From Haloflavibacter putidus (GTDB lineage Bacteria > Bacteroidota > Bacteroidia > Flavobacteriales > Flavobacteriaceae): a DNA stretch of 64,000 bases. The DNA is taken from assembly GCF_006546625.1 (NCBI RefSeq), contig NZ_VIAR01000002.1, positions 186,001 to 250,000 of the forward strand, in the 5' to 3' direction. Shown here in pieces: positions 1 through 64,000 of this stretch. Every line of letters starts with the position of its first letter. Positions within the stretch are counted from its first letter, which is position 1. The notes under the pieces were generated by a model that was not told the DNA's origin, searched no databases, and worked only from the letters and a program-made list of their open reading frames with translations. Both the position numbers and the translations under genes were made by a program.

Positions 1-1
1 T

Positions 2-427
2 AAGGAGTTTAAAGAGTTTGCCATAAAAGGTAATATGATAGATATTGCCGTTGGGGTAATAATTGGGGCCGCTTTTAACAAGGTTATAGATGTTCTGGTA
101 AAAAAAATTATGATGCCGCCACTGTCTATGCTTACCAGTGGTATTAATTATGAAGACAAAAAGTTAATACTACAAGAAGCGGTAGAAGTAAACGGCGAGA
201 TTACTTCGCCGGCCATTGCCATAGAATATGGTGAGTTATTTACTGCTTTTTTAAACTTTTTAATAATTGCTTTTGTGGTTTTTATGGTAATCCGGGCAAT
301 GAACAGACTTCGTAAAAACGCACAAGATCCCGAAAACAAAAAGACCGTTACCCCAAAAGACATCGAACTTTTATCGGACTTAAAAAACCTTATGCACGAG
401 CAAAACGAACTTTTAAAGAAGAAGTAG
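2..427 (+). CDS. mscL: Large-conductance mechanosensitive channel MscL (5' end outside window)
   Basis: Forms the homopentameric inner-membrane channel that opens under hypo-osmotic stress. The frame is open from base 2 and begins with KEFKEFAIKGNM, the conserved N-terminal amphipathic helix of MscL, so only about 2-4 residues lie outside the window and the ATG at 35 is internal. The first membrane helix follows (AVGVIIGAAFNKVID), then a periplasmic loop, the second helix (LFTAFLNFLIIAFVVFMVIR) and a charged C-terminal helix ending in LLKKK. The length of about 143 residues is normal. The last eight codons and the bases just after the stop recur at 1280-1342 as an imperfect direct repeat, so something has been inserted or duplicated at this 3' end. 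Confidence 0.96.
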   Translation, partial: KEFKEFAIKGNMIDIAVGVIIGAAFNKVIDVLVKKIMMPPLSMLTSGINYEDKKLILQEAVEVNGEITSPAIAIEYGELFTAFLNFLIIAFVVFMVIRAMNRLRKNAQDPENKKTVTPKDIELLSDLKNLMHEQNELLKKK

Positions 428-463
428 GTTGGATTTTATGAGGTGTTGGACATAATTTAAAAC
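401..463 (+). repeat. Imperfect 63-bp direct repeat, copy 1 (mscL 3' end)
   Basis: Bases 401-463 cover the last mscL codons and the following intergenic bases. They match 1280-1342 with five or six differences (for example 409, 439 and 450-452) at a constant offset of 879 bp. Similarity ends abruptly upstream of 401. The pair brackets the CPBP protease gene, as an attachment-site or cassette-junction duplication would. Confidence 0.8.
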
Positions 464-474
464 CAACCAAGTAA

Positions 475-1191
475 ATGATAGGAATTTTAGTCGCAATTGC
501 CATTTCTTGGTTACTTCTATACTTAATAGAAAAGAAGAATATTTTAGCATTAGGATTTCTTCCAATTGCAAAAAGGTTAAAACAATTCTTAATCGGATTT
601 TTAATAACTGGAATACTTTGCGTTCTTGACCAATTTTTAGAATCATATCTAAAATCATCAACTTGGATTCTGAACGAAGATATTACTGGCGGGATTATTT
701 TAAAATCATTTTGGTGGGATGTTAAATCCGTATTGACAGAAGAATTAATTTTTCGTGGAGCTTTGCTGTATATTCTAATTCAAAAAATTGGCTCACGTAA
801 AAGTATATTGATTTCCGCCATTGCATTCGGAGTTTATCATTGGTTCTCTTTTGGAGTTTTAGGAAATATAATGGCAATGATTTTAGTTTTTATCGGGACT
901 GGGCTAATGGGCTATGCTTGGGCTTGGGCTTTCTCGAAAACCAAATCGATAATGCTACCTTTCGGACTTCATTTAGGCTGGAATTTTATTTATAACACTA
1001 TATTTTCAAACGGACCATTAGGCGAATTGATGTTTATTTCAAAAGGCGGAAATGAATTAACTGATTGGATTTCACTGCTAAACTTTGTTAGTGGTTTAGT
1101 AATAGTTCCAATTTTAATTTTATTTTATGTCAAGTATTTTGTGAAAGACGAAACAAAACTAAATACAGGAGCGAAGAAAAAATATGCTTAA
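475..1191 (+). CDS. CPBP family intramembrane metalloprotease (CAAX protease-like)
   Basis: Multi-pass membrane protein of the CPBP / type II CAAX protease (ABI) family. It has the family motifs in order: EE-x3-R (E89, E90, R94 in TEELIFRG), a His in YHWFSFG (H122), and the third motif GLHLGWN (H166). These His and Glu residues form the metal and catalytic site in the family. Bacterial members serve in bacteriocin self-immunity, peptide maturation or unknown roles, and the sequence does not say which. About seven hydrophobic segments are visible in 238 residues. The gene stands alone between the two 63-bp repeats and its stop runs straight into AT-rich non-coding sequence, which suggests a mobile or cassette origin. 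Confidence 0.85.
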   Translation: MIGILVAIAISWLLLYLIEKKNILALGFLPIAKRLKQFLIGFLITGILCVLDQFLESYLKSSTWILNEDITGGIILKSFWWDVKSVLTEELIFRGALLYILIQKIGSRKSILISAIAFGVYHWFSFGVLGNIMAMILVFIGTGLMGYAWAWAFSKTKSIMLPFGLHLGWNFIYNTIFSNGPLGELMFISKGGNELTDWISLLNFVSGLVIVPILILFYVKYFVKDETKLNTGAKKKYA

Positions 1192-1234
1192 CACCATACA
1201 AACACGCGTTCACCATATTAAAACGCTATGTAGG

Positions 1235-1273
1235 ATAAAAAAGTAAATCAAAAACACCAAACATCACTCCATC
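1235..1273 (+). repeat. 39-bp identical direct repeat, copy 1
   Basis: Bases 1235-1273 are identical to 2668-2706, and weaker similarity continues about 15 bases upstream (a GCT-GTA-like stretch). The two copies bracket the frameshifted membrane-protein gene and the secreted-protein gene. Copy 1 runs directly into copy 2 of the 63-bp repeat, so this spot is a composite junction. In one frame both copies read KKVNQKHQTSLH, so they may be remnants of a coding sequence. Confidence 0.85.
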
Positions 1274-1279
1274 CAAGAG

Positions 1280-1342
1280 TAAAACGAGCTTTTAAAGAAG
1301 AAGTAGGTTGGATTTTAGGAGGTGTTGGTATTAATTTAAAAC
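1280..1342 (+). repeat. Imperfect 63-bp direct repeat, copy 2
   Basis: Second copy of the mscL 3'-end sequence at 401-463. In a frame different from mscL this copy reads RAFKEEVGWILGGVG and stays open to a stop near 1355. In copy 1 the same frame is closed by TGA. Copy 2 may therefore be nearer to the original sequence of a lost downstream gene. Confidence 0.78.
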
Positions 1343-1349
1343 TTAAAAT

Positions 1350-1783
1350 ATGGAAATAATTAATACAAATATTGGATGGTTGATTTTCATCGCTATTACA
1401 GCATCTATATTTATTTATAAAAAAGCACAAAAAGCCCCGATGTTAATACGTGTAAATTTGAAACAACTAAAAAAATTAAAGGTTTACCTCACGATAATTT
1501 AAACCTTATCAAGCAGGCTTTGAAAAATGCTGGTTTTAATAAAGTTGGAATCGATGAGGATAAAAACTGTTTTTACGCGAAAACTACATTTTCAATGTCC
1601 TCATTTCTTGAATATATCGAAATATCCTATCAAAATACTCAAAATAAAACTGAATTAAAGTTTAAATCTATATGTGCTTTACCTACTCAGATTTATGATT
1701 GGGGAAAAAATAAAAGAAACTTTGAAAGGTTCGAAAAAGAGATAGATCAGCTACTCAGTGTTAATAAAACTTCTTTATCTTAA
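1350..1783 (+). pseudogene. Small membrane-anchored protein of unknown function, broken by a -1 frameshift
   Basis: An ATG at 1350 opens a 50-residue frame with one N-terminal membrane helix (GWLIFIAITASIFIYKK) that ends at 1502. A second frame, open from about 1421 to 1783, has no good start of its own (only a TTG at 1520) and continues naturally from the first: residues KKAQKAP would be followed by DVNTCKFETTKKIKG. The switch falls in the C-run at 1435-1438 (GCCCCGA). One extra C there would give a single protein of about 144 residues with a membrane anchor and a soluble domain. This could be a true pseudogene, a slippage site or a sequencing error. I do not recognise the family. Confidence 0.6.
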
Positions 1784-1953
1784 ATTTGGAGTTTTAGAAG
1801 TTTAAAGGTGAAAACTTAAAAAATCGGCTTGTGCTTAGCCAAAAAATAATAGCTAACTATCACTATATTAGATACATAAAAGAGCGTTACGCGTCATTTA
1901 AATGAAGTTATTTCCCGAAATAGGTTAACCGAAAATTAATAAATAAAACTAGT

Positions 1954-2580
1954 ATGAAAATAATATTCTTAATTCTGACTTTACTATTCACACAACTATT
2001 TTATTCGCAAGTTGAAATTCAGGAAGACAACCTGACCATTGAATACAAAAAAAATAACAAAGCGGGTTTGATGGTAGGCATGGGAAACATAACCAATGTT
2101 TATTCCAAATCGAAAAAGTTGATCCAATACAGAATTAAAGTTAGAATTGAGATGATCGATAATGAAAAAAGACCTTTTGATCCTAACAAGTTTTCAATTG
2201 TAGATGAGCAAAATAAAATACGATTAAGACCAGTTGATATAGCCAATTCAAATTATTTAAATCAATGGCATTTGAATAGATTGATTAAGAATAAGCCCAA
2301 TTACAAATCTTTAGAAGATAAATATAAACCAGATATAAAAGATACATTTTTAGATTATGAATTCGAAGGTGTTACAAATGTATGTATACCAATAAACTAC
2401 GAGGCTTACGATAAATTTAAAATAAGTTTAAAAAACCCTAAAACAGTAGCTCACGAATCTTATTTTGAGCCTAGAGATTTTAGGAAACAAAACTTAAATT
2501 TATATTTTTTCATACCAGTAAATTCGGAGATAACTACTCTTTTCTATGGAAATAAAAAAATTGCAGATATAAAATTTTAA
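1954..2580 (+). CDS. Secreted protein of unknown function
   Basis: 208 residues beginning with a clear type I signal peptide (MKIIFLILTLLFTQLFYSQ, cleavage likely after the first 18-19 residues), so it is probably periplasmic or exported. There is no lipobox and no further membrane segment. The mature part is polar and beta-rich, with a short GLMVGMGN stretch near the N-terminus. I do not recognise a domain. It lies in the repeat-bounded accessory block, with a 170-base non-coding gap before it and the second 39-bp repeat about 90 bases after it. Codon use looks like that of its neighbours. Confidence 0.7.
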   Translation: MKIIFLILTLLFTQLFYSQVEIQEDNLTIEYKKNNKAGLMVGMGNITNVYSKSKKLIQYRIKVRIEMIDNEKRPFDPNKFSIVDEQNKIRLRPVDIANSNYLNQWHLNRLIKNKPNYKSLEDKYKPDIKDTFLDYEFEGVTNVCIPINYEAYDKFKISLKNPKTVAHESYFEPRDFRKQNLNLYFFIPVNSEITTLFYGNKKIADIKF

Positions 2581-2667
2581 TAAGAATATTTAATGACAAG
2601 AAATAAACCGGTTTAAATTCAAAGCATTAACCACAAACCTTTATAATCCACAAAATCGCTGTAAGCA

Positions 2668-2706
2668 ATAAAAAAGTAAATCAAAAACACCAAACATCAC
2701 TCCATC
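2668..2706 (+). repeat. 39-bp identical direct repeat, copy 2
   Basis: Identical to 1235-1273. It lies between the secreted-protein gene (ends 2580) and the convergent lipoprotein gene (ends 2770). It marks the right-hand edge of the accessory block; sequence after 2770 looks like ordinary chromosomal genes. Confidence 0.85.
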
Positions 2707-2769
2707 TGCAAGCAAAACGTTTTTTTACAATAAAAGAATTTCAGATGAGCTAGAATCTTGCTAAAAAAC

Positions 2770-3144
2770 TTATTTCACTTTTCTGGCTGTTCCTTTTTGT
2801 TTATTATCGTCGCCTACAATAGAAAATTCAAAAGTATAAGTGTCGCCATCTGTGGTAAGAATTTTCATATGCAAAGGCTTTTCTTCTGCCATATTTTTTG
2901 GGTTCATGTTTTTTAAGATATACTCGCAGTCGTTTATCCATCTTACCGAAGAAGAATCTACGTGATCTTTAAAATAATCAATCTCCATCGTATCGTTACG
3001 CACAAAAGTAGTTTTTACAAGCTCGCCGTTTAGGTAAGATTCAAACTCAAAAGCTCCGGTTTTAAATTTGGCACAATTTCTTTCGGGACTGTAACAGGCA
3101 GTTACCAACAAACACAACAACAAAAGGTAAAGAATTCTTTGCAT
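2770..3144 (-). CDS. Small lipoprotein of unknown function
   Basis: 124 residues with a lipoprotein signal peptide: hydrophobic stretch ILYLLLLCLLVTAC with the lipid-attachment Cys at about position 17. The mature protein is small and beta-rich (RNCAKFKTGAFEFESYLNG ... RWINDCEYILKNMNPKN). From memory, similar short proteins are common in Flavobacteriaceae and some database entries carry the implausible name DNA topoisomerase IV; nothing here resembles a topoisomerase. It ends close to the accessory block and starts 38 bases after the XRE regulator gene on the same strand, so the two may be co-transcribed. Confidence 0.75.
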   Translation of the reverse strand: MQRILYLLLLCLLVTACYSPERNCAKFKTGAFEFESYLNGELVKTTFVRNDTMEIDYFKDHVDSSSVRWINDCEYILKNMNPKNMAEEKPLHMKILTTDGDTYTFEFSIVGDDNKQKGTARKVK

Positions 3145-3182
3145 TTACTTTTTAGACAAAGGTAGCATTTAGTTTATAATTT

Positions 3183-3590
3183 TCAATTCTCAAATGCATC
3201 AAAGCTACCGTCTTTATAAAATATAACAATTTTCTGAATTTCTTTTTGTTTTTTGTTTTCCGTAGGAATGGAAGAAGGCAATTGTGCGGAAGAAGAAATT
3301 GGAGTAGGAGCAACTTTTTGGTTTTCTTTTTCTCTTTCTGCTGTTCCGTTTTTGGAAGCAGCATCGGGCGGAAAATTTCCTTTTCCGTTCAGCAACCAAT
3401 ACAATTCTACTTCCGGAAAAGTTTTGATGACTTTCATTACAAAATCTAAACTCGGTTTATTTCTTCCGGAAAGCAAATGTGAAATAGAGGAGCGGCCAAC
3501 GTTTATTTTATCGGCAAAAGCCGCAGCAGAGATATCGTAATACTGCATTATTTTTTCTAATCGTTTTGTAAACTCCTTGCTGTTTACCAT
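3183..3590 (-). CDS. XRE-family helix-turn-helix transcriptional regulator
   Basis: 135 residues. The N-terminal 70 residues form a Cro/CI-type HTH: residues about 20-45 (ISAAAFADKINVGRSSISHL) contain the two DNA-contact helices, followed by SGRNKPSLDFVMKVIKTFP and a YWLLNGKG turn typical of this family. A low-complexity linker rich in Lys, Glu and Ser leads to a short C-terminal strand pair (IVIFYKDGSFDAF). It is divergent from the M14 peptidase gene. The shared intergenic region holds three TTTACA-type palindromes, one of them 28 bases upstream of this gene, so autoregulation and control of the peptidase are likely. Confidence 0.9.
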   Translation of the reverse strand: MVNSKEFTKRLEKIMQYYDISAAAFADKINVGRSSISHLLSGRNKPSLDFVMKVIKTFPEVELYWLLNGKGNFPPDAASKNGTAEREKENQKVAPTPISSSAQLPSSIPTENKKQKEIQKIVIFYKDGSFDAFEN

Positions 3591-3617
3591 TGTAAAATTA
3601 TTTAGTCGGTAATGATA

Positions 3618-3631
3618 TTTACAAATGTAAC
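3618..3631. promoter_or_regulatory. Palindromic operator candidate O1
   Basis: TTTACAAATGTAAC, a near-perfect TTTACA-nn-TGTAAA palindrome 28-41 bases upstream of the XRE regulator start, where it could cover that gene's promoter. Confidence 0.6.
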
Positions 3632-3793
3632 ACGTTTAATTCAATAAACAAAATAGTTTTATAAATGGTTATCACGGTTAAATTTAAACTTTATGTAAAT
3701 ACCTTTAATTTATTAAATGACAGCTATTTAAAGATAAAATAACTGTATTTAGGATAAATTCCAGTGCCAATTAGTTTTTGCAAGAGCTTTGAG

Positions 3794-3807
3794 TTTACAA
3801 TTGTAAA
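3794..3807. promoter_or_regulatory. Palindromic operator candidate O2
   Basis: TTTACAATTGTAAA, a perfect 14-bp palindrome with the same half-site as O1 and O3, centred 34 bases (about three helical turns) upstream of the centre of O3. Confidence 0.65.
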
Positions 3808-3827
3808 TGAGAGGCTGATTTGATTCG

Positions 3828-3841
3828 TTTACATTTGTAAA
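3828..3841. promoter_or_regulatory. Palindromic operator candidate O3, overlapping a -33 box
   Basis: TTTACATTTGTAAA. Half-sites are perfect and only the central two bases break symmetry. It contains the TTTG at 3834-3837 that serves as the -33 element of the peptidase promoter, so a bound repressor would block the sigma factor. Confidence 0.65.
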
Positions 3842-3861
3842 TTTAAGATTGTTTACTTTTG
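3834..3861 (+). promoter_or_regulatory. Bacteroidota-type promoter of the M14 peptidase gene
   Basis: TTTG at 3834-3837, a 16-base spacer and TACTTTTG (exact TAnnTTTG) at 3854-3861. Only six bases separate the box from the ATG at 3868, so the transcript would be leaderless or nearly so. Confidence 0.65.
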
Positions 3862-3867
3862 TGAAAT

Positions 3868-5019
3868 ATGGAAAGAGCGCATTATTTACAAGATTATACT
3901 AAGTACAAATTAACCGCGATAGAAGGCAGGTATTTTCCTTATCAAGAACTACAGAAAAATATAGAAGCTTATCAAACTGCTTTTAGTTTACAACAAATTG
4001 GTGAGTCGGTTTTAAAACAACCTATTTTTAAATTGCAAATTGGTAATGGAAAGAAAAAGGTTTTGCTTTGGTCGCAAATGCACGGAAACGAAACTACAAG
4101 TACCAAAGCTTTATTAGATGTTATCAATTACTTTAAATTCCGTAAAGCGCAACTTAAAGGTTTTTTAGCAACTGTTAGTTTACATATTATTCCCGTTTTA
4201 AATCCAGATGGTTGCAATGCTTATACGCGTGTAAATGCCAACAATGTAGATTTAAACCGCGATGCCAAGAACCTTTCGCAACCGGAAAGCAAGATTTTAA
4301 AGCAACAATTCGAAAAAATTAAACCGGATTATTGTTTTAACCTACACGACCAGCGCAGTATTTTTAGCGTAGGCTGGTTGTCCAATACCGCTGCGTTATC
4401 TTTTTTGTCGCCGGCAGCAGATGCAGAAAAAACGGTACCAGCTAACAGACTGAAGGCAATGCAGCTTATTAGTGGCATAAACGATGTTTTACAAGAATAC
4501 ATTCCGAATAAAATAGGTCGTTATGACGATACTTTTAATGCTAATTGCGTGGGCGATAGTTTTCAAACTCGTGGCGCTACTACCATACTTTTTGAAGCCG
4601 GCCATTTAGATACAGATTATAAACGCGAGAATACTAGAAAATACTGTTGTTTTGCAATATTAGAGGCCTTAAATCTAATTTATCAAAATTCGTATAAAAG
4701 CTATAAGGTAGAAAATTATGAAGCTATTCCGCAAAATCAAAAATTATTTTTAGATGTAATTATAAGAAATATACACTATCAAAATAAAATTACCGATGTT
4801 GGCATTCATTATAAAGAATGTTTGTTGGGAAATAAGTTGAAGTTTTTGCCGTTTATTAAACACATAAATAATTTAGAATCTTATTATGGACACCGCGAAA
4901 TAGACGCTAACCGCACAAAAATCGTTGTCAATAATACAGATTGTTTTTATTTAGGTACTGAAATTCAGAATTTAGCAATAGAAAATGGATATTTACCGAT
5001 TAATTTAACAATTACTTAG
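3868..5019 (+). CDS. M14 family zinc carboxypeptidase-like peptidase
   Basis: 383 residues with the M14 metallocarboxypeptidase fold signature. The HxxE zinc pair is in MHGNET (H72, E75), substrate-contact residues are in NNVDLNRD (R131), the third zinc ligand is in CFNLHDQ (H160), and a catalytic Glu is probable in ILFEAGH (E243). There is no signal peptide, so it acts in the cytoplasm, perhaps on peptides or amidated metabolites. It resembles the DUF2817/succinylglutamate-desuccinylase-like side of M14 more than digestive carboxypeptidases. It is divergent from the XRE regulator, and the operators between them suggest regulated expression. The ATG at 3868 fits the promoter spacing. Confidence 0.85.
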   Translation: MERAHYLQDYTKYKLTAIEGRYFPYQELQKNIEAYQTAFSLQQIGESVLKQPIFKLQIGNGKKKVLLWSQMHGNETTSTKALLDVINYFKFRKAQLKGFLATVSLHIIPVLNPDGCNAYTRVNANNVDLNRDAKNLSQPESKILKQQFEKIKPDYCFNLHDQRSIFSVGWLSNTAALSFLSPAADAEKTVPANRLKAMQLISGINDVLQEYIPNKIGRYDDTFNANCVGDSFQTRGATTILFEAGHLDTDYKRENTRKYCCFAILEALNLIYQNSYKSYKVENYEAIPQNQKLFLDVIIRNIHYQNKITDVGIHYKECLLGNKLKFLPFIKHINNLESYYGHREIDANRTKIVVNNTDCFYLGTEIQNLAIENGYLPINLTIT

Positions 5020-5031
5020 ATTTTTATCGTG

Positions 5032-5059
5032 TTTGTTGAATAAAATTGTTTTATTTTTG
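5032..5059 (+). promoter_or_regulatory. Bacteroidota-type promoter of the Lrp/AsnC gene
   Basis: TTTG at 5032-5035 and TATTTTTG (TAnnTTTG) at 5052-5059 with a 16-base spacer, 33 bases before the ATG at 5093. Confidence 0.55.
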
Positions 5060-5092
5060 CGTTTCGTTTTATAAATTATAATCAATATTAAA

Positions 5093-5575
5093 ATGGCAAG
5101 ATTTAAGTTAGACGAAATAGATCATAAAATTCTAGATATTTTAATAGATCAAACTCGTACCCCTTTTACAGACATTGCAAAGAAGTTAGATATTTCTGCG
5201 GGAACCGTGCATGTAAGAGTTAAGAAAATGGAGGAAGCAGGAATTATTACCGGTTCTTCTTTAAATTTGGATTATAAAAAATTAGGCTATGCATTTATAG
5301 CTTATGTAGGGGTTTTTCTACAGAAAACTTCGCAAACCAAATTTGTTTTAGAACGTATTAATGAGATTCCTTATGTTACCGTGGCACACGTTACTACCGG
5401 TAAGTTTAATATCTTTTGTAAAATTAGAGCGCGCGACACAGAGCACGCAAAGCAGGTAATTTTCCTTTTAGACGATATAGAAGGTGTATACCGTACAGAA
5501 ACTATGATATCTTTGGAAGAAAGCCTAAACGACAAAAAACGTTTAATGCATTCTATTTTTAAGGAAATCTCTTAA
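5093..5575 (+). CDS. Lrp/AsnC family transcriptional regulator
   Basis: 160 residues, the usual length for Lrp/AsnC feast/famine regulators. The N-terminal winged HTH covers about residues 6-60 (LDEIDHKILDILIDQTRTPFTDIAKKLDISAGTV), and an alpha/beta RAM/AsnC effector domain covers 65-150 with the GKFNIFCKI and DIEGVYRTETMI strands. Such proteins form octamers that bind amino acids. The specific target cannot be read from this window. The gene is monocistronic, with its own promoter and a strong terminator shared with yebC. Confidence 0.93.
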   Translation: MARFKLDEIDHKILDILIDQTRTPFTDIAKKLDISAGTVHVRVKKMEEAGIITGSSLNLDYKKLGYAFIAYVGVFLQKTSQTKFVLERINEIPYVTVAHVTTGKFNIFCKIRARDTEHAKQVIFLLDDIEGVYRTETMISLEESLNDKKRLMHSIFKEIS

Positions 5576-5596
5576 ATAATTTCTTTAAAATTTAAG

Positions 5597-5648
5597 AAAA
5601 GCTGTTTAAAATTAAATTCGTTTTCACGAAATATTTTAAACAGCTTTT
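5597..5648. terminator. Bidirectional rho-independent terminator (Lrp gene / yebC)
   Basis: A 16-bp perfect stem (AAAAGCTGTTTAAAAT at 5597-5612 pairs with 5633-5648), a 20-base loop, and a T-run after either arm. It lies between convergent genes. Confidence 0.85.
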
Positions 5649-5649
5649 T

Positions 5650-6357
5650 TTATTGCATTGTATGGTAGACGTTTTGCACGTCGTCGTCGTCTTCTATTTT
5701 TTCTAGAAGTTTGTCTACATCTTTTTGCTCTTCTTCTGTTAAGCTTTTAGTTACGGTAGGAATTCTTTCAAAACCAGAAGATATAATCTCAATATCTTTT
5801 TCTTCTAATGCTTTTTGTATGCTGCCAAAATTCTCGAAAGGAGCATAGAGTACAATTGCATCGTCTTCTTCAAAAACTTCTTCTACGCCAAAATCTATTA
5901 ATTCTAATTCTAAATCTTCTATATTTTGATTGGGCGCGTTTACTTTAAAATTGCACGTGTGGTCAAACATAAACTCTACAGAACCAGAAGTACCTAAACT
6001 CCCGTTACATTTATTAAAATATGATCGTATGTTGGCTACTGTTCTAGTATTGTTATCTGTAGCAGTTTCTATTAAAACCGCTATGCCGTGTGGCGCATAA
6101 CCTTCAAAAAGCACTTCTTTATAATCTCCTAAAGATTTATCGCTGGCGCGTTTTATGGCGCGCTCAATATTATCTTTAGGCATATTTACACTCTTGGCAT
6201 TCTGAATTACCGCACGCAATTTTGAGTTGGTATCCGGGTCCGGACCACCTTCTTTTACAGCCATCACAATATCTTTACCAATGCGGGTAAATGCTTTTGC
6301 CATTGCCGACCAGCGTTTCATTTTGCGTTCTTTTCTAAATTCAAAAGCTCTTCCCAT
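5650..6357 (-). CDS. YebC/PmpR family DNA-binding regulatory protein
   Basis: 235 residues, the full length of the YebC/TACO1 family. The N-terminal signature is present (MGRAFEFRKERKMKRWSAM, then GGPDPDTNSKLRAVI and NMPKDNIERAIKRA), followed by the acidic three-domain body (YEGYAPHG-type segment FEGYAPHGIAVLIE). YebC proteins bind DNA or act as translation factors on proline stretches; the exact role here is unknown. The C-terminal tail is strongly acidic (DDDDVQN). It is separate from ruvABC, which often accompanies yebC in other bacteria. Confidence 0.95.
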   Translation of the reverse strand: MGRAFEFRKERKMKRWSAMAKAFTRIGKDIVMAVKEGGPDPDTNSKLRAVIQNAKSVNMPKDNIERAIKRASDKSLGDYKEVLFEGYAPHGIAVLIETATDNNTRTVANIRSYFNKCNGSLGTSGSVEFMFDHTCNFKVNAPNQNIEDLELELIDFGVEEVFEEDDAIVLYAPFENFGSIQKALEEKDIEIISSGFERIPTVTKSLTEEEQKDVDKLLEKIEDDDDVQNVYHTMQ

Positions 6358-6385
6358 AGTAAATTTATTTGTCGGTAAAAATATA

Positions 6386-6425
6386 AAAAAAGCGTTTAGG
6401 AAAATATTATTCCAAACGCTTTTTT
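6386..6425 (-). terminator. Rho-independent terminator
   Basis: The stem AAAAAAGCGTTT(A)GGAA pairs with TTCCAAACGCTTTTTT around a short AT loop, with one bulged base. It lies downstream of the pterin dehydratase gene on the minus strand and upstream of yebC. Confidence 0.8.
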
Positions 6426-6494
6426 ATAACAGATTCTTGAACTCTCATCAGCGATTTTCCTTTTAAAATCACTCATTAATTCAAAAAAAAAATA

Positions 6495-6782
6495 TTATTC
6501 CGTATCTATAATAGATTCGATGGTTTTTGCCATTTTAAAATCTTTTTCCGTAACGCCACCTGCATCATGACTGGTTAGGCTAATACTTAGCGTGTTGTAC
6601 ACATTTGTCCACTCTGGATGATGTTGTTGCGCTTCTGCTTCAAAAGCAATACGCGTCATAATGCTAAAGGTTTCTTTAAAGTCTTCAAACTCTAATTTTG
6701 TATGAATGGCATTATCGTTAAACTGCCAACCATCTAAATCTTTTAATTTTTCTGATATTTGCTTTTCGCTTAATGTACTCAT
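6495..6782 (-). CDS. phhB: 4a-hydroxytetrahydrobiopterin dehydratase (pterin carbinolamine dehydratase)
   Basis: 95 residues, the normal size for PCD/DCoH. The active-site signature QQHHPEW (H54, H55, P56) and the second motif TSHDAGGVT (H72) are intact. The enzyme dehydrates the 4a-carbinolamine made by aromatic amino-acid hydroxylases, regenerating tetrahydrobiopterin in the cytosol. No phenylalanine hydroxylase lies nearby. In other bacteria PCD also serves molybdopterin metabolism, so the partner is open. The ATG at 6782 is the only sensible start. Confidence 0.94.
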   Translation of the reverse strand: MSTLSEKQISEKLKDLDGWQFNDNAIHTKLEFEDFKETFSIMTRIAFEAEAQQHHPEWTNVYNTLSISLTSHDAGGVTEKDFKMAKTIESIIDTE

Positions 6783-6853
6783 AGCTGTTTTTTATGTATA
6801 AGGTATAAATTTATGCTACTCTCTAAAAAGATTACTTTTTATTTAATACTAAA

Positions 6854-7657
6854 TTAACGTTTTTGCGTAACGCAGTTTTGAATTACATCTGTGATAAAAA
6901 CGCGCAAATTAGGCGGCAGCAAATTGTCTTTGGGTAAAATTGCCAAAAACCTATCGTTATTAGAACTATAAACTTTTTTGAGCAAAGGTTTTTCTAACTC
7001 TAATACCTGGCAAATTTCTTCTATCAATTCTTGGTGGTGAATTAAATCTGCACTTCCTAAGTGAAAAACACCGGTTTTATTACGGTTAATGATATAATGC
7101 AATTGCTGGGTAAATTTATCTACGCTAGTAGCATTGGTCACTACATTAGGAAAAACTTCTATGGCTTCGTTAACTTTATAAAGTTGTTTAATTTCTTTTA
7201 TGCGCGGAGATTTGGCTCCAAAAACCATTGGAAGTCGTAAAATGGCATATTTATGGTTTGGTAAGCGCAAAAGTGCATTTTCTATCTTTATTTTAAATCT
7301 TCCGTAAATACTTACAGAGAAAGTTTTATCGTATTCGTACGAAGGGAAATTGGTAAAAGCATCAAACACATTGGCGCCGGAAAGAAACAGCAATTTACAG
7401 CGATTTTTTAAAAGATAATGTATAATTTCGAAATGGGCGTGGAGTTGCAATTCAAAATTTCCGCGTAAGCATGAAATAATTATATCTGGTTTTAGATTTT
7501 CCAGTAAATGCAAAATACTTTCGGTTTGCATATCCCAATGGTAAAAATCGCCATTTTCTTCAAATTGCGAATTTGGGGTGCAGTAGGTAGCAGCTATGTT
7601 AAAATAACCGGACAGCTCTTTATATACGGCATTGCCCAAAAAGCCACTGCCGCCCAA
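6854..7657 (-). CDS. NAD(P)-dependent SDR-type sugar-nucleotide reductase/epimerase-like protein
   Basis: Extended SDR of the RmlD/dTDP-4-dehydrorhamnose-reductase-like group. It has the cofactor loop GGSGFLG, an LFLSGANVFD strand, a YxxxK-like active-site region (YDKTFSVSIYGRFKIKIEN) and LRLPMVFG. The listed start is the TTG at 7657, but that would begin the protein inside the first Rossmann strand. The in-frame codons upstream (7658-7684) encode KKSKKILI, exactly what the fold needs, yet contain no ATG, GTG or TTG before the in-frame stop; ATT at 7684 is the best candidate. The substrate is unknown, and no O-antigen genes are nearby. Confidence 0.8.
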   Translation of the reverse strand: MGGSGFLGNAVYKELSGYFNIAATYCTPNSQFEENGDFYHWDMQTESILHLLENLKPDIIISCLRGNFELQLHAHFEIIHYLLKNRCKLLFLSGANVFDAFTNFPSYEYDKTFSVSIYGRFKIKIENALLRLPNHKYAILRLPMVFGAKSPRIKEIKQLYKVNEAIEVFPNVVTNATSVDKFTQQLHYIINRNKTGVFHLGSADLIHHQELIEEICQVLELEKPLLKKVYSSNNDRFLAILPKDNLLPPNLRVFITDVIQNCVTQKR

Positions 7658-7828
7658 AATAAGTATTTTCTTTGATTTTTTAATAAATGGATTTTTTAAA
7701 CTTTACTGAAATAATTATGTGAAGCTTTATCATTGCTTGGCTAGTAAAGTAAGAAATAACGTTTTTAAGCTGGTTTTATTTTTAAGGAAGTCGTAAAATA
7801 AAAGTGAGTTACCAATTGTTCTAAAAAT

Positions 7829-7866
7829 AAACCGTCTTAAAAAAATTAAAGATTTTAAGACGGTTT
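7829..7866. terminator. Rho-independent terminator downstream of gcvT
   Basis: A 14-bp perfect stem (AAACCGTCTTAAAA at 7829-7842 pairs with 7853-7866) with a 10-base loop, just after the gcvT stop on the minus strand. Confidence 0.82.
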
Positions 7867-7873
7867 GTAAATT

Positions 7874-8959
7874 TTATTCTCCTTTATAAAAAGGTGTTTT
7901 TACCACAACAGCGTCTACTTCTTTTTTTCTAATTTGTATTCTAATTTCTTCTCCTTTTTTGCTGTAAGGGGTTTTTACATAACCCAAACCAATAGCTTTA
8001 CCCGTAGAAGGCGACATAGTGCCAGAAGTTACTTCGCCAATTTCTTCGCCATCTTTATTTTTGATACTATATCCCTTACGGGGAATTCCTTTTTGGGTAA
8101 GTTCAAAACCAACTAATTTACGTTTTGGTCCTTCTTCTTTTTCTTTTTTTAAAGCTTCAGCGTTTATAAAATCTTTACTGAATTTGGTTATCCATCCCAA
8201 ACCGGCTTCAATAGGAGAGGTTTCTTCGTCAATATCGTTTCCGTAAAGGCAGAAACCCATTTCTAAACGCAAAGTATCACGAGCTGCCAAACCAATTGGT
8301 TTGATGCCATAATCTTCTCCGGCTTCTAAAACTTTTTTCCAAATAGCTTCTACTTGGTCTTGTTTGCAATAAATTTCAAAACCGCCGCTGCCCGTATAAC
8401 CGGTAGCCGAAATAATTACGTGTTCTTGACCGGCAAATTTACCAATTTCAAAATTGTAAAATTTAATGGCTTTTAAATCAACCTCGGTCAAGCTTTGCAT
8501 AGCTTCAATAGCTTTTGGACCTTGTATGGCCAATAAAGCATATTCTTCAGAAAGGTCTTTTATGTCTGCGTTTACAGTATTATTTTCAGAAATCCAGTTC
8601 CAATCTTTATCAATATTAGCCGCATTTACCACCAAAAGATATTTTTCTTCGTTCATTCGGTAAATAATCAAATCGTCTATAATACCGCCAGTTTTATTAG
8701 GTAAATAAGTATATTGTGCTTTCCCGTCTTTTAATTTAGAAGCATCGTTAGAGCTTATTTTCTGAATCAATTCTAAAGCATTGGGACCAGAAATTAAAAA
8801 TTCGCCCATATGCGAAACGTCAAAAACGCCTAATTTTTCTCTAACAGTTTGATGCTCAATATTAACGCCTTCGTAAGAAACGGGCATATTGTATCCGGCA
8901 AAGGGAACAATTTTAGCGCCTAATTTTTTATGTATGTTGGTAAGTGCTGTATTTTTCAT
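7874..8959 (-). CDS. gcvT: Aminomethyltransferase, glycine cleavage T protein
   Basis: 361 residues, the normal GcvT length. GcvT transfers the methylene group from the aminomethyl-lipoyl H protein to tetrahydrofolate and releases ammonia. The N-terminal domain carries LGVFDVSHMGEF, the folate-binding core has ATGYTGSGGFEIYC and AARDTLRLEMGFCLYGND, and the C-terminal beta-barrel has EVTSGTMSPSTGKAIGLGYV. All are hallmarks that separate GcvT from YgfZ-type relatives. The gene stands alone; gcvH and gcvP are not in the window. The ATG at 8959 gives the standard N-terminus KNTALTNIHKKLGAK. Confidence 0.97.
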   Translation of the reverse strand: MKNTALTNIHKKLGAKIVPFAGYNMPVSYEGVNIEHQTVREKLGVFDVSHMGEFLISGPNALELIQKISSNDASKLKDGKAQYTYLPNKTGGIIDDLIIYRMNEEKYLLVVNAANIDKDWNWISENNTVNADIKDLSEEYALLAIQGPKAIEAMQSLTEVDLKAIKFYNFEIGKFAGQEHVIISATGYTGSGGFEIYCKQDQVEAIWKKVLEAGEDYGIKPIGLAARDTLRLEMGFCLYGNDIDEETSPIEAGLGWITKFSKDFINAEALKKEKEEGPKRKLVGFELTQKGIPRKGYSIKNKDGEEIGEVTSGTMSPSTGKAIGLGYVKTPYSKKGEEIRIQIRKKEVDAVVVKTPFYKGE

Positions 8960-9072
8960 GCTTATAATTTAAGGTCTGCAAAAATATTCAAAATTTAGGG
9001 AGAATAAAAGTAAACAACGGTTTTTCGGCTAAAACGAAAAATATCTTAACAAAAGAATCCAGCATAAAATTT

Positions 9073-9117
9073 TTCCGTAAAGTAAAACCCATAAATTGTT
9101 TTTTCTTCTTTACGGAA
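9073..9117. repeat. Inverted pair of the dispersed TTCCGTAAAG motif
   Basis: TTCCGTAAAG at 9073-9082 faces CTTTACGGAA at 9108-9117, with flanking T/A also matching. The 10-bp arms are separated by 25 bases in the non-coding region between divergent gcvT and the NAD(P)HX repair gene. It is the only intergenic inverted pair of the motif family in this window. Confidence 0.75.
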
Positions 9118-9247
9118 ATATAATTGGTCGCTTAATTTTTAATATGGTAATATTTAGATTTTACAGATAGCAACCTTCAAAATTTTAGCATTGACCAAAT
9201 TGGAAGATTAGATATTTTCTTTAACTTTAGCAGTAAATCCAGTTTGT

Positions 9248-10762
9248 ATGAAAATTTTTTCTAAACAAAATATTTACGATGCCGATAAGCAAACTATAAA
9301 AACTCAAAAAATTACCAGCGAGGTTTTGATGGAGCGTGCAGCAACGCAAGTTTTTGAGTGGTTAAAGAAAAACTTACCAGAAAACACTCCGGTAATAAAT
9401 ATTTTATGTGGCGTAGGGAATAATGGGGGAGATGGCTTGGCAATTGCCAGAATGCTCTTAAACGAAAATTATAAAGTAGAGGTATATATCGTAAATTTTA
9501 GCGAAAAACGTTCCGATGATTTTTTGCATAATTTAGATAAGTTGAAACAAAAAGATGTATGGCCAAACTTTATTAATAAAGACTCTGATTTTCCTGATTT
9601 TAAAGCAAACCAAATTATAATAGATGCTATTTTTGGAATTGGTTTAAACCGTCCGCCGGAAAAATGGCTTAGAAAATTTATACAAAAAATAAACCAATCT
9701 AAAGCTTACGTAGTAGCAATAGATATACCTTCCGGACTTTATTTAGATGCGGTGCCAAAAGAAAAAGATAGCATTTTAATAGCTAATACAACGGTATCTT
9801 TTCAATTACCAAAACTAATTTTCTTTTTACCGGAAACTGCTAATTATTGTGGTAATCTGCAAATAATTCCAATAGGCTTAGACGAAAAATTTATCGCAGA
9901 AACCCCAACCGAAGCAATTTTAATAACACCACGAGAAGTTGCCAATCTCTATAGACCGCGACAAAAGTATGCGCATAAAGGTACTTTTGGACACTGTTTG
10001 GTGGTTGGCGGCAGCTATGGTAAAATGGGCAGTGTTTGTTTAAGTACAAAAGCTGCTTTGCGCGCCGGCGCCGGAAAAGTGACAGCTTTAATTCCTAAAT
10101 GCGGTTATGAAATTTTACAAAGTAGCGTACCGGAAGCGATGACCATAAGTAGTGAAAGCGATAAGTTTTTAGCGCCAACCAAATTAGATATTGAACCAAA
10201 TGTTATTTGTTTTGGTATTGGCGCAGACACAAAAAAAGAAACCGTTGCTTTACTGAAAAATTTACTGCAAACCCAAAAAAGCAAATTTGTAATAGATGCA
10301 GATGGCCTCAATATTTTGGCAGAAAACAAAGAATTATTAGAGTTACTGCCTAAAGATAGCATACTTACTCCGCATCCGGGAGAATTAAAACGTTTGATAG
10401 GCGAGTGGGAAGACGATTTTGATAAACTGGAAAAAGCAAAAGCCTTTGCTGAAAAATATGCTATAATTTTGGTTATTAAGGGTGCAAATACCATAAGTAT
10501 TACCAATAAAAAGATGTATGTAAACACTAGCGGTAATCCGGGAATGGCTACTGCAGGGAGTGGCGATGTGCTTACCGGGATAATTGGTGGCTTACTTGCA
10601 CAAAATTATGCGCCGGATATTGCTACCGTTTTTGGTGTTTATTTGCACGGCAGAGCAGGAGACGAGGCTGCAAAAACCAACAGTTTTGAAGCTATGATTG
10701 CAGGTGATATTATAGCTAACTTAGGAAAATCTTTTCAGTCTTTATTTGAAAATAACCAGTAA
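9248..10762 (+). CDS. nnr: Bifunctional NAD(P)H-hydrate epimerase / ADP-dependent NAD(P)H-hydrate dehydratase
   Basis: 504 residues, the length of the fused enzyme. The N-terminal YjeF_N epimerase domain covers about 1-215 (LCGVGNNGGDGLAIARML at 53-70; IIDAIFGIGLNR). The C-terminal ribokinase-like dehydratase domain covers about 225-500 (HKGTFGHCLVVGGSYGKMG, ILTPHPGELKRL, and the phosphate-binding GNPGMATAGSGDVLTG). Together they repair hydrated NADH and NADPH. There is a promoter-like TTG, 19-base spacer and TAACTTTA about 20-50 bases upstream. The next gene, hutH, starts 75 bases downstream and may be co-transcribed. Confidence 0.96.
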   Translation: MKIFSKQNIYDADKQTIKTQKITSEVLMERAATQVFEWLKKNLPENTPVINILCGVGNNGGDGLAIARMLLNENYKVEVYIVNFSEKRSDDFLHNLDKLKQKDVWPNFINKDSDFPDFKANQIIIDAIFGIGLNRPPEKWLRKFIQKINQSKAYVVAIDIPSGLYLDAVPKEKDSILIANTTVSFQLPKLIFFLPETANYCGNLQIIPIGLDEKFIAETPTEAILITPREVANLYRPRQKYAHKGTFGHCLVVGGSYGKMGSVCLSTKAALRAGAGKVTALIPKCGYEILQSSVPEAMTISSESDKFLAPTKLDIEPNVICFGIGADTKKETVALLKNLLQTQKSKFVIDADGLNILAENKELLELLPKDSILTPHPGELKRLIGEWEDDFDKLEKAKAFAEKYAIILVIKGANTISITNKKMYVNTSGNPGMATAGSGDVLTGIIGGLLAQNYAPDIATVFGVYLHGRAGDEAAKTNSFEAMIAGDIIANLGKSFQSLFENNQ

Positions 10763-10837
10763 TAAACCACAAAAGATTTGGAAATAATAAGAGTTATTTC
10801 CACTTTTGGAGGCTTTAAAATAGAAATTAGTCCAAAA

Positions 10838-12352
10838 ATGCCCAATTCACATTATATAAGTAAAGACGTGCTGGATTTACAGCATATTCAAGAAATTTTA
10901 TTAGAGAATCAAAAGCTAGAGCTCAGTGAAGAAGCTACTGCAAGCATTAAAAAAAGTAGAAAGTATTTAGACGAGAAAATAAAAAATTCTAAAGAACCTT
11001 TTTACGGAATTAACACTGGTTTTGGTTCTTTATGCAATGTTAAAATTTCTACAGATAAACTTACCCAATTACAAGAAAACCTAGTGATATCGCACGCCTG
11101 CGGTACCGGCGAAAAAATTAAACCGGAGATTGTAAAAATCATGCTTTTGTTAAAAATACAATCGCTTAGCTATGGGCATTCAGGTATTTCTTTAAAAGTT
11201 TTAAAACGTTTAATTGCCTTTTTTAACAACGATGTTTTGCCGGTAGTTTATGAACAAGGTTCTTTAGGTGCATCTGGAGACTTAGCACCTTTGGCACATT
11301 TGGCTTTACCATTACTGGGAAAAGGAGAAGTGTATTTTGAAGGTAAAATTGTAGCTAGCGATAAAGTTCTTAAAAAATTTGAATGGGAAGCAATTCAGTT
11401 GCAATCTAAAGAAGGTTTAGCTTTGCTTAACGGAACGCAATTTATGAGTGCGCACGCAGTTTATGCTTTGTTAGAAACGCATAAACTTTCTTATTTGGCA
11501 GATGCCGTAAGTGCAGTAAGCATAGATGCTTTTGACTGTAACTTGTCGCCTTATGATGCCTTGGTGCACGAAGTAAGACCGCACAGGGGGCAGATTAAAA
11601 CCGCTCAACGTATATGCGATTTTCTAGAAGGAAGCGAAATTATAGAACAAACAAAAGCGCATGTACAAGATCCGTATTCGTTTAGATGTATTCCGCAAGT
11701 TCACGGCGCTTCTAAAGAGACACTTAAATTTGTGCACCAAACCGTAAAAACAGAAATAAACAGCGTTACCGATAATCCGAATATTTTTGTAAATGAAGAC
11801 AAAATAATTTCCGGAGGTAATTTTCACGGTCAACCTTTGGCTTTAGGAATGGATTATCTGGCTATTGCTGTTTCAGAATTGGCTAATATTTCAGAAAGAA
11901 GAATTTATCAACTGGTTTCTGGTTTACGGAATTTACCAATGTTTTTGGTAAATGACCCAGGATTAAATAACGGCTTTATGATTCCGCAATATACGGCTGC
12001 CAGTATTGTGAGTCAAAACAAACAATTATGCACGCCTGCAAGTATAGACTCTATTGTGTCTTCTAATGGGCAGGAGGATCACGTAAGTATGGGCGCAAAC
12101 TCTGCCACAAAATTGTTGAAAGTAGTAGAGAATTTAAAAACTGTTTTAGCTATAGAGTTATTTAACGCTTCGCAAGCCCTTTATTATAGAGAGCCCTTAA
12201 AATCTTCCGAATTTATCGAGCAATTGGTAAAAGCTTTTAGAAAGGAAGTTCCTATAGTAAAACAAGATAAGGTAATGGCGGAAGAAATGGAAAAAGCTAA
12301 GGAGTTTTTAAACCATTTTTCAATAGATAAAGATTTACTTTATTTTTGTTAG
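10838..12352 (+). CDS. hutH: Histidine ammonia-lyase
   Basis: 504 residues from the ATG at 10838; an upstream TTG at 10778 would add 20 residues without family similarity. The MIO prosthetic group forms from Ala-Ser-Gly in GSLGASGDLAPLAHL (residues 145-147). Further aromatic-lyase motifs are YGINTGFGSL, EGLALLNGTQ, QDPYSFRC and SGGNFHGQPLAL. The segment QEDHVSM has Glu where tyrosine and phenylalanine ammonia-lyases usually have Gln (NQD), which favours histidine as substrate. No other hut genes are present. An ammonia-lyase often starts aryl-polyene pigments, so a pigment role was considered, but residues and distance (7 kb from the cluster) argue against it. Confidence 0.9.
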   Translation: MPNSHYISKDVLDLQHIQEILLENQKLELSEEATASIKKSRKYLDEKIKNSKEPFYGINTGFGSLCNVKISTDKLTQLQENLVISHACGTGEKIKPEIVKIMLLLKIQSLSYGHSGISLKVLKRLIAFFNNDVLPVVYEQGSLGASGDLAPLAHLALPLLGKGEVYFEGKIVASDKVLKKFEWEAIQLQSKEGLALLNGTQFMSAHAVYALLETHKLSYLADAVSAVSIDAFDCNLSPYDALVHEVRPHRGQIKTAQRICDFLEGSEIIEQTKAHVQDPYSFRCIPQVHGASKETLKFVHQTVKTEINSVTDNPNIFVNEDKIISGGNFHGQPLALGMDYLAIAVSELANISERRIYQLVSGLRNLPMFLVNDPGLNNGFMIPQYTAASIVSQNKQLCTPASIDSIVSSNGQEDHVSMGANSATKLLKVVENLKTVLAIELFNASQALYYREPLKSSEFIEQLVKAFRKEVPIVKQDKVMAEEMEKAKEFLNHFSIDKDLLYFC

Positions 12353-12360
12353 AAAGTTGT

Positions 12361-12377
12361 TTTCCGTTAAACGGAAA
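12361..12377. repeat. 17-bp palindrome resembling the dispersed motif
   Basis: TTTCCGTTAAACGGAAA, 8-bp perfect arms around one base, eight bases after the hutH stop. It looks like two overlapping degenerate copies of the TTCCGTAAA family. It is too short alone to be a good terminator, and the larger hairpin follows at once. Confidence 0.6.
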
Positions 12378-12378
12378 T

Positions 12379-12503
12379 AAAAAAGTAGCTGTTTCAAGGA
12401 GTAATCCTAAAGTCATTTAAAGCGACGTCGTGAAATTTAAGACATTCCGACTGCGCTCAATGTGACAAGTAGTAAAAACTCACTGTAAAACAGCTACTTT
12501 TTT
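12379..12503. terminator. Long-loop bidirectional terminator between hutH and clpC
   Basis: Arms AAAAAAGTAGCTGTTT (12379-12394) and its exact complement (12488-12503) end in A- and T-runs, as for a terminator serving both convergent genes. The loop is about 93 bases and contains a GC-richer REP-like sequence, suggesting insertion of that element into a simple hairpin. Confidence 0.7.
12441..12466. repeat. REP-like extragenic palindromic element
   Basis: GACATTCCGACTGCGCTC followed by AATGTGAC, with ends that are near inverted repeats and a G+C content well above the surroundings. I recall closely similar sequences (complement starting GTCACATTGAGCGC) as frequent extragenic repeats in Flavobacteriaceae; that is memory, not a search. 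Only one copy was seen in this window. Confidence 0.5.
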
Positions 12504-12523
12504 TATTCAATACCTTTATAAAA

Positions 12524-15085
12524 CTAAGACTCTTTTTTCTCTGGTTTAGGCTTATCTATTTTAACGGTCAATTCATTTTTTTTCTTGTCCAAGTCCATAA
12601 TAATATTATCTCCTTCTTGAATTTTGGAGGTAATTATTTTTTCGGCTAATACATCTTCTACATATTTTTGAATTGCTCTTTTTAATGGTCTGGCTCCATA
12701 TTGTCTATCAAAGCCTTTATCTGCTAAATAATCTTTGGCAGCGTCTGTTAATGTTAAATTATAACCTAAATCTGCAATTCTAACATATAATTTTTCTAAT
12801 TCTATATTTATAATCTTATGTAAGTGCTCTCGTTCTAAAGAGTTAAAGATTACCACATCGTCAATACGGTTTAAAAACTCTGGCGCAAAAGATTTTTTCA
12901 AAGCATTTTCTATAATGCTTCTGGTATTTTCATCTGCTTGATCTTGTCTTGCCTTGGTACCAAAACCAACTCCTTGCCCAAAATCTTTAATTTTACGGGC
13001 TCCAATATTAGAAGTCATTATAATAACCGTATTTCTAAAGTCTATTTTCCTGCCCAAGCTATCGGTTATATAGCCATCATCTAGAATTTGCAGAAGCATA
13101 TTAAATACATCTGGATGGGCTTTTTCTACTTCGTCTAATAAAACTACTGCATAAGGTTTACGACGAACTTTTTCTGTTAATTGTCCGCCTTCTTCGTAAC
13201 CAACATATCCCGGAGGCGCTCCAATTAATCTAGATACGGCAAATTTTTCCATATATTCACTCATATCTATTCTAATTAAAGTGTCTTCGTTATCAAACAT
13301 TTGCTTGGCTAACACTTTGGCTAACTGAGTTTTTCCTACTCCGGTTTGCCCTAAAAAGATAAACGAACCAATTGGTTTATTAGGATCTTTAAGTCCGGCG
13401 CGGTTACGTTGTATAGCTTTTACGACCTTGCCAACAGCTTCGTCTTGGCCAATTACTTTTCCTTTAATGCGGTCGGGCAATTCTGCCAATTTATTACTTT
13501 CTGTTTGGGCAATTCTATTTACAGGAACTCCCGTCATCATAGAAATAACATCTGCTACATTATCTTCGGTAACCGTTTCTTTGTGTTCTTTAGATTCTTC
13601 TTCCCACTTAAGTTGGGCTTCTTCTAATTCTTTTTCCAAATTTTTCTCATCATCCCGAAGTTTGGCTGCCTCTTCATATTTCTGTTTTTTAACCACAGAG
13701 TTTTTGGTTTCTCTAACTTCTTCCAATTTCCGTTCTAAATCTAATATGCGTTTGGGAACATCTATATTGGTAATATGAACACGAGATCCGGCTTCATCCA
13801 TCGCATCAATAGCTTTGTCTGGCAAAAAACGTTCAGACATATAGCGATTGGTTAATTTTACACAGGCTTCAATAGCACCTTTTGTATATTCTACGCTATG
13901 GTGAGACTCATATTTTTCTTTAATATTGTTTAAAATTTCAATAGTCTGCTCTACGCTGGTAGGTTCTATTAATACTTTTTGAAAACGTCGCTCTAAAGCG
14001 CCATCTTTTTCTATATGTTGTCTGTATTCATCCAGAGTGGTAGCCCCAATACATTGTAGTTCTCCGCGCGCTAAAGCAGGTTTAAACATATTGCTGGCAT
14101 CTAAACTTCCGGTGGCACCGCCGGCCCCTACAATGGTATGAATTTCATCTATAAATAAAATTATATCGTCGTTTTTCTCGAGCTCGTTCATTACAGCTTT
14201 CATACGCTCTTCAAACTGTCCGCGGTATTTGGTTCCCGCTACCAAGCTTGCCAAATCTAAGGTAACTACACGTTTATCAAATAATATTCTGGATACTTTG
14301 CGTTGTACAATCCGTAAAGCTAAACCTTCTGCAATAGCACTTTTACCTACTCCCGGTTCGCCAATTAATAAAGGGTTGTTCTTTTTACGTCTACTTAAAA
14401 TTTGTGAAACGCGTTCTATTTCTTTTTCACGACCAACTACGGGATCTAATTTACCCTCGTCTGCCATTGCGGTTAAATCTCTACCAAAATTATCTAAAAC
14501 CGGAGTTTTGGATTTTTTGCTTCCTTTTCCTTTTTTTCCTTGTGTGTCGCCAAATGGATTGTTTTTGGTAGCATCTCCGGAAGGTGAATCTTCATTAGAA
14601 AAAGATTCGGATGTGGGGCTATCTATAAAATCGTCGTCTTGTGTTATCATTGCTTTAAACTCTCCTTTTACGTTATCGTAATCTATATTTAATTTATTGA
14701 ATAACTTTGTGGTAGGATCGTTCTCATTCCGTAAAATACACAACAATAAATGCGCGGTGTTTATAGATGAACTCTGAAACAGTTTGGCTTCTAAAAACGT
14801 AGTTTTAAGCGCTCGCTCTGCTTGTCGGGTTAGGTGTAAATTCTTTTTCTCGTTAGAAAGATTAGCAGATTCCGGATTGGCCGGACTAAGAATTTCTACT
14901 TTTCTCCTAAGGTGATCTAAATCTATATTTAAAGAATCTAGTATATCTATTGCTTTACCGTTACCATCGCGTATAAGACCAAGTACCAAATGCTCGGTAC
15001 CAATAAAATCGTGCCCCAAACGTAAAGCTTCTTCTTTACTATAGGTAATTACATCTTTTACTCGTGGTGAAAAATTATCGTCCAT
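12524..15085 (-). CDS. clpC: ATP-dependent Clp protease ATP-binding subunit ClpC
   Basis: 853 residues, the typical ClpC length. Clp N repeats cover about 1-145 ([21 protein letters not shown]). The first AAA+ module has Walker [10 protein letters not shown] (242-250) and [15 protein letters not shown]-domain region lies around 430-480 ([20 protein letters not shown]). The second AAA+ module has GQTGVGKTQ and the [11 protein letters not shown] pore loop. ClpC unfolds substrates for ClpP in the cytosol and in Gram-positives uses adaptor proteins; the adaptor here is unknown. The linker at 150-200 is unusually polar (Ser, Gly, Lys). A purine-rich site precedes the ATG. TAACTTTG at 15115-15122 (complement) could be its -7 box. 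Confidence 0.97.
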
Positions 15086-15288
15086 CTTTATATCTCCTCA
15101 ATTAGTTATTCCCTCAAAGTTATTCAAAAACCATGCCTTATAAAAGGTTTATCGCTAATAGACAAAATTATTGTCAAAATTCAAAATAGATTAACAGCAA
15201 CTTATAACCAACACCCGATAAATTTTTGTTAATAAAATATGTGTGAAACTCATTAAAAACCCTATATATAATAGATATTTTGCTTAAA

Positions 15289-15319
15289 TTGCCGCGTTAG
15301 AATTTAATAAATAAATTTG
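15289..15319 (+). promoter_or_regulatory. Bacteroidota-type promoter of gyrA
   Basis: TTG at 15289-15291, a 20-base spacer and an exact TAnnTTTG (TAAATTTG) at 15312-15319. Only seven bases separate the box from the ATG at 15327, predicting a leader of a few bases at most. Confidence 0.65.
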
Positions 15320-15326
15320 AGTTTTT

Positions 15327-17870
15327 ATGGCTGAAGGAGAAAAGCTGATTCCCATTAATATCGAAGATGAAATGAAGTCTGCCTACATTGATTATTCAAT
15401 GTCGGTCATTGTGTCACGTGCGCTGCCAGATGTTCGTGATGGTTTAAAACCCGTTCACAGAAGGGTTTTATTTGGAATGTATGAATTGGGCGTACTTTCC
15501 AACCGCTCACATAAAAAATCTGCTAGAATTGTAGGGGAGGTTTTAGGTAAATATCACCCACACGGTGATACCTCTGTTTATGATACGATGGTTAGAATGG
15601 CGCAAGAATGGAGTTTGCGTTATATGCTGGTGGATGGTCAAGGTAACTTTGGCTCTGTAGACGGCGATAGTCCTGCTGCAATGCGTTATACAGAAGCACG
15701 AATGCGCAAATTGAGCGAAGATATGCTTTCTGATATCGATAAAGATACAGTAGATCATCAATTAAATTTTGACGATACCATAGAAGAACCGACAGTTTTA
15801 CCTACGCGCGTTCCCAATTTGTTAGTTAATGGCGCTAGTGGTATTGCAGTAGGTATGGCTACCAATATGCCGCCGCACAACCTATCGGAAGTGGTAGACG
15901 GTACCGTAGCTTACATAGAAAACCACGATATAGAAATAGAAGAATTAATTCAACACATTAAAGCGCCAGATTTCCCTACAGGGGGAATTATTTATGGCTA
16001 TGATGGTGTGCGAGAAGCTTTCAAAACCGGCCGTGGTCGCGTTATAATGCGTGCAAAAGCGCATATGGAAGAAGTGAAAGGGAGAGAATGCATTGTAGTT
16101 ACTGAAATTCCTTACCAAGTAAATAAGGCCGATATGATTAAGAAAACGGCAGACTTGGTAAACGATAAAAAGATTGAAGGTATTTCTTTAATTAGAGATG
16201 AATCTGATAGAAATGGGATGCGCGTTGTTTATATGATAAAACGCGACGCTATTCCTAATATAGTACTTAATACCTTGTATAAGCATACCGCTTTACAATC
16301 ATCTTTTAGTGTAAATAATATTGCTTTGGTTAACGGTAGACCGGAAATGCTAAATCTAAAAGATATGATTATGCATTTTGTAGATCACCGTCACGAAGTG
16401 GTTTTACGTCGCACCCAATTTTTACTTAAAAAAGCAGAAGATCGCGCTCATATATTAGAAGGCTTAATAATTGCTTCAGATAATATTGATGAAGTAATTG
16501 CACTTATTCGCTCTTCTAACAATACAGAAGAAGCTCGTAATAAATTAATAGAGCGTTTTGAGTTGAGTGAAGTACAAGCCAAAGCAATTGTAGAAATGCG
16601 TCTACGACAACTAACCGGTCTAGAGCAAGATAAATTGCGTATCGAGTACGAAGATTTAATGAAAACCATAGAAGATCTCAAAGATATTCTAGCGCGCAAA
16701 GAAAGGCGTATGGAGATTATTAAAGAAGAGCTTCTAGAAATTAAAGAAAAGTACGGAGACGAGCGCAGATCAGAGATAAACTATGCCGGAGGCGATTTAA
16801 GTATGGAAGACATGATTCCAGACGAGCAAGTTGTTATCTCAATTTCCCATGCAGGCTATATTAAAAGAACACCGCTTACAGAGTATAAAAAACAAAATAG
16901 AGGAGGAGTTGGCTCTAAAGCATCTACAACCAGAAACGAAGACTTTTTAGAATATCTTTTTGTAGGTACCAACCATCAATACATGATTTTCTTTACCCAA
17001 GCAGGTAAATGTTTTTGGATGCGCGTTTTTGAAATACCAGAAGGCAGTAAAACTTCTAAAGGTCGCGCCATACAAAACCTTATCAATATAGATCCTGAAG
17101 ATAAAGTAAAAGCTTTTATCTGTACGGAAGATCTCAAAAACGAAGAGTACATCAATAATCATTATGTGATTATGGCCACCAAAAAAGGTCAGGTTAAGAA
17201 AACTTCTTTAGAAAAATATTCCAGACCTAGATCTAATGGTATTAATGCGATAACCATAAAAGAAGGAGATGAATTGCTTTCTGCAAGGCTTACTACCGGA
17301 GACAGCGAAATTATGCTCGCTGCAAAAAGTGGTAAATGTATTCGTTTTGAAGAAAGTAAAACACGTCCTATGGGTAGAAACGCTTCAGGAGTTCGTGGTA
17401 TTCGATTAGATAGCGATAAAGACGAAGTAATAGGTCTGGTTACAGTAAATGACCAAGAAACAGATATTTTGGTAGTTTCTGAAAACGGTTACGGAAAACG
17501 TTCCAGCTTAGAAGATTATCGTGTTACCAATCGTGGAGGTAAAGGAGTAAAAACTATTTCGATTACCGAAAAAACCGGAGAATTAGTGGCTATGAAAAAC
17601 GTAACTGATTTAGATGATCTTATGATTATCAACAAATCTGGCGTAGCTATAAGAATTGCCGTAGCAGATCTTCGGGTGATGGGGCGTGCAACGCAAGGCG
17701 TACGTTTAATAAATTTACGAGAAGATGATTCTATTGCAGCCGTTGCAAAAATTGTAAACGAAGAGGAAGAAGAAGAGATGATTGAAGAAACCGGGGAAGA
17801 AAATACCCACGAAGAAGACGGCTCTTTAAACGATGGCACAAATCTTGATAAAACGGAAGAAGAAGAATAA
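15327..17870 (+). CDS. gyrA: DNA gyrase subunit A
   Basis: 847 residues. The catalytic Tyr is Y121 in [10 protein letters not shown]. The quinolone-resistance region reads [10 protein letters not shown], with Thr at the position of E. coli Ser83; Thr is the ordinary residue in some flavobacteria, so this alone does not show resistance. The C-terminal half contains the pinwheel blades with the GyrA-box KKQNRGGVG (around residue 530), which separates GyrA from ParC. A very acidic tail ([11 protein letters not shown] and beyond) closes the protein. GyrA cuts and rejoins DNA in the A2B2 gyrase; gyrB is not in the window. The TPR gene follows after 20 bases, probably in the same transcript. Confidence 0.98.
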
Positions 17871-17890
17871 ATCATAAAACAAAAACTAAA

Positions 17891-19135
17891 ATGAAAAAGA
17901 GTTTTTTAACAATAGGCTTGTCTTTGGTTACAATTTTAGCCTTTGGACAACGTAAAGAAATAAGAAAAGCAGGTGATGCTGTAGAAGAAGGTGATTACAA
18001 GTATGCAAAATCTTTAATTAATTCTGTAGAGGGTCAAGTTGCCTCTGAAAAAGATCGTATAAAAGGAGATTTTTATTTGGCAAAAGGACGCGCATATTTA
18101 GGTGCCAAACCCGAAACTGCAACGATTAAAGATTTAATGACCTCTGCCAATGCTTTTCAAAAAGCAATTGAGTATGGCGAAGAGCAAGAAGGAGAGCAAG
18201 GTTTAACAAAGGTTAAAGATGCAATGGTAAATAGTGCAATTGCAGATCAAAACCAACAGAAATTATCTTCTTCGGCAGAAAAATTAATAGCGGCTTATGA
18301 TTTAAATACACAAGACACTATTTATCTTTATTACGCTGCTGCCAATATGTTTCAGGCAGGAGAAAAAGATAAAGCCTTAGAGTATTTTCAGAAGTTAGAC
18401 AAAATGGGTTATACCGGAGAGGGTATACAGTACACAGCGGTAGAGAAAGAAACCGGCGAAGTACAAACTTTTCAGAATAAAAAGAATCGTGATATCTACA
18501 TCAAAAGTGGAGACTATATAAATCCGGGAGAAGAAGAAATTCCTTCCAAGAAAGGAGATATCATTAGAAGTATTGCACAAATACATATTGAAAACGATAA
18601 TGATAAAAAAGCTATAGAAGCTATAAACCGTGCTAAAGCAGAAAGTCCGGACGATCCTAGTCTAATGTTGGCAGAAGCTAATATCTATTACAGAATGGGT
18701 AAATTGGATAAGTATAGTGAGCTGGTAGAAAAGGTTATTGAAAAAGATCCTAATAACGCCGGTTTGTACTACAATTTAGGAATTACCTCTATGCAAATGG
18801 AAAGACCCGAAAAAGCTGTAGAATATTACAAACAAGCTATAGAAATTGATCCTTCTATGACAGATGCCTATATTAATTTAGCTTCCGCAAAGTTAATGAA
18901 AGAGCAAGAAATTATAGACGAGATGAATAATTTAGGAATGTCTAAAGAAGATAACAAGCGCTATGAGGAGTTGGGTGAGGAAAGAAAAGAATTATACCAA
19001 GAAGCTTTACCTTATTTAGAGAAAGCTACAGAATTAGACCCAAATAATACAGAAGCTATAAGAACGCTTAGAAATATTTACCTTCAGTTAGGCGAAGATG
19101 AAAAAGCAGAGCAAATGAAGAATAAATTAAATTAG
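17891..19135 (+). CDS. Secreted tetratricopeptide-repeat protein
   Basis: 414 residues with a signal peptide (MKKSFLTIGLSLVTILAFGQ, cleavage near residue 20), so probably periplasmic. Several TPR units are visible: residues about 130-165 (YLYYAAANMFQAGEKDKALEYF), 225-290 (KKAIEAINRAKAESPDDPSLML), 300-340 (AGLYYNLGITSMQMERPEKA) and a final repeat near 375-410. A scaffold or assembly role is typical, but no partner can be named. The position right behind gyrA appears conserved in flavobacteria as far as I recall. It ends at a strong terminator. Confidence 0.88.
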   Translation: MKKSFLTIGLSLVTILAFGQRKEIRKAGDAVEEGDYKYAKSLINSVEGQVASEKDRIKGDFYLAKGRAYLGAKPETATIKDLMTSANAFQKAIEYGEEQEGEQGLTKVKDAMVNSAIADQNQQKLSSSAEKLIAAYDLNTQDTIYLYYAAANMFQAGEKDKALEYFQKLDKMGYTGEGIQYTAVEKETGEVQTFQNKKNRDIYIKSGDYINPGEEEIPSKKGDIIRSIAQIHIENDNDKKAIEAINRAKAESPDDPSLMLAEANIYYRMGKLDKYSELVEKVIEKDPNNAGLYYNLGITSMQMERPEKAVEYYKQAIEIDPSMTDAYINLASAKLMKEQEIIDEMNNLGMSKEDNKRYEELGEERKELYQEALPYLEKATELDPNNTEAIRTLRNIYLQLGEDEKAEQMKNKLN

Positions 19136-19157
19136 AAATTCTTTCGTTCTCCTTAAT

Positions 19158-19190
19158 AAAAAAACCGTTGGCAAATGCCAACGGTTTTTT
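19158..19190 (+). terminator. Rho-independent terminator after the gyrA-TPR operon
   Basis: The stem AAAAACCGTTGGCA pairs with TGCCAACGGTTTTT around a 2-3 base loop, followed by a T-run. It separates the gyrA transcript from the pigment cluster. Confidence 0.9.
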
Positions 19191-19260
19191 ATTTTAGCAG
19201 ACTTTTGTAATAGAAATTTAACAGCACTTGGTTAAGCTCGCATAACAAAAATAAATTAAT

Positions 19261-20139
19261 ATGGCAGAGTGGACGGGAAAATCCCGAGGAACAGTTTTAG
19301 GCTTTAAAGTTTTTGTGTTTTTTATCAAAAATTTTGGAGTCAAAGCGGCCTATTGGCTCACAGCTTTGCCAATTCCTTACTTTGTTTTTTTTGCTCCCAA
19401 AGCCACAAAAAGTAATTTTTATTTTTTGCACAAACGTCTACAATTTTCCAAACCCAAAGCCGCTCTTGGCGTTCTAAAAACCTATTATGCGTTCGGGCAG
19501 GTTTTAATAGATCGTTTGGCTATTAATTTAAACCAAAAAAAGAAATATAGTTTTGAGTTAGATGGCGTAAAACATATAGAAAACTTATTAACGCAAAAAT
19601 CGGGTGGCTTTTTGTTTACCGCACATATAGGTAATTTTAACTTAGCCAATAATTTCTTTCAAGACTTAACGCCCAAAGCAAAAGTAAATATGCTTATGAC
19701 AGATAATGAGCATGAGCAAATTAAAGAATATATTAGTTCTATAGCAGAAAATAACAGGTTAAATATTATATTGGTTAAAGAAGATTTCTCGCATATTTTT
19801 AAAATTAAAGAAGCGCTTAGTAACAATCAACTTATAGTGATAGCCGCAGATAGAGACGGAAAAGATAAAAACATCCCAATGCAGTTCTTAAATAAAACTA
19901 CACAAGTTTTAGAAGGTCCTTATAAATTGGCTTCCATCATAAAACGTCCTATTTTATTTGTACACATTATGCGAGAAAGCAATTATCACTACCATCTTTA
20001 CGCTAGACCCTTCCGGGGAAAAAATTATCGCATTACCACAATTTTAGAATGTTATTTTAAAGATTTAGAAGAAAAAGTAAAGAAGTATCCATACCAATGG
20101 TTTAACTTTTATGATTATTGGAAAGCGTTTAAAAACTAA
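19261..20139 (+). CDS. LpxL/HtrB-like lipid acyltransferase of the pigment cluster
   Basis: 292 residues related to lysophospholipid and lipid A acyltransferases (LPLAT fold, membrane-associated N-terminus with hydrophobic stretches about 15-45). The usual HX4D/E catalytic motif appears as AHIGNFNLA: His122 is followed by Asn127 where Glu or Asp is expected. Later conserved blocks are present (AADRDGKDKNIPMQFL, GPYKLASI). In aryl-polyene clusters such enzymes are thought to attach the polyene acyl chain to a glycerol-, sugar- or lipid-type carrier. It is the first gene of the cluster, eight bases before the dehydratase gene, and has no typical strong promoter box. The Asn may alter or impair catalysis. 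Confidence 0.82.
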   Translation: MAEWTGKSRGTVLGFKVFVFFIKNFGVKAAYWLTALPIPYFVFFAPKATKSNFYFLHKRLQFSKPKAALGVLKTYYAFGQVLIDRLAINLNQKKKYSFELDGVKHIENLLTQKSGGFLFTAHIGNFNLANNFFQDLTPKAKVNMLMTDNEHEQIKEYISSIAENNRLNIILVKEDFSHIFKIKEALSNNQLIVIAADRDGKDKNIPMQFLNKTTQVLEGPYKLASIIKRPILFVHIMRESNYHYHLYARPFRGKNYRITTILECYFKDLEEKVKKYPYQWFNFYDYWKAFKN

Positions 20140-20147
20140 AGATAAAT

Positions 20148-20588
20148 ATGCCTGAAAAATCATTACTTACGGAAGAAGAAGTAAGCCTGTTATTACCACA
20201 AAAAGAACCTTTTGTCCTGGTAGATGCTTTATATTCTTGCAAGGCTTCATTAGCTAAAACAGGTTTTAATATTCCGAAAGAACATAGCTTGGTAGAAGAT
20301 AGTTTTTTATCAGAAGCAGGAATTTTAGAAAATATGGCGCAAAGTATTGCGCTAAAAGCTGGTTATTTGGCAAAGCACCAAAAGCAAAACACTCCAAAAA
20401 TTGGTTATCTGGCAGCCATTAAAAACGCTAAAATTTACCATCTTCCCAAAGTAGGACAAAAAATCACTACCCAAATTAAGCTCACTCACGCCTTAGGTAC
20501 CATAAAACGCTATCATGCAGAAATAAAAGATATGCAAAACAAGGCTTTGGCAAGTGCCGAAATTACAACAACTTTAGCCAAAGAATAA
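20148..20588 (+). CDS. FabZ-like 3-hydroxyacyl-ACP dehydratase (hotdog fold)
   Basis: 146 residues of the hotdog fold, of the type found in aryl-polyene and flexirubin clusters. It opens with LLPQKEPFVLVDAL, the conserved FabZ-like start (usually LLPHRxPFLLVD). Candidate catalytic residues are H46 (PKEHSLVED) and E61 (ILENMAQS), with spacing like FabZ. The classical HFPGxPxxPG loop is replaced, as in pigment-specific dehydratases. It would remove water from hydroxyacyl-ACP in each polyene extension cycle. It is tightly linked to the acyltransferase gene upstream. Confidence 0.83.
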   Translation: MPEKSLLTEEEVSLLLPQKEPFVLVDALYSCKASLAKTGFNIPKEHSLVEDSFLSEAGILENMAQSIALKAGYLAKHQKQNTPKIGYLAAIKNAKIYHLPKVGQKITTQIKLTHALGTIKRYHAEIKDMQNKALASAEITTTLAKE

Positions 20589-20597
20589 CGCTTTTTA

Positions 20598-20622
20598 TTG
20601 GTTAAAGTATTTGGTACTTTTG
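20598..20622 (+). promoter_or_regulatory. Possible internal promoter in the pigment cluster
   Basis: TACTTTTG at 20615-20622 is an exact TAnnTTTG box in the only real gap (73 bases) of the early cluster. The best upstream TTG (20598-20600) is just 14 bases away, shorter than usual, so this is tentative. Confidence 0.4.
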
Positions 20623-20661
20623 CAAGAGGTATCAAAATCATAAATTGGCTCCAAACCTACA

Positions 20662-21816
20662 ATGGCAAAAACGACGAAAAAAGCGTATATAACCAATACC
20701 GAAATTATTTCGCCTTTGGGTTTTTCTGTTCAGGAAAACTACGAAAACTTGGTTAATGGCCTTAGCGGAATAAAATATATAGAGGATAAAAATTATTTAG
20801 ACAAAGCTTTTTTTGGAGCACAACTTCCAGAAAAAGCCTTAGAAAAAGCTTTTGAAGATCTCTCTGCAACTTCTAAAAATTATACCAAATTAGAAAAAAT
20901 GTTGCTCCTGGCCGTAGACAAAATTTTAGATAAAAATCCCGATTTAGACTTAAACAAAACAGCGGTTATTATTTCTACCACCAAAGGAAATATAGATGCC
21001 TTAAGCCACGACAATGCTTTCCCTAAAGAAAGAGCAAAATTATTTGAACTTGCCAAACAACTACAAACTTTTTTTAATCTTCCTCAAACTCCAATTGTGC
21101 TTTCTAATGCTTGTATTTCCGGAGGTTTGGCAATTGCGGTGGGTAAAAAATTAATCACACATCAAAATTACGACCATGCGCTTATAGTTGGTGGTGATAT
21201 TTTATCAAAATTTACCGTTTCGGGATTTTCTTCCTTTCAGGCTTTAGATTCCAAAATTTGTGCGCCTTTTTGCAAAGAACGCAACGGCATTAATTTAGGA
21301 GAAGCTGCGGCCTGTATTTTGCTAAGCGCTAAATCAATGTCTCAAAATGGCATAAGCATAGACGGCGAAGCCACAGCAAACGATGCCAATCATATTTCGG
21401 GACCGTCTAAAACCGGTGACGGACTTTATAAAAGCATACAAAACGCACTAAAAGAAGCGCAGCTTACTGCCAAAGAAATAGATTTTATATCTGCGCACGG
21501 TACGGCCACAATTTATAACGACGAGATGGAGGCTAAAGCTTTTTCGCGGGCAGGTTTGCAAGCCATTCCGCTTAACAGTTTAAAAGCACATTATGGTCAT
21601 ACTTTGGGAGCTTCGGCTTTATTAGAAACGATAATTAGTGTTGAGTGTATGAAAAGAAATCAATTGCTTCCCAATTTTAACTTTACGGAAATGGGCACTT
21701 CCAAGAAATTGGAAATAATCACCCAACTAAGCCAAAAATCCTTAAGAAATGTTTTAAAAACAGCTTCGGGTTTTGGCGGATGTAATTTTGCAATGCTTTT
21801 AAAAAAACAAGCCTGA
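20662..21816 (+). CDS. Beta-ketoacyl-ACP synthase (KAS II type), pigment cluster
   Basis: 384 residues of thiolase fold with the complete KS active site: Cys151 in SNACISGG, His279 in SAHGTATIYND, and Lys308/His313 in SLKAHYGHTLGA. It would condense malonyl-ACP with the growing polyene. Two intact ketosynthases occur in this cluster, and this one diverges in the N-terminus (SPLGFSVQENYENL). Its stop codon overlaps the start of the next gene by one base, suggesting translational coupling. Confidence 0.9.
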   Translation: MAKTTKKAYITNTEIISPLGFSVQENYENLVNGLSGIKYIEDKNYLDKAFFGAQLPEKALEKAFEDLSATSKNYTKLEKMLLLAVDKILDKNPDLDLNKTAVIISTTKGNIDALSHDNAFPKERAKLFELAKQLQTFFNLPQTPIVLSNACISGGLAIAVGKKLITHQNYDHALIVGGDILSKFTVSGFSSFQALDSKICAPFCKERNGINLGEAAACILLSAKSMSQNGISIDGEATANDANHISGPSKTGDGLYKSIQNALKEAQLTAKEIDFISAHGTATIYNDEMEAKAFSRAGLQAIPLNSLKAHYGHTLGASALLETIISVECMKRNQLLPNFNFTEMGTSKKLEIITQLSQKSLRNVLKTASGFGGCNFAMLLKKQA

Positions 21817-22433
21817 TGAATGCTACTTTTCAAATAACAGATTTTGTGCATCTTAACAGCCGCGGTTTATTCCGTAAAGAAAATATGCTTTATCCAAAAT
21901 CTAACGAAATAAGTTTAGCAGATTTTTTAAAAAGTATTTATAAAGAGGAAAACCTAGCGTATCCAAAGTTTTATAAAATGGATTTGCTCTCTAAAATGGG
22001 AATTATTTGTACAGAAATTTTACTACAAGAAAATGAAATTGATAAAAATACTGCTTTGGTTTTTCAAAACAATGCCAGTAGTTTATCAACAGATTTAGAG
22101 CATCAAAAAAGCATTAGCCAAAAAGAAAATGCAATGGCTTCTCCTGCTGTTTTTGTTTATACTTTACCCAATATTGTAATGGGCGAAATTGCTATTAAGC
22201 ACAATTTGAAAAGCGAAAACGCTTTTTTTATTGCAGAAAATTTCACGCCAGATTTTATTCACACCTATACCAGTATTCTCCTGCAAACCAACAAAGCAAA
22301 TAGTGCAATTTGTGGTTGGATAGATTTGTATAACGACAGATATAATGTATTTTTGGCCTTGATTTCCAACAAAGGAAAAATAGGGTTTACCCCAGATAAT
22401 CTGAAACAATTATACCATAGTGTAGATGAGTGA
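21816..22433 (+). CDS. Short ketosynthase-like protein of the pigment cluster, function unknown
   Basis: 205 residues. Segments such as NTALVFQNNASSL and MASPAVFVYTLPNIVMGEIAIK resemble the N-terminal half of a ketosynthase (thiolase fold), but no active-site Cys aligns and the His-containing C-terminal half is missing. Similar short proteins occur in flexirubin-type clusters, as far as I recall, without an assigned role; a structural partner of a ketosynthase is one possibility. It overlaps the KS gene by one base and the ACP gene by eight, which supports a dedicated function rather than decay. Confidence 0.65.
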   Translation: MNATFQITDFVHLNSRGLFRKENMLYPKSNEISLADFLKSIYKEENLAYPKFYKMDLLSKMGIICTEILLQENEIDKNTALVFQNNASSLSTDLEHQKSISQKENAMASPAVFVYTLPNIVMGEIAIKHNLKSENAFFIAENFTPDFIHTYTSILLQTNKANSAICGWIDLYNDRYNVFLALISNKGKIGFTPDNLKQLYHSVDE

Positions 22434-22680
22434 TTTAAGAAAGGAGTTAAAGCTTAAAATTATTAAGCAACTCAATTTAGAAGACTTAGAAGTAAGCGAT
22501 ATTAGCAATAAAGACGAACTTTTTGGCGATGCTATTGGTTTAGATTCTATAGACGCTTTAGAGCTAATCGTGCTTCTAGAAAAAGATTATGGCCTTAAAA
22601 TAACCAATCCAGAAAAAGGTAAAGAAATTTTTTATAGCGTAGATACGATGGCAAATTATATAGAACAGCACCAAAAATAA
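22426..22680 (+). CDS. Acyl carrier protein of the pigment cluster
   Basis: 84 residues, four-helix ACP. The phosphopantetheine site is Ser41 in GLDSIDALELIVLLE, the standard DSxxxxE motif. It carries the growing polyene as a thioester for the ketosynthases and dehydratases beside it. It has only moderate negative charge compared with fatty-acid AcpP, as in other pathway-specific ACPs. It overlaps the preceding gene by eight bases and lies two bases before the next ketosynthase. Confidence 0.92.
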   Translation: MSDLRKELKLKIIKQLNLEDLEVSDISNKDELFGDAIGLDSIDALELIVLLEKDYGLKITNPEKGKEIFYSVDTMANYIEQHQK

Positions 22681-22682
22681 GT

Positions 22683-23879
22683 ATGAAAACCCGCGTGGCA
22701 ATAACCGGTATGGGAGTCATCTCTGCTATTGGCAACACAGTAGCCGAAAATTTTGCCAGTCTATGTAATTCTGAATCAGGTTTACGTCATCTCGATTTTT
22801 TAGACACCAAACACGCAAACAATTATTTATTTGGAGAAGTTAAACAAAGCAATACGGCATTGGTGCAAAAATTAAACCTGCCTAACGATAATAATTTTAC
22901 CCGTGGAGCTTTATTGGCAAGCCTCGCAGCCAAAGAAGCTCTAAAAAACGCAAATTTAGAAAATTTACCGCGCGATTTAGCTTTTATAAATGCCACAAGC
23001 GTGGGAGGTATGGATTATACCGAAAAATATTACCGTAAGTTTTCCGACAAGCAGAAAACACAAAAATATATAGAAGCGCAACATCCGGGTTTTACTACAG
23101 ATGTTATTGCCGCACATTTAGGTTGTAAAAATCTGGTAACCACCATTAGTACAGCTTGTTCCAGCAGTGCAAACGCTATTTTAACGGGCACCAAACTGAT
23201 AGAAACCAACAAAGCCAAACAGGTTTTGGTTGGCGGGACAGATTGTTTGTCAAAATTTACCATTAATGGTTTTAAAAGTTTGTTGATTTTGTCTGAAAAA
23301 GCCTGTAAAGCCTTTGATGAAAATCGGGATGGCTTAAACCTGGGCGAAGCGGCAGCTTATTTAGTTTTAGAAAGCGAAGAAACTGCAAAACAAAGAAATC
23401 AACCTATTTTAAGCTATTGCAGTGGTTATGCCAACGCAAACGATGCTTACCACCAAACCGCTTCTTCGGCTACCGGCGAAGGAAATTATTTGGCCATTCA
23501 GCAAGCTTTGCAAAAAGCAAATTTAGACGCTTCTCAAATAGATTATATTTTGGCGCATGGCACGGCAACGATTAATAACGATGTATCGGAAGGCAAAGCG
23601 CTACAACGTATTTTTAAGAATTTTAATTTACCTCCGGTAAGTTCTACCAAAGCCTTTACCGGTCATACTTTGGGCGCTGCCGGCGCAGTAGAGGCTGTTT
23701 TTGCTATCTTAGCTTTGCAAAAACAAGTGGTTTTTAAAAATTTAAATTTTAAAAACAAAATGCCCGAAACTTCTATAAAACCGGTAGAAGATTTTCAGAC
23801 AAATAGAAACCAACACGTTTTGTCTAATTCTTTTGGGTTTGGCGGTAATTGTACCAGTTTAATTTTCAGTAAAGCATAG
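22683..23879 (+). CDS. Beta-ketoacyl-ACP synthase (FabF-like), pigment cluster
   Basis: 398 residues with a full Cys-His-His triad: Cys159 in STACSSSAN, His292 in LAHGTATINND, Lys323 and His328 in STKAFTGHTLGAAGAVE. It is closer to canonical FabF than the first ketosynthase. It is probably the catalytic half of a heterodimer with the following triad-less protein, as KS-alpha and chain-length factor are in type II polyketide synthases. That gene abuts it with no gap. Confidence 0.93.
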   Translation: MKTRVAITGMGVISAIGNTVAENFASLCNSESGLRHLDFLDTKHANNYLFGEVKQSNTALVQKLNLPNDNNFTRGALLASLAAKEALKNANLENLPRDLAFINATSVGGMDYTEKYYRKFSDKQKTQKYIEAQHPGFTTDVIAAHLGCKNLVTTISTACSSSANAILTGTKLIETNKAKQVLVGGTDCLSKFTINGFKSLLILSEKACKAFDENRDGLNLGEAAAYLVLESEETAKQRNQPILSYCSGYANANDAYHQTASSATGEGNYLAIQQALQKANLDASQIDYILAHGTATINNDVSEGKALQRIFKNFNLPPVSSTKAFTGHTLGAAGAVEAVFAILALQKQVVFKNLNFKNKMPETSIKPVEDFQTNRNQHVLSNSFGFGGNCTSLIFSKA

Positions 23880-24947
23880 ATGGAACCCAAAATTTACATA
23901 AACGGCACCGGTTCTATTTCTGCACAAAAAGCAAGTTTACAGGCTTTAGAGGGTCCAAATCTATATAATGCGCCAGTTTTAAAACATTGTTTTACAGATT
24001 TTAAGAAATATATTAGTCCGAGAGAAATGCGACGTATGTCTACTGCGGTAAAATTGGGCGTAGCAGCTGCAAATGCTAGTTTAGAAGATGCCAATGTAAA
24101 AGAATTATCCGGTATTTTGGTAGGAACAGGTATGGGATGTAAACAGGATTCTGATATTTTTCTGGAAGATATGCTGCAGAATAAAGAAGATTTTTTAACG
24201 CCAACCAAGTTTATACAATCTACCCACAACACGGTTTCAGGGCAAATTGCTTTACAATTAGATTGTAAAGCTTATAATACTACGTATGTACAAAGTTCGG
24301 TTTCTTTTGAAAGTGCTTTCTTAGATGCCGAAATGGAATTACAAACCGCCAAAAAGCACAAAAACTATCTAGTTGGTGGGGTAGACGAAATTTCTGATTA
24401 TAGTATAGATTTGCAACGCTTAGATGGACAAATAAAAGAAGAGAACTTTACCAATACACATTTAATGCAGCACATTTCTCCAGGAAGTATAATAGGCGAG
24501 GGGGCTTCTTTTTTTGTGTTGAGTAACTTCAAAAAAGCTAATTCTTATGCCCAATATTTAGGCAACAAAATTTATAATCAGTTGCAAGAAGATGAAGTCG
24601 AAATGGCTTTACGGAATTTTTTACAAGAAAAGGAAATAACGCTGAAAGATATTGATGCTATAATTTTAGGGCAAAATGCGATGCTGGTAGATCAGCCATA
24701 TTTTTCGGTTTTTTCTCAAGGAAAGTTGCAAGATATTCCGCAGTTATACTATAAACATTTGGTAGGCGAATTTTACACCGCTTCTGCCTATGCTTTTTGG
24801 TTGGCTTGTCATATTTTAAAAGAAGGTAAAATTCCACAAAGTTGTAAATTAAATCAGTTCCAAATCCGTAAAAAGCCTGAGTATATCTTATTATACAATG
24901 TATACCGTGGTAAAAACCATAGTTTTAGTCTTTTGCGCACATGTTAA
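23880..24947 (+). CDS. Ketosynthase-like protein without catalytic residues (chain-length-factor-like)
   Basis: 355 residues with the ketosynthase fold outline (YINGTGSISAQ start; MRRMSTAVKLGVAAANASLEDA; GILVGTGMGCKQDS; YLVGGVDEISDY; IIGEGASFFVLS). At the expected active site the sequence reads YVQSSVSFES, with no Cys. The HGT block is replaced by ILGQNAM and the GHT block by LVGEFYTASAY, so all three catalytic residues are gone. This matches chain-length-factor-type partners known from type II PKS and aryl-polyene systems. It starts directly after the stop of the active ketosynthase and overlaps the deacetylase gene by seven bases. Confidence 0.82.
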   Translation: MEPKIYINGTGSISAQKASLQALEGPNLYNAPVLKHCFTDFKKYISPREMRRMSTAVKLGVAAANASLEDANVKELSGILVGTGMGCKQDSDIFLEDMLQNKEDFLTPTKFIQSTHNTVSGQIALQLDCKAYNTTYVQSSVSFESAFLDAEMELQTAKKHKNYLVGGVDEISDYSIDLQRLDGQIKEENFTNTHLMQHISPGSIIGEGASFFVLSNFKKANSYAQYLGNKIYNQLQEDEVEMALRNFLQEKEITLKDIDAIILGQNAMLVDQPYFSVFSQGKLQDIPQLYYKHLVGEFYTASAYAFWLACHILKEGKIPQSCKLNQFQIRKKPEYILLYNVYRGKNHSFSLLRTC

Positions 24948-25711
24948 AATTTAAGAGCATAAATTATCTTTTTATAGGGCTTTTTCTCTTGCTTAGTTTA
25001 CTGGTTTTTCGCTATTCCTGGCCAATTTATACTTATTTAATTCTCGGAGCTTTTTGGTTTGGAATTACCATTTGGGGCGCCACCAATGTTAGGACAAATT
25101 ATTTTTTTGAAGCACTACATCAAAAGAAAACCACCCAAAAAAAAGTGGCTCTAACTTTTGACGATGGACCAAACACACAAACCGAAGCTATTTTGCAGCT
25201 GTTGGCAAAACATAATGTAAAAGCTACTTTCTTTTGTATAGGACATAAAATTGACGAAAATCCGCAGCTTTTTAAAAAAATTATAGAAGCCGGCCATAGC
25301 GTTGGCAATCATACATATAGTCATCCAAAAAACTTTGGATTTTTATCTTCCAAAACCGTACAACGCGAAATCGAGAGTTGCGATCGGGCGGCTTTTAGTC
25401 ACGGTAATATTCGGTTAAATATGTTTCGGGTTCCTTTTGGGGTTTCTAATCCTAAGGTTAAAAAAGCACTTAAAAAAACAAAACACACACCAATTGGTTG
25501 GAGTTTGCGCTCTTTTGATGCATTATTTTCTTCGGAAAAATATATTTTAAAACGTTTGACCAAAAATATAAAACCCGGTAAAATTATTCTGTTACACGAC
25601 TCAAAACCACACACGGTTCGTATCTTGGCAGAATTGTTGCTATTTTTAGAAAATAATGATTACACTTGCGAAAGCGTAGATAAATTACTCAAAATCAATG
25701 CGTATAAATAG
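24941..25711 (+). CDS. Polysaccharide deacetylase family protein (NodB domain)
   Basis: 256 residues: two N-terminal membrane helices (about 8-22 and 28-48) followed by a NodB carbohydrate-esterase-4 domain. Motif 1 is LTFDDGP (D74, D75) and motif 2 is GNHTYSH (H124, H128); the late motif LLHD is present. CE4 enzymes remove acyl groups from N-acyl sugars. Within this cluster it may deacylate the polar headgroup or an acylated pigment precursor at the inner membrane; this is inference from context. It overlaps both neighbours, so it is firmly part of the operon. Confidence 0.88.
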   Translation: MLKFKSINYLFIGLFLLLSLLVFRYSWPIYTYLILGAFWFGITIWGATNVRTNYFFEALHQKKTTQKKVALTFDDGPNTQTEAILQLLAKHNVKATFFCIGHKIDENPQLFKKIIEAGHSVGNHTYSHPKNFGFLSSKTVQREIESCDRAAFSHGNIRLNMFRVPFGVSNPKVKKALKKTKHTPIGWSLRSFDALFSSEKYILKRLTKNIKPGKIILLHDSKPHTVRILAELLLFLENNDYTCESVDKLLKINAYK

Positions 25712-26324
25712 TTTACTTATTTTTTGTTTCTTGCTTTGTGGCTCGGTTATAGCACAAGAAAAGCTTTCTGCCAAAGAAGTAAAACGCTTAGAAGAAAATA
25801 TCCAGCAAAAAAATGCCGATATAAATAGTTTACAAGGCGAATTTATACAAACTAAAAAATTAGATTTTTTACAAGAACCGGCCAAAAGTTCGGGAAAGTT
25901 TATTTATAAAGCACCAAAGCAATTAAAATGGATTTATCTTTCGCCAGAATCTTTTAGCTTGCTTTTTACCAATCAAAAATTGTTTATTGAAGAAGAAGGC
26001 AACACCAAAGAAATAGCCATTTCTTCTAATAAATTGTTGCGTAGATTAAGTCAATTAATCGCCAAAAGTATAAATGGCGAAATGCTTAGCGATAATAGTT
26101 TTACTGTAAATTATCGTAAAGAAAAGCAATTTATAACGGCTCATTTAATACCTAAAGAGGCCACTATCAAAGATTTTATAGAGCAATTGGTTCTATACAT
26201 TAATCCTGAAACTTTGCTGGTAGAAAAGATAAAAATTATGGAAAATGCTAAAGATTTTACATTAATTAGCTTAGAAAAAATCCGTGTAAACGAAATTATT
26301 CATAATGCGGTTTTTAAACCTTAA
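25698..26324 (+). CDS. LolA-like outer-membrane lipoprotein carrier protein, pigment cluster
   Basis: 208 residues with a signal peptide (MRINSLLIFCFLLCGSVIAQ). The mature protein has the LolA/LolB fold features: SLQGEFIQTKKLDFL, SSGKFIYKAPKQLKWIYLSP and a helix-strand C-terminus. It would be a periplasmic carrier with a hydrophobic cavity. Aryl-polyene clusters regularly encode such a carrier, thought to bring the hydrophobic pigment to the outer membrane. It overlaps the deacetylase gene by 14 bases. There is no LolB here, as usual for Bacteroidota. Confidence 0.86.
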   Translation: MRINSLLIFCFLLCGSVIAQEKLSAKEVKRLEENIQQKNADINSLQGEFIQTKKLDFLQEPAKSSGKFIYKAPKQLKWIYLSPESFSLLFTNQKLFIEEEGNTKEIAISSNKLLRRLSQLIAKSINGEMLSDNSFTVNYRKEKQFITAHLIPKEATIKDFIEQLVLYINPETLLVEKIKIMENAKDFTLISLEKIRVNEIIHNAVFKP

Positions 26325-26344
26325 TTTTTATTTCAAATTTTTTT

Positions 26345-26713
26345 ATGGATAAGCAATTATACGTCCAAAAAAGGCATATTCAAAACGAAAACGAATCTGA
26401 AAGTTGGGTAGTTTTAAATTCTGAACACGCTATTTTTAAAGGTCATTTTCCTAAAAATCCTATTTTACCGGGAGTAGTTTTAATTGATATTTTTAAAAAA
26501 GAAGCAGAAAACTATTCGCAAGAAAAATTATTAATTAACCATATAAAAAACGTGAAGTTTTTAAAGGTGGTAAAAGTAGAAGAGGAGACGAGTTTAAAAT
26601 TATTGACTATTTTTAAAACTTCGGAAAATAAATTACACCTTTTCGGAAAAGCTTTTGACGCCCAAAATAACTTGGTAGCTAAATTACAACTGGAACTAAC
26701 CTCTTTTGAATAG
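26345..26713 (+). CDS. Second hotdog-fold dehydratase-like protein (FabZ/FabA type)
   Basis: 122 residues. The FabZ catalytic loop is recognisable in FKGHFPKNPILPG (H34). The Glu found one helix later in FabZ appears as Asp (LIDIF, D48), so activity is possible but altered. It may act as a second dehydratase/isomerase or a thioesterase-like hotdog in polyene assembly. It lies 20 bases after the LolA-like gene and six before the glycosyltransferase gene. Confidence 0.75.
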   Translation: MDKQLYVQKRHIQNENESESWVVLNSEHAIFKGHFPKNPILPGVVLIDIFKKEAENYSQEKLLINHIKNVKFLKVVKVEEETSLKLLTIFKTSENKLHLFGKAFDAQNNLVAKLQLELTSFE

Positions 26714-26719
26714 CCATTT

Positions 26720-27922
26720 TTGAAAAAAACACCCACATATCAAGAGAAATTTGACAGGTTAAATTGTTGTGTAATAATACCTACGTACAATAACCAAAAT
26801 ACCTTGGCGCGTGTTTTAAACGAAGTTTTGCAATATACGCGCAACCTGATTGTGGTAAACGACGGCTCTACAGATAAAACGCCAGAGATTTTAAACGGTT
26901 TCCCGGAAATTACCCGCATTAATTTTACAGAAAATAAAGGAAAAGGAAAAGCGCTATTGGCAGGTTTTAAAAAAGCAGAAAAACTGGGCTATCATCACGC
27001 CATTACCATAGATTCTGACGGGCAACATTTTGCAGAAGATATGCCGTCTTTTTTAACCGAGTTGGAAGCCAACAATAAAGAACCAATTTTAATTATTGGC
27101 TCTAGAAAAATGGACGACCCAGAAGTGCCCAATACCAGCAGTTTTGGGAACAAATTTTCTAGTTTTTGGGTGTGGATAGAAACAGGCATCAACTTAGAAG
27201 ATACACAATGTGGTTTACGTTTATATCCGCTACAAGTAGTAAACAATATAAAGTTACTTACCCCAAAATTTGAGTTTGAAATAGAAATTATCGTAAAAAC
27301 CGCCTGGCGGAAAATACCGGTAAAAAACATTCCGGTAAAAGTACTTTATGACCCGGAAGAACGCGTTACGCATTTTAGACCGGTAATAGATATTGTGCGT
27401 ATTACTTTGCTCAATATTTGGTTTGTAATCTACGCTTTTCTGTTTGTAATTCCGCAAAAACGCATCCGCCAAATTAAAGAAAAAGGCAGTAAACGCATCT
27501 GGAAAGAAGATATTCTTAAAATTGACGAACCGCCGCTTAAAAAAGCTCTTGCCATTGCTTTAGGCGTTTTTATTGGTATTGCTCCATTTTGGGGATTACA
27601 GAGTTTACTGGTGTTTTTTTTGGCGCAAATGCTGGGGCTCAATAAGCTGTTGGCTTTTGTGTTTTCTAACGTTAGCATTCCGCCGTTTATTCCGTTTATT
27701 TTGTATGCCAGCTATCAAACGGGCGCTTTGGTTACCGGCGAAGAAGTGAGTCTAAATCTTAATTTAGATAAGGTAAATTCTGCTTTAGATGTTTTGGTAG
27801 GAATGAAAACCTATCTCATAGGAAGCTTTATCTTGGCTGGTTTGAGCGCTATTTGCAGCGGACTTATTTTTTACTTTTTACTTTCGGTATTTAAACCTAC
27901 AGCTAAGAAAAAACTCTCGTAA
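26720..27922 (+). CDS. GT2 glycosyltransferase fused to a DUF2062 membrane domain
   Basis: 400 residues starting at TTG 26720, since no ATG fits the conserved N-terminus. Residues about 15-230 form a GT-A glycosyltransferase with VIIPTYNNQ, VVNDGSTDKT, the metal-binding DSD (98-100 in TIDSDGQH) and QCGLRLYP, close to dolichyl-phosphate mannosyltransferase-like enzymes. Residues about 265-390 form a DUF2062 domain with three membrane helices (ALGVFIGIAPFWGLQSLLVFF). It probably transfers a sugar to a lipid carrier or the pigment at the inner membrane. It abuts the exporter gene with no intergenic base. Confidence 0.87.
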   Translation: MKKTPTYQEKFDRLNCCVIIPTYNNQNTLARVLNEVLQYTRNLIVVNDGSTDKTPEILNGFPEITRINFTENKGKGKALLAGFKKAEKLGYHHAITIDSDGQHFAEDMPSFLTELEANNKEPILIIGSRKMDDPEVPNTSSFGNKFSSFWVWIETGINLEDTQCGLRLYPLQVVNNIKLLTPKFEFEIEIIVKTAWRKIPVKNIPVKVLYDPEERVTHFRPVIDIVRITLLNIWFVIYAFLFVIPQKRIRQIKEKGSKRIWKEDILKIDEPPLKKALAIALGVFIGIAPFWGLQSLLVFFLAQMLGLNKLLAFVFSNVSIPPFIPFILYASYQTGALVTGEEVSLNLNLDKVNSALDVLVGMKTYLIGSFILAGLSAICSGLIFYFLLSVFKPTAKKKLS

Positions 27923-30361
27923 ATGGGGACTTTCTTTTATAAAATTTTTGAGATAATTAGAAAAAATCGTTTGCCGGCTTTTATTGCTTTTCTGGTTTTG
28001 TTAAGCGGGATGACTTTTTTTGCTTCGCGTTTAAACTTTACGGAAGAAATCACGCAGTTAATTCCGAAATCTAAAGAATCTCAAAAATTACAAGAAGTTC
28101 TAAATACCGTAAATTTTTCCGATAAGGTAATTGTAAATATTCAAGCAAAAGGTACTGCCACAAGAGAAGATTTGACAGCTTACGCGGAAACTTTTCTTCA
28201 AACAATAAAAGCTTCTCCGCATATAGCCAATATACAAGGTAAAGTGCCGCAAGACAATGTTTTACAAACCTATACTTTTGTAAATGAACATTTGCCGCTT
28301 TTTCTTAACGAAAAAGATTATCAAGTTATAGAAAAACGTTTGGCAAAAGACAGCATAAGTAAAAGAGTAGGGCAAGCTTACCGTTCGCTTACTTCGCCGG
28401 CTGGTATGTTTAGCAAACAGTTTTTACTCAAAGATCCGCTTGGGTTTACCAATTTGGGTTTAGAAAAACTAAAAACTTTACAGTTCTCGTCTGGTTTTAC
28501 GTTGTACAATAATTTTTTAATTACCCAAGATGGTAAAAACTTATTGCTTTTTATCACGCCGACAGAAGAAGCAAAATCGGCTAAAAACAGCGAAATTTTT
28601 GCACAAGAATTACGTAAAACTTTAAACAAATTAAACCAAAAAAAACCAAATGTAACTGCCGAAGCCGTGGGCGCAATTTTATATTCGGTAGCTAATGCAA
28701 GGCAAATTAAAAAAGATATTTTTACTAGTGTTGGTATAGCTTTAGGCGTGCTTATAATTATTTTAATCTGGTTTTACCGTAAAATATATATTCCGTTTTT
28801 ACTTTTATTGCCAAGTGTTTTTGGCGGGATTACCGCTTTGTTTTTTCTGTTTTTGTTTCAGTCAGAAGTTTCGCTAATTGCTTTGGGTATTGGGTCGGTT
28901 TTAATTGGGATTAGCTTAGATTATTCGCTACACATTTTGACGCATTATCGAGCAAATCCTAAGGTTAAAGAATTGTATGCCAGAGTGAGCAAACCGGTTT
29001 TACTGAGTAGTTTTACCACGGCTTCTGCTTTTTTATGCCTTGGATTTATAGATAGTCCGGCTTTAAACGATTTAGGCTATTTTGCAGCAATTAGCGTAGT
29101 AACCACCGCAATTTATGCTTTGCTATTTTTACCGCATTTATATAAACCGAAAGAAAATTTCGCAAATAGAAAAACTGTTTTAGACAAGTTTGCACAGTAT
29201 GCTTTTCATAAGAATATTTATCTTTTAATTGGTACCGGAATTGTTTTTATAGCAGCCTTATTTTATTTCCAAAAAGTTTCTTTTACCTCCAATTTAAGTA
29301 AGCTTAATTACCAACCAACTTATTTAAAACAAGCCGAAAAAAACTTGGATAGCGTTGCTAATATGCACGGCAAAAATATTTATGTAATTAGCCACGCCAA
29401 GACTTTAGAAAAAGCACTTCTAAAAAACTCCCAATTGTTCGAAGAATTGGAAACAGCCAAAAAAGAAAAAGAAATCTTAAGTTATGCAAGTGTTGGGCAG
29501 GTGGTTTTGCCCAAAGCCAAACAAGAAGAAAAAATTAAAAAATGGCAAAATTTCTGGAATAATCAGAGACTAAATAATCTTGAAAAACGGCTTTCTTTAG
29601 CAGTAAAAGAGACTGGTTTTAAGGCTTCGAGTTTTAATGATTTTAAAAACAAATTAAAGAAAACCTATAAGCCAATTGGCATAGCAAAGTACACAAAATT
29701 AGAAGCTTTATCTCTAAACGAATTTATAGACAGTTCTGCTACCAAAGCTCTTTATACGGTTTTATCTACCGCAAAAAGCCTGCAAGAAAATGCGGAAGAA
29801 TTTAGAGAACGCTTTAGAAAAGAGGAAAATTTATTGCTTATAAACAGAAAATCTTTAAACGAATCACTTTTGGGCAATTTAAAAAGCCAGTTCAATAACT
29901 TAGTTCTTTATTCGCTTGCAGCGGTTTTTTTACTTTTATTATTGGTAAACAGAAGTTTAAAATGGGGCTTGCTTACTATGTTACCAATTGCGATAACTTG
30001 GGTAATCGCGTTAGGAATTATGTATTGGTTAAAAATAGAATTTAATATTTTTAACATCATAATTACCAGTTTTATTTTTGGTTTGGGAATAGATTATAGC
30101 ATATTTATTAGCAATGGTTTACGCTACGAAAAAGAAAATCTTGCTACCTATAAAACTTCTATTTTTCTTTCTGTAATCACCACAATTTTAGGAATTGGGG
30201 TTTTAATTTTCGCAAAACATCCTGCCTTACATTCGGTGGCGGCAATTTCGGTAATTGGTATTTTATGTGTTAGTTTTGTAACGATTTGCGTACAACCTTT
30301 TCTTTTTAAGGTGTTTTTTAAACGGATTGATTCCGTAAAGAAGAAAACAGATTCTAATTAA
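27923..30361 (+). CDS. MMPL/RND-family exporter, pigment cluster
   Basis: 812 residues with the RND/MMPL layout: TM1 near residue 15-32, a large periplasmic loop, helices 2-6 between about 265 and 400, a second loop, and helices 8-12 at 640-800. The duplicated half is evident (GIGSVLIGISLDYSLHI and FGLGIDYSIFISNG, the two GxxxDY motifs that carry proton-relay Asp residues). It likely exports the aryl-polyene lipid or its precursor across the inner membrane, in partnership with the LolA-like carrier. There is a gap of about 50 bases before the next gene. Confidence 0.9.
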   Translation: MGTFFYKIFEIIRKNRLPAFIAFLVLLSGMTFFASRLNFTEEITQLIPKSKESQKLQEVLNTVNFSDKVIVNIQAKGTATREDLTAYAETFLQTIKASPHIANIQGKVPQDNVLQTYTFVNEHLPLFLNEKDYQVIEKRLAKDSISKRVGQAYRSLTSPAGMFSKQFLLKDPLGFTNLGLEKLKTLQFSSGFTLYNNFLITQDGKNLLLFITPTEEAKSAKNSEIFAQELRKTLNKLNQKKPNVTAEAVGAILYSVANARQIKKDIFTSVGIALGVLIIILIWFYRKIYIPFLLLLPSVFGGITALFFLFLFQSEVSLIALGIGSVLIGISLDYSLHILTHYRANPKVKELYARVSKPVLLSSFTTASAFLCLGFIDSPALNDLGYFAAISVVTTAIYALLFLPHLYKPKENFANRKTVLDKFAQYAFHKNIYLLIGTGIVFIAALFYFQKVSFTSNLSKLNYQPTYLKQAEKNLDSVANMHGKNIYVISHAKTLEKALLKNSQLFEELETAKKEKEILSYASVGQVVLPKAKQEEKIKKWQNFWNNQRLNNLEKRLSLAVKETGFKASSFNDFKNKLKKTYKPIGIAKYTKLEALSLNEFIDSSATKALYTVLSTAKSLQENAEEFRERFRKEENLLLINRKSLNESLLGNLKSQFNNLVLYSLAAVFLLLLLVNRSLKWGLLTMLPIAITWVIALGIMYWLKIEFNIFNIIITSFIFGLGIDYSIFISNGLRYEKENLATYKTSIFLSVITTILGIGVLIFAKHPALHSVAAISVIGILCVSFVTICVQPFLFKVFFKRIDSVKKKTDSN

Positions 30362-30411
30362 TTTTTACCATATTTTTACTTTTGAACAAAACCAAACCCA
30401 ATTTACTTATT

Positions 30412-32070
30412 ATGAAAAAACAGCTTCTTTTTTGTTTCGTAATGGTTTGTTTTTTGGGCAGTTGTGGCGTCAAAAAATCTTTGGAAGACCGTCCGGATTT
30501 ATCAGGAATTGTTTCTGTAGATACGGCTAGAACAAAATTGGCAGAAGATTTTTATAAAGTTGGCAACAACAGCTTGCGTAAAAACAAGGAAGGTTTATGG
30601 GAAATGTATATAGAAGGAGAGGCTTTAGAGCGCGGTTTTGCCATAGGAAGTTTATCGCGCGAGCTTCTTAAAAAACAAGAAGAAGCTTTGATGAACCAGG
30701 TTTTTACAATGGTAGAAAAACCGGGTTACCGTAAGTTTTTGAGTAAAATAATTGCTTTTTATAATCGCGATTTGTACACGCACGTAAACGAAGAATACAA
30801 AGCAGAAATTTACGGAATTTCCCGCTATAATACGCATAAATACAACTACTTCGCAAAACCTTATGTGCGCTCTTTGTATTTGCACGGCGCACACGATATT
30901 GGCCACGCTTTGCAAGATTTAATGTTAGTAGGCTGTACTTCTTTTGCAGCTTGGGACCAAAAAACCAGCGACGGGGAATTACTTATTGGTCGTAATTTTG
31001 ATTTTTATGCAGGCGATGCTTTTTCCGAAGAAAAAATTATAGCTTTTATCAATCCGCAAAAAGGACACAAATTTATGATGTATACTTGGCCCGGATTTGT
31101 GGGCGTAGTAAGCGGAATGAACAACGCGGGTTTAACGGTTACCATAAACGCCGGGAAATCTAAAATTCCCTGGAAAGCCAAAACACCAATTGCTTTGCTT
31201 ACGCGCGAAATTTTACAATATGCCAAAACTACCCAAGAAGCCATTGCTATTGCCAGAAATAAAGAAGTTTTTGTGTCTGAAGCAATTATGGTTGGCAGCA
31301 GCAAAGAGAGAAAGGCAATTCTTATAGAAGTGGCTCCCAAAAATTTTGGCGTCTACCAAGTAAAAAACCAAGCAAAGTTGGTGTGTAGCAATCATTTTCA
31401 AAGTGAAAACCTTAAAGATGAAGCCCGCAATTTACAAACTATTGAAAACAGTCACACTTTACCGCGTTTTGACAGAATGAACCAATTATTGGAGAAAAAC
31501 GATAAAATAACGCCACAAAAAGCAGTAAAAATTCTGCGCGATAGAAGAGGAGTAGACAATAAAATTTTAGGAATGGGCAACGAGTTGGCAGTTAACCAAA
31601 TGTTGGCGCATCACGGTGTGGTTTTTAAACCCGAATCTAATTTGGCTTGGGTATCTTCTAGTCCTTACCAAATGGGCGCTTTTGTTGCCTACGATATCAA
31701 AAAAGCCTTTACGGAATTTGAAAACGGAGATTATTCGCTTAAAGGAATTGATAGTTTAAAAATTAGCGAAGATAGTTTTATACACACGCAGGATTTTCAG
31801 GATTATGAGACGTATAGAAAAAAAGTAAAGCTGTTTAAAACAGTCATAAATAGCGAACAAAGCTTGCAAGAAGAAGAAATAAATACTTTTCGGAATTTAA
31901 ATCCGTATTTTTGGGAAACCTATTATTTAATAGGTCATTATTATTATGCGCAAAAGCAATATAAAAAAGCCATTATTCATTTTAAACAAGCTTTAAAACG
32001 GGAGGTGACCACAAAAAATTCCGTAAAGCAACTTAAAAAGTTAATAAAAAAAAGTTACCGCAAAATTTAG
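30412..32070 (+). CDS. C45-family (acyl-CoA:6-APA acyltransferase-like) lipoprotein with C-terminal TPR
   Basis: 552 residues from the ATG at 30412, chosen because it gives a proper lipoprotein signal (LLFCFVMVCFLGSC, lipidated Cys at 18); an upstream TTG at 30382 would spoil it. The Ntn-hydrolase core has the self-processing nucleophile Cys175 in LVGCTSFAAWD, followed by LLIGRNFDFY, GFVGVVSGMNNAGLTV and LVCSNHFQS. The last 80 residues form a TPR pair (YYLIGHYYYAQKQYKKAIIHF). Such proteins recur in flexirubin-type clusters and may catalyse the final acyl or ester transfer at the outer membrane; this is inferred from context. Confidence 0.85.
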   Translation: MKKQLLFCFVMVCFLGSCGVKKSLEDRPDLSGIVSVDTARTKLAEDFYKVGNNSLRKNKEGLWEMYIEGEALERGFAIGSLSRELLKKQEEALMNQVFTMVEKPGYRKFLSKIIAFYNRDLYTHVNEEYKAEIYGISRYNTHKYNYFAKPYVRSLYLHGAHDIGHALQDLMLVGCTSFAAWDQKTSDGELLIGRNFDFYAGDAFSEEKIIAFINPQKGHKFMMYTWPGFVGVVSGMNNAGLTVTINAGKSKIPWKAKTPIALLTREILQYAKTTQEAIAIARNKEVFVSEAIMVGSSKERKAILIEVAPKNFGVYQVKNQAKLVCSNHFQSENLKDEARNLQTIENSHTLPRFDRMNQLLEKNDKITPQKAVKILRDRRGVDNKILGMGNELAVNQMLAHHGVVFKPESNLAWVSSSPYQMGAFVAYDIKKAFTEFENGDYSLKGIDSLKISEDSFIHTQDFQDYETYRKKVKLFKTVINSEQSLQEEEINTFRNLNPYFWETYYLIGHYYYAQKQYKKAIIHFKQALKREVTTKNSVKQLKKLIKKSYRKI

Positions 32071-32077
32071 AAATTGC

Positions 32078-33343
32078 ATGGCAGATAAAACAGATTTAAA
32101 AAGTGAGCAGTGGCAAAAAGTACTGACGCAACTTTATTATTTAGAAAAAAACTCTGCTTTTTATAAAAAGTTGTTGCAAGAAAATAATATAGAACTTTCT
32201 AAAATAACGCCTACCAACTTTAGTAAAATTCCTATTACCACCAAAAAAGATTTGGCTGCGCAAACAAGTGATTTTATTTGCGTTCCGCAGACAGAAATTA
32301 TAGATTATGTGACTACCTCGGGCACTTTAGGAAAACCGGTTAGCTTTGCTTTAAACGAAAACGATTTGCAAAGATTGGCAGAAAACGAAGCAAAATCGTT
32401 TAAACTGGTTGGCGTAAAACCAGAAGACGTGGTGCAAATTACCACCACATTAGACAGGCGTTTTATTGCCGGAATGGCATATTTTTTAGGCTTACGAAAA
32501 TTAGGCGCCGGCATTGTGCGTGTTGGCTCCGGAGCGCCGGCTTTACAGTGGGATTCTATACAACGGTTTTCGCCAAGTTATTTGGTGGCCGTACCTTCCT
32601 TTTTATTAAAAATGATTCAGTTTGCTAAAGAAAATAATATTGACTGCAATAAAAGCTCTGTAAAAGCTGCAATTTGCATTGGCGAACCTTTACGGAATAA
32701 TAATTTTGAATTAAATACTTTAGGGAAGAAAATTAAGGAATTATGGGATATCGAGTTGTTTTCTACCTATGCTTCCACAGAAATGTGCACCGCTTTTACC
32801 GAGTGTAAAATGCACCGCGGCAATCATATTCCCGAAGATTTAATCTTTACGGAAGTAGTAGATGAAGAAGGTAATAGCGTAAATAATGGCGAAGCTGGAG
32901 AGCTTACAATTACCACCTTGGGAGTAGAAACCATGCCGCTTTTGCGTTATGCCACGGGCGATATTGTTACAAAAATAAATAAGCCTTGTAATTGTGGCGT
33001 TAAAGGAAATCGCATAAGCACGGTTTTGGGTAGAAAACAACAGCTTATTAAATTTAAAGGCACCAGCGTCTATCCGCAACAAATAGAAGAAGTCTTGGCA
33101 CGTTTTAAAGAAATAGATTTGTATTTAATACGTGTTAGCACCAATAAATTAGACACAGATGCCATAGAAATTTACATCCCTAACACGGTATCAGTTGACA
33201 CACAGAAAGCTTTAAAAAATCATTTACGCGCCAATTTACGCGTTTTACCGGAGCTTGTTTTAAAAGAGGAAAAAGTTTTAGAAACTATGATTTTTAAACC
33301 GGAAGAACGCAAACCCATTCGTTTTATTGATGATAGAAAGTGA
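32078..33343 (+). CDS. AMP-forming acyl/aryl-CoA ligase-like protein (phenylacetate-CoA ligase type)
   Basis: 421 residues of the ANL superfamily, PaaK-like subgroup. ATP-binding loop TTSGTLGKPVSF (about 88-99), STYASTEMC adenine motif (about 230-238), LLRYATGDIV (about 290-299), and a C-terminal domain with Lys-rich KFKGTSVYPQQIEE. It would activate an aromatic starter acid such as a hydroxycinnamate and load it on the ACP or CoA. It closes the cluster and is separated from the convergent methyltransferase gene by 22 bases. Confidence 0.87.
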   Translation: MADKTDLKSEQWQKVLTQLYYLEKNSAFYKKLLQENNIELSKITPTNFSKIPITTKKDLAAQTSDFICVPQTEIIDYVTTSGTLGKPVSFALNENDLQRLAENEAKSFKLVGVKPEDVVQITTTLDRRFIAGMAYFLGLRKLGAGIVRVGSGAPALQWDSIQRFSPSYLVAVPSFLLKMIQFAKENNIDCNKSSVKAAICIGEPLRNNNFELNTLGKKIKELWDIELFSTYASTEMCTAFTECKMHRGNHIPEDLIFTEVVDEEGNSVNNGEAGELTITTLGVETMPLLRYATGDIVTKINKPCNCGVKGNRISTVLGRKQQLIKFKGTSVYPQQIEEVLARFKEIDLYLIRVSTNKLDTDAIEIYIPNTVSVDTQKALKNHLRANLRVLPELVLKEEKVLETMIFKPEERKPIRFIDDRK

Positions 33344-33365
33344 ATTTCCTTTTAGATACCAGCAA

Positions 33366-34547
33366 TTATATTTTTTCGCAAACCAAAATCATCTTCTCTT
33401 CATCCTGTGTAGTAACAAAAAACAAATAGGTTTCCCCGCCATCTTTAATCTTAAATTTTTTACGGATTTGTTCTACGCTTAACACAAAATTACGCGTAGC
33501 GATATTGGCTTTTTTAATGCCTGAATTTGCCAATGCTTTTTTAGAAAAATGCAACTTTTCTAAAATTTTGAATCTTCTACCGGGAAAATCTATTTGTTGG
33601 TCTGCCGTAAAAAGATGGGTATTAGCGGCTATTTTCTTTACGGAATATTTTTCGGCTAGAGCTTGAAAACAAGCACTTTTCATAATAGCCGCGTTGGGCT
33701 CGTATAAAAATTGTTGGGGTTTACTGTAGCTAATTTCTTTTTCCTTTATAGAAGAGAAAAGACAAGTGAATTTTTCAGTAGATTTGCTTTTATAGTTAAA
33801 ACACTCTACTTTTATTTTTTCGGTTTGGTAATTGGGTTCTACCACCCAAAGCAATTCTTTTACTTCGTTATCTATGGCTACAATGTGCAATTTGTTTACC
33901 CATTTTAATTGCTGAATGCTTCGGTTAATATCTAACAAGGGTGAAGTTTTAATAAGCAGTTTTTGTGTTTTTTTGCTAATCCATTCTAAATTCTCTAAAA
34001 TATTGGGCGTAGAATTTTCCAACAGAAATACTTTTTTTCCTTTTTCCCGCCTTGACGGGTCTATATAAACCCAATCAAATTCTAAGCTTTCGTTTTTTAA
34101 AAATTCAAGTCCGTTACCAGTAACAAAATTCATTTTACATTTTGGCGCCAAGATTTTATGGTTGTGTGTAGCGAGCAAAGAAAGCTCTGTATTAATTTCG
34201 CAATGCCAAACTTCTTCTGCCTTTTTACAAAAAAAATGACTGTCTATCCCAAAACCTCCCGTTAGGTCTATTACTTTCCCGTTAACCAAAATTGCTTTGT
34301 GGCGCGCAGTAACTTCAGAAGAGGTTTGTTCTAAATTTAAAGTAGGTGGATATAGTATGTTTTTGGCGTTAAACCAGGTAGGTAATTTCTTTTTTGCCTT
34401 TTGTTTGGCTTCAATTTGTGCAGCAATTTCTTGTATGCTTACTTCTTTAAACGGACTGCCTTTTAAGATTAAAGCAGGCAGATCTGCTTGTAAGTTTTGG
34501 TTTATAAAATCTTGAATTTCATCTTTTAAAACAGCAAAATCTGGCAT
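33366..34547 (-). CDS. THUMP-like class I SAM-dependent methyltransferase
   Basis: 393 residues. A class I methyltransferase core in the middle has motif I VIDLTGGFGIDSHFF (about 92-106) and the DWVYIDPSRREKG motif IV (around 158-170, DPSR replacing the usual DPP). The C-terminal part (PGRRFKILEKLHFSK, ATRNFVLSVEQIRKKFKIKDGG) corresponds to the THUMP-like/PG_1098 ferredoxin-like domains of a Bacteroidota family. The target is probably RNA but has not been assigned. It overlaps the AI-2E permease gene by one base and heads toward the pigment cluster. Confidence 0.84.
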   Translation of the reverse strand: MPDFAVLKDEIQDFINQNLQADLPALILKGSPFKEVSIQEIAAQIEAKQKAKKKLPTWFNAKNILYPPTLNLEQTSSEVTARHKAILVNGKVIDLTGGFGIDSHFFCKKAEEVWHCEINTELSLLATHNHKILAPKCKMNFVTGNGLEFLKNESLEFDWVYIDPSRREKGKKVFLLENSTPNILENLEWISKKTQKLLIKTSPLLDINRSIQQLKWVNKLHIVAIDNEVKELLWVVEPNYQTEKIKVECFNYKSKSTEKFTCLFSSIKEKEISYSKPQQFLYEPNAAIMKSACFQALAEKYSVKKIAANTHLFTADQQIDFPGRRFKILEKLHFSKKALANSGIKKANIATRNFVLSVEQIRKKFKIKDGGETYLFFVTTQDEEKMILVCEKI

Positions 34548-35638
34548 TACATATCGCGCGTTAATTTTTTTACAATTTTATATTCGCTAAAAGCCTCTTT
34601 GGCTATTACTTTTATAGCAGTGTACGAGGGTATAGCTATAACCATGCCTATTATGCCAAATAACAAACCTGCTATTAAGATAATTAAGAATATTTCTAAA
34701 GGATGCGAGCGTACACTTTTTCCAAAAATTAAAGGTTGATTTATAAAATTATCAATAAGCTGCGCCACAGAATAACCGGCTAAAATATAAAGCAAACGCG
34801 GTAAAATAATACTGGAAAAATCGGAGCCAAGATTGCTTGATATTACAAAAAGCATCATTAAAACCCCGGCGATAATCGGTCCTAAATAGGGCACAATATT
34901 TAAGGCAGCACATATAAAAGCAATCGCAATTGGGTTGTCTATATCAAAAACCATCAGTAAAATAGAATACAAAACGAACAATACGAAAAGTTGCATAGTT
35001 AATCCTACAAAATAGCGCGATAGCAAGACTTTAATTTTATTAAAAACACGTTTAAAACGAGCTTCTTCTCCACGGTTAGAAAAAACCAAAATACTGTTAA
35101 GCATAAGGTTACTGTCTTTTAAAAAGAAAAAAGAAATAAATAGCGTAGAGAAAATAGCAATTAGACCTGCACCAAATCCGCTGAAAACCATATTTAGAAA
35201 ATTGGGAATCATTCCTAAATTAAAATCTTTAAAATAACTGGTTCCTTGTAAGTGTTGTAAAATATTTATCTCTTTTTGTAAGCCTAAATAATCTCGTATT
35301 TGATTATTAAGAATATTTAAATCGTTTTTAAAAGCTTGTAAATCTATCTGACTCAAGTTGCGGCTTTGCTCTATTATTATTGGTACAAACAAACCTATTA
35401 ATCCAATAAAAACGCCCAAGACTATTATAAGCACAGTTACTACGGCCAATGCGTTAGGAAAATAACAACGGTGTTTTAAAAAAATTACAATAGGCCTTCC
35501 TATTAACGCAATTACAGCAGCCATAGCAATATATACGATAACCGATTGTATTTTGTAAATAAAAAGTAAAAGCAGTATAATACCTACAATTATACCCACT
35601 GCTCTCAAAATGCCGTATGTTATGGTTTTGGAAGTCAC
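34547..35638 (-). CDS. AI-2E family transporter (TqsA/PerM-type permease)
   Basis: 363 residues with about eight membrane helices and the family's central amphipathic region (LSQIDLQAFKNDLNILNNQIRD). The C-terminal signature is NIVPYLGPIIAGVLMMLF, then NQPLIFGKSVRSHPLEIFLIIL and AGLLFGIIGMVIAIP. Family members transport autoinducer-2 or sodium/protons; the substrate here cannot be decided. It is co-oriented and contiguous with the methyltransferase gene downstream and the TrmH-type gene 12 bases upstream. Confidence 0.9.
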   Translation of the reverse strand: MTSKTITYGILRAVGIIVGIILLLLFIYKIQSVIVYIAMAAVIALIGRPIVIFLKHRCYFPNALAVVTVLIIVLGVFIGLIGLFVPIIIEQSRNLSQIDLQAFKNDLNILNNQIRDYLGLQKEINILQHLQGTSYFKDFNLGMIPNFLNMVFSGFGAGLIAIFSTLFISFFFLKDSNLMLNSILVFSNRGEEARFKRVFNKIKVLLSRYFVGLTMQLFVLFVLYSILLMVFDIDNPIAIAFICAALNIVPYLGPIIAGVLMMLFVISSNLGSDFSSIILPRLLYILAGYSVAQLIDNFINQPLIFGKSVRSHPLEIFLIILIAGLLFGIIGMVIAIPSYTAIKVIAKEAFSEYKIVKKLTRDM

Positions 35639-35650
35639 AGCGTAAAGATA

Positions 35651-36172
35651 TTATTTCTTTTTAATTTGACTAAGCTTTTTTGTAATCTCAAAAAGTGCGA
35701 TGCCCGTGGCTTGTGCAATATTCATACTAGAGTTTTGACCAAACATAGTAATGTGTATACAAGCATCTGCCAATTTTAAAGTAGCGGAACTAATACCAAA
35801 ATTTTCGTTTCCTACCACCAAAAGTATTTTAGATTCGGTTTGTAGCTGTATTCTTTCTATAGCAATGCTTTCTTCTGTAATTTCTAAACAATAAATTTTA
35901 TAACCTACTTGTTTATAATGCGCAACAATCTCTTCAATAGAAAAGAAAAAGCTATGTTCCACCGATTTAATTGTTGCTCTTGCTGTTCTTTTTAATCGGT
36001 TGCTATTAAGGTTTATCCCTTCGGGTAAATAAATTTTCTTTACACCAAAAGCATCTGCCAGTCGAAACAAACTTCCGGTATTTGCGGGTTGCAAAACCGT
36101 TTCGCTAAGTAAAATTATAGGAAATTCTTTTGCTTCAAAAGCATTATTTTCATGGGTTAATTGCTCGTTCAT
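35651..36172 (-). CDS. TrmH/SpoU-family RNA 2'-O-methyltransferase
   Basis: 173 residues, a compact SPOUT methyltransferase. The three family motifs are present: LSETVLQPANTGSLFRLADAFG (motif 1, where canonical members have N-x3-R), LLVVGNENFGIS (motif 2) and ITMFGQNSSMNIAQATGIALFE (motif 3). The knotted SAM site is therefore intact. The target is likely a ribose in tRNA or rRNA; the sequence does not separate TrmH from TrmL types. It ends 12 bases before the permease gene and starts two bases after the DUF4159 gene. Confidence 0.88.
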   Translation of the reverse strand: MNEQLTHENNAFEAKEFPIILLSETVLQPANTGSLFRLADAFGVKKIYLPEGINLNSNRLKRTARATIKSVEHSFFFSIEEIVAHYKQVGYKIYCLEITEESIAIERIQLQTESKILLVVGNENFGISSATLKLADACIHITMFGQNSSMNIAQATGIALFEITKKLSQIKKK

Positions 36173-36174
36173 TT

Positions 36175-36816
36175 CTAATGTTCAAAAACATATTTAATAA
36201 GATTAGCGCCCATTTTTAACGCTTTTTGTCTTACAGCTTCGGGGTCGTTATGTATTTCCTGGTTTTCCCAACCGTTTCCTAAATCACTTTCATACGTAAA
36301 TAATAAAACCAGCCTATTATTGTGTGTAATACCAAAGGCCTGGGGTCTTTTTCCGTCGTGTTCGTGAATTTTTGGTAAACCTTTCGGGAAATCGAAAGCA
36401 GCAGAAAATATTGGGTGTTGCGCAGATAATTCTTCTAATTTGATGTTGGGGAAAAGTTTTTTAATTTCTTCTACCACATAATCGTGCATGCCGTAATTAT
36501 CGTCTATGTGCAAAAAGCCGCCGCTAATTAAATAATCGTGTAAATTCTGTACATCGTTTTCATCAAAAAAAACATTGCCGTGACCGGTCATATGCACAAA
36601 AGGAAAAGTAAACAAAACCGGATCAGATGGTTCTACCGTTACCGGTTTTTCCGCAATTTTTGTATTTATATTTTTGTTACAAAACGCTATTAAATTTGGC
36701 AAAGAAGTAGGATTACTATACCAATCTCCACCACCTTTATATTTTAAAAGTGCTATTTCTTGTCCGTACCCCACTAGGCTGCCTAAGATTAAAATTATAC
36801 TAAGTAATTTTTTCAT
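36175..36816 (-). CDS. DUF4159 domain-containing exported protein
   Basis: 213 residues from the ATG at 36816; this start gives a signal peptide (MKKLLSIILILGSLVGYGQ), whereas the longer frame to 36855 would overlap rsmE and bury it. The DUF4159 domain is recognisable by LKYKGGGDWYSNPTSLPNLI, HMTGHGNVFFDENDVQNL and LISGGFLHIDDNYGMHD. The family has a glutamine-amidotransferase-like fold and is found in Bacteroidota, with unknown function. The protein is probably periplasmic. It sits in the rsmE-tsaD run. Confidence 0.82.
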   Translation of the reverse strand: MKKLLSIILILGSLVGYGQEIALLKYKGGGDWYSNPTSLPNLIAFCNKNINTKIAEKPVTVEPSDPVLFTFPFVHMTGHGNVFFDENDVQNLHDYLISGGFLHIDDNYGMHDYVVEEIKKLFPNIKLEELSAQHPIFSAAFDFPKGLPKIHEHDGKRPQAFGITHNNRLVLLFTYESDLGNGWENQEIHNDPEAVRQKALKMGANLIKYVFEH

Positions 36817-36829
36817 TTTGAGATGCGTT

Positions 36830-37543
36830 TTAATCGTTATCGTGCATAAAAGCAATGCTATGGCAAGCTACAATTGCTGCAGTTTCTGTACGCAATCTAC
36901 TATTTCCTAAGCTAATTGGTATATAATTGTTATTTAAAGCTTTTTCAATTTCTGCCGGAGAAAAATCGCCTTCGGGACCAATAAGAATCGTGTAGCTTTT
37001 ATTGAGTTCTACTTGGTTTTTTAAGGATTTTCTATGACCTTCTTCGCAATGGGCAATAAATTTTTGCGCTTTCGCGGAATTTTCCTCAATAAACTTTTCG
37101 AAGCTAATTGGCGCATTTAAAACGGGAATACGGTAATGTAAAGATTGTTTTAAGGCGCTTTGCAACACGCGCTCAAAACGGTTTAGTTTTACTTTTGTAC
37201 GTTCGCTATGATCGCAGATAATTGGGGTTATTTCGTCTATACCAATTTCGGTAGCTTTTTCTAAAAACCACTCAAACCTATCGTTCATTTTTGTTGGCGC
37301 AACTGCCAGGTGTAGTTTGTATTTACGCGCCTCTGTTTCTTGGTATTCGGTAATTTCCGCAAAGCATTTATTGTGATTTGCCTGAGTGATTACTGCGGTA
37401 AAAAGCAAACCTTTTCCGTTGGTTACAAAAACTTGGTCGCCTTCCTTTTTCCGTAAAACTTTTACAATATGTCTACTTTCCTCTTTAGGGAAAAGAACCG
37501 TTTTGTCTGTTTTGCTAAGCTGCGGATTGTAAAAAAGTTGCAT
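36830..37543 (-). CDS. rsmE: 16S rRNA m3U1498 methyltransferase RsmE
   Basis: 237 residues, the usual RsmE length. There is an N-terminal PUA-like domain (ESRHIVKVLRKKEGDQVFVTNGKG) and a C-terminal SPOUT domain with VAPTKMNDRFEWFLEKATEIG, ILIGPEGDFSPAEIE and LRTETAAIVACHSI (the knot and SAM site). It methylates N3 of U1498 in the decoding centre. It is located between tsaD (nine bases upstream) and the DUF4159 gene, all on the minus strand. Confidence 0.96.
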   Translation of the reverse strand: MQLFYNPQLSKTDKTVLFPKEESRHIVKVLRKKEGDQVFVTNGKGLLFTAVITQANHNKCFAEITEYQETEARKYKLHLAVAPTKMNDRFEWFLEKATEIGIDEITPIICDHSERTKVKLNRFERVLQSALKQSLHYRIPVLNAPISFEKFIEENSAKAQKFIAHCEEGHRKSLKNQVELNKSYTILIGPEGDFSPAEIEKALNNNYIPISLGNSRLRTETAAIVACHSIAFMHDND

Positions 37544-37552
37544 AAAATATTT

Positions 37553-38575
37553 TTATAAATGATAACGGGATTGCGCGCTTATCGAAGCCGAAGAAAAGTC
37601 TTGTTTTAAAAACTTATAGTAACCAACAATACCAATCATTGCAGCATTATCTGTAGTAAATTCAAATTTGGGAATATAAACTTGCCACTGGTGTTTTTGC
37701 TCCATTTCTTTTAAAGCTTTTCGAATGCCACTATTGGCCGAAACCCCGCCGCCAATTGCAACTTGCCGAATCTTTGTTTCCTGCACCGCTTTTTTTAGCT
37801 TCTTTAGAAGTATTTTTACAATAGTGTACTGAAACGATGCACAAATATCTTCTAAATTTTGTTCAATAAAATCTGGGTTGGCTTTTTCGTTTTTCTGAAG
37901 AAAATACAACATAGCCGTTTTTAATCCGCTAAAGCTAAAATTTAAATCTTTTACCTGCGGAATGGGAAATTCAAAAGCTTTCGGGTTTCCTTTTTGTGCA
38001 AGTTTGTCTATTTCTGGCCCGGCAGGATAGGGGAGGCCAAGCATTTTTCCGCATTTATCATAAGCTTCGCCAACAGCATCATCTAAAGTTTCGCCAATTA
38101 CACTCATCTTAAAATAATCTTCTACTTTAACAATTTGCGTATGGCCGCCGCTTATGGTAAGTCCTAAAAAAGGAAAAGTTGGCTTTTTAAAATTTTCTTC
38201 TTCGATAAAATGTGCCAAAATATGGGCTTGCATATGGTTAACTTCAATAAGCGGAATGTTTGAAGCCATTGCCATAGATTTTGCAAAAGAAGTGCCAACC
38301 AGTAAAGATCCCATAAGGCCGGGACCACGGGTAAATGCAATGGCAGCAAGGTCTTTTTTCTGTATGTTAGCTTTCCGTAAAGCTTGATCTACTACCGGCA
38401 CAATATTTTGTTGATGCGCTCTAGAAGCCAACTCTGGCACCACGCCACCGTATTCTTGGTGTATTTTTTGTGTAGCAATAATATTGCTGGCAATTTTTGC
38501 GTTGCATAAAACAGCTGCCGCAGTATCGTCGCAAGAAGATTCTATGCCTAAAATATATGTTTTTTCCTTGTTCAT
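37553..38575 (-). CDS. tsaD: tRNA N6-adenosine threonylcarbamoyltransferase TsaD
   Basis: 340 residues of the ASKHA superfamily. ILGIESSCDDTAAAVL starts the protein, the metal-binding HxxxH is H114/H118 in VNHMQAHILAHF, and LTISGGHTQIV, GEAYDKCGKMLGLPYPGG-like and VAIGGGVSANSGIRKAL follow. With TsaB, TsaE and TsaC it makes t6A37 in ANN-decoding tRNAs and is essential in most bacteria. It is the first gene of its transcript, divergent from tamB. Confidence 0.97.
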   Translation of the reverse strand: MNKEKTYILGIESSCDDTAAAVLCNAKIASNIIATQKIHQEYGGVVPELASRAHQQNIVPVVDQALRKANIQKKDLAAIAFTRGPGLMGSLLVGTSFAKSMAMASNIPLIEVNHMQAHILAHFIEEENFKKPTFPFLGLTISGGHTQIVKVEDYFKMSVIGETLDDAVGEAYDKCGKMLGLPYPAGPEIDKLAQKGNPKAFEFPIPQVKDLNFSFSGLKTAMLYFLQKNEKANPDFIEQNLEDICASFQYTIVKILLKKLKKAVQETKIRQVAIGGGVSANSGIRKALKEMEQKHQWQVYIPKFEFTTDNAAMIGIVGYYKFLKQDFSSASISAQSRYHL

Positions 38576-38584
38576 TTTTTAATT

Positions 38585-38610
38585 TTTGCCAATATAAATT
38601 GCTTATTTTG
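38585..38610 (+). promoter_or_regulatory. Bacteroidota-type promoter upstream of tamB
   Basis: TTTG at 38585-38588 and TTATTTTG at 38603-38610 (one mismatch to TAnnTTTG) with a 14-base spacer. It would start transcription near 38615, ahead of the ATG at 38648 whose frame is closed three codons later. Confidence 0.45.
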
Positions 38611-38758
38611 CACCAAAGCTACTTAAATTTGTAAACAGCCTAACTTAATGCAAAATTAAGATTATTCCGCAGAAAATAGAAAAATTGTCAAACCGCAATT
38701 AAACCAAATTTACATTAAAAAATTTTTAAAAATAATAGGGCGTATTTTAGTAGCAATT

Positions 38759-41700
38759 TTGCTGCTTTTTATTGTTTTGTTTTTGGTATTTTCTATCCCG
38801 GGTGTTCAAACTTCTGTAGCTAAGAAAATAGTTGGCAGTTTAAACCAAACTTATGGAACAGATATCCGTTTAAACAAAATTAGTTTGTCTTATGATGGTA
38901 ATGTGGTTCTAGATGAAGTTTATATTGCAGACCACCATCAAGATACGCTCATAAGTGCGCAAGAATTAGAAACTTCTATTCTTAATCTTCCCGGCTTATT
39001 GTCTGGGCAGCGTTTAGATTTTGGCGATGTTACTGCACAAAAATTAAAGTTACGCTTGGTTCGTTATGAAGGAGAAGACAGCGATAATATTAGCATTTTT
39101 GCAGATAAATTTGACGATGGCAAACCCAATACCAATAATTTTAAGCTTAGTATAAGTCATATTATTGCTACCAATAGTGAGTTTAGCTACGAAGACAGAT
39201 CTTTAGAAACGCCAGAGATTATAAGCCTTTCAGAATTAAACATTAATGCCAAAAACCTTTTGGTTGCTGGTAAAGATGTGTTTTTGGATGTTAACACGAT
39301 GTGCGGAAAAGAAAAACGCGGCTTGGTTATAGATAATCTTTCTACCAATTTTGCTTACACTTCTACTAAGATGGAGTTACAAAACCTGCATTTAGAAACC
39401 CCGCAATCTACCCTTAACGGCTCGATTGTATTTTTATACGACAATCCGGAGCAGATGGGCGATTTTGAAAACAAGGTAAAAATAAAAGCCAATTTTGATA
39501 AAACCGAAATAGCCACCAGCGACTTACACGTTTTCTACGATGAATTAGGTTCTTCCGAAAGGATTGTTTTTTCTGGAGAAATGCAGGGAACATTAAACAA
39601 TTTTTCTTTAGAAAACTTACAATTGCGCGGGATGGACAGAACGGTTATTGCCGGCAATCTACAATTTGACAATATCTTTACGGAAAATAAAAACAATTTT
39701 GCCGTAAGTGGTGATTTTACAGAATTAGCAACCAATTATTACGATTTAGCTAATTTACTGCCCAATATTCTTGGCAATAATCTACCGAAAGAATTGCGCC
39801 AATTGGGCAATATAAACCTACAAGGTTATTTAAAAGCAACGCCAACTACGGTTTCTACCAATTCTAAGGTAAATACACAATTGGGTAGTGCCAATTTACA
39901 AATAGATTTAGGAGATTTGCACGATCCTGATTTTGCTACCTATAAGGGTAAAGTGCGCATCAATAATTTTAATTTAGGAAAACTTTTAGGAAATAAAAAT
40001 TTAGGGAAAGCAAGTTTCACTGCAAATGTAGATGGTAGTGGTTTAACCCAACAAACTTTAAATACCAGCTTAAATGGCACGATAAACAACTTTACTTTTA
40101 ACGATTATACCTATAATAATATAGAGGTTTTAGGCGTGGTGAGACACTCTATTTTTAACGGAAAGTTAGTTAGTGACGATCCTAATTTAAAATTAGAATT
40201 TAATGGTTTGGCAGATGTAAGCACCCAAACCGGAATATATGATTTTAAAGCAGATGTAAATTATGCAGATTTGCACGCGCTCAATTTTGTGAAGCGCGAC
40301 ACTCTTTCTGTTTTTAAAGGTTTAGTAAGTATGAATATGCGTGGCGAAAACCTAAATGATGCCCGCGGACAAATTTTGTTGCAAGATGCTAGTTATAAAA
40401 ACCAAGAAAATCTTTATGAGTTTGATCAACTGCGCATTACTTCTTCTTTTGATGAAGAAGTGCGCACCATACAAATAAACTCGCCAGATATTATAGATGG
40501 TGAAATTGTAGGGAAATTCAACATACGAGAAATACCTGCTATTTTTGAAAATGCTTTGGGCAGTCTTTACACTAATTACAGTCCAATTGCCATAGAAAGC
40601 GACCAATATTTAGATTTTAATTTTGATGTTTACAACAAAATAATAGAAGTCGTGCTGCCCGATATTACTTTGGCACCCAACACATTTATAAAAGGAAGAG
40701 TAGAATCTACCGATTCTGATTTTAAACTCACTTTTAAATCGCCTCAAATAAAAGCTTATGGTAATACTTTAGAAAATGTAAACTTGCAAGTAGATAACAC
40801 CAATCCGCTATTTAATACTTTTATAGATATTGACAGCGTTTCTACCGGATTTTATAATTTCTCTAAAGTAAATTTGATTAACGTAACCTTAAACGACACG
40901 CTTTTTGTACGGTCTGAGTTGCAAGGCGGCAGCAACAATAACGATGAGTATAATCTTAGTTTTTACCATACTATTAACGAGGAAAATAAATCTGTTGTAG
41001 GTATACGTAAAAGCAATGTAAAATTTAAAGAAAGTACGTGGTTTTTAAACCCAAATAAAAAAGAAAGCACCCAAATTGTATTCGATAAAAACATAAATAA
41101 TTTCCAGTTAGACACTTTGGTAATGCGTCATAAAAACGAGTTGATTAGGCTTAGTGGTGCAATGCGCGATTCTACTTCCAAAAATTTTAAATTAGACTTT
41201 ACGGATGTAGACTTGGCTAAAATAACCCCCGATATAGAAAATTTAAAACTGTCTGGTACCGTTAATGGCGATTTGCATTTTCTTCAAGAAGAAGGTGTTT
41301 TTAAACCAACTTCTTCCTTAAAAATAAAAAATATAGGAATTAACACGATAGATTACGGTAATTTAAAATTAGAAATAGCTGCTAACGAAAATCTCACCAA
41401 ATATAATATAGATGCGCTTTTAGGCCGGGATGAAAAAGATTTCCTTTCGGCTACCGGTAGTATTAACGTTGCAGAAGAAAACCCCAGTATAGATTTGGAT
41501 GTAGAATTAGATAAATTTGCGCTTGCCGGCTTTAGTGCGTTGGGTACAGATGTGGTTTCTAACATCCGGGGTTTTGCATCAGGGCAAGCAAAAGTAAGCG
41601 GCAATTATACTAATCCGGATATTGAAGGAAGTTTGCGTTTAAGTCAAGCTGGAATTAAAATTCCGTACTTGGAAGTAGATTTAGATATGGAAGAAAATGC

Positions 41701-43156
41701 TTTGGTAAATTTAAAAGAGCAAAGATTTATTTTCGAAAATATTAAACTTACCGATACAAAATACAACACTAAAGGGATTTTAAATGGCAGTATTTCACAT
41801 AATAACTTTTCTAAATGGCGCTTAGACTTAAACCTTTCCGCCCCCGAGCGTTTACTGGTTTTAGATACAGAGGCAGAAGAAAATTCGTTGTATTACGGTA
41901 CTGCTTTTATTAGCGGAAACGCCACGCTTACCGGACCAACAGATGAGTTGGTAATAGATGTAAATGCAAAAACCCAAGACGGTACAATTTTTAAAATTCC
42001 GTTGAACGATACAGAAAGTATAGGCGATCATTCGTTTATTTACTTTATCACCCCAGAAGAGAAAGCAGCTTTGCAAGCCGGGGAAGAATTAAAAATTAAA
42101 GAAGTAAAAGGTCTAGAATTGTTTTTTGAACTAGACGTTACCAACGATGCGCAAGTAGAAATTGTGGTAGATCAAAACAGTGGAAGCTCCTTAAAGGGAA
42201 ACGGCGCCGGAACTTTGCTTATAGAAATAAACACCAACGGCAAGTTTAATATGTGGGGAGATTTTGTGGTTTACGAAGGAGTATATAATTTTAAGTATGC
42301 GGGCTTGGTACAAAAAGAATTCGAAGTAGTTTCTGGCGGGAATATTACTTGGGATGGCAGCCCAACACGCGCAGATCTTAACGTAAGCGCCTTATATAGG
42401 ACAGAAGCCAACCCGGCTATTTTGCTTGAAAATCCTACCGTAAACCGAAATATTCCGGTAGAAGTTTATATAGATTTAACCGGCCAACTAACTGCAACAG
42501 ATTTAGAATTCGATTTAAAATATCCTACGCTTAGTTCTATGGTAAAATCTGAATTGGAATACCGGATTAGCGATAGGCAAAACACGGAAATACAAGCTTT
42601 ATCTTTAATTACCCAAGGTAGTTTTTACAGTCAATATGCAACTGGTCAGAATGCTATAACCGGTAATCTTTTTGAGCGGGCATCTGGTTTGTTTAACGAT
42701 ATTTTTTCTGATGAAGATGCTAAGTTTGAAGTCGGGATAAATTATACCCAAGGTGGCCGCACGCCAGATCAAGATACCGCAGACCGTTTTGGGGTTACTT
42801 TATCTACACAAATCAGTAAACGTATTTTAATAAACGGTAAAGTAGGGGTGCCAATTGGCGGCGTAACAGAATCTGTTGTGGTGGGTGATGTAGAAGTAGA
42901 ATTATTATTAAACGAAGAAGGTAATTTACGAGCAAAACTCTTTAATCGCGAGAACGAAATTCAGTATATAGGAGAAGAATTAGGTTATAAACAAGGCGTT
43001 GGTCTTTCTTACTCGGTAGATTTTGATACGTTTAAAGAGTTAATCCATAAAGTATTGAATAAAGACATAGAGTTAAACCAAATTCCTGAAGAAGTGAAAG
43101 AACAAGCTGATAAAGAAAGTTTAGCACCAGATTACATTAAATTTCCCGGCAATTAA
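38759..43156 (+). CDS. tamB: Translocation and assembly module protein TamB
   Basis: About 1465 residues or slightly more, one N-terminal membrane helix (ILLLFIVLFLVF) followed by long repetitive beta-strand segments and the DUF490/TamB C-terminal domain (GNITWDGSPTRADLNVSALYRTE; FSDEDAKFEVGINYTQGG). TamB-like proteins bridge the inner and outer membranes for lipid or outer-membrane protein transport. The start is unclear. TTG 38759 would cut into the helix. Upstream codons from 38660 keep the frame and read IKKFLKIIGRILVAI, but the only ATG (38648) is followed by TAA at 38657. A non-ATG start such as ATT 38714 or a recent nonsense change are both possible. Confidence 0.88.
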   Translation: MLLFIVLFLVFSIPGVQTSVAKKIVGSLNQTYGTDIRLNKISLSYDGNVVLDEVYIADHHQDTLISAQELETSILNLPGLLSGQRLDFGDVTAQKLKLRLVRYEGEDSDNISIFADKFDDGKPNTNNFKLSISHIIATNSEFSYEDRSLETPEIISLSELNINAKNLLVAGKDVFLDVNTMCGKEKRGLVIDNLSTNFAYTSTKMELQNLHLETPQSTLNGSIVFLYDNPEQMGDFENKVKIKANFDKTEIATSDLHVFYDELGSSERIVFSGEMQGTLNNFSLENLQLRGMDRTVIAGNLQFDNIFTENKNNFAVSGDFTELATNYYDLANLLPNILGNNLPKELRQLGNINLQGYLKATPTTVSTNSKVNTQLGSANLQIDLGDLHDPDFATYKGKVRINNFNLGKLLGNKNLGKASFTANVDGSGLTQQTLNTSLNGTINNFTFNDYTYNNIEVLGVVRHSIFNGKLVSDDPNLKLEFNGLADVSTQTGIYDFKADVNYADLHALNFVKRDTLSVFKGLVSMNMRGENLNDARGQILLQDASYKNQENLYEFDQLRITSSFDEEVRTIQINSPDIIDGEIVGKFNIREIPAIFENALGSLYTNYSPIAIESDQYLDFNFDVYNKIIEVVLPDITLAPNTFIKGRVESTDSDFKLTFKSPQIKAYGNTLENVNLQVDNTNPLFNTFIDIDSVSTGFYNFSKVNLINVTLNDTLFVRSELQGGSNNNDEYNLSFYHTINEENKSVVGIRKSNVKFKESTWFLNPNKKESTQIVFDKNINNFQLDTLVMRHKNELIRLSGAMRDSTSKNFKLDFTDVDLAKITPDIENLKLSGTVNGDLHFLQEEGVFKPTSSLKIKNIGINTIDYGNLKLEIAANENLTKYNIDALLGRDEKDFLSATGSINVAEENPSIDLDVELDKFALAGFSALGTDVVSNIRGFASGQAKVSGNYTNPDIEGSLRLSQAGIKIPYLEVDLDMEENALVNLKEQRFIFENIKLTDTKYNTKGILNGSISHNNFSKWRLDLNLSAPERLLVLDTEAEENSLYYGTAFISGNATLTGPTDELVIDVNAKTQDGTIFKIPLNDTESIGDHSFIYFITPEEKAALQAGEELKIKEVKGLELFFELDVTNDAQVEIVVDQNSGSSLKGNGAGTLLIEINTNGKFNMWGDFVVYEGVYNFKYAGLVQKEFEVVSGGNITWDGSPTRADLNVSALYRTEANPAILLENPTVNRNIPVEVYIDLTGQLTATDLEFDLKYPTLSSMVKSELEYRISDRQNTEIQALSLITQGSFYSQYATGQNAITGNLFERASGLFNDIFSDEDAKFEVGINYTQGGRTPDQDTADRFGVTLSTQISKRILINGKVGVPIGGVTESVVVGDVEVELLLNEEGNLRAKLFNRENEIQYIGEELGYKQGVGLSYSVDFDTFKELIHKVLNKDIELNQIPEEVKEQADKESLAPDYIKFPGN

Positions 43157-43158
43157 AA

Positions 43159-43248
43159 AAGCTATCTTTCAAATAGAATCTGCATTTATCAAAATAGGAA
43201 ATTGTTTTCCGATAAATTGATGCAAAATACTTTTTTGAAAGATAGCTT
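43159..43248 (-). terminator. Terminator-like inverted repeat between tamB and the baeRF gene
   Basis: A 15-bp perfect inverted repeat (AAGCTATCTTTCAAA at 43159-43173 with 43234-43248) with a 60-base AT-rich loop. A T-run follows on the minus strand, so it best serves the minus-strand gene. Confidence 0.6.
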
Positions 43249-43282
43249 CACTACTTTAAATTGGTATTAAAGCAAAACAATA

Positions 43283-44452
43283 TTAATAGCGGTAAATCGC
43301 GTTTAATTTAGCCTCTTGTTCCGGCATAAATTGCGCTTCTACCAAGAATAGCTTTCCGCCGGTTTCAATTGTTTTTTTGGCAGCCAAATTCATTAAAGAA
43401 ACACTTTTAGCATCTTTTTCATTGTCTACAATTACTTCTCTGGTTTTTTCATTGTATTTACCCCAAAGCTCTGCACGATTTTCTAAAAATAAAGTGTCTA
43501 TTTTACCTTCAAAAGCGGCGGGAATAATATCGTGAACAATAGAAGATTTCTTCTCTGGCGTGGTTTCTTTAAAATCGTTTATTTTTTCTTGTTCGTTTTT
43601 CCCTATAAAACCTTCGAGTAAATCTACTGCTTTCTCGTGCAAATCTAGCGCGCTACCATCATTCGGATTTCCAGGTACGGGTTTGTCAAAAAGTTCTTTA
43701 TACGTATTTGCTTCTTCGTAAATAGGAAACAAATAATCTTGACATGCTACTACTAAAGGATCTTTTTTGTTATTGAAGAAAGATTGCAAACCTTTATTTA
43801 CTGCTCTAAAGAACAATAAAATTTCGTTTTTTTCGTCTCTTTCGCTACCGCCGTGACCGTGAAATTGGGTTTTAGCACCATCTTCGTTTTGGGTTCTAAA
43901 TTGTAAGGCTTTTTCTTTATAATCATAACCAACACGTTCTTCTAAACGCGCCGGAGTCAAATCTTCAATATCTACCTCTGCAATTGTATATTTGGTTGCT
44001 TCATACAGTTTTACATCTTCAATTTGTAGCGAGAGAATATAAAACTTTTCATCGTCTGTATAAATTGGCAGCAATGGCTTTATATAAAACGATTGTCCAA
44101 TATAATGATAAGCCGCAAAGTTTACCGGCACGCTATAGTATTCAAAAAAATCTTCGGCAACAAAAACCGCTAAACCGTCAGATTGGTTTCTCCAAAAGTT
44201 ACTGTCTTGTAAAATGCCATTTACTTTTTGGTCTAACTTCTCTAAGTGAGCTTGGTCTATATCTTGGTTGTTTAATTCTTTTTTAACCGTATCCCATTCT
44301 GATTTTAAGTGTTTACGATTTTTTTCCTCTAAAACATCTTTTCCTGCACGAGCAGTAGGAATAAACATAGAAACACAAAACTTATCGGTATGTTCAATCA
44401 GCGTGTTAAATTCTTTTTCTTTGATTAGCATAGTACAAATTTTTTGGTTCAT
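43283..44452 (-). CDS. baeRF (bacterial archaeo-eukaryotic release-factor-like) domain protein
   Basis: 389 residues, or 382 if the second Met (44431) is the start; the second gives the more typical N-terminus (MLIKEKEFNTLIEH). The family outline fits the bacterial eRF1-like families: CVSMFIPTARAG, SDGLAVFVAEDFFEYY, FYILSLQIEDVKLYEAT, HGHGGSERDE and a C-terminal KTIETGGKLFLVEAQFMP. The GHGGS loop sits where GGQ-like tips are found in release factors. Roles in ribosome rescue or stress are proposed for the families; none is proven here. It is monocistronic. Confidence 0.75.
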   Translation of the reverse strand: MNQKICTMLIKEKEFNTLIEHTDKFCVSMFIPTARAGKDVLEEKNRKHLKSEWDTVKKELNNQDIDQAHLEKLDQKVNGILQDSNFWRNQSDGLAVFVAEDFFEYYSVPVNFAAYHYIGQSFYIKPLLPIYTDDEKFYILSLQIEDVKLYEATKYTIAEVDIEDLTPARLEERVGYDYKEKALQFRTQNEDGAKTQFHGHGGSERDEKNEILLFFRAVNKGLQSFFNNKKDPLVVACQDYLFPIYEEANTYKELFDKPVPGNPNDGSALDLHEKAVDLLEGFIGKNEQEKINDFKETTPEKKSSIVHDIIPAAFEGKIDTLFLENRAELWGKYNEKTREVIVDNEKDAKSVSLMNLAAKKTIETGGKLFLVEAQFMPEQEAKLNAIYRY

Positions 44453-44552
44453 CTTTAAAGATAAGGCCTTTTCTATGCATTTTTACTAAAAATTATATAA
44501 TTGTTGGTTAAAAAAAAGTAAAGTTATTTTTTACTTTACGGAAAGAACTCGG

Positions 44553-46280
44553 CTACACAATTTTATTCCAATACTTTATTAAATAAAGCGTACAAAGTAT
44601 ACAAATACTAAAAGCTATTCCGGCTAAAAAAAGATCGCCATAAATAAAATAACCGGTACCAAAAAGAATACTATAAATACCGATAACACCAAGAAAGAAC
44701 GCCAATATTTTATACTTAAAATAAACAAAACGCTGGCTGTTATCAAATACTTTTTCTTCAAACTTCCGTAAAGTTTCTTTGTTGCTAGGCTTTGTCAATA
44801 AGCTAACCAAAACCCAAGCAATAGTGGTTATAATAACGCCGCAAACTAATTGCCAATGGCCTGCAAGCTCAAATAAAGGTTGATCTGCTTTATTATTTAT
44901 AAAAAAGAGTAAAGCAACTAAGAAAGAAACCGCCATTGCCGCAATTTCGCTATACGGATTTATACGGTACCAAAACCAACGTAAGATAAACAGTAAGCCG
45001 GTCCCGGCCCCAATTTGTAGTAACAAATTAAATGCATCCCGCGCTTCTTCTAATACTAAGGAGAGTAAGCCGGCAAACACCATCATTACTAACGTAGAAA
45101 GTCTACCAACTAAAACTTTTTGTTTTTCGGTGGCGTTTTTGTTTACAAATCGGGCGTAAAAATCGTTTACAACATAACTGCTTCCCCAGTTTAAATGGGT
45201 AGAAATTGTACTCATAAAAGCAGCGATTAAAGAAGTAACTACTATGCCCAATAAACCTGCCGGTAAAAATGTTAACATAGCGGGGTAGGAGAGGTCGTCT
45301 TTTACAAAGCTGGCACCCAAATCAGGAAAAGCTTCTTGCAAACTGCCTAGTGTTGGAAACATAATTACAGAAGCCAAACCAATAAGAATCCACGGCCACG
45401 GACGTAAAGCATAATGCGCAACGTTAAAAAATAAAGTTGCCAAAACGGCATGTTTTTCGTTTTTGGCGGCCAACATTCGTTGCGCAATATAGCCACCACC
45501 GCCGGGTTCTGCCCCGGGATACCAAACACTCCACCATTGCACAGCAAGTGGAATAACCAATAAAGGTACATAAATTTCAGGTTGCGAAAAATCAGGGAAA
45601 AAATTTGTGTTTTGTGCGAGTTTAGGGTGATTTAATAAATTTTCTAATCCGCCAATTTCGGGTAGGTTTAAAATATAAATGCTTGCCCAAATACTACCAA
45701 CCATTGCAATAATAAACTGTATAAAATCTGTTATTAGAACGCCTCGTAAACCGCCTAACATAGAATAAGTTACGGTAACCAAAGAAGCTATAATAAGCGT
45801 TTGCACTTCCGAAAAGCCAAACATTACATGCCCAATTTTTATGGCGGCCAAACAAACCGTTGCCATAATTACTATGTTAAAGAAAACACCTAAATAAACC
45901 GCCCGAAAACCTCTTAGTATGGCTGCGCTTCTTCCGCTATAGCGTAACTCGTAAAATTCTAAATCTGTAGTAATATTGCTTTTTCGCCAGAGTTTGGCAT
46001 AAAAGAAAACGGTTAACATGCCGGTTAATAAAAAACTCCACCAGATCCAGTTTCCGTAAACGCCATCTTTTCTTACAATACCGGCAACCAAACCGGGCGT
46101 GTCTGCGGCAAAGGTTGTAGCCACCATAGAAACGCCCAATAACCACCAAGGCATATTTCTGCCAGAAAGGAAAAAACTAGCTGTGTTTTTACCACTTTTT
46201 TTAGAAACTAAAATTCCTACAAGCAAGCTTACAAGAAAAAAACCAATTATAAGAAGCCAGTCTATGGTAGCAAGAAGCAT
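44553..46280 (-). CDS. Sodium:solute symporter family protein
   Basis: 575 residues with about 14 membrane helices of the SSS/SLC5 family (LeuT fold). Recognisable parts are SKKSGKNTASFFLSGRNMPWW at the start (residues 28-48), TTFAADTPGLVAGI, the VTYSMLGGLRGVLITDFIQF signature (residues about 170-190) and FMSTISTHLNWGSSYVVND in the core. The C-terminus has an additional helix pair. The substrate is unknown. It lies 11 bases from the RidA gene on the same strand, which suggests co-transcription with RidA and lptD. Confidence 0.9.
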   Translation of the reverse strand: MLLATIDWLLIIGFFLVSLLVGILVSKKSGKNTASFFLSGRNMPWWLLGVSMVATTFAADTPGLVAGIVRKDGVYGNWIWWSFLLTGMLTVFFYAKLWRKSNITTDLEFYELRYSGRSAAILRGFRAVYLGVFFNIVIMATVCLAAIKIGHVMFGFSEVQTLIIASLVTVTYSMLGGLRGVLITDFIQFIIAMVGSIWASIYILNLPEIGGLENLLNHPKLAQNTNFFPDFSQPEIYVPLLVIPLAVQWWSVWYPGAEPGGGGYIAQRMLAAKNEKHAVLATLFFNVAHYALRPWPWILIGLASVIMFPTLGSLQEAFPDLGASFVKDDLSYPAMLTFLPAGLLGIVVTSLIAAFMSTISTHLNWGSSYVVNDFYARFVNKNATEKQKVLVGRLSTLVMMVFAGLLSLVLEEARDAFNLLLQIGAGTGLLFILRWFWYRINPYSEIAAMAVSFLVALLFFINNKADQPLFELAGHWQLVCGVIITTIAWVLVSLLTKPSNKETLRKFEEKVFDNSQRFVYFKYKILAFFLGVIGIYSILFGTGYFIYGDLFLAGIAFSICILCTLYLIKYWNKIV

Positions 46281-46291
46281 ATAAGGTTATT

Positions 46292-46672
46292 TTAACGTAC
46301 CGCTATCATACTAATTTCGACATTTACATATTTTGGTAAGTTTGCTACTTCTACCGTTTCGCGGGCTGGTGCATTTTCTTCCCGAAAACATTTACTGTAT
46401 ATTTTATTTATTATAGCAAAGTTTTTCATATTGCTAATAAAAATAGAAGATTTAACTACGTTTTCAAACGTCATGTCTGCTTCGTTTAAAATAGCAGACA
46501 AGTTTCGCATTACCAAAGCGGTTTCTTCTTCTAGGGAGCTGGTTTTTAACTCGTTAGTTTCAGGGTCTATGGCTATTTGTCCTGAAATATATAAGGTTTC
46601 TTTTACCAGCACCGCTTGGTTGTATGACCCAATAGGAGCCGGCGCTTTAGAGGTGTTAATTATACTTCTCAT
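46292..46672 (-). CDS. RidA family reactive-intermediate deaminase
   Basis: 126 residues, full RidA (YjgF/YER057c/UK114) length. Active-site region NAPARETVEVANLP includes the conserved Arg, and the C-terminal VNVEISMIAV strand is present. The N-terminal SKAPAPIGSYNQAVLV and LYISGQIAIDPETNEL motifs are standard. Homotrimers hydrolyse 2-aminoacrylate and related enamines or imines. It sits between lptD (11 bases upstream) and the symporter gene. Confidence 0.95.
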   Translation of the reverse strand: MRSIINTSKAPAPIGSYNQAVLVKETLYISGQIAIDPETNELKTSSLEEETALVMRNLSAILNEADMTFENVVKSSIFISNMKNFAIINKIYSKCFREENAPARETVEVANLPKYVNVEISMIAVR

Positions 46673-46683
46673 TTTATGTAATT

Positions 46684-49386
46684 TTATAAGTTTCTGTCGC
46701 GTTCTCGGTTTTTATCATATTTAATATCGCTCAACACATTCGCCTTAATTCCTATAAAGAAATACCAAGATTCTCGTATTCCAAAGGGAGTCCAGTTAAA
46801 AGACATTCGCCAACTTTCTAAATCTCTCGAAAAACGAAGTTGTGTGTAAGTAAAGCCTTTATTTTTAATATCATAACCAGACGAAGCTCCCACAGACCAA
46901 CGCGGAGATAGTTCTACATCTCCAGAAAACATAAGCGAGTGTGAAGAAATCTCGTTTTGACGCGCTGTATTGTTGTACGTCATTGTGTAGGATAAGCGTA
47001 AATTCCACGGAATTTTATAGTGATATCGCTCGGTATCGTTGGTAACCGGCTCGTCATCTTCTTCTTTTTCATCATAGAAAGTACCGTCTAAATCCATTCC
47101 TTTTCCAAACAAATCGTCTGGTCTACCGCCGTTTCTAAAAGTTTCGTTTTCTAACTCGTCTGTGTTTTTTTCGCCACCTTCAAAATCTGTGCTAGAAAAA
47201 GAGTAACCAAAACTTACATTTGCCCGTGTTAATCGAAATAGACTACCACCGTTGTTAATATTCCACTCGTCTATAATTTGGTTGTTGTTATCTAACGCAT
47301 ATGGGTCTAAAGCTCCGTTAAAATTAACGTCTAATTTATTCTGAATAATAGGAAGGGTTCCTCTAAAACTAACGGGTTGGAAATGTATAGAGTCTGCTGC
47401 AAAATCATAAGAAGTATTAAATTGTAAGTTGCTAAGCAGCTTTACTTTACGTGGTTCTTCTTCAAGCGTGTCTTTAGTAGCTACTTTCGCTTCAAAATCG
47501 TTGGTTACCGAAAATCCTAAAGAACTGGAATAATTTTTATTTGGCGCTCCGTAAAGAGAACTTTCAAACCGCGAATATTCTCTAATTTCGTCTTCCAAAC
47601 CGCCCGTTCCAGGAATTAAATAAGTATCGTAATAACGGTCAAAAGACGGATTAATATTATAACTTAAGTTGGGCTTAATAACGTGCCGAATGGCTTGTAT
47701 TTTACTTCCTTTTTTAAAATTTACTTTTCCGTAAACCGTAGTACCAATATTAGCGTTAAAATCATAAGTTCTATAGGCATCAAAACCATTTATAGTATCT
47801 GTAATTACTTCTTGGTTTTGTTGGTCGTACGACTTTTCGTAGGTTTTAAAAACCCAATTTTCTCTAAAGTTGGTTCCGGTAGATACACTAAAGTAATTGA
47901 AAAGTTTAAAATTGGTGCTTATAGGTATGCTGTGTTGAATACCGGTTCTTGCGGTTTTAAACATTTCGGGTTTAAAAAATAAAGAATCTGAAGTTTTAAA
48001 ACGGTTTTCTCCTTTAAAGTTGTACTGAAAATTTATATTTTGAATAATACCTTTTTTAGCTCCTGTTTTTGGTTCAAACGGGTAAATTCTACTCAGACTT
48101 GCCTGCACCGTTGGCAATGTCATATTTATCTCTTGGGTTTGTGTGTTTTGGTTGTGTGTAGCAGCGATATTAAGGTTTATTTCCGGTTCTCCGGGAAAGC
48201 GTTTAGAATAAGATACCGAAGAACTTAAATTGTTATTTAAAAAACTACCGGTATTGGTTTGGTTTATGGTTTCTTGGTAATAACGGCTACTTCCTAAGTT
48301 TACCGAAGCAGAAAACCTAGAATTCGGGTTGGCTTTAGCGTCTTGCGTATGCGACCATCTAATGTTATAGATAGAAGATTCGCTAAAATCCGGGAAACCG
48401 CGTTCACTATTTAATAAGCGTTCATATCTAAAACTCAAATTACCACGAAAATTATAGCGCAAAGCATAATTAGATTCTAAGCGCATAGCATAACTCCCGT
48501 TGGTGTAATAATCTCCCAAGGCAGCAAAATCAAAATACTCGCTTACCGCGAAATAATAGCCGCCATTCATTAAAAAATAACCGCGATTTCTATTATCGCC
48601 AAAAGAAGGAATTATAAATCCGGAAGCACGTTCATCTGTTAGCGGAAAATAACCAAAAGGCAAACCCAGCGGAGTAGGAACGTCTGCGATATACATATTT
48701 ACCAAACCGGCAACAATTTTTTTATCGGGTACCATTTTTATTTTCCGGGCGTAAAAATAATAGTCGGGATTATCTATATCTTGCGCAGTGGTAAATTTGA
48801 CATTGCGCATAAAAATAACCGAATCGTTTTCGCGCTTGGTTATCTGTCCTTTTACATTAAAATCGCCTTGTTTGGTTCTGGAGTTGTATACCAAAGCCTT
48901 TTCGGTTTTAAAATTAAAACGAATGCTGTCTGGTTCTACTTTATTATTTATTTGCTCAAAAACGGGTTTCTGCGTGTATTCTCCCAAAGAATCTTCAATA
49001 CCAAAAGCATAGACTTCTTCTTTTTGGTTATCTAAAATAATTAAACCGGCGCTTATTTTTATATCGCCGTAATTTATTTTTGCTTCATTGTAAAGATAAA
49101 CGCGTTCATTTTTTCGGTCAAACCGAATATAATCTTCTGCAGAGTAAATAACATCCGCGGTAAGCGAAGATTGTTGTTTTACCTTTACAGAATCGCTCTT
49201 TACCGTGTCTTGCTCTTTTAAATTTAGCGGGTTTAAAATAGAAGTAGAGTCGGCTTCTTTAAAGGCAGGTAGCTCTATTGCCGGAATTTTTGGTTTGCTA
49301 ACTGTATCTATTTCTTGCGCAAAAACAGGCTTGCCAATAAAGAAAACCGAAAATAATAAAAGTATGTATTGTATATTTGTGCGCAA
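46684..49386 (-). CDS. lptD: LPS-assembly protein LptD-like outer-membrane protein
   Basis: 900 residues starting at TTG 49386; the following codons give a good signal peptide (IQYILLLFSVFFIGKPVFAQ). An N-terminal OstA/LptA-like periplasmic domain covers about 90-230 (AEDYIRFDRKNERVYLYNEA, VYAFGIEDSLGEY). The rest is a large beta-barrel with the LptD core (VPTPLGLPFGYFPLTDERASGFIIPSFGDN). It would insert lipopolysaccharide in the outer leaflet. The paired Cys pattern of enterobacterial LptD is not evident, as in other Bacteroidota. It lies divergent from the amidase gene. Confidence 0.9.
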   Translation of the reverse strand: MRTNIQYILLLFSVFFIGKPVFAQEIDTVSKPKIPAIELPAFKEADSTSILNPLNLKEQDTVKSDSVKVKQQSSLTADVIYSAEDYIRFDRKNERVYLYNEAKINYGDIKISAGLIILDNQKEEVYAFGIEDSLGEYTQKPVFEQINNKVEPDSIRFNFKTEKALVYNSRTKQGDFNVKGQITKRENDSVIFMRNVKFTTAQDIDNPDYYFYARKIKMVPDKKIVAGLVNMYIADVPTPLGLPFGYFPLTDERASGFIIPSFGDNRNRGYFLMNGGYYFAVSEYFDFAALGDYYTNGSYAMRLESNYALRYNFRGNLSFRYERLLNSERGFPDFSESSIYNIRWSHTQDAKANPNSRFSASVNLGSSRYYQETINQTNTGSFLNNNLSSSVSYSKRFPGEPEINLNIAATHNQNTQTQEINMTLPTVQASLSRIYPFEPKTGAKKGIIQNINFQYNFKGENRFKTSDSLFFKPEMFKTARTGIQHSIPISTNFKLFNYFSVSTGTNFRENWVFKTYEKSYDQQNQEVITDTINGFDAYRTYDFNANIGTTVYGKVNFKKGSKIQAIRHVIKPNLSYNINPSFDRYYDTYLIPGTGGLEDEIREYSRFESSLYGAPNKNYSSSLGFSVTNDFEAKVATKDTLEEEPRKVKLLSNLQFNTSYDFAADSIHFQPVSFRGTLPIIQNKLDVNFNGALDPYALDNNNQIIDEWNINNGGSLFRLTRANVSFGYSFSSTDFEGGEKNTDELENETFRNGGRPDDLFGKGMDLDGTFYDEKEEDDEPVTNDTERYHYKIPWNLRLSYTMTYNNTARQNEISSHSLMFSGDVELSPRWSVGASSGYDIKNKGFTYTQLRFSRDLESWRMSFNWTPFGIRESWYFFIGIKANVLSDIKYDKNRERDRNL

Positions 49387-49423
49387 CGCTTATAGTACTA
49401 TTTTTGTAATGTTTGGCTTGCTT

Positions 49424-49453
49424 TTTGAAAAGTCAAAATTACATATATTTTTG
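49424..49453 (+). promoter_or_regulatory. Bacteroidota-type promoter of the amidase gene
   Basis: TTTG at 49424-49427, an 18-base spacer and exact TAnnTTTG (TATTTTTG) at 49446-49453, giving a leader of about 60 bases to the ATG at 49518. A second TATTTTTG lies at 49399-49406. Confidence 0.6.
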
Positions 49454-49517
49454 AAAGCGGTATAGTCAAAATATATAAATTAAACAGATTGCCGTTAAAA
49501 ATCTTGACAAGTTATTT

Positions 49518-50630
49518 ATGATGAGAACAAAACAAGTAGCTTTTTTATTGTGCGCATTTGCTTTTTTAGTAATGGTCTTTCCGGTTAACGCACAGAGCAA
49601 TTCTAACAACCAGAAATTTGTAGTTGTTTTAGATGCCGGCCACGGCGGTAAAGATCCCGGTAACCGTGGCAATGGATATAAAGAAAAAGACATTGCTTTG
49701 AGTATTGTTTTAAAAGTTGGAAAAGAACTGGAGAAACAAAACGATATAAAAGTACTCTATACCCGCAAAAAAGATGTTTTTGTTACCCTTGACGGAAGAG
49801 CAAAAATAGCTAATGATGCTAATGCAGATTTGTTTGTATCTGTACATTGTAATGCCCACAGCTCACAAGCTCACGGCACAGAAACTTTTGTTTTAGGTTT
49901 ACACCGAAATGACGATAACCTAAAAATTGCCATGAAAGAGAACTCGGTTATTTATTTAGAAGAAGATTATGAAGTTACTTATGGTGGTTTTGACCCTAAA
50001 TCTCCAGCTTCTTATATAGGTATGACGTTGATGCAAGAAGAATACTTAGACCAAAGTATTTTATTGGCAGACTTTGTACAAAAGCAATTTACCAACGCGT
50101 TACAGCGTTTAAATCGCGGTGTTAAACAAGCTGGTTTCTTAGTGCTGCGCAAAACTTATATGCCAAGTGTATTAATAGAGACAGGATTTTTAACCAATAA
50201 CTCAGAAGGTAGATTTTTAAATTCCGGCAACGGCCAAGTAAAAATGGCAGAGGCTATTGTAGATGGCGTTATTAACTATAAAAACAATATTAATTTGCAT
50301 GCCTTAGAGATGCAATCTACTCCAGAAAGTCCAATTGCTGGTACAAAAGAAACAGATATTTATAAAGACATTATATTTAGAGTGCAACTTGCTGCCGGTT
50401 CTACACCTTTAGAAACGTTACCGTATAACTTTAGAGGCTTGCATAATATAGACCGTAAAAAAGAAGGAAAGCTTTATAAATATTATTACGGTAAAACTTC
50501 CGATTATCTAGACATACAAGAGCTTCAGCGTAAAGCAGATAAAAAAGGTTATAAACAAAGTTATATAGTTGCGTTTAAAAACGGAAAAAAAATAAGCGTT
50601 AATGAGGCGTTAAAAACTAAAGCTAAATAA
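49518..50630 (+). CDS. N-acetylmuramoyl-L-alanine amidase with C-terminal SPOR-like region
   Basis: 370 residues; start at ATG 49518 (another ATG follows directly). Signal peptide to about residue 27 (LLCAFAFLVMVFPVNAQ). An Amidase_3 domain covers about 33-255 with zinc ligands in VVLDAGHGGKDPG, NGYKEKDI and VSVHCNAH, and Glu in SVLIETGFLTN. The final 90 residues (FRVQLAAGSTPLETLP ... KGYKQSYIVAF) look like a SPOR-type peptidoglycan-binding fold. It cleaves peptide stems during cell separation. The MCE gene follows after 54 bases. Confidence 0.93.
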   Translation: MMRTKQVAFLLCAFAFLVMVFPVNAQSNSNNQKFVVVLDAGHGGKDPGNRGNGYKEKDIALSIVLKVGKELEKQNDIKVLYTRKKDVFVTLDGRAKIANDANADLFVSVHCNAHSSQAHGTETFVLGLHRNDDNLKIAMKENSVIYLEEDYEVTYGGFDPKSPASYIGMTLMQEEYLDQSILLADFVQKQFTNALQRLNRGVKQAGFLVLRKTYMPSVLIETGFLTNNSEGRFLNSGNGQVKMAEAIVDGVINYKNNINLHALEMQSTPESPIAGTKETDIYKDIIFRVQLAAGSTPLETLPYNFRGLHNIDRKKEGKLYKYYYGKTSDYLDIQELQRKADKKGYKQSYIVAFKNGKKISVNEALKTKAK

Positions 50631-50684
50631 AGCTACTTTTCTATATTTAATGCTTAAATTTGTCACTATCTAAATCTTAATCAC

Positions 50685-51632
50685 TTGAAAATAACCAAAG
50701 AAGTAAAAACAGCCTTATTAGTTATTATAGCCATAATTTTATTAATATTTGGCTACAGCTTTTTAAAAGGTAATAATTTGTTAGAAAACAACCGTACTTT
50801 TTATGCTGTTTATGAAGATGTAGAAGGGCTTGCCAAATCTTCTAAAGTAACCATTAATGGTTTGCAGGTAGGCAGCGTTACAGATATTAGATTTTTAAAT
50901 AATAAAGGAGAGCTTTTGGTAACCCTAAACGTGCAAAATAAATTTGAATTTGATAAAAGCAGTACTGCTCAAATTTATGGTGGTAGTTTGATAGGAGGAA
51001 AATCTGTATCTATAATTCCAGAATATGGGGGAGAAAGAGCGCAAGATGGCGATACGCTAAATGCTACAATAGATGAAGGTTTATTAGAGTTGGTTAACGA
51101 TAAATTAACCCCACTTCAAAACAAGGTAGAAAACGCCGTGGTAAGTGCAGATTCTGTAATTACCGGAGTTAACAAACTATTAGATCCCGATACCAGAAAA
51201 AATCTCCAAGTTGCCATTAAAGAATTTAGCGAAACTATGAAATCGTTAAAAGGAGCATCCCGGTCTATAGATGCACTTTTAGCAGATAACTCCTCTAAGT
51301 TAGATAGAACTTTTACAAATTTAGATGAAATGTCTGCCAATTTCAATAAATTTTCAGACACGCTCTCTACGATAGAAATAAATAAAATTTTAAATGATTT
51401 TGAAGAAGTTGCTTCAGATTTTAAAAAGGTAGCTGCCAAATTAGAAAACGGCGAGGGTACAGCCGGTAAGTTATTAAATGACGATACCGCTTACGAAAAT
51501 CTTGAGCGAGCCACCAAACAAATGGAAGAGCTTTTACAAGATATTAAATTAAACCCAAAACGTTACGTACATTTCTCTGTATTTGGAAAAAATGCCGGAG
51601 AATATGAAAAACCAAAAGATTCTTTAAAATAA
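50685..51632 (+). CDS. MCE/MlaD-family lipid-transport protein
   Basis: 315 residues starting at TTG 50685 (no ATG available; the TTG gives the conserved KITKEVKTALLVI). One N-terminal membrane helix (about 9-28) anchors the protein in the inner membrane, then an MCE domain (about 38-115: FYAVYEDVEGLAKSSKVTINGLQVGSV, YGGSLIGGKSVSI) and a helical C-terminal stalk with AKLENGEGTAGKLLNDDTAY. MCE rings move phospholipids between membranes. MlaE and MlaF partners are not in this window. It stands ten bases before the Fe-S membrane protein gene. Confidence 0.9.
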   Translation: MKITKEVKTALLVIIAIILLIFGYSFLKGNNLLENNRTFYAVYEDVEGLAKSSKVTINGLQVGSVTDIRFLNNKGELLVTLNVQNKFEFDKSSTAQIYGGSLIGGKSVSIIPEYGGERAQDGDTLNATIDEGLLELVNDKLTPLQNKVENAVVSADSVITGVNKLLDPDTRKNLQVAIKEFSETMKSLKGASRSIDALLADNSSKLDRTFTNLDEMSANFNKFSDTLSTIEINKILNDFEEVASDFKKVAAKLENGEGTAGKLLNDDTAYENLERATKQMEELLQDIKLNPKRYVHFSVFGKNAGEYEKPKDSLK

Positions 51633-51642
51633 TAGATTTAGC

Positions 51643-52989
51643 ATGCAATTAATCGCTCAAATAATTTTTATCGCTGCCCTACTTTTTGGTATTGGCTTTT
51701 TTGCCCGAAATGTAAAACGCTTAATCCGAAATATAAAACTAGGAAAAGATGTAGACCGTACAGATAATCCTAAAGCTCGTTTTGGTAATATGGCCAGAGT
51801 AGCCTTGGGACAATCTAAAATGGTAAAACGACCAATAGCCGGTATAATGCACATTTTTGTATATGTTGGTTTTGTAATCATTAATATAGAAGTCTTAGAA
51901 ATTATTATAGATGGTATTTTTGGTACCCACCGCATTTTTTCTTTTTTAGGTCCCGGTTATGACTTTTTAATCGGTTCTTTTGAAGTTTTGGCTTTTTTGG
52001 TATTATTGGGTGTTATAGTATTTTGGACCAGAAGAAATATTAGTAAGATAAAACGCTTTTGGGCTAATGAAATGAAGGGTTGGCCAAAAAATGACGCTAA
52101 TTATATCTTATATTTTGAGATGGTTTTAATGGCCTTGTTTTTATTAATGAATGCTAGTGATTACCAACTACAACTACTAGGAGCAGAACATTATGCTGCT
52201 GCCAATGGTCAAATAATGGGCGCTTTTCCTGTTAGTCAGTTTTTACTTCCGCTTTTAGACGGGTTAAGTGTTTCCACTTTAATTATTGTAGAACGTGCTG
52301 CTTGGTGGTTGCATATTTTAGGAATTCTATTTTTCTTAAACTATCTATATTACTCCAAACATTTGCACATTTTATTGGCGTTTCCAAATACCTATTATGC
52401 AAAACTTAAGCCTAAAGGCGAAATGAATAATCTGGCTGCAGTGAAAAAGGAAGTAGATTTAATGATGGATCCTAACGCAGACCCATTTGCTGCACCGGAA
52501 GAAAATGGAGAAGAAGAAGAACCGGAAAAATTTGGTGCCAGCGATGTACAAGATTTAAACTGGGTACAACTTTTAAACGCCTATACTTGTACAGAATGTG
52601 GTAGATGTACATCAGAATGTCCTGCCAACATAACCGGTAAAAAATTATCGCCACGTAAAATAATGATGGATACTCGTGATAGAGTAGAAGAAATTGGCGA
52701 AAACATTAATAAAAATGGCGAATATAAAGAAGACGGCAAACAGCTGTTAGGAGATTATATTACGCAAGAAGAACTTTGGGCTTGTACAACTTGTAACGCC
52801 TGTGTAGAAGCCTGCCCAATTGGTATAGATCCGCTTTCTATTATTTTAGATATGAGACGTTATTTAATGATGGAGCAAAGTGCTGCACCAAACGAGCTCA
52901 ATATTGCAATGACCAATATAGAAAACAATGGCGCTCCTTGGCCATACAACCAGATGGACCGTTTAAAATGGGCAGAAGAAAATAACTAG
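51643..52989 (+). CDS. Membrane (Fe-S)-binding protein, heterodisulfide-reductase/respiratory type
   Basis: 448 residues. About five membrane helices occupy 1-265 (a cytochrome-b-like/NarI-type membrane part). A dicluster ferredoxin domain follows: CTECGRCTSECP (around 322-333) and CTTCNACVEACPIGIDP (around 381-397). A polar linker rich in Glu precedes it (APEENGEEEEPEKFG). It likely passes electrons between the quinone pool and the partner CCG-domain protein encoded next. The redox substrate is not known for this conserved Bacteroidota pair. Confidence 0.88.
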   Translation: MQLIAQIIFIAALLFGIGFFARNVKRLIRNIKLGKDVDRTDNPKARFGNMARVALGQSKMVKRPIAGIMHIFVYVGFVIINIEVLEIIIDGIFGTHRIFSFLGPGYDFLIGSFEVLAFLVLLGVIVFWTRRNISKIKRFWANEMKGWPKNDANYILYFEMVLMALFLLMNASDYQLQLLGAEHYAAANGQIMGAFPVSQFLLPLLDGLSVSTLIIVERAAWWLHILGILFFLNYLYYSKHLHILLAFPNTYYAKLKPKGEMNNLAAVKKEVDLMMDPNADPFAAPEENGEEEEPEKFGASDVQDLNWVQLLNAYTCTECGRCTSECPANITGKKLSPRKIMMDTRDRVEEIGENINKNGEYKEDGKQLLGDYITQEELWACTTCNACVEACPIGIDPLSIILDMRRYLMMEQSAAPNELNIAMTNIENNGAPWPYNQMDRLKWAEENN

Positions 52990-53025
52990 AAACAATAATT
53001 TTAGACAAAAAAGCATATATATATT

Positions 53026-53817
53026 ATGGCAGAAGCAATAAAAGTACCAACAATGGCAGAATATATGGCAGAAGGTAAAAAGCCGGAAGTTTTATTTTGG
53101 GTTGGTTGCATGGGAAGCTTTGACGATAGAGCAAAAAAAGTTACCAAAGCTTTTGTAAAACTCTTATCTAAAGCCAAAGTAGATTTTGCAGTTTTAGGTA
53201 CCGAAGAAAGTTGCACAGGAGATCCCGCAAAACGCTCCGGTAACGAATTTTTATTTCAAATGCAAGCCGCTACAAATATTGAAGTTCTCAACGGCTACGA
53301 AATAGAAAAAATAGTAACCGCTTGCCCACACTGTTTTAATACCATAAAAAACGAATATCCAGAATTGGGTGGAAGTTACGAAGTAATGCACCATACCCAA
53401 TTTTTAAAATCCTTGATGGAAGAAGGCCGTTTAAAAGTACAAGGCGGTAAATTTAAAGGAAAACGCATTACTTTTCATGATCCTTGTTATTTAGGTCGTG
53501 CCAATAACGAATACGAAGCACCACGAGATTTACTTAGAAAATTAGAAGTAGAATTGGTAGAGATGAAACGGTGTAAAAGCAAGGGCATGTGTTGTGGCGC
53601 CGGCGGCGGACAAATGTTTAAAGAACCTGAAAAAGGAAATAAAGACGTTAATATAGCACGTACAGAACAAGCCATGGAAACCAAACCAGATGTGGTTGCA
53701 GCAGGTTGCCCTTTTTGTAATACCATGATGACAGATGGGGTAAAAGGAAAAAATCAAGAAGACAACATACAGGTAAAAGATGTTGCCGAAATGATAGCAG
53801 AAGCAGAAGACCTTTAA
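53026..53817 (+). CDS. (Fe-S)-binding protein with two CCG domains (HdrB/GlpC-like)
   Basis: 263 residues. Two cysteine-rich CCG domains are visible: CMGSFDDR and CPHCFNTIKNEYPELGG in the first half, then DPCYLGR, CCGAGGGQMF and GCPFCNTMM in the second. These domains bind a non-cubane Fe-S cluster in HdrB or a 4Fe-4S site in LutA/GlpC. It is soluble and cytosolic. It is the partner of the preceding membrane Fe-S protein and lies 36 bases after it; the two probably form one complex. Confidence 0.91.
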   Translation: MAEAIKVPTMAEYMAEGKKPEVLFWVGCMGSFDDRAKKVTKAFVKLLSKAKVDFAVLGTEESCTGDPAKRSGNEFLFQMQAATNIEVLNGYEIEKIVTACPHCFNTIKNEYPELGGSYEVMHHTQFLKSLMEEGRLKVQGGKFKGKRITFHDPCYLGRANNEYEAPRDLLRKLEVELVEMKRCKSKGMCCGAGGGQMFKEPEKGNKDVNIARTEQAMETKPDVVAAGCPFCNTMMTDGVKGKNQEDNIQVKDVAEMIAEAEDL

Positions 53818-53844
53818 TATTTAACTGTAGAAATTCCTATTATT

Positions 53845-54327
53845 ATGCTCGTTCCTTTTAAGCAATTACCAGGTTCTTCAAGAATCTGGATTTATCAAGC
53901 CAATCGACCCTTTACGGAAGAAGAATTACAAGAAATAAGAACCAAAGTAGATAATTTTTTAACCACTTGGACAGCTCACGGCGCTAACCTTAAAGCTGGG
54001 GTAGATTATCAATACCGTAGGTTTATTGTTTTTGGTTTAGACCAAGAAGAAACCGGTGCCAGCGGTTGCTCTATTGATGCTTCGGTGCATTTTATACAAG
54101 ATTTGGAAAAAGAATATAATGTAGATTTGCTTGATAAAATGAATGTTACCTACAAGCAAGGAGAATTTGTGGCTTACAAAGCACTAAAAGATTTTCGCAA
54201 AATGGTAAAAAACCGTTCGGTTTCGCCTAATACTATTGTTTTTAACAACTTAGTAAACACAAAGCAAGAATACGAACAAGATTGGGAAGTGCCATTAAAA
54301 GAAAGTTGGCATAGCAGGTTTTTATAA
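53845..54327 (+). CDS. Conserved Bacteroidota protein of unknown function (sometimes named ABC transporter ATPase)
   Basis: 160 residues, no signal peptide or membrane helix. Conserved-looking parts are LPGSSRIWIYQANRPFTEEEL, LTTWTAHGANLKAGVDYQY, LDQEETGASGCSIDASVHF and SVSPNTIVFNNLVNTKQEY. There is no Walker A, Walker B or ABC signature, so the name ABC transporter ATPase that I recall for homologues is misleading. A small alpha/beta protein with a conserved Cys in a GASGCSID loop is what can be seen. It follows the CCG protein by 27 bases and may share its transcript. Confidence 0.8.
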   Translation: MLVPFKQLPGSSRIWIYQANRPFTEEELQEIRTKVDNFLTTWTAHGANLKAGVDYQYRRFIVFGLDQEETGASGCSIDASVHFIQDLEKEYNVDLLDKMNVTYKQGEFVAYKALKDFRKMVKNRSVSPNTIVFNNLVNTKQEYEQDWEVPLKESWHSRFL

Positions 54328-54381
54328 TTTGTAAATCCAATTTTAAACGCTTTTCTTTTAATTTATTTAGGCGAATTTTTT

Positions 54382-57288
54382 ATGAAAAAAAGTCTTCTTT
54401 TCTGTTTTTTACTCTGTTCCTCTTTGGTGTTTTCGCAAAAAAGTCCGCTGGAAAGCGCCAATAAAATTGCACAAAAAAAATGGGTAGATAGTGTTTATAG
54501 TGGTATGAGCTTAGACCAAAAAATTGGTCAGTTATTTATGGTCGATATTTTTTCGAGTAAACCAAAATCGGTCACAGACCATATAAAAACTCTTATAAAA
54601 AATTATCATATTGGTGGGGTTATTTTTTCTAAAGGCGGTCCACAAAGACAAGCAAAACTAAATAACGAATACCAGGAACTCTCAAAGATACCGTTGTTAG
54701 TTGGTATGGATGCAGAATGGGGTTTGTCTATGCGTTTAGATTCTACTTACGCATTTCCGTGGAATATGACACTTGGCGCCATAGAAGACTTAAAAACAGT
54801 TGAGCGCGTAGGAAAACAAATAGGTAAACATAACAAAAGATTGGGCGTGCATATCAATTTTGCGCCCGTGGTAGATATAAACGTAAATCCGGATAATCCT
54901 ATAATTGGCAACCGTTCTTTTGGCGAAAACAAATACAATGTAACCCAAAAAGCCATTGCTTTTATGAAGGGCATGCATAGCGAAAATGTTTTATCTAGCG
55001 CTAAGCATTTCCCCGGACACGGCGATACAGATGTAGATTCTCATAAAGCCTTACCAGTTTTAAATTTTAGTAGAAAACGCCTGGATAGCATAGAATTATA
55101 TCCGTATAAATTAATGATTAAAGCGGGAGTTTCCAGTATAATGGTTGGACATTTAAATGTACCGGTCTTAGATGATAGGAAAAATCATCCTTCTTCTATT
55201 TCCAAACCTATTATTACCAATTTACTGAAAGAAGATTATGGGTATAAGGGTTTAATTTTTACCGATGCCCTGAATATGCGAGGAATTTCGGACTATGATG
55301 AGCCGGGAAAAGTAGATTTGGAAGCTTTTAAAGCGGGTAACGACATCTTGCTTATTCCGGAAAGCGTGCCAAAAGGAGTGGCGCAAATTAAAAAAGCATA
55401 CAAAAGTGGTGAAATAACAGAAAAGCGATTAAAACATTCCGTAAAGAAAATTTTAATGGCTAAATATAAAGTAGGTCTTAATGCGTACAAATCCGTAGAC
55501 ACTACCAATTTAATAAACGATTTAAACACCGCAAAAGACGATTTGATTTATGAAGAAGCCATTGAAAAAGCTATTACACTTATAAAAAATAATCGCGGAA
55601 TTTTACCCATAAAAAAATTAAAAAATACCAAAGTAGCTTACGTAGCTTTAGGAGATAAAAAGGGGGACGATTTTTTAAATACCTTAAAAAAATATACAGC
55701 TGTAGATAAGGTAGAAAGTAATAATTTATCAGAACTTTTAATTAACCTTAAAGAATATGACCACGTAATAGTTGGATTTCATAAAGCAAACCAAAACCCT
55801 TGGCAAGATTATAAATTTTCTAACAAAGAATTACAATGGTTAGATAAAATTGCCGCTCAAAACCTAACTATTCTAAGCCTATTTGCAAGGCCTTATGCTT
55901 TGTTAGATGTAGATAGTTTTACCAATATAGATGCAATTTTGGTTGCTTATCAAAATAGCAAAATAGCGCAAGAAAAAGCTGCTCAAATTTTATTTGGTGC
56001 TTTAGGAGCCAAAGGTAAATTACCTGTTAGTATTGGCAATACTTTTCCGGTAGGCACACAGTATAAAACAAATTCTATTGGCCGATTATCTTACGGCACT
56101 CCAGAAAGTGTAGATATAGATTCTAGAAAATTGACGGTAATAGACTCTTTAGCAAAAATTGCGGTAGCTAATAAAATGACGCCGGGCTTACAACTGGTTA
56201 TAGCACGAAAAGGTCGGGTGTTTTATCATAAAAATTTTGGCTACCATACCTACGCAGAAAAACAAAAGGTAAAAAATGACGATGTATACGATCTTGCTTC
56301 TCTAACCAAAATTTTAGCAACTCTGCCAAGAATTATGGAGCTGCAAGAGAAAGATATTATCAGTATGCATACTACTTTGCAAGAAATCTTACCGGAATTA
56401 CGAGATACCAATAAAGCAAATATTACTTTAAAAGAAATGCTTAGTCATTATGCGCGTTTAAAACCTTGGATTCCTTTTTACATTGCTACTATAGACGAAG
56501 AAACAAATAAAGCTTCTACAAAATATTTTAAACGAAATAAATCGGGGAAATTCTCTGTTAAAGTTGCTGAGAATTTCTATATGCGCCAAGACTTACAAGA
56601 CACGATATATAAAGCTATAGCAAACAGCGAACTTCGAGAAAAATTAGAATACAAATACTCAGATTTACCCTACTATTTTTTAAAGCGCTTTATAGAACGT
56701 GCCTATGCTTCTTCTTTAGACTATTTATCGCAAGAACATTTGTATAAAATTATTGGCGCAAACAGAACCGGTTATTTACCGTTAAATCGGATAGATAAAA
56801 ATAACATTATTCCTACAGAAATAGACGATTACTGGCGCGAGCAAAAAATACAAGGTTATGTGCACGACCAAGGCGCAGCTATGCAAGGAAGTATTGGTGG
56901 TCACGCAGGTGTTTTTAGCAATGCTAATGATGTGACCAAAATCATGCAAATGTATTTGAACGGCGGCTACTATGGTGGGAGAAATTACTTTAAAAGAGAA
57001 ACTATAAACGCCTTTAATACTTGTTATTACTGCGATGAAGACGTGCGTAGAGGAGTGGGTTTTGATAAACCGCAATTAGAAGAAGTAGGACCAACTTGTG
57101 GCTGCGTTTCTATGAATAGTTTTGGCCATACCGGTTTTACCGGAACTTATGCGTGGGCAGATCCGGATGAAGAAATTATATATGTTTTTCTTTCTAACAG
57201 AACCTTCCCAGATGCCACCAATAGAAAATTAATAACAGAAGACATCCGAACAAAAATACAAGCTGCAATTTATCAAGCTATAGAGTAA
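54382..57288 (+). CDS. GH3 glycoside hydrolase fused to a beta-lactamase-type serine hydrolase
   Basis: 968 residues with a signal peptide (LLFCFLLCSSLVFSQ). Residues about 35-370 form a GH3 beta-N-acetylglucosaminidase-like barrel: NagZ-type loop KHFPGHGDTDVDSH (208-221) and nucleophile D295 in IFTDALNMRG. A GH3 C-terminal domain covers about 395-560. Residues about 580-965 form a serine hydrolase with SxxK at 640-643 (DLASLTK), YSD near 745 and HTG near 915. Fusions of this type are typical of Bacteroidota and are likely to act on periplasmic peptidoglycan fragments; the order of reactions is unknown. Confidence 0.9.
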   Translation: MKKSLLFCFLLCSSLVFSQKSPLESANKIAQKKWVDSVYSGMSLDQKIGQLFMVDIFSSKPKSVTDHIKTLIKNYHIGGVIFSKGGPQRQAKLNNEYQELSKIPLLVGMDAEWGLSMRLDSTYAFPWNMTLGAIEDLKTVERVGKQIGKHNKRLGVHINFAPVVDINVNPDNPIIGNRSFGENKYNVTQKAIAFMKGMHSENVLSSAKHFPGHGDTDVDSHKALPVLNFSRKRLDSIELYPYKLMIKAGVSSIMVGHLNVPVLDDRKNHPSSISKPIITNLLKEDYGYKGLIFTDALNMRGISDYDEPGKVDLEAFKAGNDILLIPESVPKGVAQIKKAYKSGEITEKRLKHSVKKILMAKYKVGLNAYKSVDTTNLINDLNTAKDDLIYEEAIEKAITLIKNNRGILPIKKLKNTKVAYVALGDKKGDDFLNTLKKYTAVDKVESNNLSELLINLKEYDHVIVGFHKANQNPWQDYKFSNKELQWLDKIAAQNLTILSLFARPYALLDVDSFTNIDAILVAYQNSKIAQEKAAQILFGALGAKGKLPVSIGNTFPVGTQYKTNSIGRLSYGTPESVDIDSRKLTVIDSLAKIAVANKMTPGLQLVIARKGRVFYHKNFGYHTYAEKQKVKNDDVYDLASLTKILATLPRIMELQEKDIISMHTTLQEILPELRDTNKANITLKEMLSHYARLKPWIPFYIATIDEETNKASTKYFKRNKSGKFSVKVAENFYMRQDLQDTIYKAIANSELREKLEYKYSDLPYYFLKRFIERAYASSLDYLSQEHLYKIIGANRTGYLPLNRIDKNNIIPTEIDDYWREQKIQGYVHDQGAAMQGSIGGHAGVFSNANDVTKIMQMYLNGGYYGGRNYFKRETINAFNTCYYCDEDVRRGVGFDKPQLEEVGPTCGCVSMNSFGHTGFTGTYAWADPDEEIIYVFLSNRTFPDATNRKLITEDIRTKIQAAIYQAIE

Positions 57289-57363
57289 CAAGCGTTAAAA
57301 GCGGTTAAATTATACCAAAGACTTAAGAGAAAGTTTACATTTAAGGCAATTAAGAAAAGTAAT

Positions 57364-58491
57364 ATGAAAATAGGAATTGTTTGTTATCCCACCTTTGGCG
57401 GAAGCGGAGTAGTAGCTACCGAATTAGGAATGGCGCTTTCGCAACGTGGGCACGAAATACATTTTATCACCTACAAACAGCCGGTTCGTTTAGAACACCT
57501 TTCCAATCATATACATTATCACCAAGTTAATGTACCAGAATACCCGTTATTTCATTACCAACCTTACGAGTTGGCGCTTTCTAGCAAGTTGGTAGATATG
57601 GTAAAATTGCACAATATAGAAGTTTTACACGTGCATTATGCCATTCCGCATGCTTATGCCGGTTATATGGCCAAACAAATGCTTAAAGAAGAAGGTATTA
57701 ATATTCCTATGGTTACAACTTTGCACGGTACAGATATTACATTGGTTGGTAATCATCCTTTTTATAAACCGGCAGTTACTTTTAGCATCAATCAGAGTGA
57801 TGTGGTAACCTCTGTTTCACAAAGCTTAAAAGACGACACTTTGCGTTATTTTAATATTAAAAACGAAATAAAAGTTGTACCAAATTTTATAGATACGTCC
57901 AAAAGACAAAATAACTTTGAAGACTGTCAACGCAGAATTATGGCAGCAGACGATGAGAAAATTATTGTTCACATTAGTAATTTCCGTAAAGTAAAACGCA
58001 TAGACGATGTTATAAAAATTTTTGCGAAAATAAATAAACAAATAAAATCTAAACTTATAATGGTGGGAGAAGGTCCCGAAATTATGAATGCCAAAGATTT
58101 AGCTAGAGATTTAGGCGTACGCAATAAAATTATTTTTATGGGCGAAAGTAGCGAAGTAAATAAAATTTTATGTTTTTCAGATTTATTCTTGTTACCTTCT
58201 GAGAGCGAAAGTTTTGGTCTAGCTGCTTTAGAAGCTATGGTAAATGGTGTGCCAGTCATTTCTACCAATACTGGCGGTTTGCCGGAAGTTAACCAACAGG
58301 GTAATTCTGGCTTCTTGAGCGATGTTGGCGATGTAGAAGATATGGCAAAAAACGCTTTGCATATTTTAAAAGATGAAGAAACTTTAAGCACATTTAAAGA
58401 TAATGCAAAAAAAATAGCATCGAAATTTGATATCGATGCTATTGTTCCGCTCTACGAAGATGTTTATGAGAGGGCTTTAGCTAAAGCTTAA
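57364..58491 (+). CDS. bshA: N-acetyl-alpha-D-glucosaminyl L-malate synthase BshA
   Basis: 375 residues, GT4 glycosyltransferase with two Rossmann domains. Characteristic BshA segments: YPTFGGSGVVATELG near the N-terminus, HVHYAIPHAYAGY, VTTLHGTDITLVG, VPNFIDTS and the C-terminal SESESFGLAALEAM with the GT4 EX7E motif. It joins UDP-GlcNAc and L-malate, the first step of bacillithiol synthesis. bshB and bshC are not in the window. Its stop codon overlaps the convergent barrel gene by a few bases. Confidence 0.96.
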   Translation: MKIGIVCYPTFGGSGVVATELGMALSQRGHEIHFITYKQPVRLEHLSNHIHYHQVNVPEYPLFHYQPYELALSSKLVDMVKLHNIEVLHVHYAIPHAYAGYMAKQMLKEEGINIPMVTTLHGTDITLVGNHPFYKPAVTFSINQSDVVTSVSQSLKDDTLRYFNIKNEIKVVPNFIDTSKRQNNFEDCQRRIMAADDEKIIVHISNFRKVKRIDDVIKIFAKINKQIKSKLIMVGEGPEIMNAKDLARDLGVRNKIIFMGESSEVNKILCFSDLFLLPSESESFGLAALEAMVNGVPVISTNTGGLPEVNQQGNSGFLSDVGDVEDMAKNALHILKDEETLSTFKDNAKKIASKFDIDAIVPLYEDVYERALAKA

Positions 58492-58982
58492 AATTGGTAA
58501 CGAACGCCAATGGCCAAATCTGGCGCAAAATCGTCTATTACATCATAATCGCTAAAACCAATTTCCGGTCTAAAATCTATCGATAAGATTAAAGGAATAT
58601 CAAAGTTATATTCTATTCCTATATTACCGGCCACATATAAAAAGGCGCCATCATCGTGATGATGATCTTCGTAGTGATGGTTGTCGTCTACAATACCTAA
58701 ACCACCGCCGGCACCTGCATACCAGTTAAAACCGCCATCAATATTCCATACCCAATGGTAAAGCGCTGTAGCTTTTACCAAATCAAAATGGTTATCATCT
58801 CGCCAACCTAAATCAAACTCCATCCGGTTATTATCACCAAAAGCGCGTTGGTAAGATACTTCTGCACCAACACCATTGGCACCACCTAAACGAAGCCCGA
58901 GCGCATTAGGGGCAATTTCTTGCGCTTGAGAAACTAAAATACCTGTGGCGAAGATTATCGCCGTCAATAAATACTTCTTCAT
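58488..58982 (-). CDS. Small outer-membrane beta-barrel protein with a His/Asp-rich loop
   Basis: 164 residues: signal peptide (LLTAIIFATGILVSQAQ, cleavage near 21), then alternating strands typical of an eight-stranded barrel (ALGLRLGGANGVGAEVSYQ; NWYAGAGGGLGIV; LSIDFRPEIGFSDYD) ending in Phe (YQF), a C-terminal outer-membrane signal. The loop near residues 105-122 (DDNHHYEDHHHDDGAF) is very rich in His and Asp and could bind metal; this is inference. It converges on bshA, the two genes sharing overlapping stop codons (58488-58491), with no terminator. Confidence 0.82.
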   Translation of the reverse strand: MKKYLLTAIIFATGILVSQAQEIAPNALGLRLGGANGVGAEVSYQRAFGDNNRMEFDLGWRDDNHFDLVKATALYHWVWNIDGGFNWYAGAGGGLGIVDDNHHYEDHHHDDGAFLYVAGNIGIEYNFDIPLILSIDFRPEIGFSDYDVIDDFAPDLAIGVRYQF

Positions 58983-59126
58983 TTTACTAAGTTTTTTAGC
59001 AAATATATTGCTTAAACTACCGCTGCATGCGGCTTATCTTCTAATGTTTTGTTAATTTAAAATTTATTAACAAGCTTTGTTTTTCCTGCTTTAATCGTAT
59101 TTTTATAAAAAATCCAATCAATTATT

Positions 59127-62033
59127 TTGCTAAAAGATTTAGAAACAAAACTTAACGGAAGTTTGCACTACGATAAACTTTCCCAAACCCTATATGCTAC
59201 AGATGCTTCGGTGTATCGAGAAATGCCAATTGCCGTTGCTTTTCCTAAGAACACAGACGATATTAAGCAGTTGCTTTCTTTTGCAAAAGAAAAAAAGCTT
59301 AGTATAATTCCGCGTGCAGCGGGCACTTCTTTAGCGGGACAATGCGTAGGAAATGGTCTTGTAATAGATATTTCTAAACACTTTACGGAAATTATCCGGC
59401 TAGATGAAAATAAAAAGCAGGTAGTGGTGCAACCCGGCGTTATACGAGATGATTTAAATAGGTTTTTAGAAGACAGCGACTTGTTTTTTGGCCCCAATAC
59501 TTCTACTTCTAACCGCTGTATGTTGGGCGGCATGTTTGGTAATAATTCTAGCGGAACCACCTCTATAAAATACGGCGTAACCCGCGACAAAGTAATTGCA
59601 GCAAAAGCGGTTTTGAGCGATGGCTCTATAGTTACTTTTGAAGAAATTGATAAAAAAGAATTTCTTGAAAAAACAAAATTAAACAGTTTAGAAGGCAGTA
59701 TTTATAAAAATATTTATGAGCTTTTAAAAGATAAAGAAAACCAAAAATTAATAGAAAATAATTTTCCCAAACCAGAGATTCATCGTAGAAATACCGGTTA
59801 CGCATTAGATGCACTTTTAGAAAGCGAAGTTTTTTCCAATTTGCCACAAAAATTCAATATGTGCAAATTATTGGCCGGTAGCGAAGGTACTTTGGCTTTT
59901 ATTACAGAAATAACTCTACAATTAGATAATTTACCTCCCAAAAATACAGCTCTAATAGCTGCTCATTTTACAAATATTAAAGATTGCTTGCAAGCGGTAG
60001 AATTGGTTATGCAGCACTCGCTATATACTTGTGAGATGATGGATAAGGTGATTTTAGATTGCACAAAAAACCATATTAAATTTAAGGAAAGTAGGTTTTT
60101 TTTAGAAGGTGATCCGCAGGCTATTTTAATGCTAGAGGTTAGAGATAATCACACTAGAGACTTGCAAATACAGGTAGATAATTTATTAAAACTTTTACAA
60201 AATAAAACTAAAAGCTATGCTCATCCGGTTTTGCGTGGCGATAATATAGATAAGGCTATAAATCTTAGAAAAGCCGGTTTGGGTTTACTGTCTAATATGC
60301 ACGGCGATGCAAAAGCTGTAGCGTGTATAGAAGATACGGCAGTAGCGCTAAAAGATTTAGCTGCCTATATTGAAGAGTTTACACAAATTATGAAACGTTT
60401 TAACCAACGCGCGGTTTATTATGCCCACGCCGGCGCAGGAGAATTGCATTTGCGACCTATTTTAAATTTAAAGGACAAAGAGCAGGTAAAACTTTTTGAG
60501 GAAATTACTGCTACTGTGGCAAAATTGGTAAAAAAATATAAAGGTTCATTAAGTGGAGAACACGGAGATGGCAGGGTAAGGGCTTCTTTTATAAAAGAAA
60601 TGCTTGGCGCAGATTGTTATAGTTTATTACAAAGAATAAAGAATACGTTTGATCCGGATAACATTTTAAATCCGGGTAAAATTGTTAATCCGTTACCAAT
60701 GACAGAAAATTTGCGTTATGAAGCAAATCGTACGGAACCGCAAATAAAAACCTTATTTAATTTTGAAGATACTAACGGACTTTTACGTGCGGTAGAAAAT
60801 TGCAACGGCAGCGGCGATTGCAGAAAAAGTGTAGAAGCCGGCGGCGTTATGTGTCCAAGTTATCGCGCTACAAAAAACGAAAAAGATACAACCCGCGGTC
60901 GTGCCAATGCTTTACGCGAATTTTTAACGCAAAACCCACAAGACAAAAAATTTGATAACAAAGAACTAAAAGAAGTTTTAGATTTATGTATTAGCTGCAA
61001 AGGCTGCAAAAGCGAATGTCCTTCTAACGTAGATATGGCGGTATATAAAGCTGAGTTTGAATACCAATACCAAAAAGAGAATGGCTTTAGTTTTAGAAAT
61101 AAACTTTTTGCAAAAAATAACTCTTATAATAAATTGGGTAGTAATTTTCCACTGCTTACCAATTTCTTTTTTTCTAATAAACTAACTAGCTCGCTCCTAA
61201 AAAAAATAGCAAAAATAGCCCCAAAAAGAAGTTTACCATTATTAGCGCGTAGAAGTTTATGGAAGCTACTCGGGCAAAATAAAATTAACTTAAAACCGGT
61301 TAATAAAATTAAATCGGTATATTTTTTTATTGATGAATTTACCAATTTTTTAGATACTACAATTGGAGTAGACGCTATAAATTTATTGGTTAATTTAGGC
61401 TACGAAGTCAAAATACTAAACCATAAAGAAAGCGGAAGAAGTTATATTTCTAAAGGTTTTTTGGAAGAAGCAAAAGCTTTAGCAAACTCGAATATTAGTA
61501 TTTTTTCTAAGATAATCTCAGAAGAAAGTCCATTAATAGGTCTAGAGCCATCTTCCATCTTAAGTTTTCGAGACGAATATTTACGTTTGGCAAATAATAA
61601 AGATACAGCTGTAAAACTCTCTAAAAATGTATTTTTAATAGAAGAATTTTTAGCTGCCGAAATAAAGGCTGGAAATATCAAAAGTGACCAATTTACTACA
61701 CAAAATAAAACCATAAAGCTGCATACGCATTGCCACCAAAAAGCTTTAAGTAATTCTAAGCATTCTTTTGATATGCTTAATTTACCTAAAAATTATAAAG
61801 TGCGCATTATCAATTCGGGTTGTTGCGGGATGGCGGGCAGTTTTGGTTATGAAAAAGAACATTATAAAATAAGTATGCAAATAGGCGAACATTCTTTATT
61901 TCCGGCTGTAAGAAAAGCGCCACCTGAAGTTGTTATTTCGGCAAATGGTACGAGTTGCAGACATCAAATTCTAGATGGAACGCAGAAAATAGCATTGCAT
62001 CCCGTAAGTATTTTGAATGAAGCTTTACTTTAA
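59127..62033 (+). CDS. FAD-linked oxidase fused to Fe-S/CCG domains (D-lactate or glycolate dehydrogenase type)
   Basis: 968 residues beginning at TTG 59127; no ATG precedes the conserved LSQTLYATDASVYREMP. A VAO-type FAD-binding domain covers about 20-240 (IPRAAGTSLAGQCVGNGLV; MFGNNSSGTTSIKYG). The oxidase C-terminal domain follows to about 530 (HAGAGELHLRP; SGEHGDGRVRA; DPDNILNPGKIV). A 4Fe-4S ferredoxin domain has CISCKGCKSECP near 630, and the last part is a CCG domain (HTHCHQKAL; INSGCCGMAGSFGYE). It likely oxidises a 2-hydroxy acid and passes electrons to quinone or another carrier; the substrate is uncertain. It converges on the lipoprotein gene. Confidence 0.92.
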   Translation: MLKDLETKLNGSLHYDKLSQTLYATDASVYREMPIAVAFPKNTDDIKQLLSFAKEKKLSIIPRAAGTSLAGQCVGNGLVIDISKHFTEIIRLDENKKQVVVQPGVIRDDLNRFLEDSDLFFGPNTSTSNRCMLGGMFGNNSSGTTSIKYGVTRDKVIAAKAVLSDGSIVTFEEIDKKEFLEKTKLNSLEGSIYKNIYELLKDKENQKLIENNFPKPEIHRRNTGYALDALLESEVFSNLPQKFNMCKLLAGSEGTLAFITEITLQLDNLPPKNTALIAAHFTNIKDCLQAVELVMQHSLYTCEMMDKVILDCTKNHIKFKESRFFLEGDPQAILMLEVRDNHTRDLQIQVDNLLKLLQNKTKSYAHPVLRGDNIDKAINLRKAGLGLLSNMHGDAKAVACIEDTAVALKDLAAYIEEFTQIMKRFNQRAVYYAHAGAGELHLRPILNLKDKEQVKLFEEITATVAKLVKKYKGSLSGEHGDGRVRASFIKEMLGADCYSLLQRIKNTFDPDNILNPGKIVNPLPMTENLRYEANRTEPQIKTLFNFEDTNGLLRAVENCNGSGDCRKSVEAGGVMCPSYRATKNEKDTTRGRANALREFLTQNPQDKKFDNKELKEVLDLCISCKGCKSECPSNVDMAVYKAEFEYQYQKENGFSFRNKLFAKNNSYNKLGSNFPLLTNFFFSNKLTSSLLKKIAKIAPKRSLPLLARRSLWKLLGQNKINLKPVNKIKSVYFFIDEFTNFLDTTIGVDAINLLVNLGYEVKILNHKESGRSYISKGFLEEAKALANSNISIFSKIISEESPLIGLEPSSILSFRDEYLRLANNKDTAVKLSKNVFLIEEFLAAEIKAGNIKSDQFTTQNKTIKLHTHCHQKALSNSKHSFDMLNLPKNYKVRIINSGCCGMAGSFGYEKEHYKISMQIGEHSLFPAVRKAPPEVVISANGTSCRHQILDGTQKIALHPVSILNEALL

Positions 62034-62039
62034 TTATTC

Positions 62040-62858
62040 CTAATTAAAGCTATATGAATCAATAACTTGTGATAAAACGGCGTGGTATTCTAAACTGGGT
62101 ATGTTTATTTCGCTTATGGCTTCGGTAGCAATATCGTATTGGGTTTCGTTGTAAATAAGTCCAATGTCTTTTGCAAAGTAATTGGTAGAACTTATTACTT
62201 CGGTTTCATCTAACAGCGGTAGGCTTATAAAACCACCAACAATGGCGCTTATGCTCATTCTTAAACCTATTTTGGAGGTTATTACATCTGCAAAACTTTC
62301 CGTAGCAACGCTATAATTATCCAGTTTTTGGCCTTGATCTATAAAAATGTCATAGTCTATAACCAAATCAAAACTTTGTCCTTCAAAACTAAGTTCTTGC
62401 GTTATTTGATTAGAATTAGAAAATAAATTGGTTCCGGCGCTAGCTGCTTTATCATACAATTTCGCATTTTCTATACTAAATACAATAGGTTCTAGGTTTA
62501 TTGGAAAAGAACCAAATTCACTTAAATCTATAGTTAAAGCGCCATTATATAGCAAACTATTGTTTTGTTTGGTTACTTCGCCATTAGTTAAAATGCTAGA
62601 TGCAAAACCGGTTAAGATATCGCCTTCTCGCTCAAAAGTATAGGCGTTGTTGCCGGCATCTACTGCTGTAAGCGTTTCTGTGCCTTCTTGGTTCTCTTGT
62701 TGCTCTATGTTAAGGCGGTTAGTGTACGTCCAAGAATTATTATTTTCTAACGGATAATAATTCGCAAGGTTAGAATTTAGTACATCAGAATCATCATCAG
62801 AGCAACCTACGGTAAAAAACAATAATGTAATTCCGCAAAGAAAAAGCAGTTTTCTCAT
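62040..62858 (-). CDS. Lipoprotein of unknown function
   Basis: 272 residues. Lipoprotein signal LLFLCGITLLFFTVGC with lipidated Cys19, followed by an acidic SDDDSDV stretch that in Bacteroidota often accompanies surface-exported lipoproteins. The mature protein is beta-rich (YYPLENNNSWTYTN, a pattern seen in many flavobacterial surface proteins). I do not recognise a domain. It ends six bases from the convergent dehydrogenase gene and is divergent from aroC. Confidence 0.78.
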   Translation of the reverse strand: MRKLLFLCGITLLFFTVGCSDDDSDVLNSNLANYYPLENNNSWTYTNRLNIEQQENQEGTETLTAVDAGNNAYTFEREGDILTGFASSILTNGEVTKQNNSLLYNGALTIDLSEFGSFPINLEPIVFSIENAKLYDKAASAGTNLFSNSNQITQELSFEGQSFDLVIDYDIFIDQGQKLDNYSVATESFADVITSKIGLRMSISAIVGGFISLPLLDETEVISSTNYFAKDIGLIYNETQYDIATEAISEINIPSLEYHAVLSQVIDSYSFN

Positions 62859-62975
62859 AATTTTTAAGTTTTATCAAATATACATATTCAAAGGTTTTTA
62901 AACCGCATTTTTTTATTATTGTAGAAAATAAGCGGGATAATTTAAATTCTATTTTCAGATATTGGTATAAAAAAT

Positions 62976-62983
62976 TACATTTG
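62976..62983 (+). promoter_or_regulatory. -7 box of the aroC promoter
   Basis: TACATTTG, exact TAnnTTTG, 14 bases before the aroC ATG. No convincing -33 TTTG at standard distance (nearest TTG is 62962-62964). Confidence 0.4.
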
Positions 62984-62997
62984 TTAAAAAGCTATCT

Positions 62998-64000
62998 ATG
63001 GCAGGCAACTCTTTTGGCAAACTTTTTAAACTAACTACTTTTGGCGAATCGCACGGCAAAGCCATTGGTGGTATTTTAGATGGTTGTCCGGCAAATTTAG
63101 AGCTAGATTTAGAAGCTATTCAAAAAGATCTAGATCGTAGAAAACCGGGTCAATCTGCTATTGTTACGCAACGTAAAGAGAGCGATATTGTAGATTTTCT
63201 TTCCGGAATATTTCAAAACAAAACTACCGGAACACCAATTGGATTCCAAATTGTAAATAAAGACTATAAATCCCGCGACTATGAACATATAAAAGATGTT
63301 TACCGGCCAAGTCACGCAGATTTTACCTACGATAAAAAATACAAACACAGAGATTATCGTGGCGGCGGTCGTGCAAGCGCACGAGAGACAGCTTGTAGGG
63401 TAGTAGCGGGCGCTATTGCAAAACAAGTAATTAGCAAGGTAAAAATTCAAGCTTTTGTGAGTGCTGTGGGAGAAATAGAATTAAAAAAAGACTTTACGGA
63501 AATAGATTTATTTGAAACAGAAAACAATCCTGTGCGTTGTCCAGATAAAAAAACTGCCGAAAAAATGGAAACTTACCTGAGAAAAATCCGTAAAGAAGGC
63601 GATACCGTTGGGGGCGTGGTAACTTGCGTTATAGAAAATGTACCTATAGGTTTGGGCGAACCTGTTTTTGATAAATTACACGCAGATTTAGCAAAAGCAA
63701 TGCTTTCTATAAATGCGGTAAAAGGTTTTGAGTACGGAAGCGGTTTTGAAGGTGCTAAAATGCGCGGGAGCAATCATAACGATAGTTTTAATACAGATAG
63801 CAGCACCAAAACCAATTATTCCGGTGGCATACAAGGTGGTATTTCTAACGGGATGCCAATTTATTTTAAAGTAGCGTTTAAACCTGTAGCAACCTTAATG
63901 CAGAAACAGCAAACTATAAATAGTAAAAACCAAGTGGTAGAAATGCAAGGTAAAGGCAGACACGACCCTTGTGTAGTGCCACGCGCTGTACCAATAGTAG
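62998..64000 (+). CDS. aroC: Chorismate synthase (3' end outside window)
   Basis: The frame from ATG 62998 stays open to the window end (334 codons of about 350-360). The start [21 protein letters not shown] is the chorismate synthase signature with the FGESHG active-site motif. [18 protein letters not shown] and [21 protein letters not shown] follow, as do [21 protein letters not shown]-like segments. The enzyme uses reduced FMN to convert EPSP to chorismate, the last step of the shikimate pathway, supplying aromatic amino acids. Two copies of the dispersed motif family occur here (63493 exact; 63588 with one mismatch). Confidence 0.97.

Follow-up and report, generated by a model that had tools for sequence, protein, structure and literature searches.

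Two families of uptake sequence are known, the USS of Haemophilus and the DUS of the Neisseriaceae. According to PMC7811141, H. influenzae has 1,465 core USS copies, AT-tracts adjoin the Haemophilus USS core, and the 10-mer DUS is present in 1,892 copies in N. meningitidis. DUS dialects lie one or a few bases apart between species (PMC3630211). Transformation in Riemerella requires ComEC, DprA and a CarboxypepD_reg outer-membrane protein adjoining a DUF5689/DUF5017 protein (PMC8459023). For R. columbina its own DNA was the best competitor, and Table 3 of the same paper gives k-mers by raw count, among them A/T-rich words whose role is left open (PMC7965970).

The genome analysed here (G000, a draft assembly) is that of a Mesonia (Flavobacteriaceae). 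In the literature that we searched, no uptake tag is described for its bacterial group and no competence or uptake experiment was found for Mesonia. We consider it likely that the 10-mer CTTTACGGAA serves this organism as its DNA uptake sequence and is read by a receptor at the cell surface.

Abundance and placement of the word

An earlier note had drawn attention to the 9-mer TTTACGGAA in the window, which is the whole 64-kb stretch of DNA that was analysed. It has 31 exact copies there, 16 on the forward and 15 on the reverse strand (Table 1). Dinucleotide shuffles of the window give a mean of 1.34 and a maximum of 5, and 31 was reached in none of 100. The base C precedes 23 of the 31 copies, giving CTTTACGGAA, for which a third-order Markov model predicts 0.42 copies in the window; the 10-mer is the better unit. 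The recount at the coordinates thus agrees with the earlier note on the number of copies, their strand split, the 23 that sit inside a longer 10-mer and the single copy or so due to chance. Two outcomes that the same note had named as speaking against its reading, a genome count near Markov expectation and an excess confined to the window, were not what we found. Genome-wide, CTTTACGGAA occurs 746 times (376/370 by strand, about one per 3.9 kb) and its reversed control 8 times; the corresponding figures for TTTACGGAA are 493 and 460 on the two strands and 72 for the reversed pattern. The reversed word is our genome-wide yardstick, and Markov expectations refer to the window and to a 464-kb sample, where 114 copies of CTTTACGGAA stand against 2.7 expected. 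Variants differing at one position are 3.0-fold enriched in total.

Table 1. Positions of the word and its variants in the window, and of the candidate receptor genes (9-mer coordinates; 10-mer coordinates for variants)
Feature	Position	Strand	Remark
TTTACGGAA in CTTTACGGAA	4138..4146	-	
TTTACGGAA, A before	7300..7308	-	
TTTACGGAA in CTTTACGGAA	8239..8247	-	
TTTACGGAA in CTTTACGGAA	9073..9081	-	inverted pair with 9109
TTTACGGAA in CTTTACGGAA	9109..9117	+	inverted pair with 9073
TTTACGGAA, T before	11001..11009	+	
TTTACGGAA, G before	11923..11931	+	
variant CTTTACGGAT	14310..14319	-	dialect word of G053/G273/G311
TTTACGGAA, T before	14727..14735	-	
TTTACGGAA in CTTTACGGAA	21682..21690	+	G310: one base different
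TTTACGGAA in CTTTACGGAA	21870..21878	-	G310: same 10-mer
TTTACGGAA in CTTTACGGAA	24608..24616	+	G310: same 10-mer
TTTACGGAA in CTTTACGGAA	28037..28045	+	G310: same 10-mer
TTTACGGAA in CTTTACGGAA	30331..30339	-	G310: one base different
TTTACGGAA, A before	30809..30817	+	present in G310 too
TTTACGGAA in CTTTACGGAA	31708..31716	+	G310: same 10-mer
TTTACGGAA in CTTTACGGAA	32019..32027	-	G310: same 10-mer
TTTACGGAA in CTTTACGGAA	32689..32697	+	G310: same 10-mer
TTTACGGAA in CTTTACGGAA	32846..32854	+	G310: one base different
TTTACGGAA in CTTTACGGAA	33637..33645	+	G310: TTTTACGGAA
TTTACGGAA, T before	37449..37457	-	
TTTACGGAA in CTTTACGGAA	38373..38381	-	G310: same; 12 other aligned species: absent
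TTTACGGAA in CTTTACGGAA	39677..39685	+	absent from G310
variant CTTTACGGAT	41197..41206	+	G310: CTTTACGGAA
TTTACGGAA in CTTTACGGAA	44535..44543	+	G310: same 10-mer
TTTACGGAA in CTTTACGGAA	44764..44772	-	G310: same 10-mer
TTTACGGAA, G before	46052..46060	-	
variant CTTTACGGAG	47547..47556	-	present in G310 too
TTTACGGAA, G before	47727..47735	-	
TTTACGGAA in CTTTACGGAA	53911..53919	+	absent from G310; G053/G273/G311: TTTTACGGAT
TTTACGGAA in CTTTACGGAA	55437..55445	-	15 genomes aligned: exact in G310, G300, G306 only
TTTACGGAA in CTTTACGGAA	57982..57990	-	5 genomes aligned: absent
TTTACGGAA in CTTTACGGAA	59382..59390	+	
TTTACGGAA in CTTTACGGAA	63493..63501	+	
variant CTTTACGGAT	63586..63595	-	
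CarboxypepD_reg barrel	6780-9569 of G000:C52 (L164)		Pfam match
DUF5689 + DUF5017 lipoprotein	9599-10945 of G000:C52 (L164)		Pfam match

The word is kept as DNA. In the 464-kb sample, which includes the window, 77 copies are genic, against a mean of 1.9 and a maximum of 6 in 100 synonymous shuffles, and this rules out a peptide or codon cause. Five reading frames are used, and none of the 77 genic copies is in the sixth, which would place a TAA in frame. Density is 0.716 per kb outside crude gene calls and 0.187 inside them, a 3.8-fold difference. A mobile repeat is also ruled out, since the flanks show a mild base bias and no further conservation. They are AT-rich, and their profiles in G000 and in another Mesonia genome, G310, correlate at 0.66, with many of the sites orthologous.

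Orientation bears on two kinds of chromosomal signal. Neighbouring sites point the same way in 49 of 103 cases, and three stretches of 100 kb are split 10/14, 7/8 and 15/11 between the strands. The third outcome that the earlier note had named against its reading, a strong strand bias towards the terminus, is not borne out at the local scale accessible in a draft assembly. Chi of E. coli has a comparable number of copies per Mb and, like our word, is not palindromic, so that a recombination hotspot for RecBCD or AddAB might be considered. We regard it as very improbable: an orientation bias is absent, and the word is strong in only 7 of the 16 Mesonia genomes and comes in dialects, while Chi would be expected to track a conserved enzyme. 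KOPS-like sites, which orient chromosome segregation, are likewise abundant, short and non-palindromic words, but they are strongly strand-biased; with no such bias seen locally, we give this possibility practically no credence. Strand balance is thus the ground on which both were rejected. The earlier note had argued from the five frames to selection on DNA and not on a peptide, and from balanced strands to a poor fit with Chi and FtsK-orienting sites. The first argument is upheld by the frames, the synonymous shuffles and the extragenic excess, the second by the local lack of orientation bias. It had also treated the gaps at 14.7-21.7, 47.7-53.9 and 0-4.1 kb as meaningful. Here we disagree, as they fit chance spacing (0.78, 1.2 and 3.6 gaps this long are expected in the window). 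As for acquired islands lacking the word, just two motif-free gaps of the sample are outliers, one of 26 kb (0.046 expected) and one of 18 kb (0.069 expected), and the genes scanned in them (10 and 6) look ordinary.

Dialects and conservation within the genus

Seven of 16 Mesonia genomes have a strong motif, in three dialects: CTTTACGGAA, CTTWACGGAA and CTTTACGGAT(T), the word CTTTACGGAT being that of G053, G273 and G311. Copy numbers are lower in G300 and G306, and also in the dialect B genomes, where CTTTACGGATT occurs just 109-116 times and CTTTACGGAA 69-70 times. No related word is prominent in samples of 24-177 kb from the nine motif-poor genomes. One of these, G307, may hold a remnant of the motif, because all three dialect words are in weak excess there (27, 39 and 13); its top words (GCTTACGCGA, 6 against 0.08) resemble parts of hairpins.

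Among the genomes sampled, strong excess is confined to Mesonia. The dialect search outside the genus covered 35-40 kb from each of six Flavobacteriaceae genomes, four with a contig of 0.7-4.7 kb being left out. In five of the six the strongest 10-mer has a z of 9-16, short of the strength seen in G000 and G310. In the sixth, G256, ATGGTGACCC has 5 copies (z 28) and GCTTGGGTAA 7 copies (z 23).

The motif is maintained between G000 and G310. Of 32 aligned sites 26 are identical, compared with 253 of 661 matched 10-mers (38%; p 8e-7), and this difference argues for recent maintenance. It also speaks against a relic, that is, a former uptake sequence in a species that no longer takes up DNA or does so whatever the word. 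The reduced copy numbers just mentioned would suit such a relic, as would the nine members of the genus that retain transformation genes without a strong motif; even so, we think there is little chance of it.

Binding sites inside the cell, serving a regulator or a protein that organises the nucleoid or chromosome and having no part in uptake, would also be scattered over both strands, with a short AT-flanked core and an extragenic excess. Classic chromosome sites such as those of matS, Noc and SlmA are far fewer than the hundreds of copies seen here. In G301, which LptD makes the nearest relative, CTTTACGGAA is at background (18 copies, control 7), and elsewhere the sequence shifts between lineages. 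An essential housekeeping factor is unlikely to behave in this way, and we consider such binding sites an improbable explanation, though the least improbable of these.

Transformation genes, candidate receptor and a possible mechanism

All 16 Mesonia genomes encode ComEC, DprA, a protein of about 300 aa with two HHH_3 (double helix-hairpin-helix) domains and a DUF5689 lipoprotein. Since this set is common to all and nine of the genomes have no strong motif, gene presence alone does not predict the motif. The search for a type IV pilus covered its ATPase (PF00437). No PF00437 match over cut-off was found in G000 or G310. Four of the 16 genomes have one (G304, G305, G308 and G311), and only G311 among them is strong in motif, for which reason a link to the pilus was dropped. 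Such a pilus is a feature of the known uptake machines, separate from the definition of the sequence class.

The locus was read in 11 genomes, and in each of them a barrel gene lies beside a lipoprotein gene. In G000 the two (Table 1) have the Riemerella-type layout, and NF052645 is matched there over the full length, at 330.7 bits, which is below the cut-off of 475. The trees of both proteins disagree with the LptD and ComEC trees and with that of the nuclease encoded alongside. They group both CTTWACGGAA lineages, together with G299, which makes the pair a candidate receptor. In the nuclease tree, A with G301 is neither rejected nor displayed (p 0.39). The link between dialect and receptor involves about three lineages and was noticed post hoc, after the trees. 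G299 has the receptor class of motif-rich genomes yet lacks the motif, and so, more distantly, do G302 and G304. Among solved structures, the candidate-receptor profile matches one, 8jiy, a DUF4955 protein, in its C-terminal part only (E 2.3e-8); the barrel profile has no match with E under 0.7.

How might the word have accumulated? A surface DNA receptor would favour fragments with CTTTACGGAA, which would then cross the outer membrane and pass to ComEC as single strands, to be recombined by DprA and RecA. Uptake bias together with recombination could build up the word on both strands by molecular drive, mainly at places tolerated by the proteins, and shifts in receptor specificity could give rise to the dialects within the genus. 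The outer-membrane step would probably be performed by the barrel and surface lipoprotein at G000:C52:6780-10945, with no involvement of a type IV pilus, and specificity may reside in the lipoprotein (DUF5689 + DUF5017) or in the whole pair. The dialects, AT-rich flanks, extragenic excess, conservation and transformation genes all support the uptake reading of the earlier note. The motif with its statistics, the dialects, the conservation and the gene inventory are observed; uptake, competence and the identity of the receptor are inferred, and the label of uptake sequence is to be taken in that sense.

Comparison with known uptake systems

A bolder suggestion is possible, though we hold it only tentatively: this would be a third, independently evolved uptake system and the first in Bacteroidota, in which the reader is no pilin but a SusC/SusD-like pair of barrel and surface lipoprotein, with allele classes that are swapped between species and set the dialect. 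Both known families depend on type IV pili. If the suggestion is true, bacterial sex acquired self-recognition on a third occasion and with different machinery. CTTTACGGAA could be used directly as a probe for the receptor, which would offer a handle on the outer-membrane step in Bacteroidota. The natural dialects (CTTTACGGAA, CTTAACGGAA and CTTTACGGAT) predict the word preference of each receptor allele.

Like CTTTACGGAA, the USS of H. influenzae (AAGTGCGGT, Pasteurellaceae) is short, occurs in both orientations, has AT-rich flanks and varies between lineages (PMC7811141). Its sequence, however, is unrelated and belongs to a different phylum, and USS uptake is linked to the type IV pilus; in G000 no match to the ATPase of this pilus passes the cut-off. 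The DUS of Neisseriaceae (ATGCCGTCTGAA) resembles CTTTACGGAA as a word of 10-12 bases; it too is unrelated in sequence, and in Mesonia the candidate reader combines a lipoprotein and a barrel of TonB-receptor-like type. Riemerella (Flavobacteriia), where an uptake motif is not established, shares with G000 ComEC, DprA and a CarboxypepD_reg barrel adjoining a DUF5689/DUF5017 protein (PMC8459023).

Abundance and nature of the word

The earlier note had counted 31 copies of the 9-mer TTTACGGAA in the window, 16 and 15 per strand. An exact count agrees (16 on the forward strand, 15 on the reverse), and 100 dinucleotide shuffles of the window gave a mean of 1.34 copies and at most 5. As had also been stated, the preceding base is C in 23 of the 31, which makes the 10-mer CTTTACGGAA; under a third-order Markov model this is the most over-represented 10-mer of the window (0.42 copies expected). 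The genome-wide count that had been proposed extends the excess beyond the window. The whole genome (G000, a draft assembly of 2,923,547 bases in 53 contigs) holds 953 copies of TTTACGGAA and 746 of CTTTACGGAA, the latter split 376/370 by contig strand, against 72 and 8 for the same words read backwards as a chance level. A 464 kb sample (20 stretches and the window) holds 114 copies of CTTTACGGAA where 2.7 are expected.

By crude gene calls (open frames of at least 90 codons), 77 of these 114 sites are genic and 37 lie outside genes, at densities of 0.187 and 0.716 per kb. Synonymous shuffling of the genes (100 rounds) gave a mean of 1.9 genic copies and a maximum of 6. The genic copies use five reading frames, and none of the 77 lies in the frame that would place TAA in frame. 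Orientation is the same in 49 of 103 neighbouring pairs, and three 100 kb stretches have strand splits of 10/14, 7/8 and 15/11. Selection on DNA rather than on a peptide, avoidance of the TAA frame and strand balance, all claimed from the window, thus hold on the larger sample.

Single-base variants of CTTTACGGAA are in total 3.0-fold enriched (186 versus 62 expected), most of all those with T at position 10 (22 versus 1.3), T at 7, G at 6 and A at 4; variants at positions 2, 3, 8 and 9 show no enrichment (together 16 versus about 20.6 expected). At 128 sites in G000 and 50 in its congener G310, the bases bordering the core on either side are AT-rich, and the flank is richer in GC around +19/+20. 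The AT profiles of the two genomes correlate at 0.66, which is no independent replication because many of these sites are orthologous.

Over 81.8 kb aligned at 89% identity, G310 is identical at 26 of 32 motif sites of G000, versus 253 of 661 composition-matched 10-mers (p 8e-7); reciprocally, 26 of 32 G310 sites are identical in G000, versus 252 of 695. In the LptD region, aligned with up to 15 genomes of the genus, other species have different codons at some sites: at window position 38374 the codon is CGG in both genomes, whereas of the 12 further species in that alignment 10 have AAA or AAG and two have GAA. In places, then, the word coincides with amino-acid changes.

Distribution and dialects

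Both genomes belong to Mesonia, a genus of Flavobacteriaceae (phylum Bacteroidota). Among 298 other genomes sampled from the family, the two Mesonia have 70 copies each and the highest count outside the genus is 59 (reversed control 29). Among 197 other sampled genomes of the phylum, partly the same ones, the highest is 46 (control 20). The suggested comparison with relatives gave strong counts in 7 of 16 Mesonia genomes. From these counts three dialects can be told apart: A (CTTTACGGAA; G000 and G310), A2 (CTTWACGGAA; G300 and G306) and B (CTTTACGGAT/ATT; G053, G273 and G311). By counts of the three dialect words, the strong form is absent from the other nine.

Copies of three dialect words in 16 Mesonia genomes (reversed controls 5-18, 4-26 and 0-8, respectively)
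Genome	CTTTACGGAA	CTTAACGGAA	CTTTACGGATT
G000	746	54	53
G310	804	67	55
G300	255	170	20
G306	263	141	35
G053	70	11	116
G273	70	8	109
G311	69	10	113
G307	27	39	13
G301	18	28	10
G302	9	23	2
G305	5	19	1
G299	5	13	1
G304	17	14	3
G308	11	24	3
G303	7	15	2
G309	4	13	1

Other words were seen in passing. TTCAGCA/TGCTGAA occurs 60 times versus 15.8 expected in 64 kb of G303 (stretches L059, L060, L102, L093) and is in weaker excess in G308 and G309 (17 versus 4.8 and 4.3). Palindromic CTTCCGCGGAAG-type words, probably terminator hairpins, are enriched in samples of G306, G273 and G300. In 40 kb of G256 (L125, L126), another Flavobacteriaceae genome, ATGGTGACCC (z 28) and GCTTGGGTAA (z 23) stand out; they could represent a different motif or repeats within genes.

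Transformation genes and a candidate receptor

All 16 Mesonia genomes encode ComEC, DprA and a protein about 300 residues long that carries two HHH_3 repeats. The type IV pilus/type II secretion ATPase family PF00437 passes its profile cut-off in four, and in neither G000 nor G310. These PilB/GspE-type carriers (G311, G308, G305, G304; L062-L065) are unrelated to motif content.

Located features of G000 (C, contig; L, sampled stretch)
Feature	Position	Content
Barrel	C52:6780-9569	CarboxypepD_reg; Plug 22.7 bits, below cut-off 23.9
Lipoprotein	C52:9599-10945	DUF5689, DUF5017
Second DUF5689 match	L165:9696-11429 (C52:104696-106429)	38.5 bits; protein carries a T9SS sorting tail and lies 32 kb from ComEC
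Motif-free stretch	C2:16985-43028 (L006-L008)	26 kb, G+C 0.326
Biosynthetic gene set	window 22683-33343	two ketoacyl-synthase-like proteins, MMPL exporter, AAT acyltransferase-like protein, AMP-binding enzyme
Fused enzyme	window 54382-57288	968 aa frame; glycoside hydrolase family 3 (N + C domains), beta-lactamase/transpeptidase-like domain

A TonB-receptor-like barrel and a putative surface lipoprotein adjoin a divergent Exo_endo_phos_3 nuclease in G000, and each of the 11 genomes in which this locus was read has the three genes side by side. The lipoprotein signal ends in C, followed by VQDDD (15/16) or VADDD (1/16), which we take to be a surface-export signal of Bacteroidota. A full-length match links the G000 protein to NCBIfam NF052645, "M949_1556 family lipoprotein" (330.7 bits, below the cut-off of 475); M949 is presumably a Riemerella strain, a reading with which the Riemerella papers among the literature matches agree.

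Four features in the table were noted in passing. The second DUF5689 match recurs in 15 of 16 Mesonia genomes (none in G301), and hmmscan of the G000 protein did not report DUF5689 among its domains. The motif-free stretch (0.046 such gaps expected in that 100 kb) is possibly acquired; the 10 of its proteins that were scanned include hydrolases and products of DUF1828/1829 genes. The biosynthetic set presumably resembles an aryl polyene/flexirubin-type cluster; its MMPL protein had one relative matched via peptide patterns among genome contigs. The last is the fused enzyme.

In trees of 16 genomes each, dialect A joins G301 (LptD 100/99; ComEC 84/86, the G304 ComEC being a 535 aa piece) and A2 joins B and G307 (84/88; 99/98). 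The lipoprotein tree groups A, A2 and G299 (97/98; A and A2 alone 57/39), as the barrel tree of 11 genomes does weakly (79/93). In AU tests, whose p values are descriptive because the groups were named after the trees were seen, A+A2 is rejected by LptD (p 0.0005) and ComEC (2e-11), A+G301 by lipoprotein (7e-97) and barrel (5e-51), A2+B by the lipoprotein (2e-6), and A+A2+G299 by the adjacent nuclease (2e-5), for which A+G301 has p 0.39 and A2 groups with G307 and G053 (96/94). From these conflicting trees, barrel and lipoprotein appear to travel between species as a cassette, of a class that would be common to the two CTTWACGGAA lineages. Three genomes that lack the motif speak against a simple receptor-dialect rule: G299 carries the A/A2 class, and G302 and G304 adjoin the A/A2/G299 class.

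Comparison with known systems

What is seen is a real, DNA-level signal that has been maintained, shows no local strand bias and is divided into dialects, in a lineage that carries transformation genes. A DNA uptake sequence is its best explanation and, in our judgement, a likely one; the barrel-lipoprotein pair is a possible rather than a probable receptor.

Among the literature matches listed, mainly open-access, titles and abstract openings describe no uptake motif for this phylum or family, and no title is on topic for TTTACGGAA. PMC5031613 names two groups with uptake sequences, Neisseriaceae and Pasteurellaceae. PMC7965970 reports that own DNA is the best competitor in R. columbina and gives, in Table 3, A/T-rich k-mers by raw count, whose role is left open there. 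In the Riemerella screen (PMC8459023), ComEC, DprA, ComF, RecA and four new proteins are essential. One of the new ones is an HHH protein, and two are encoded side by side: a CarboxypepD_reg outer-membrane protein and one with DUF5689/DUF5017. By domain content and gene order, the Mesonia barrel and lipoprotein are putative homologues of this Riemerella pair.
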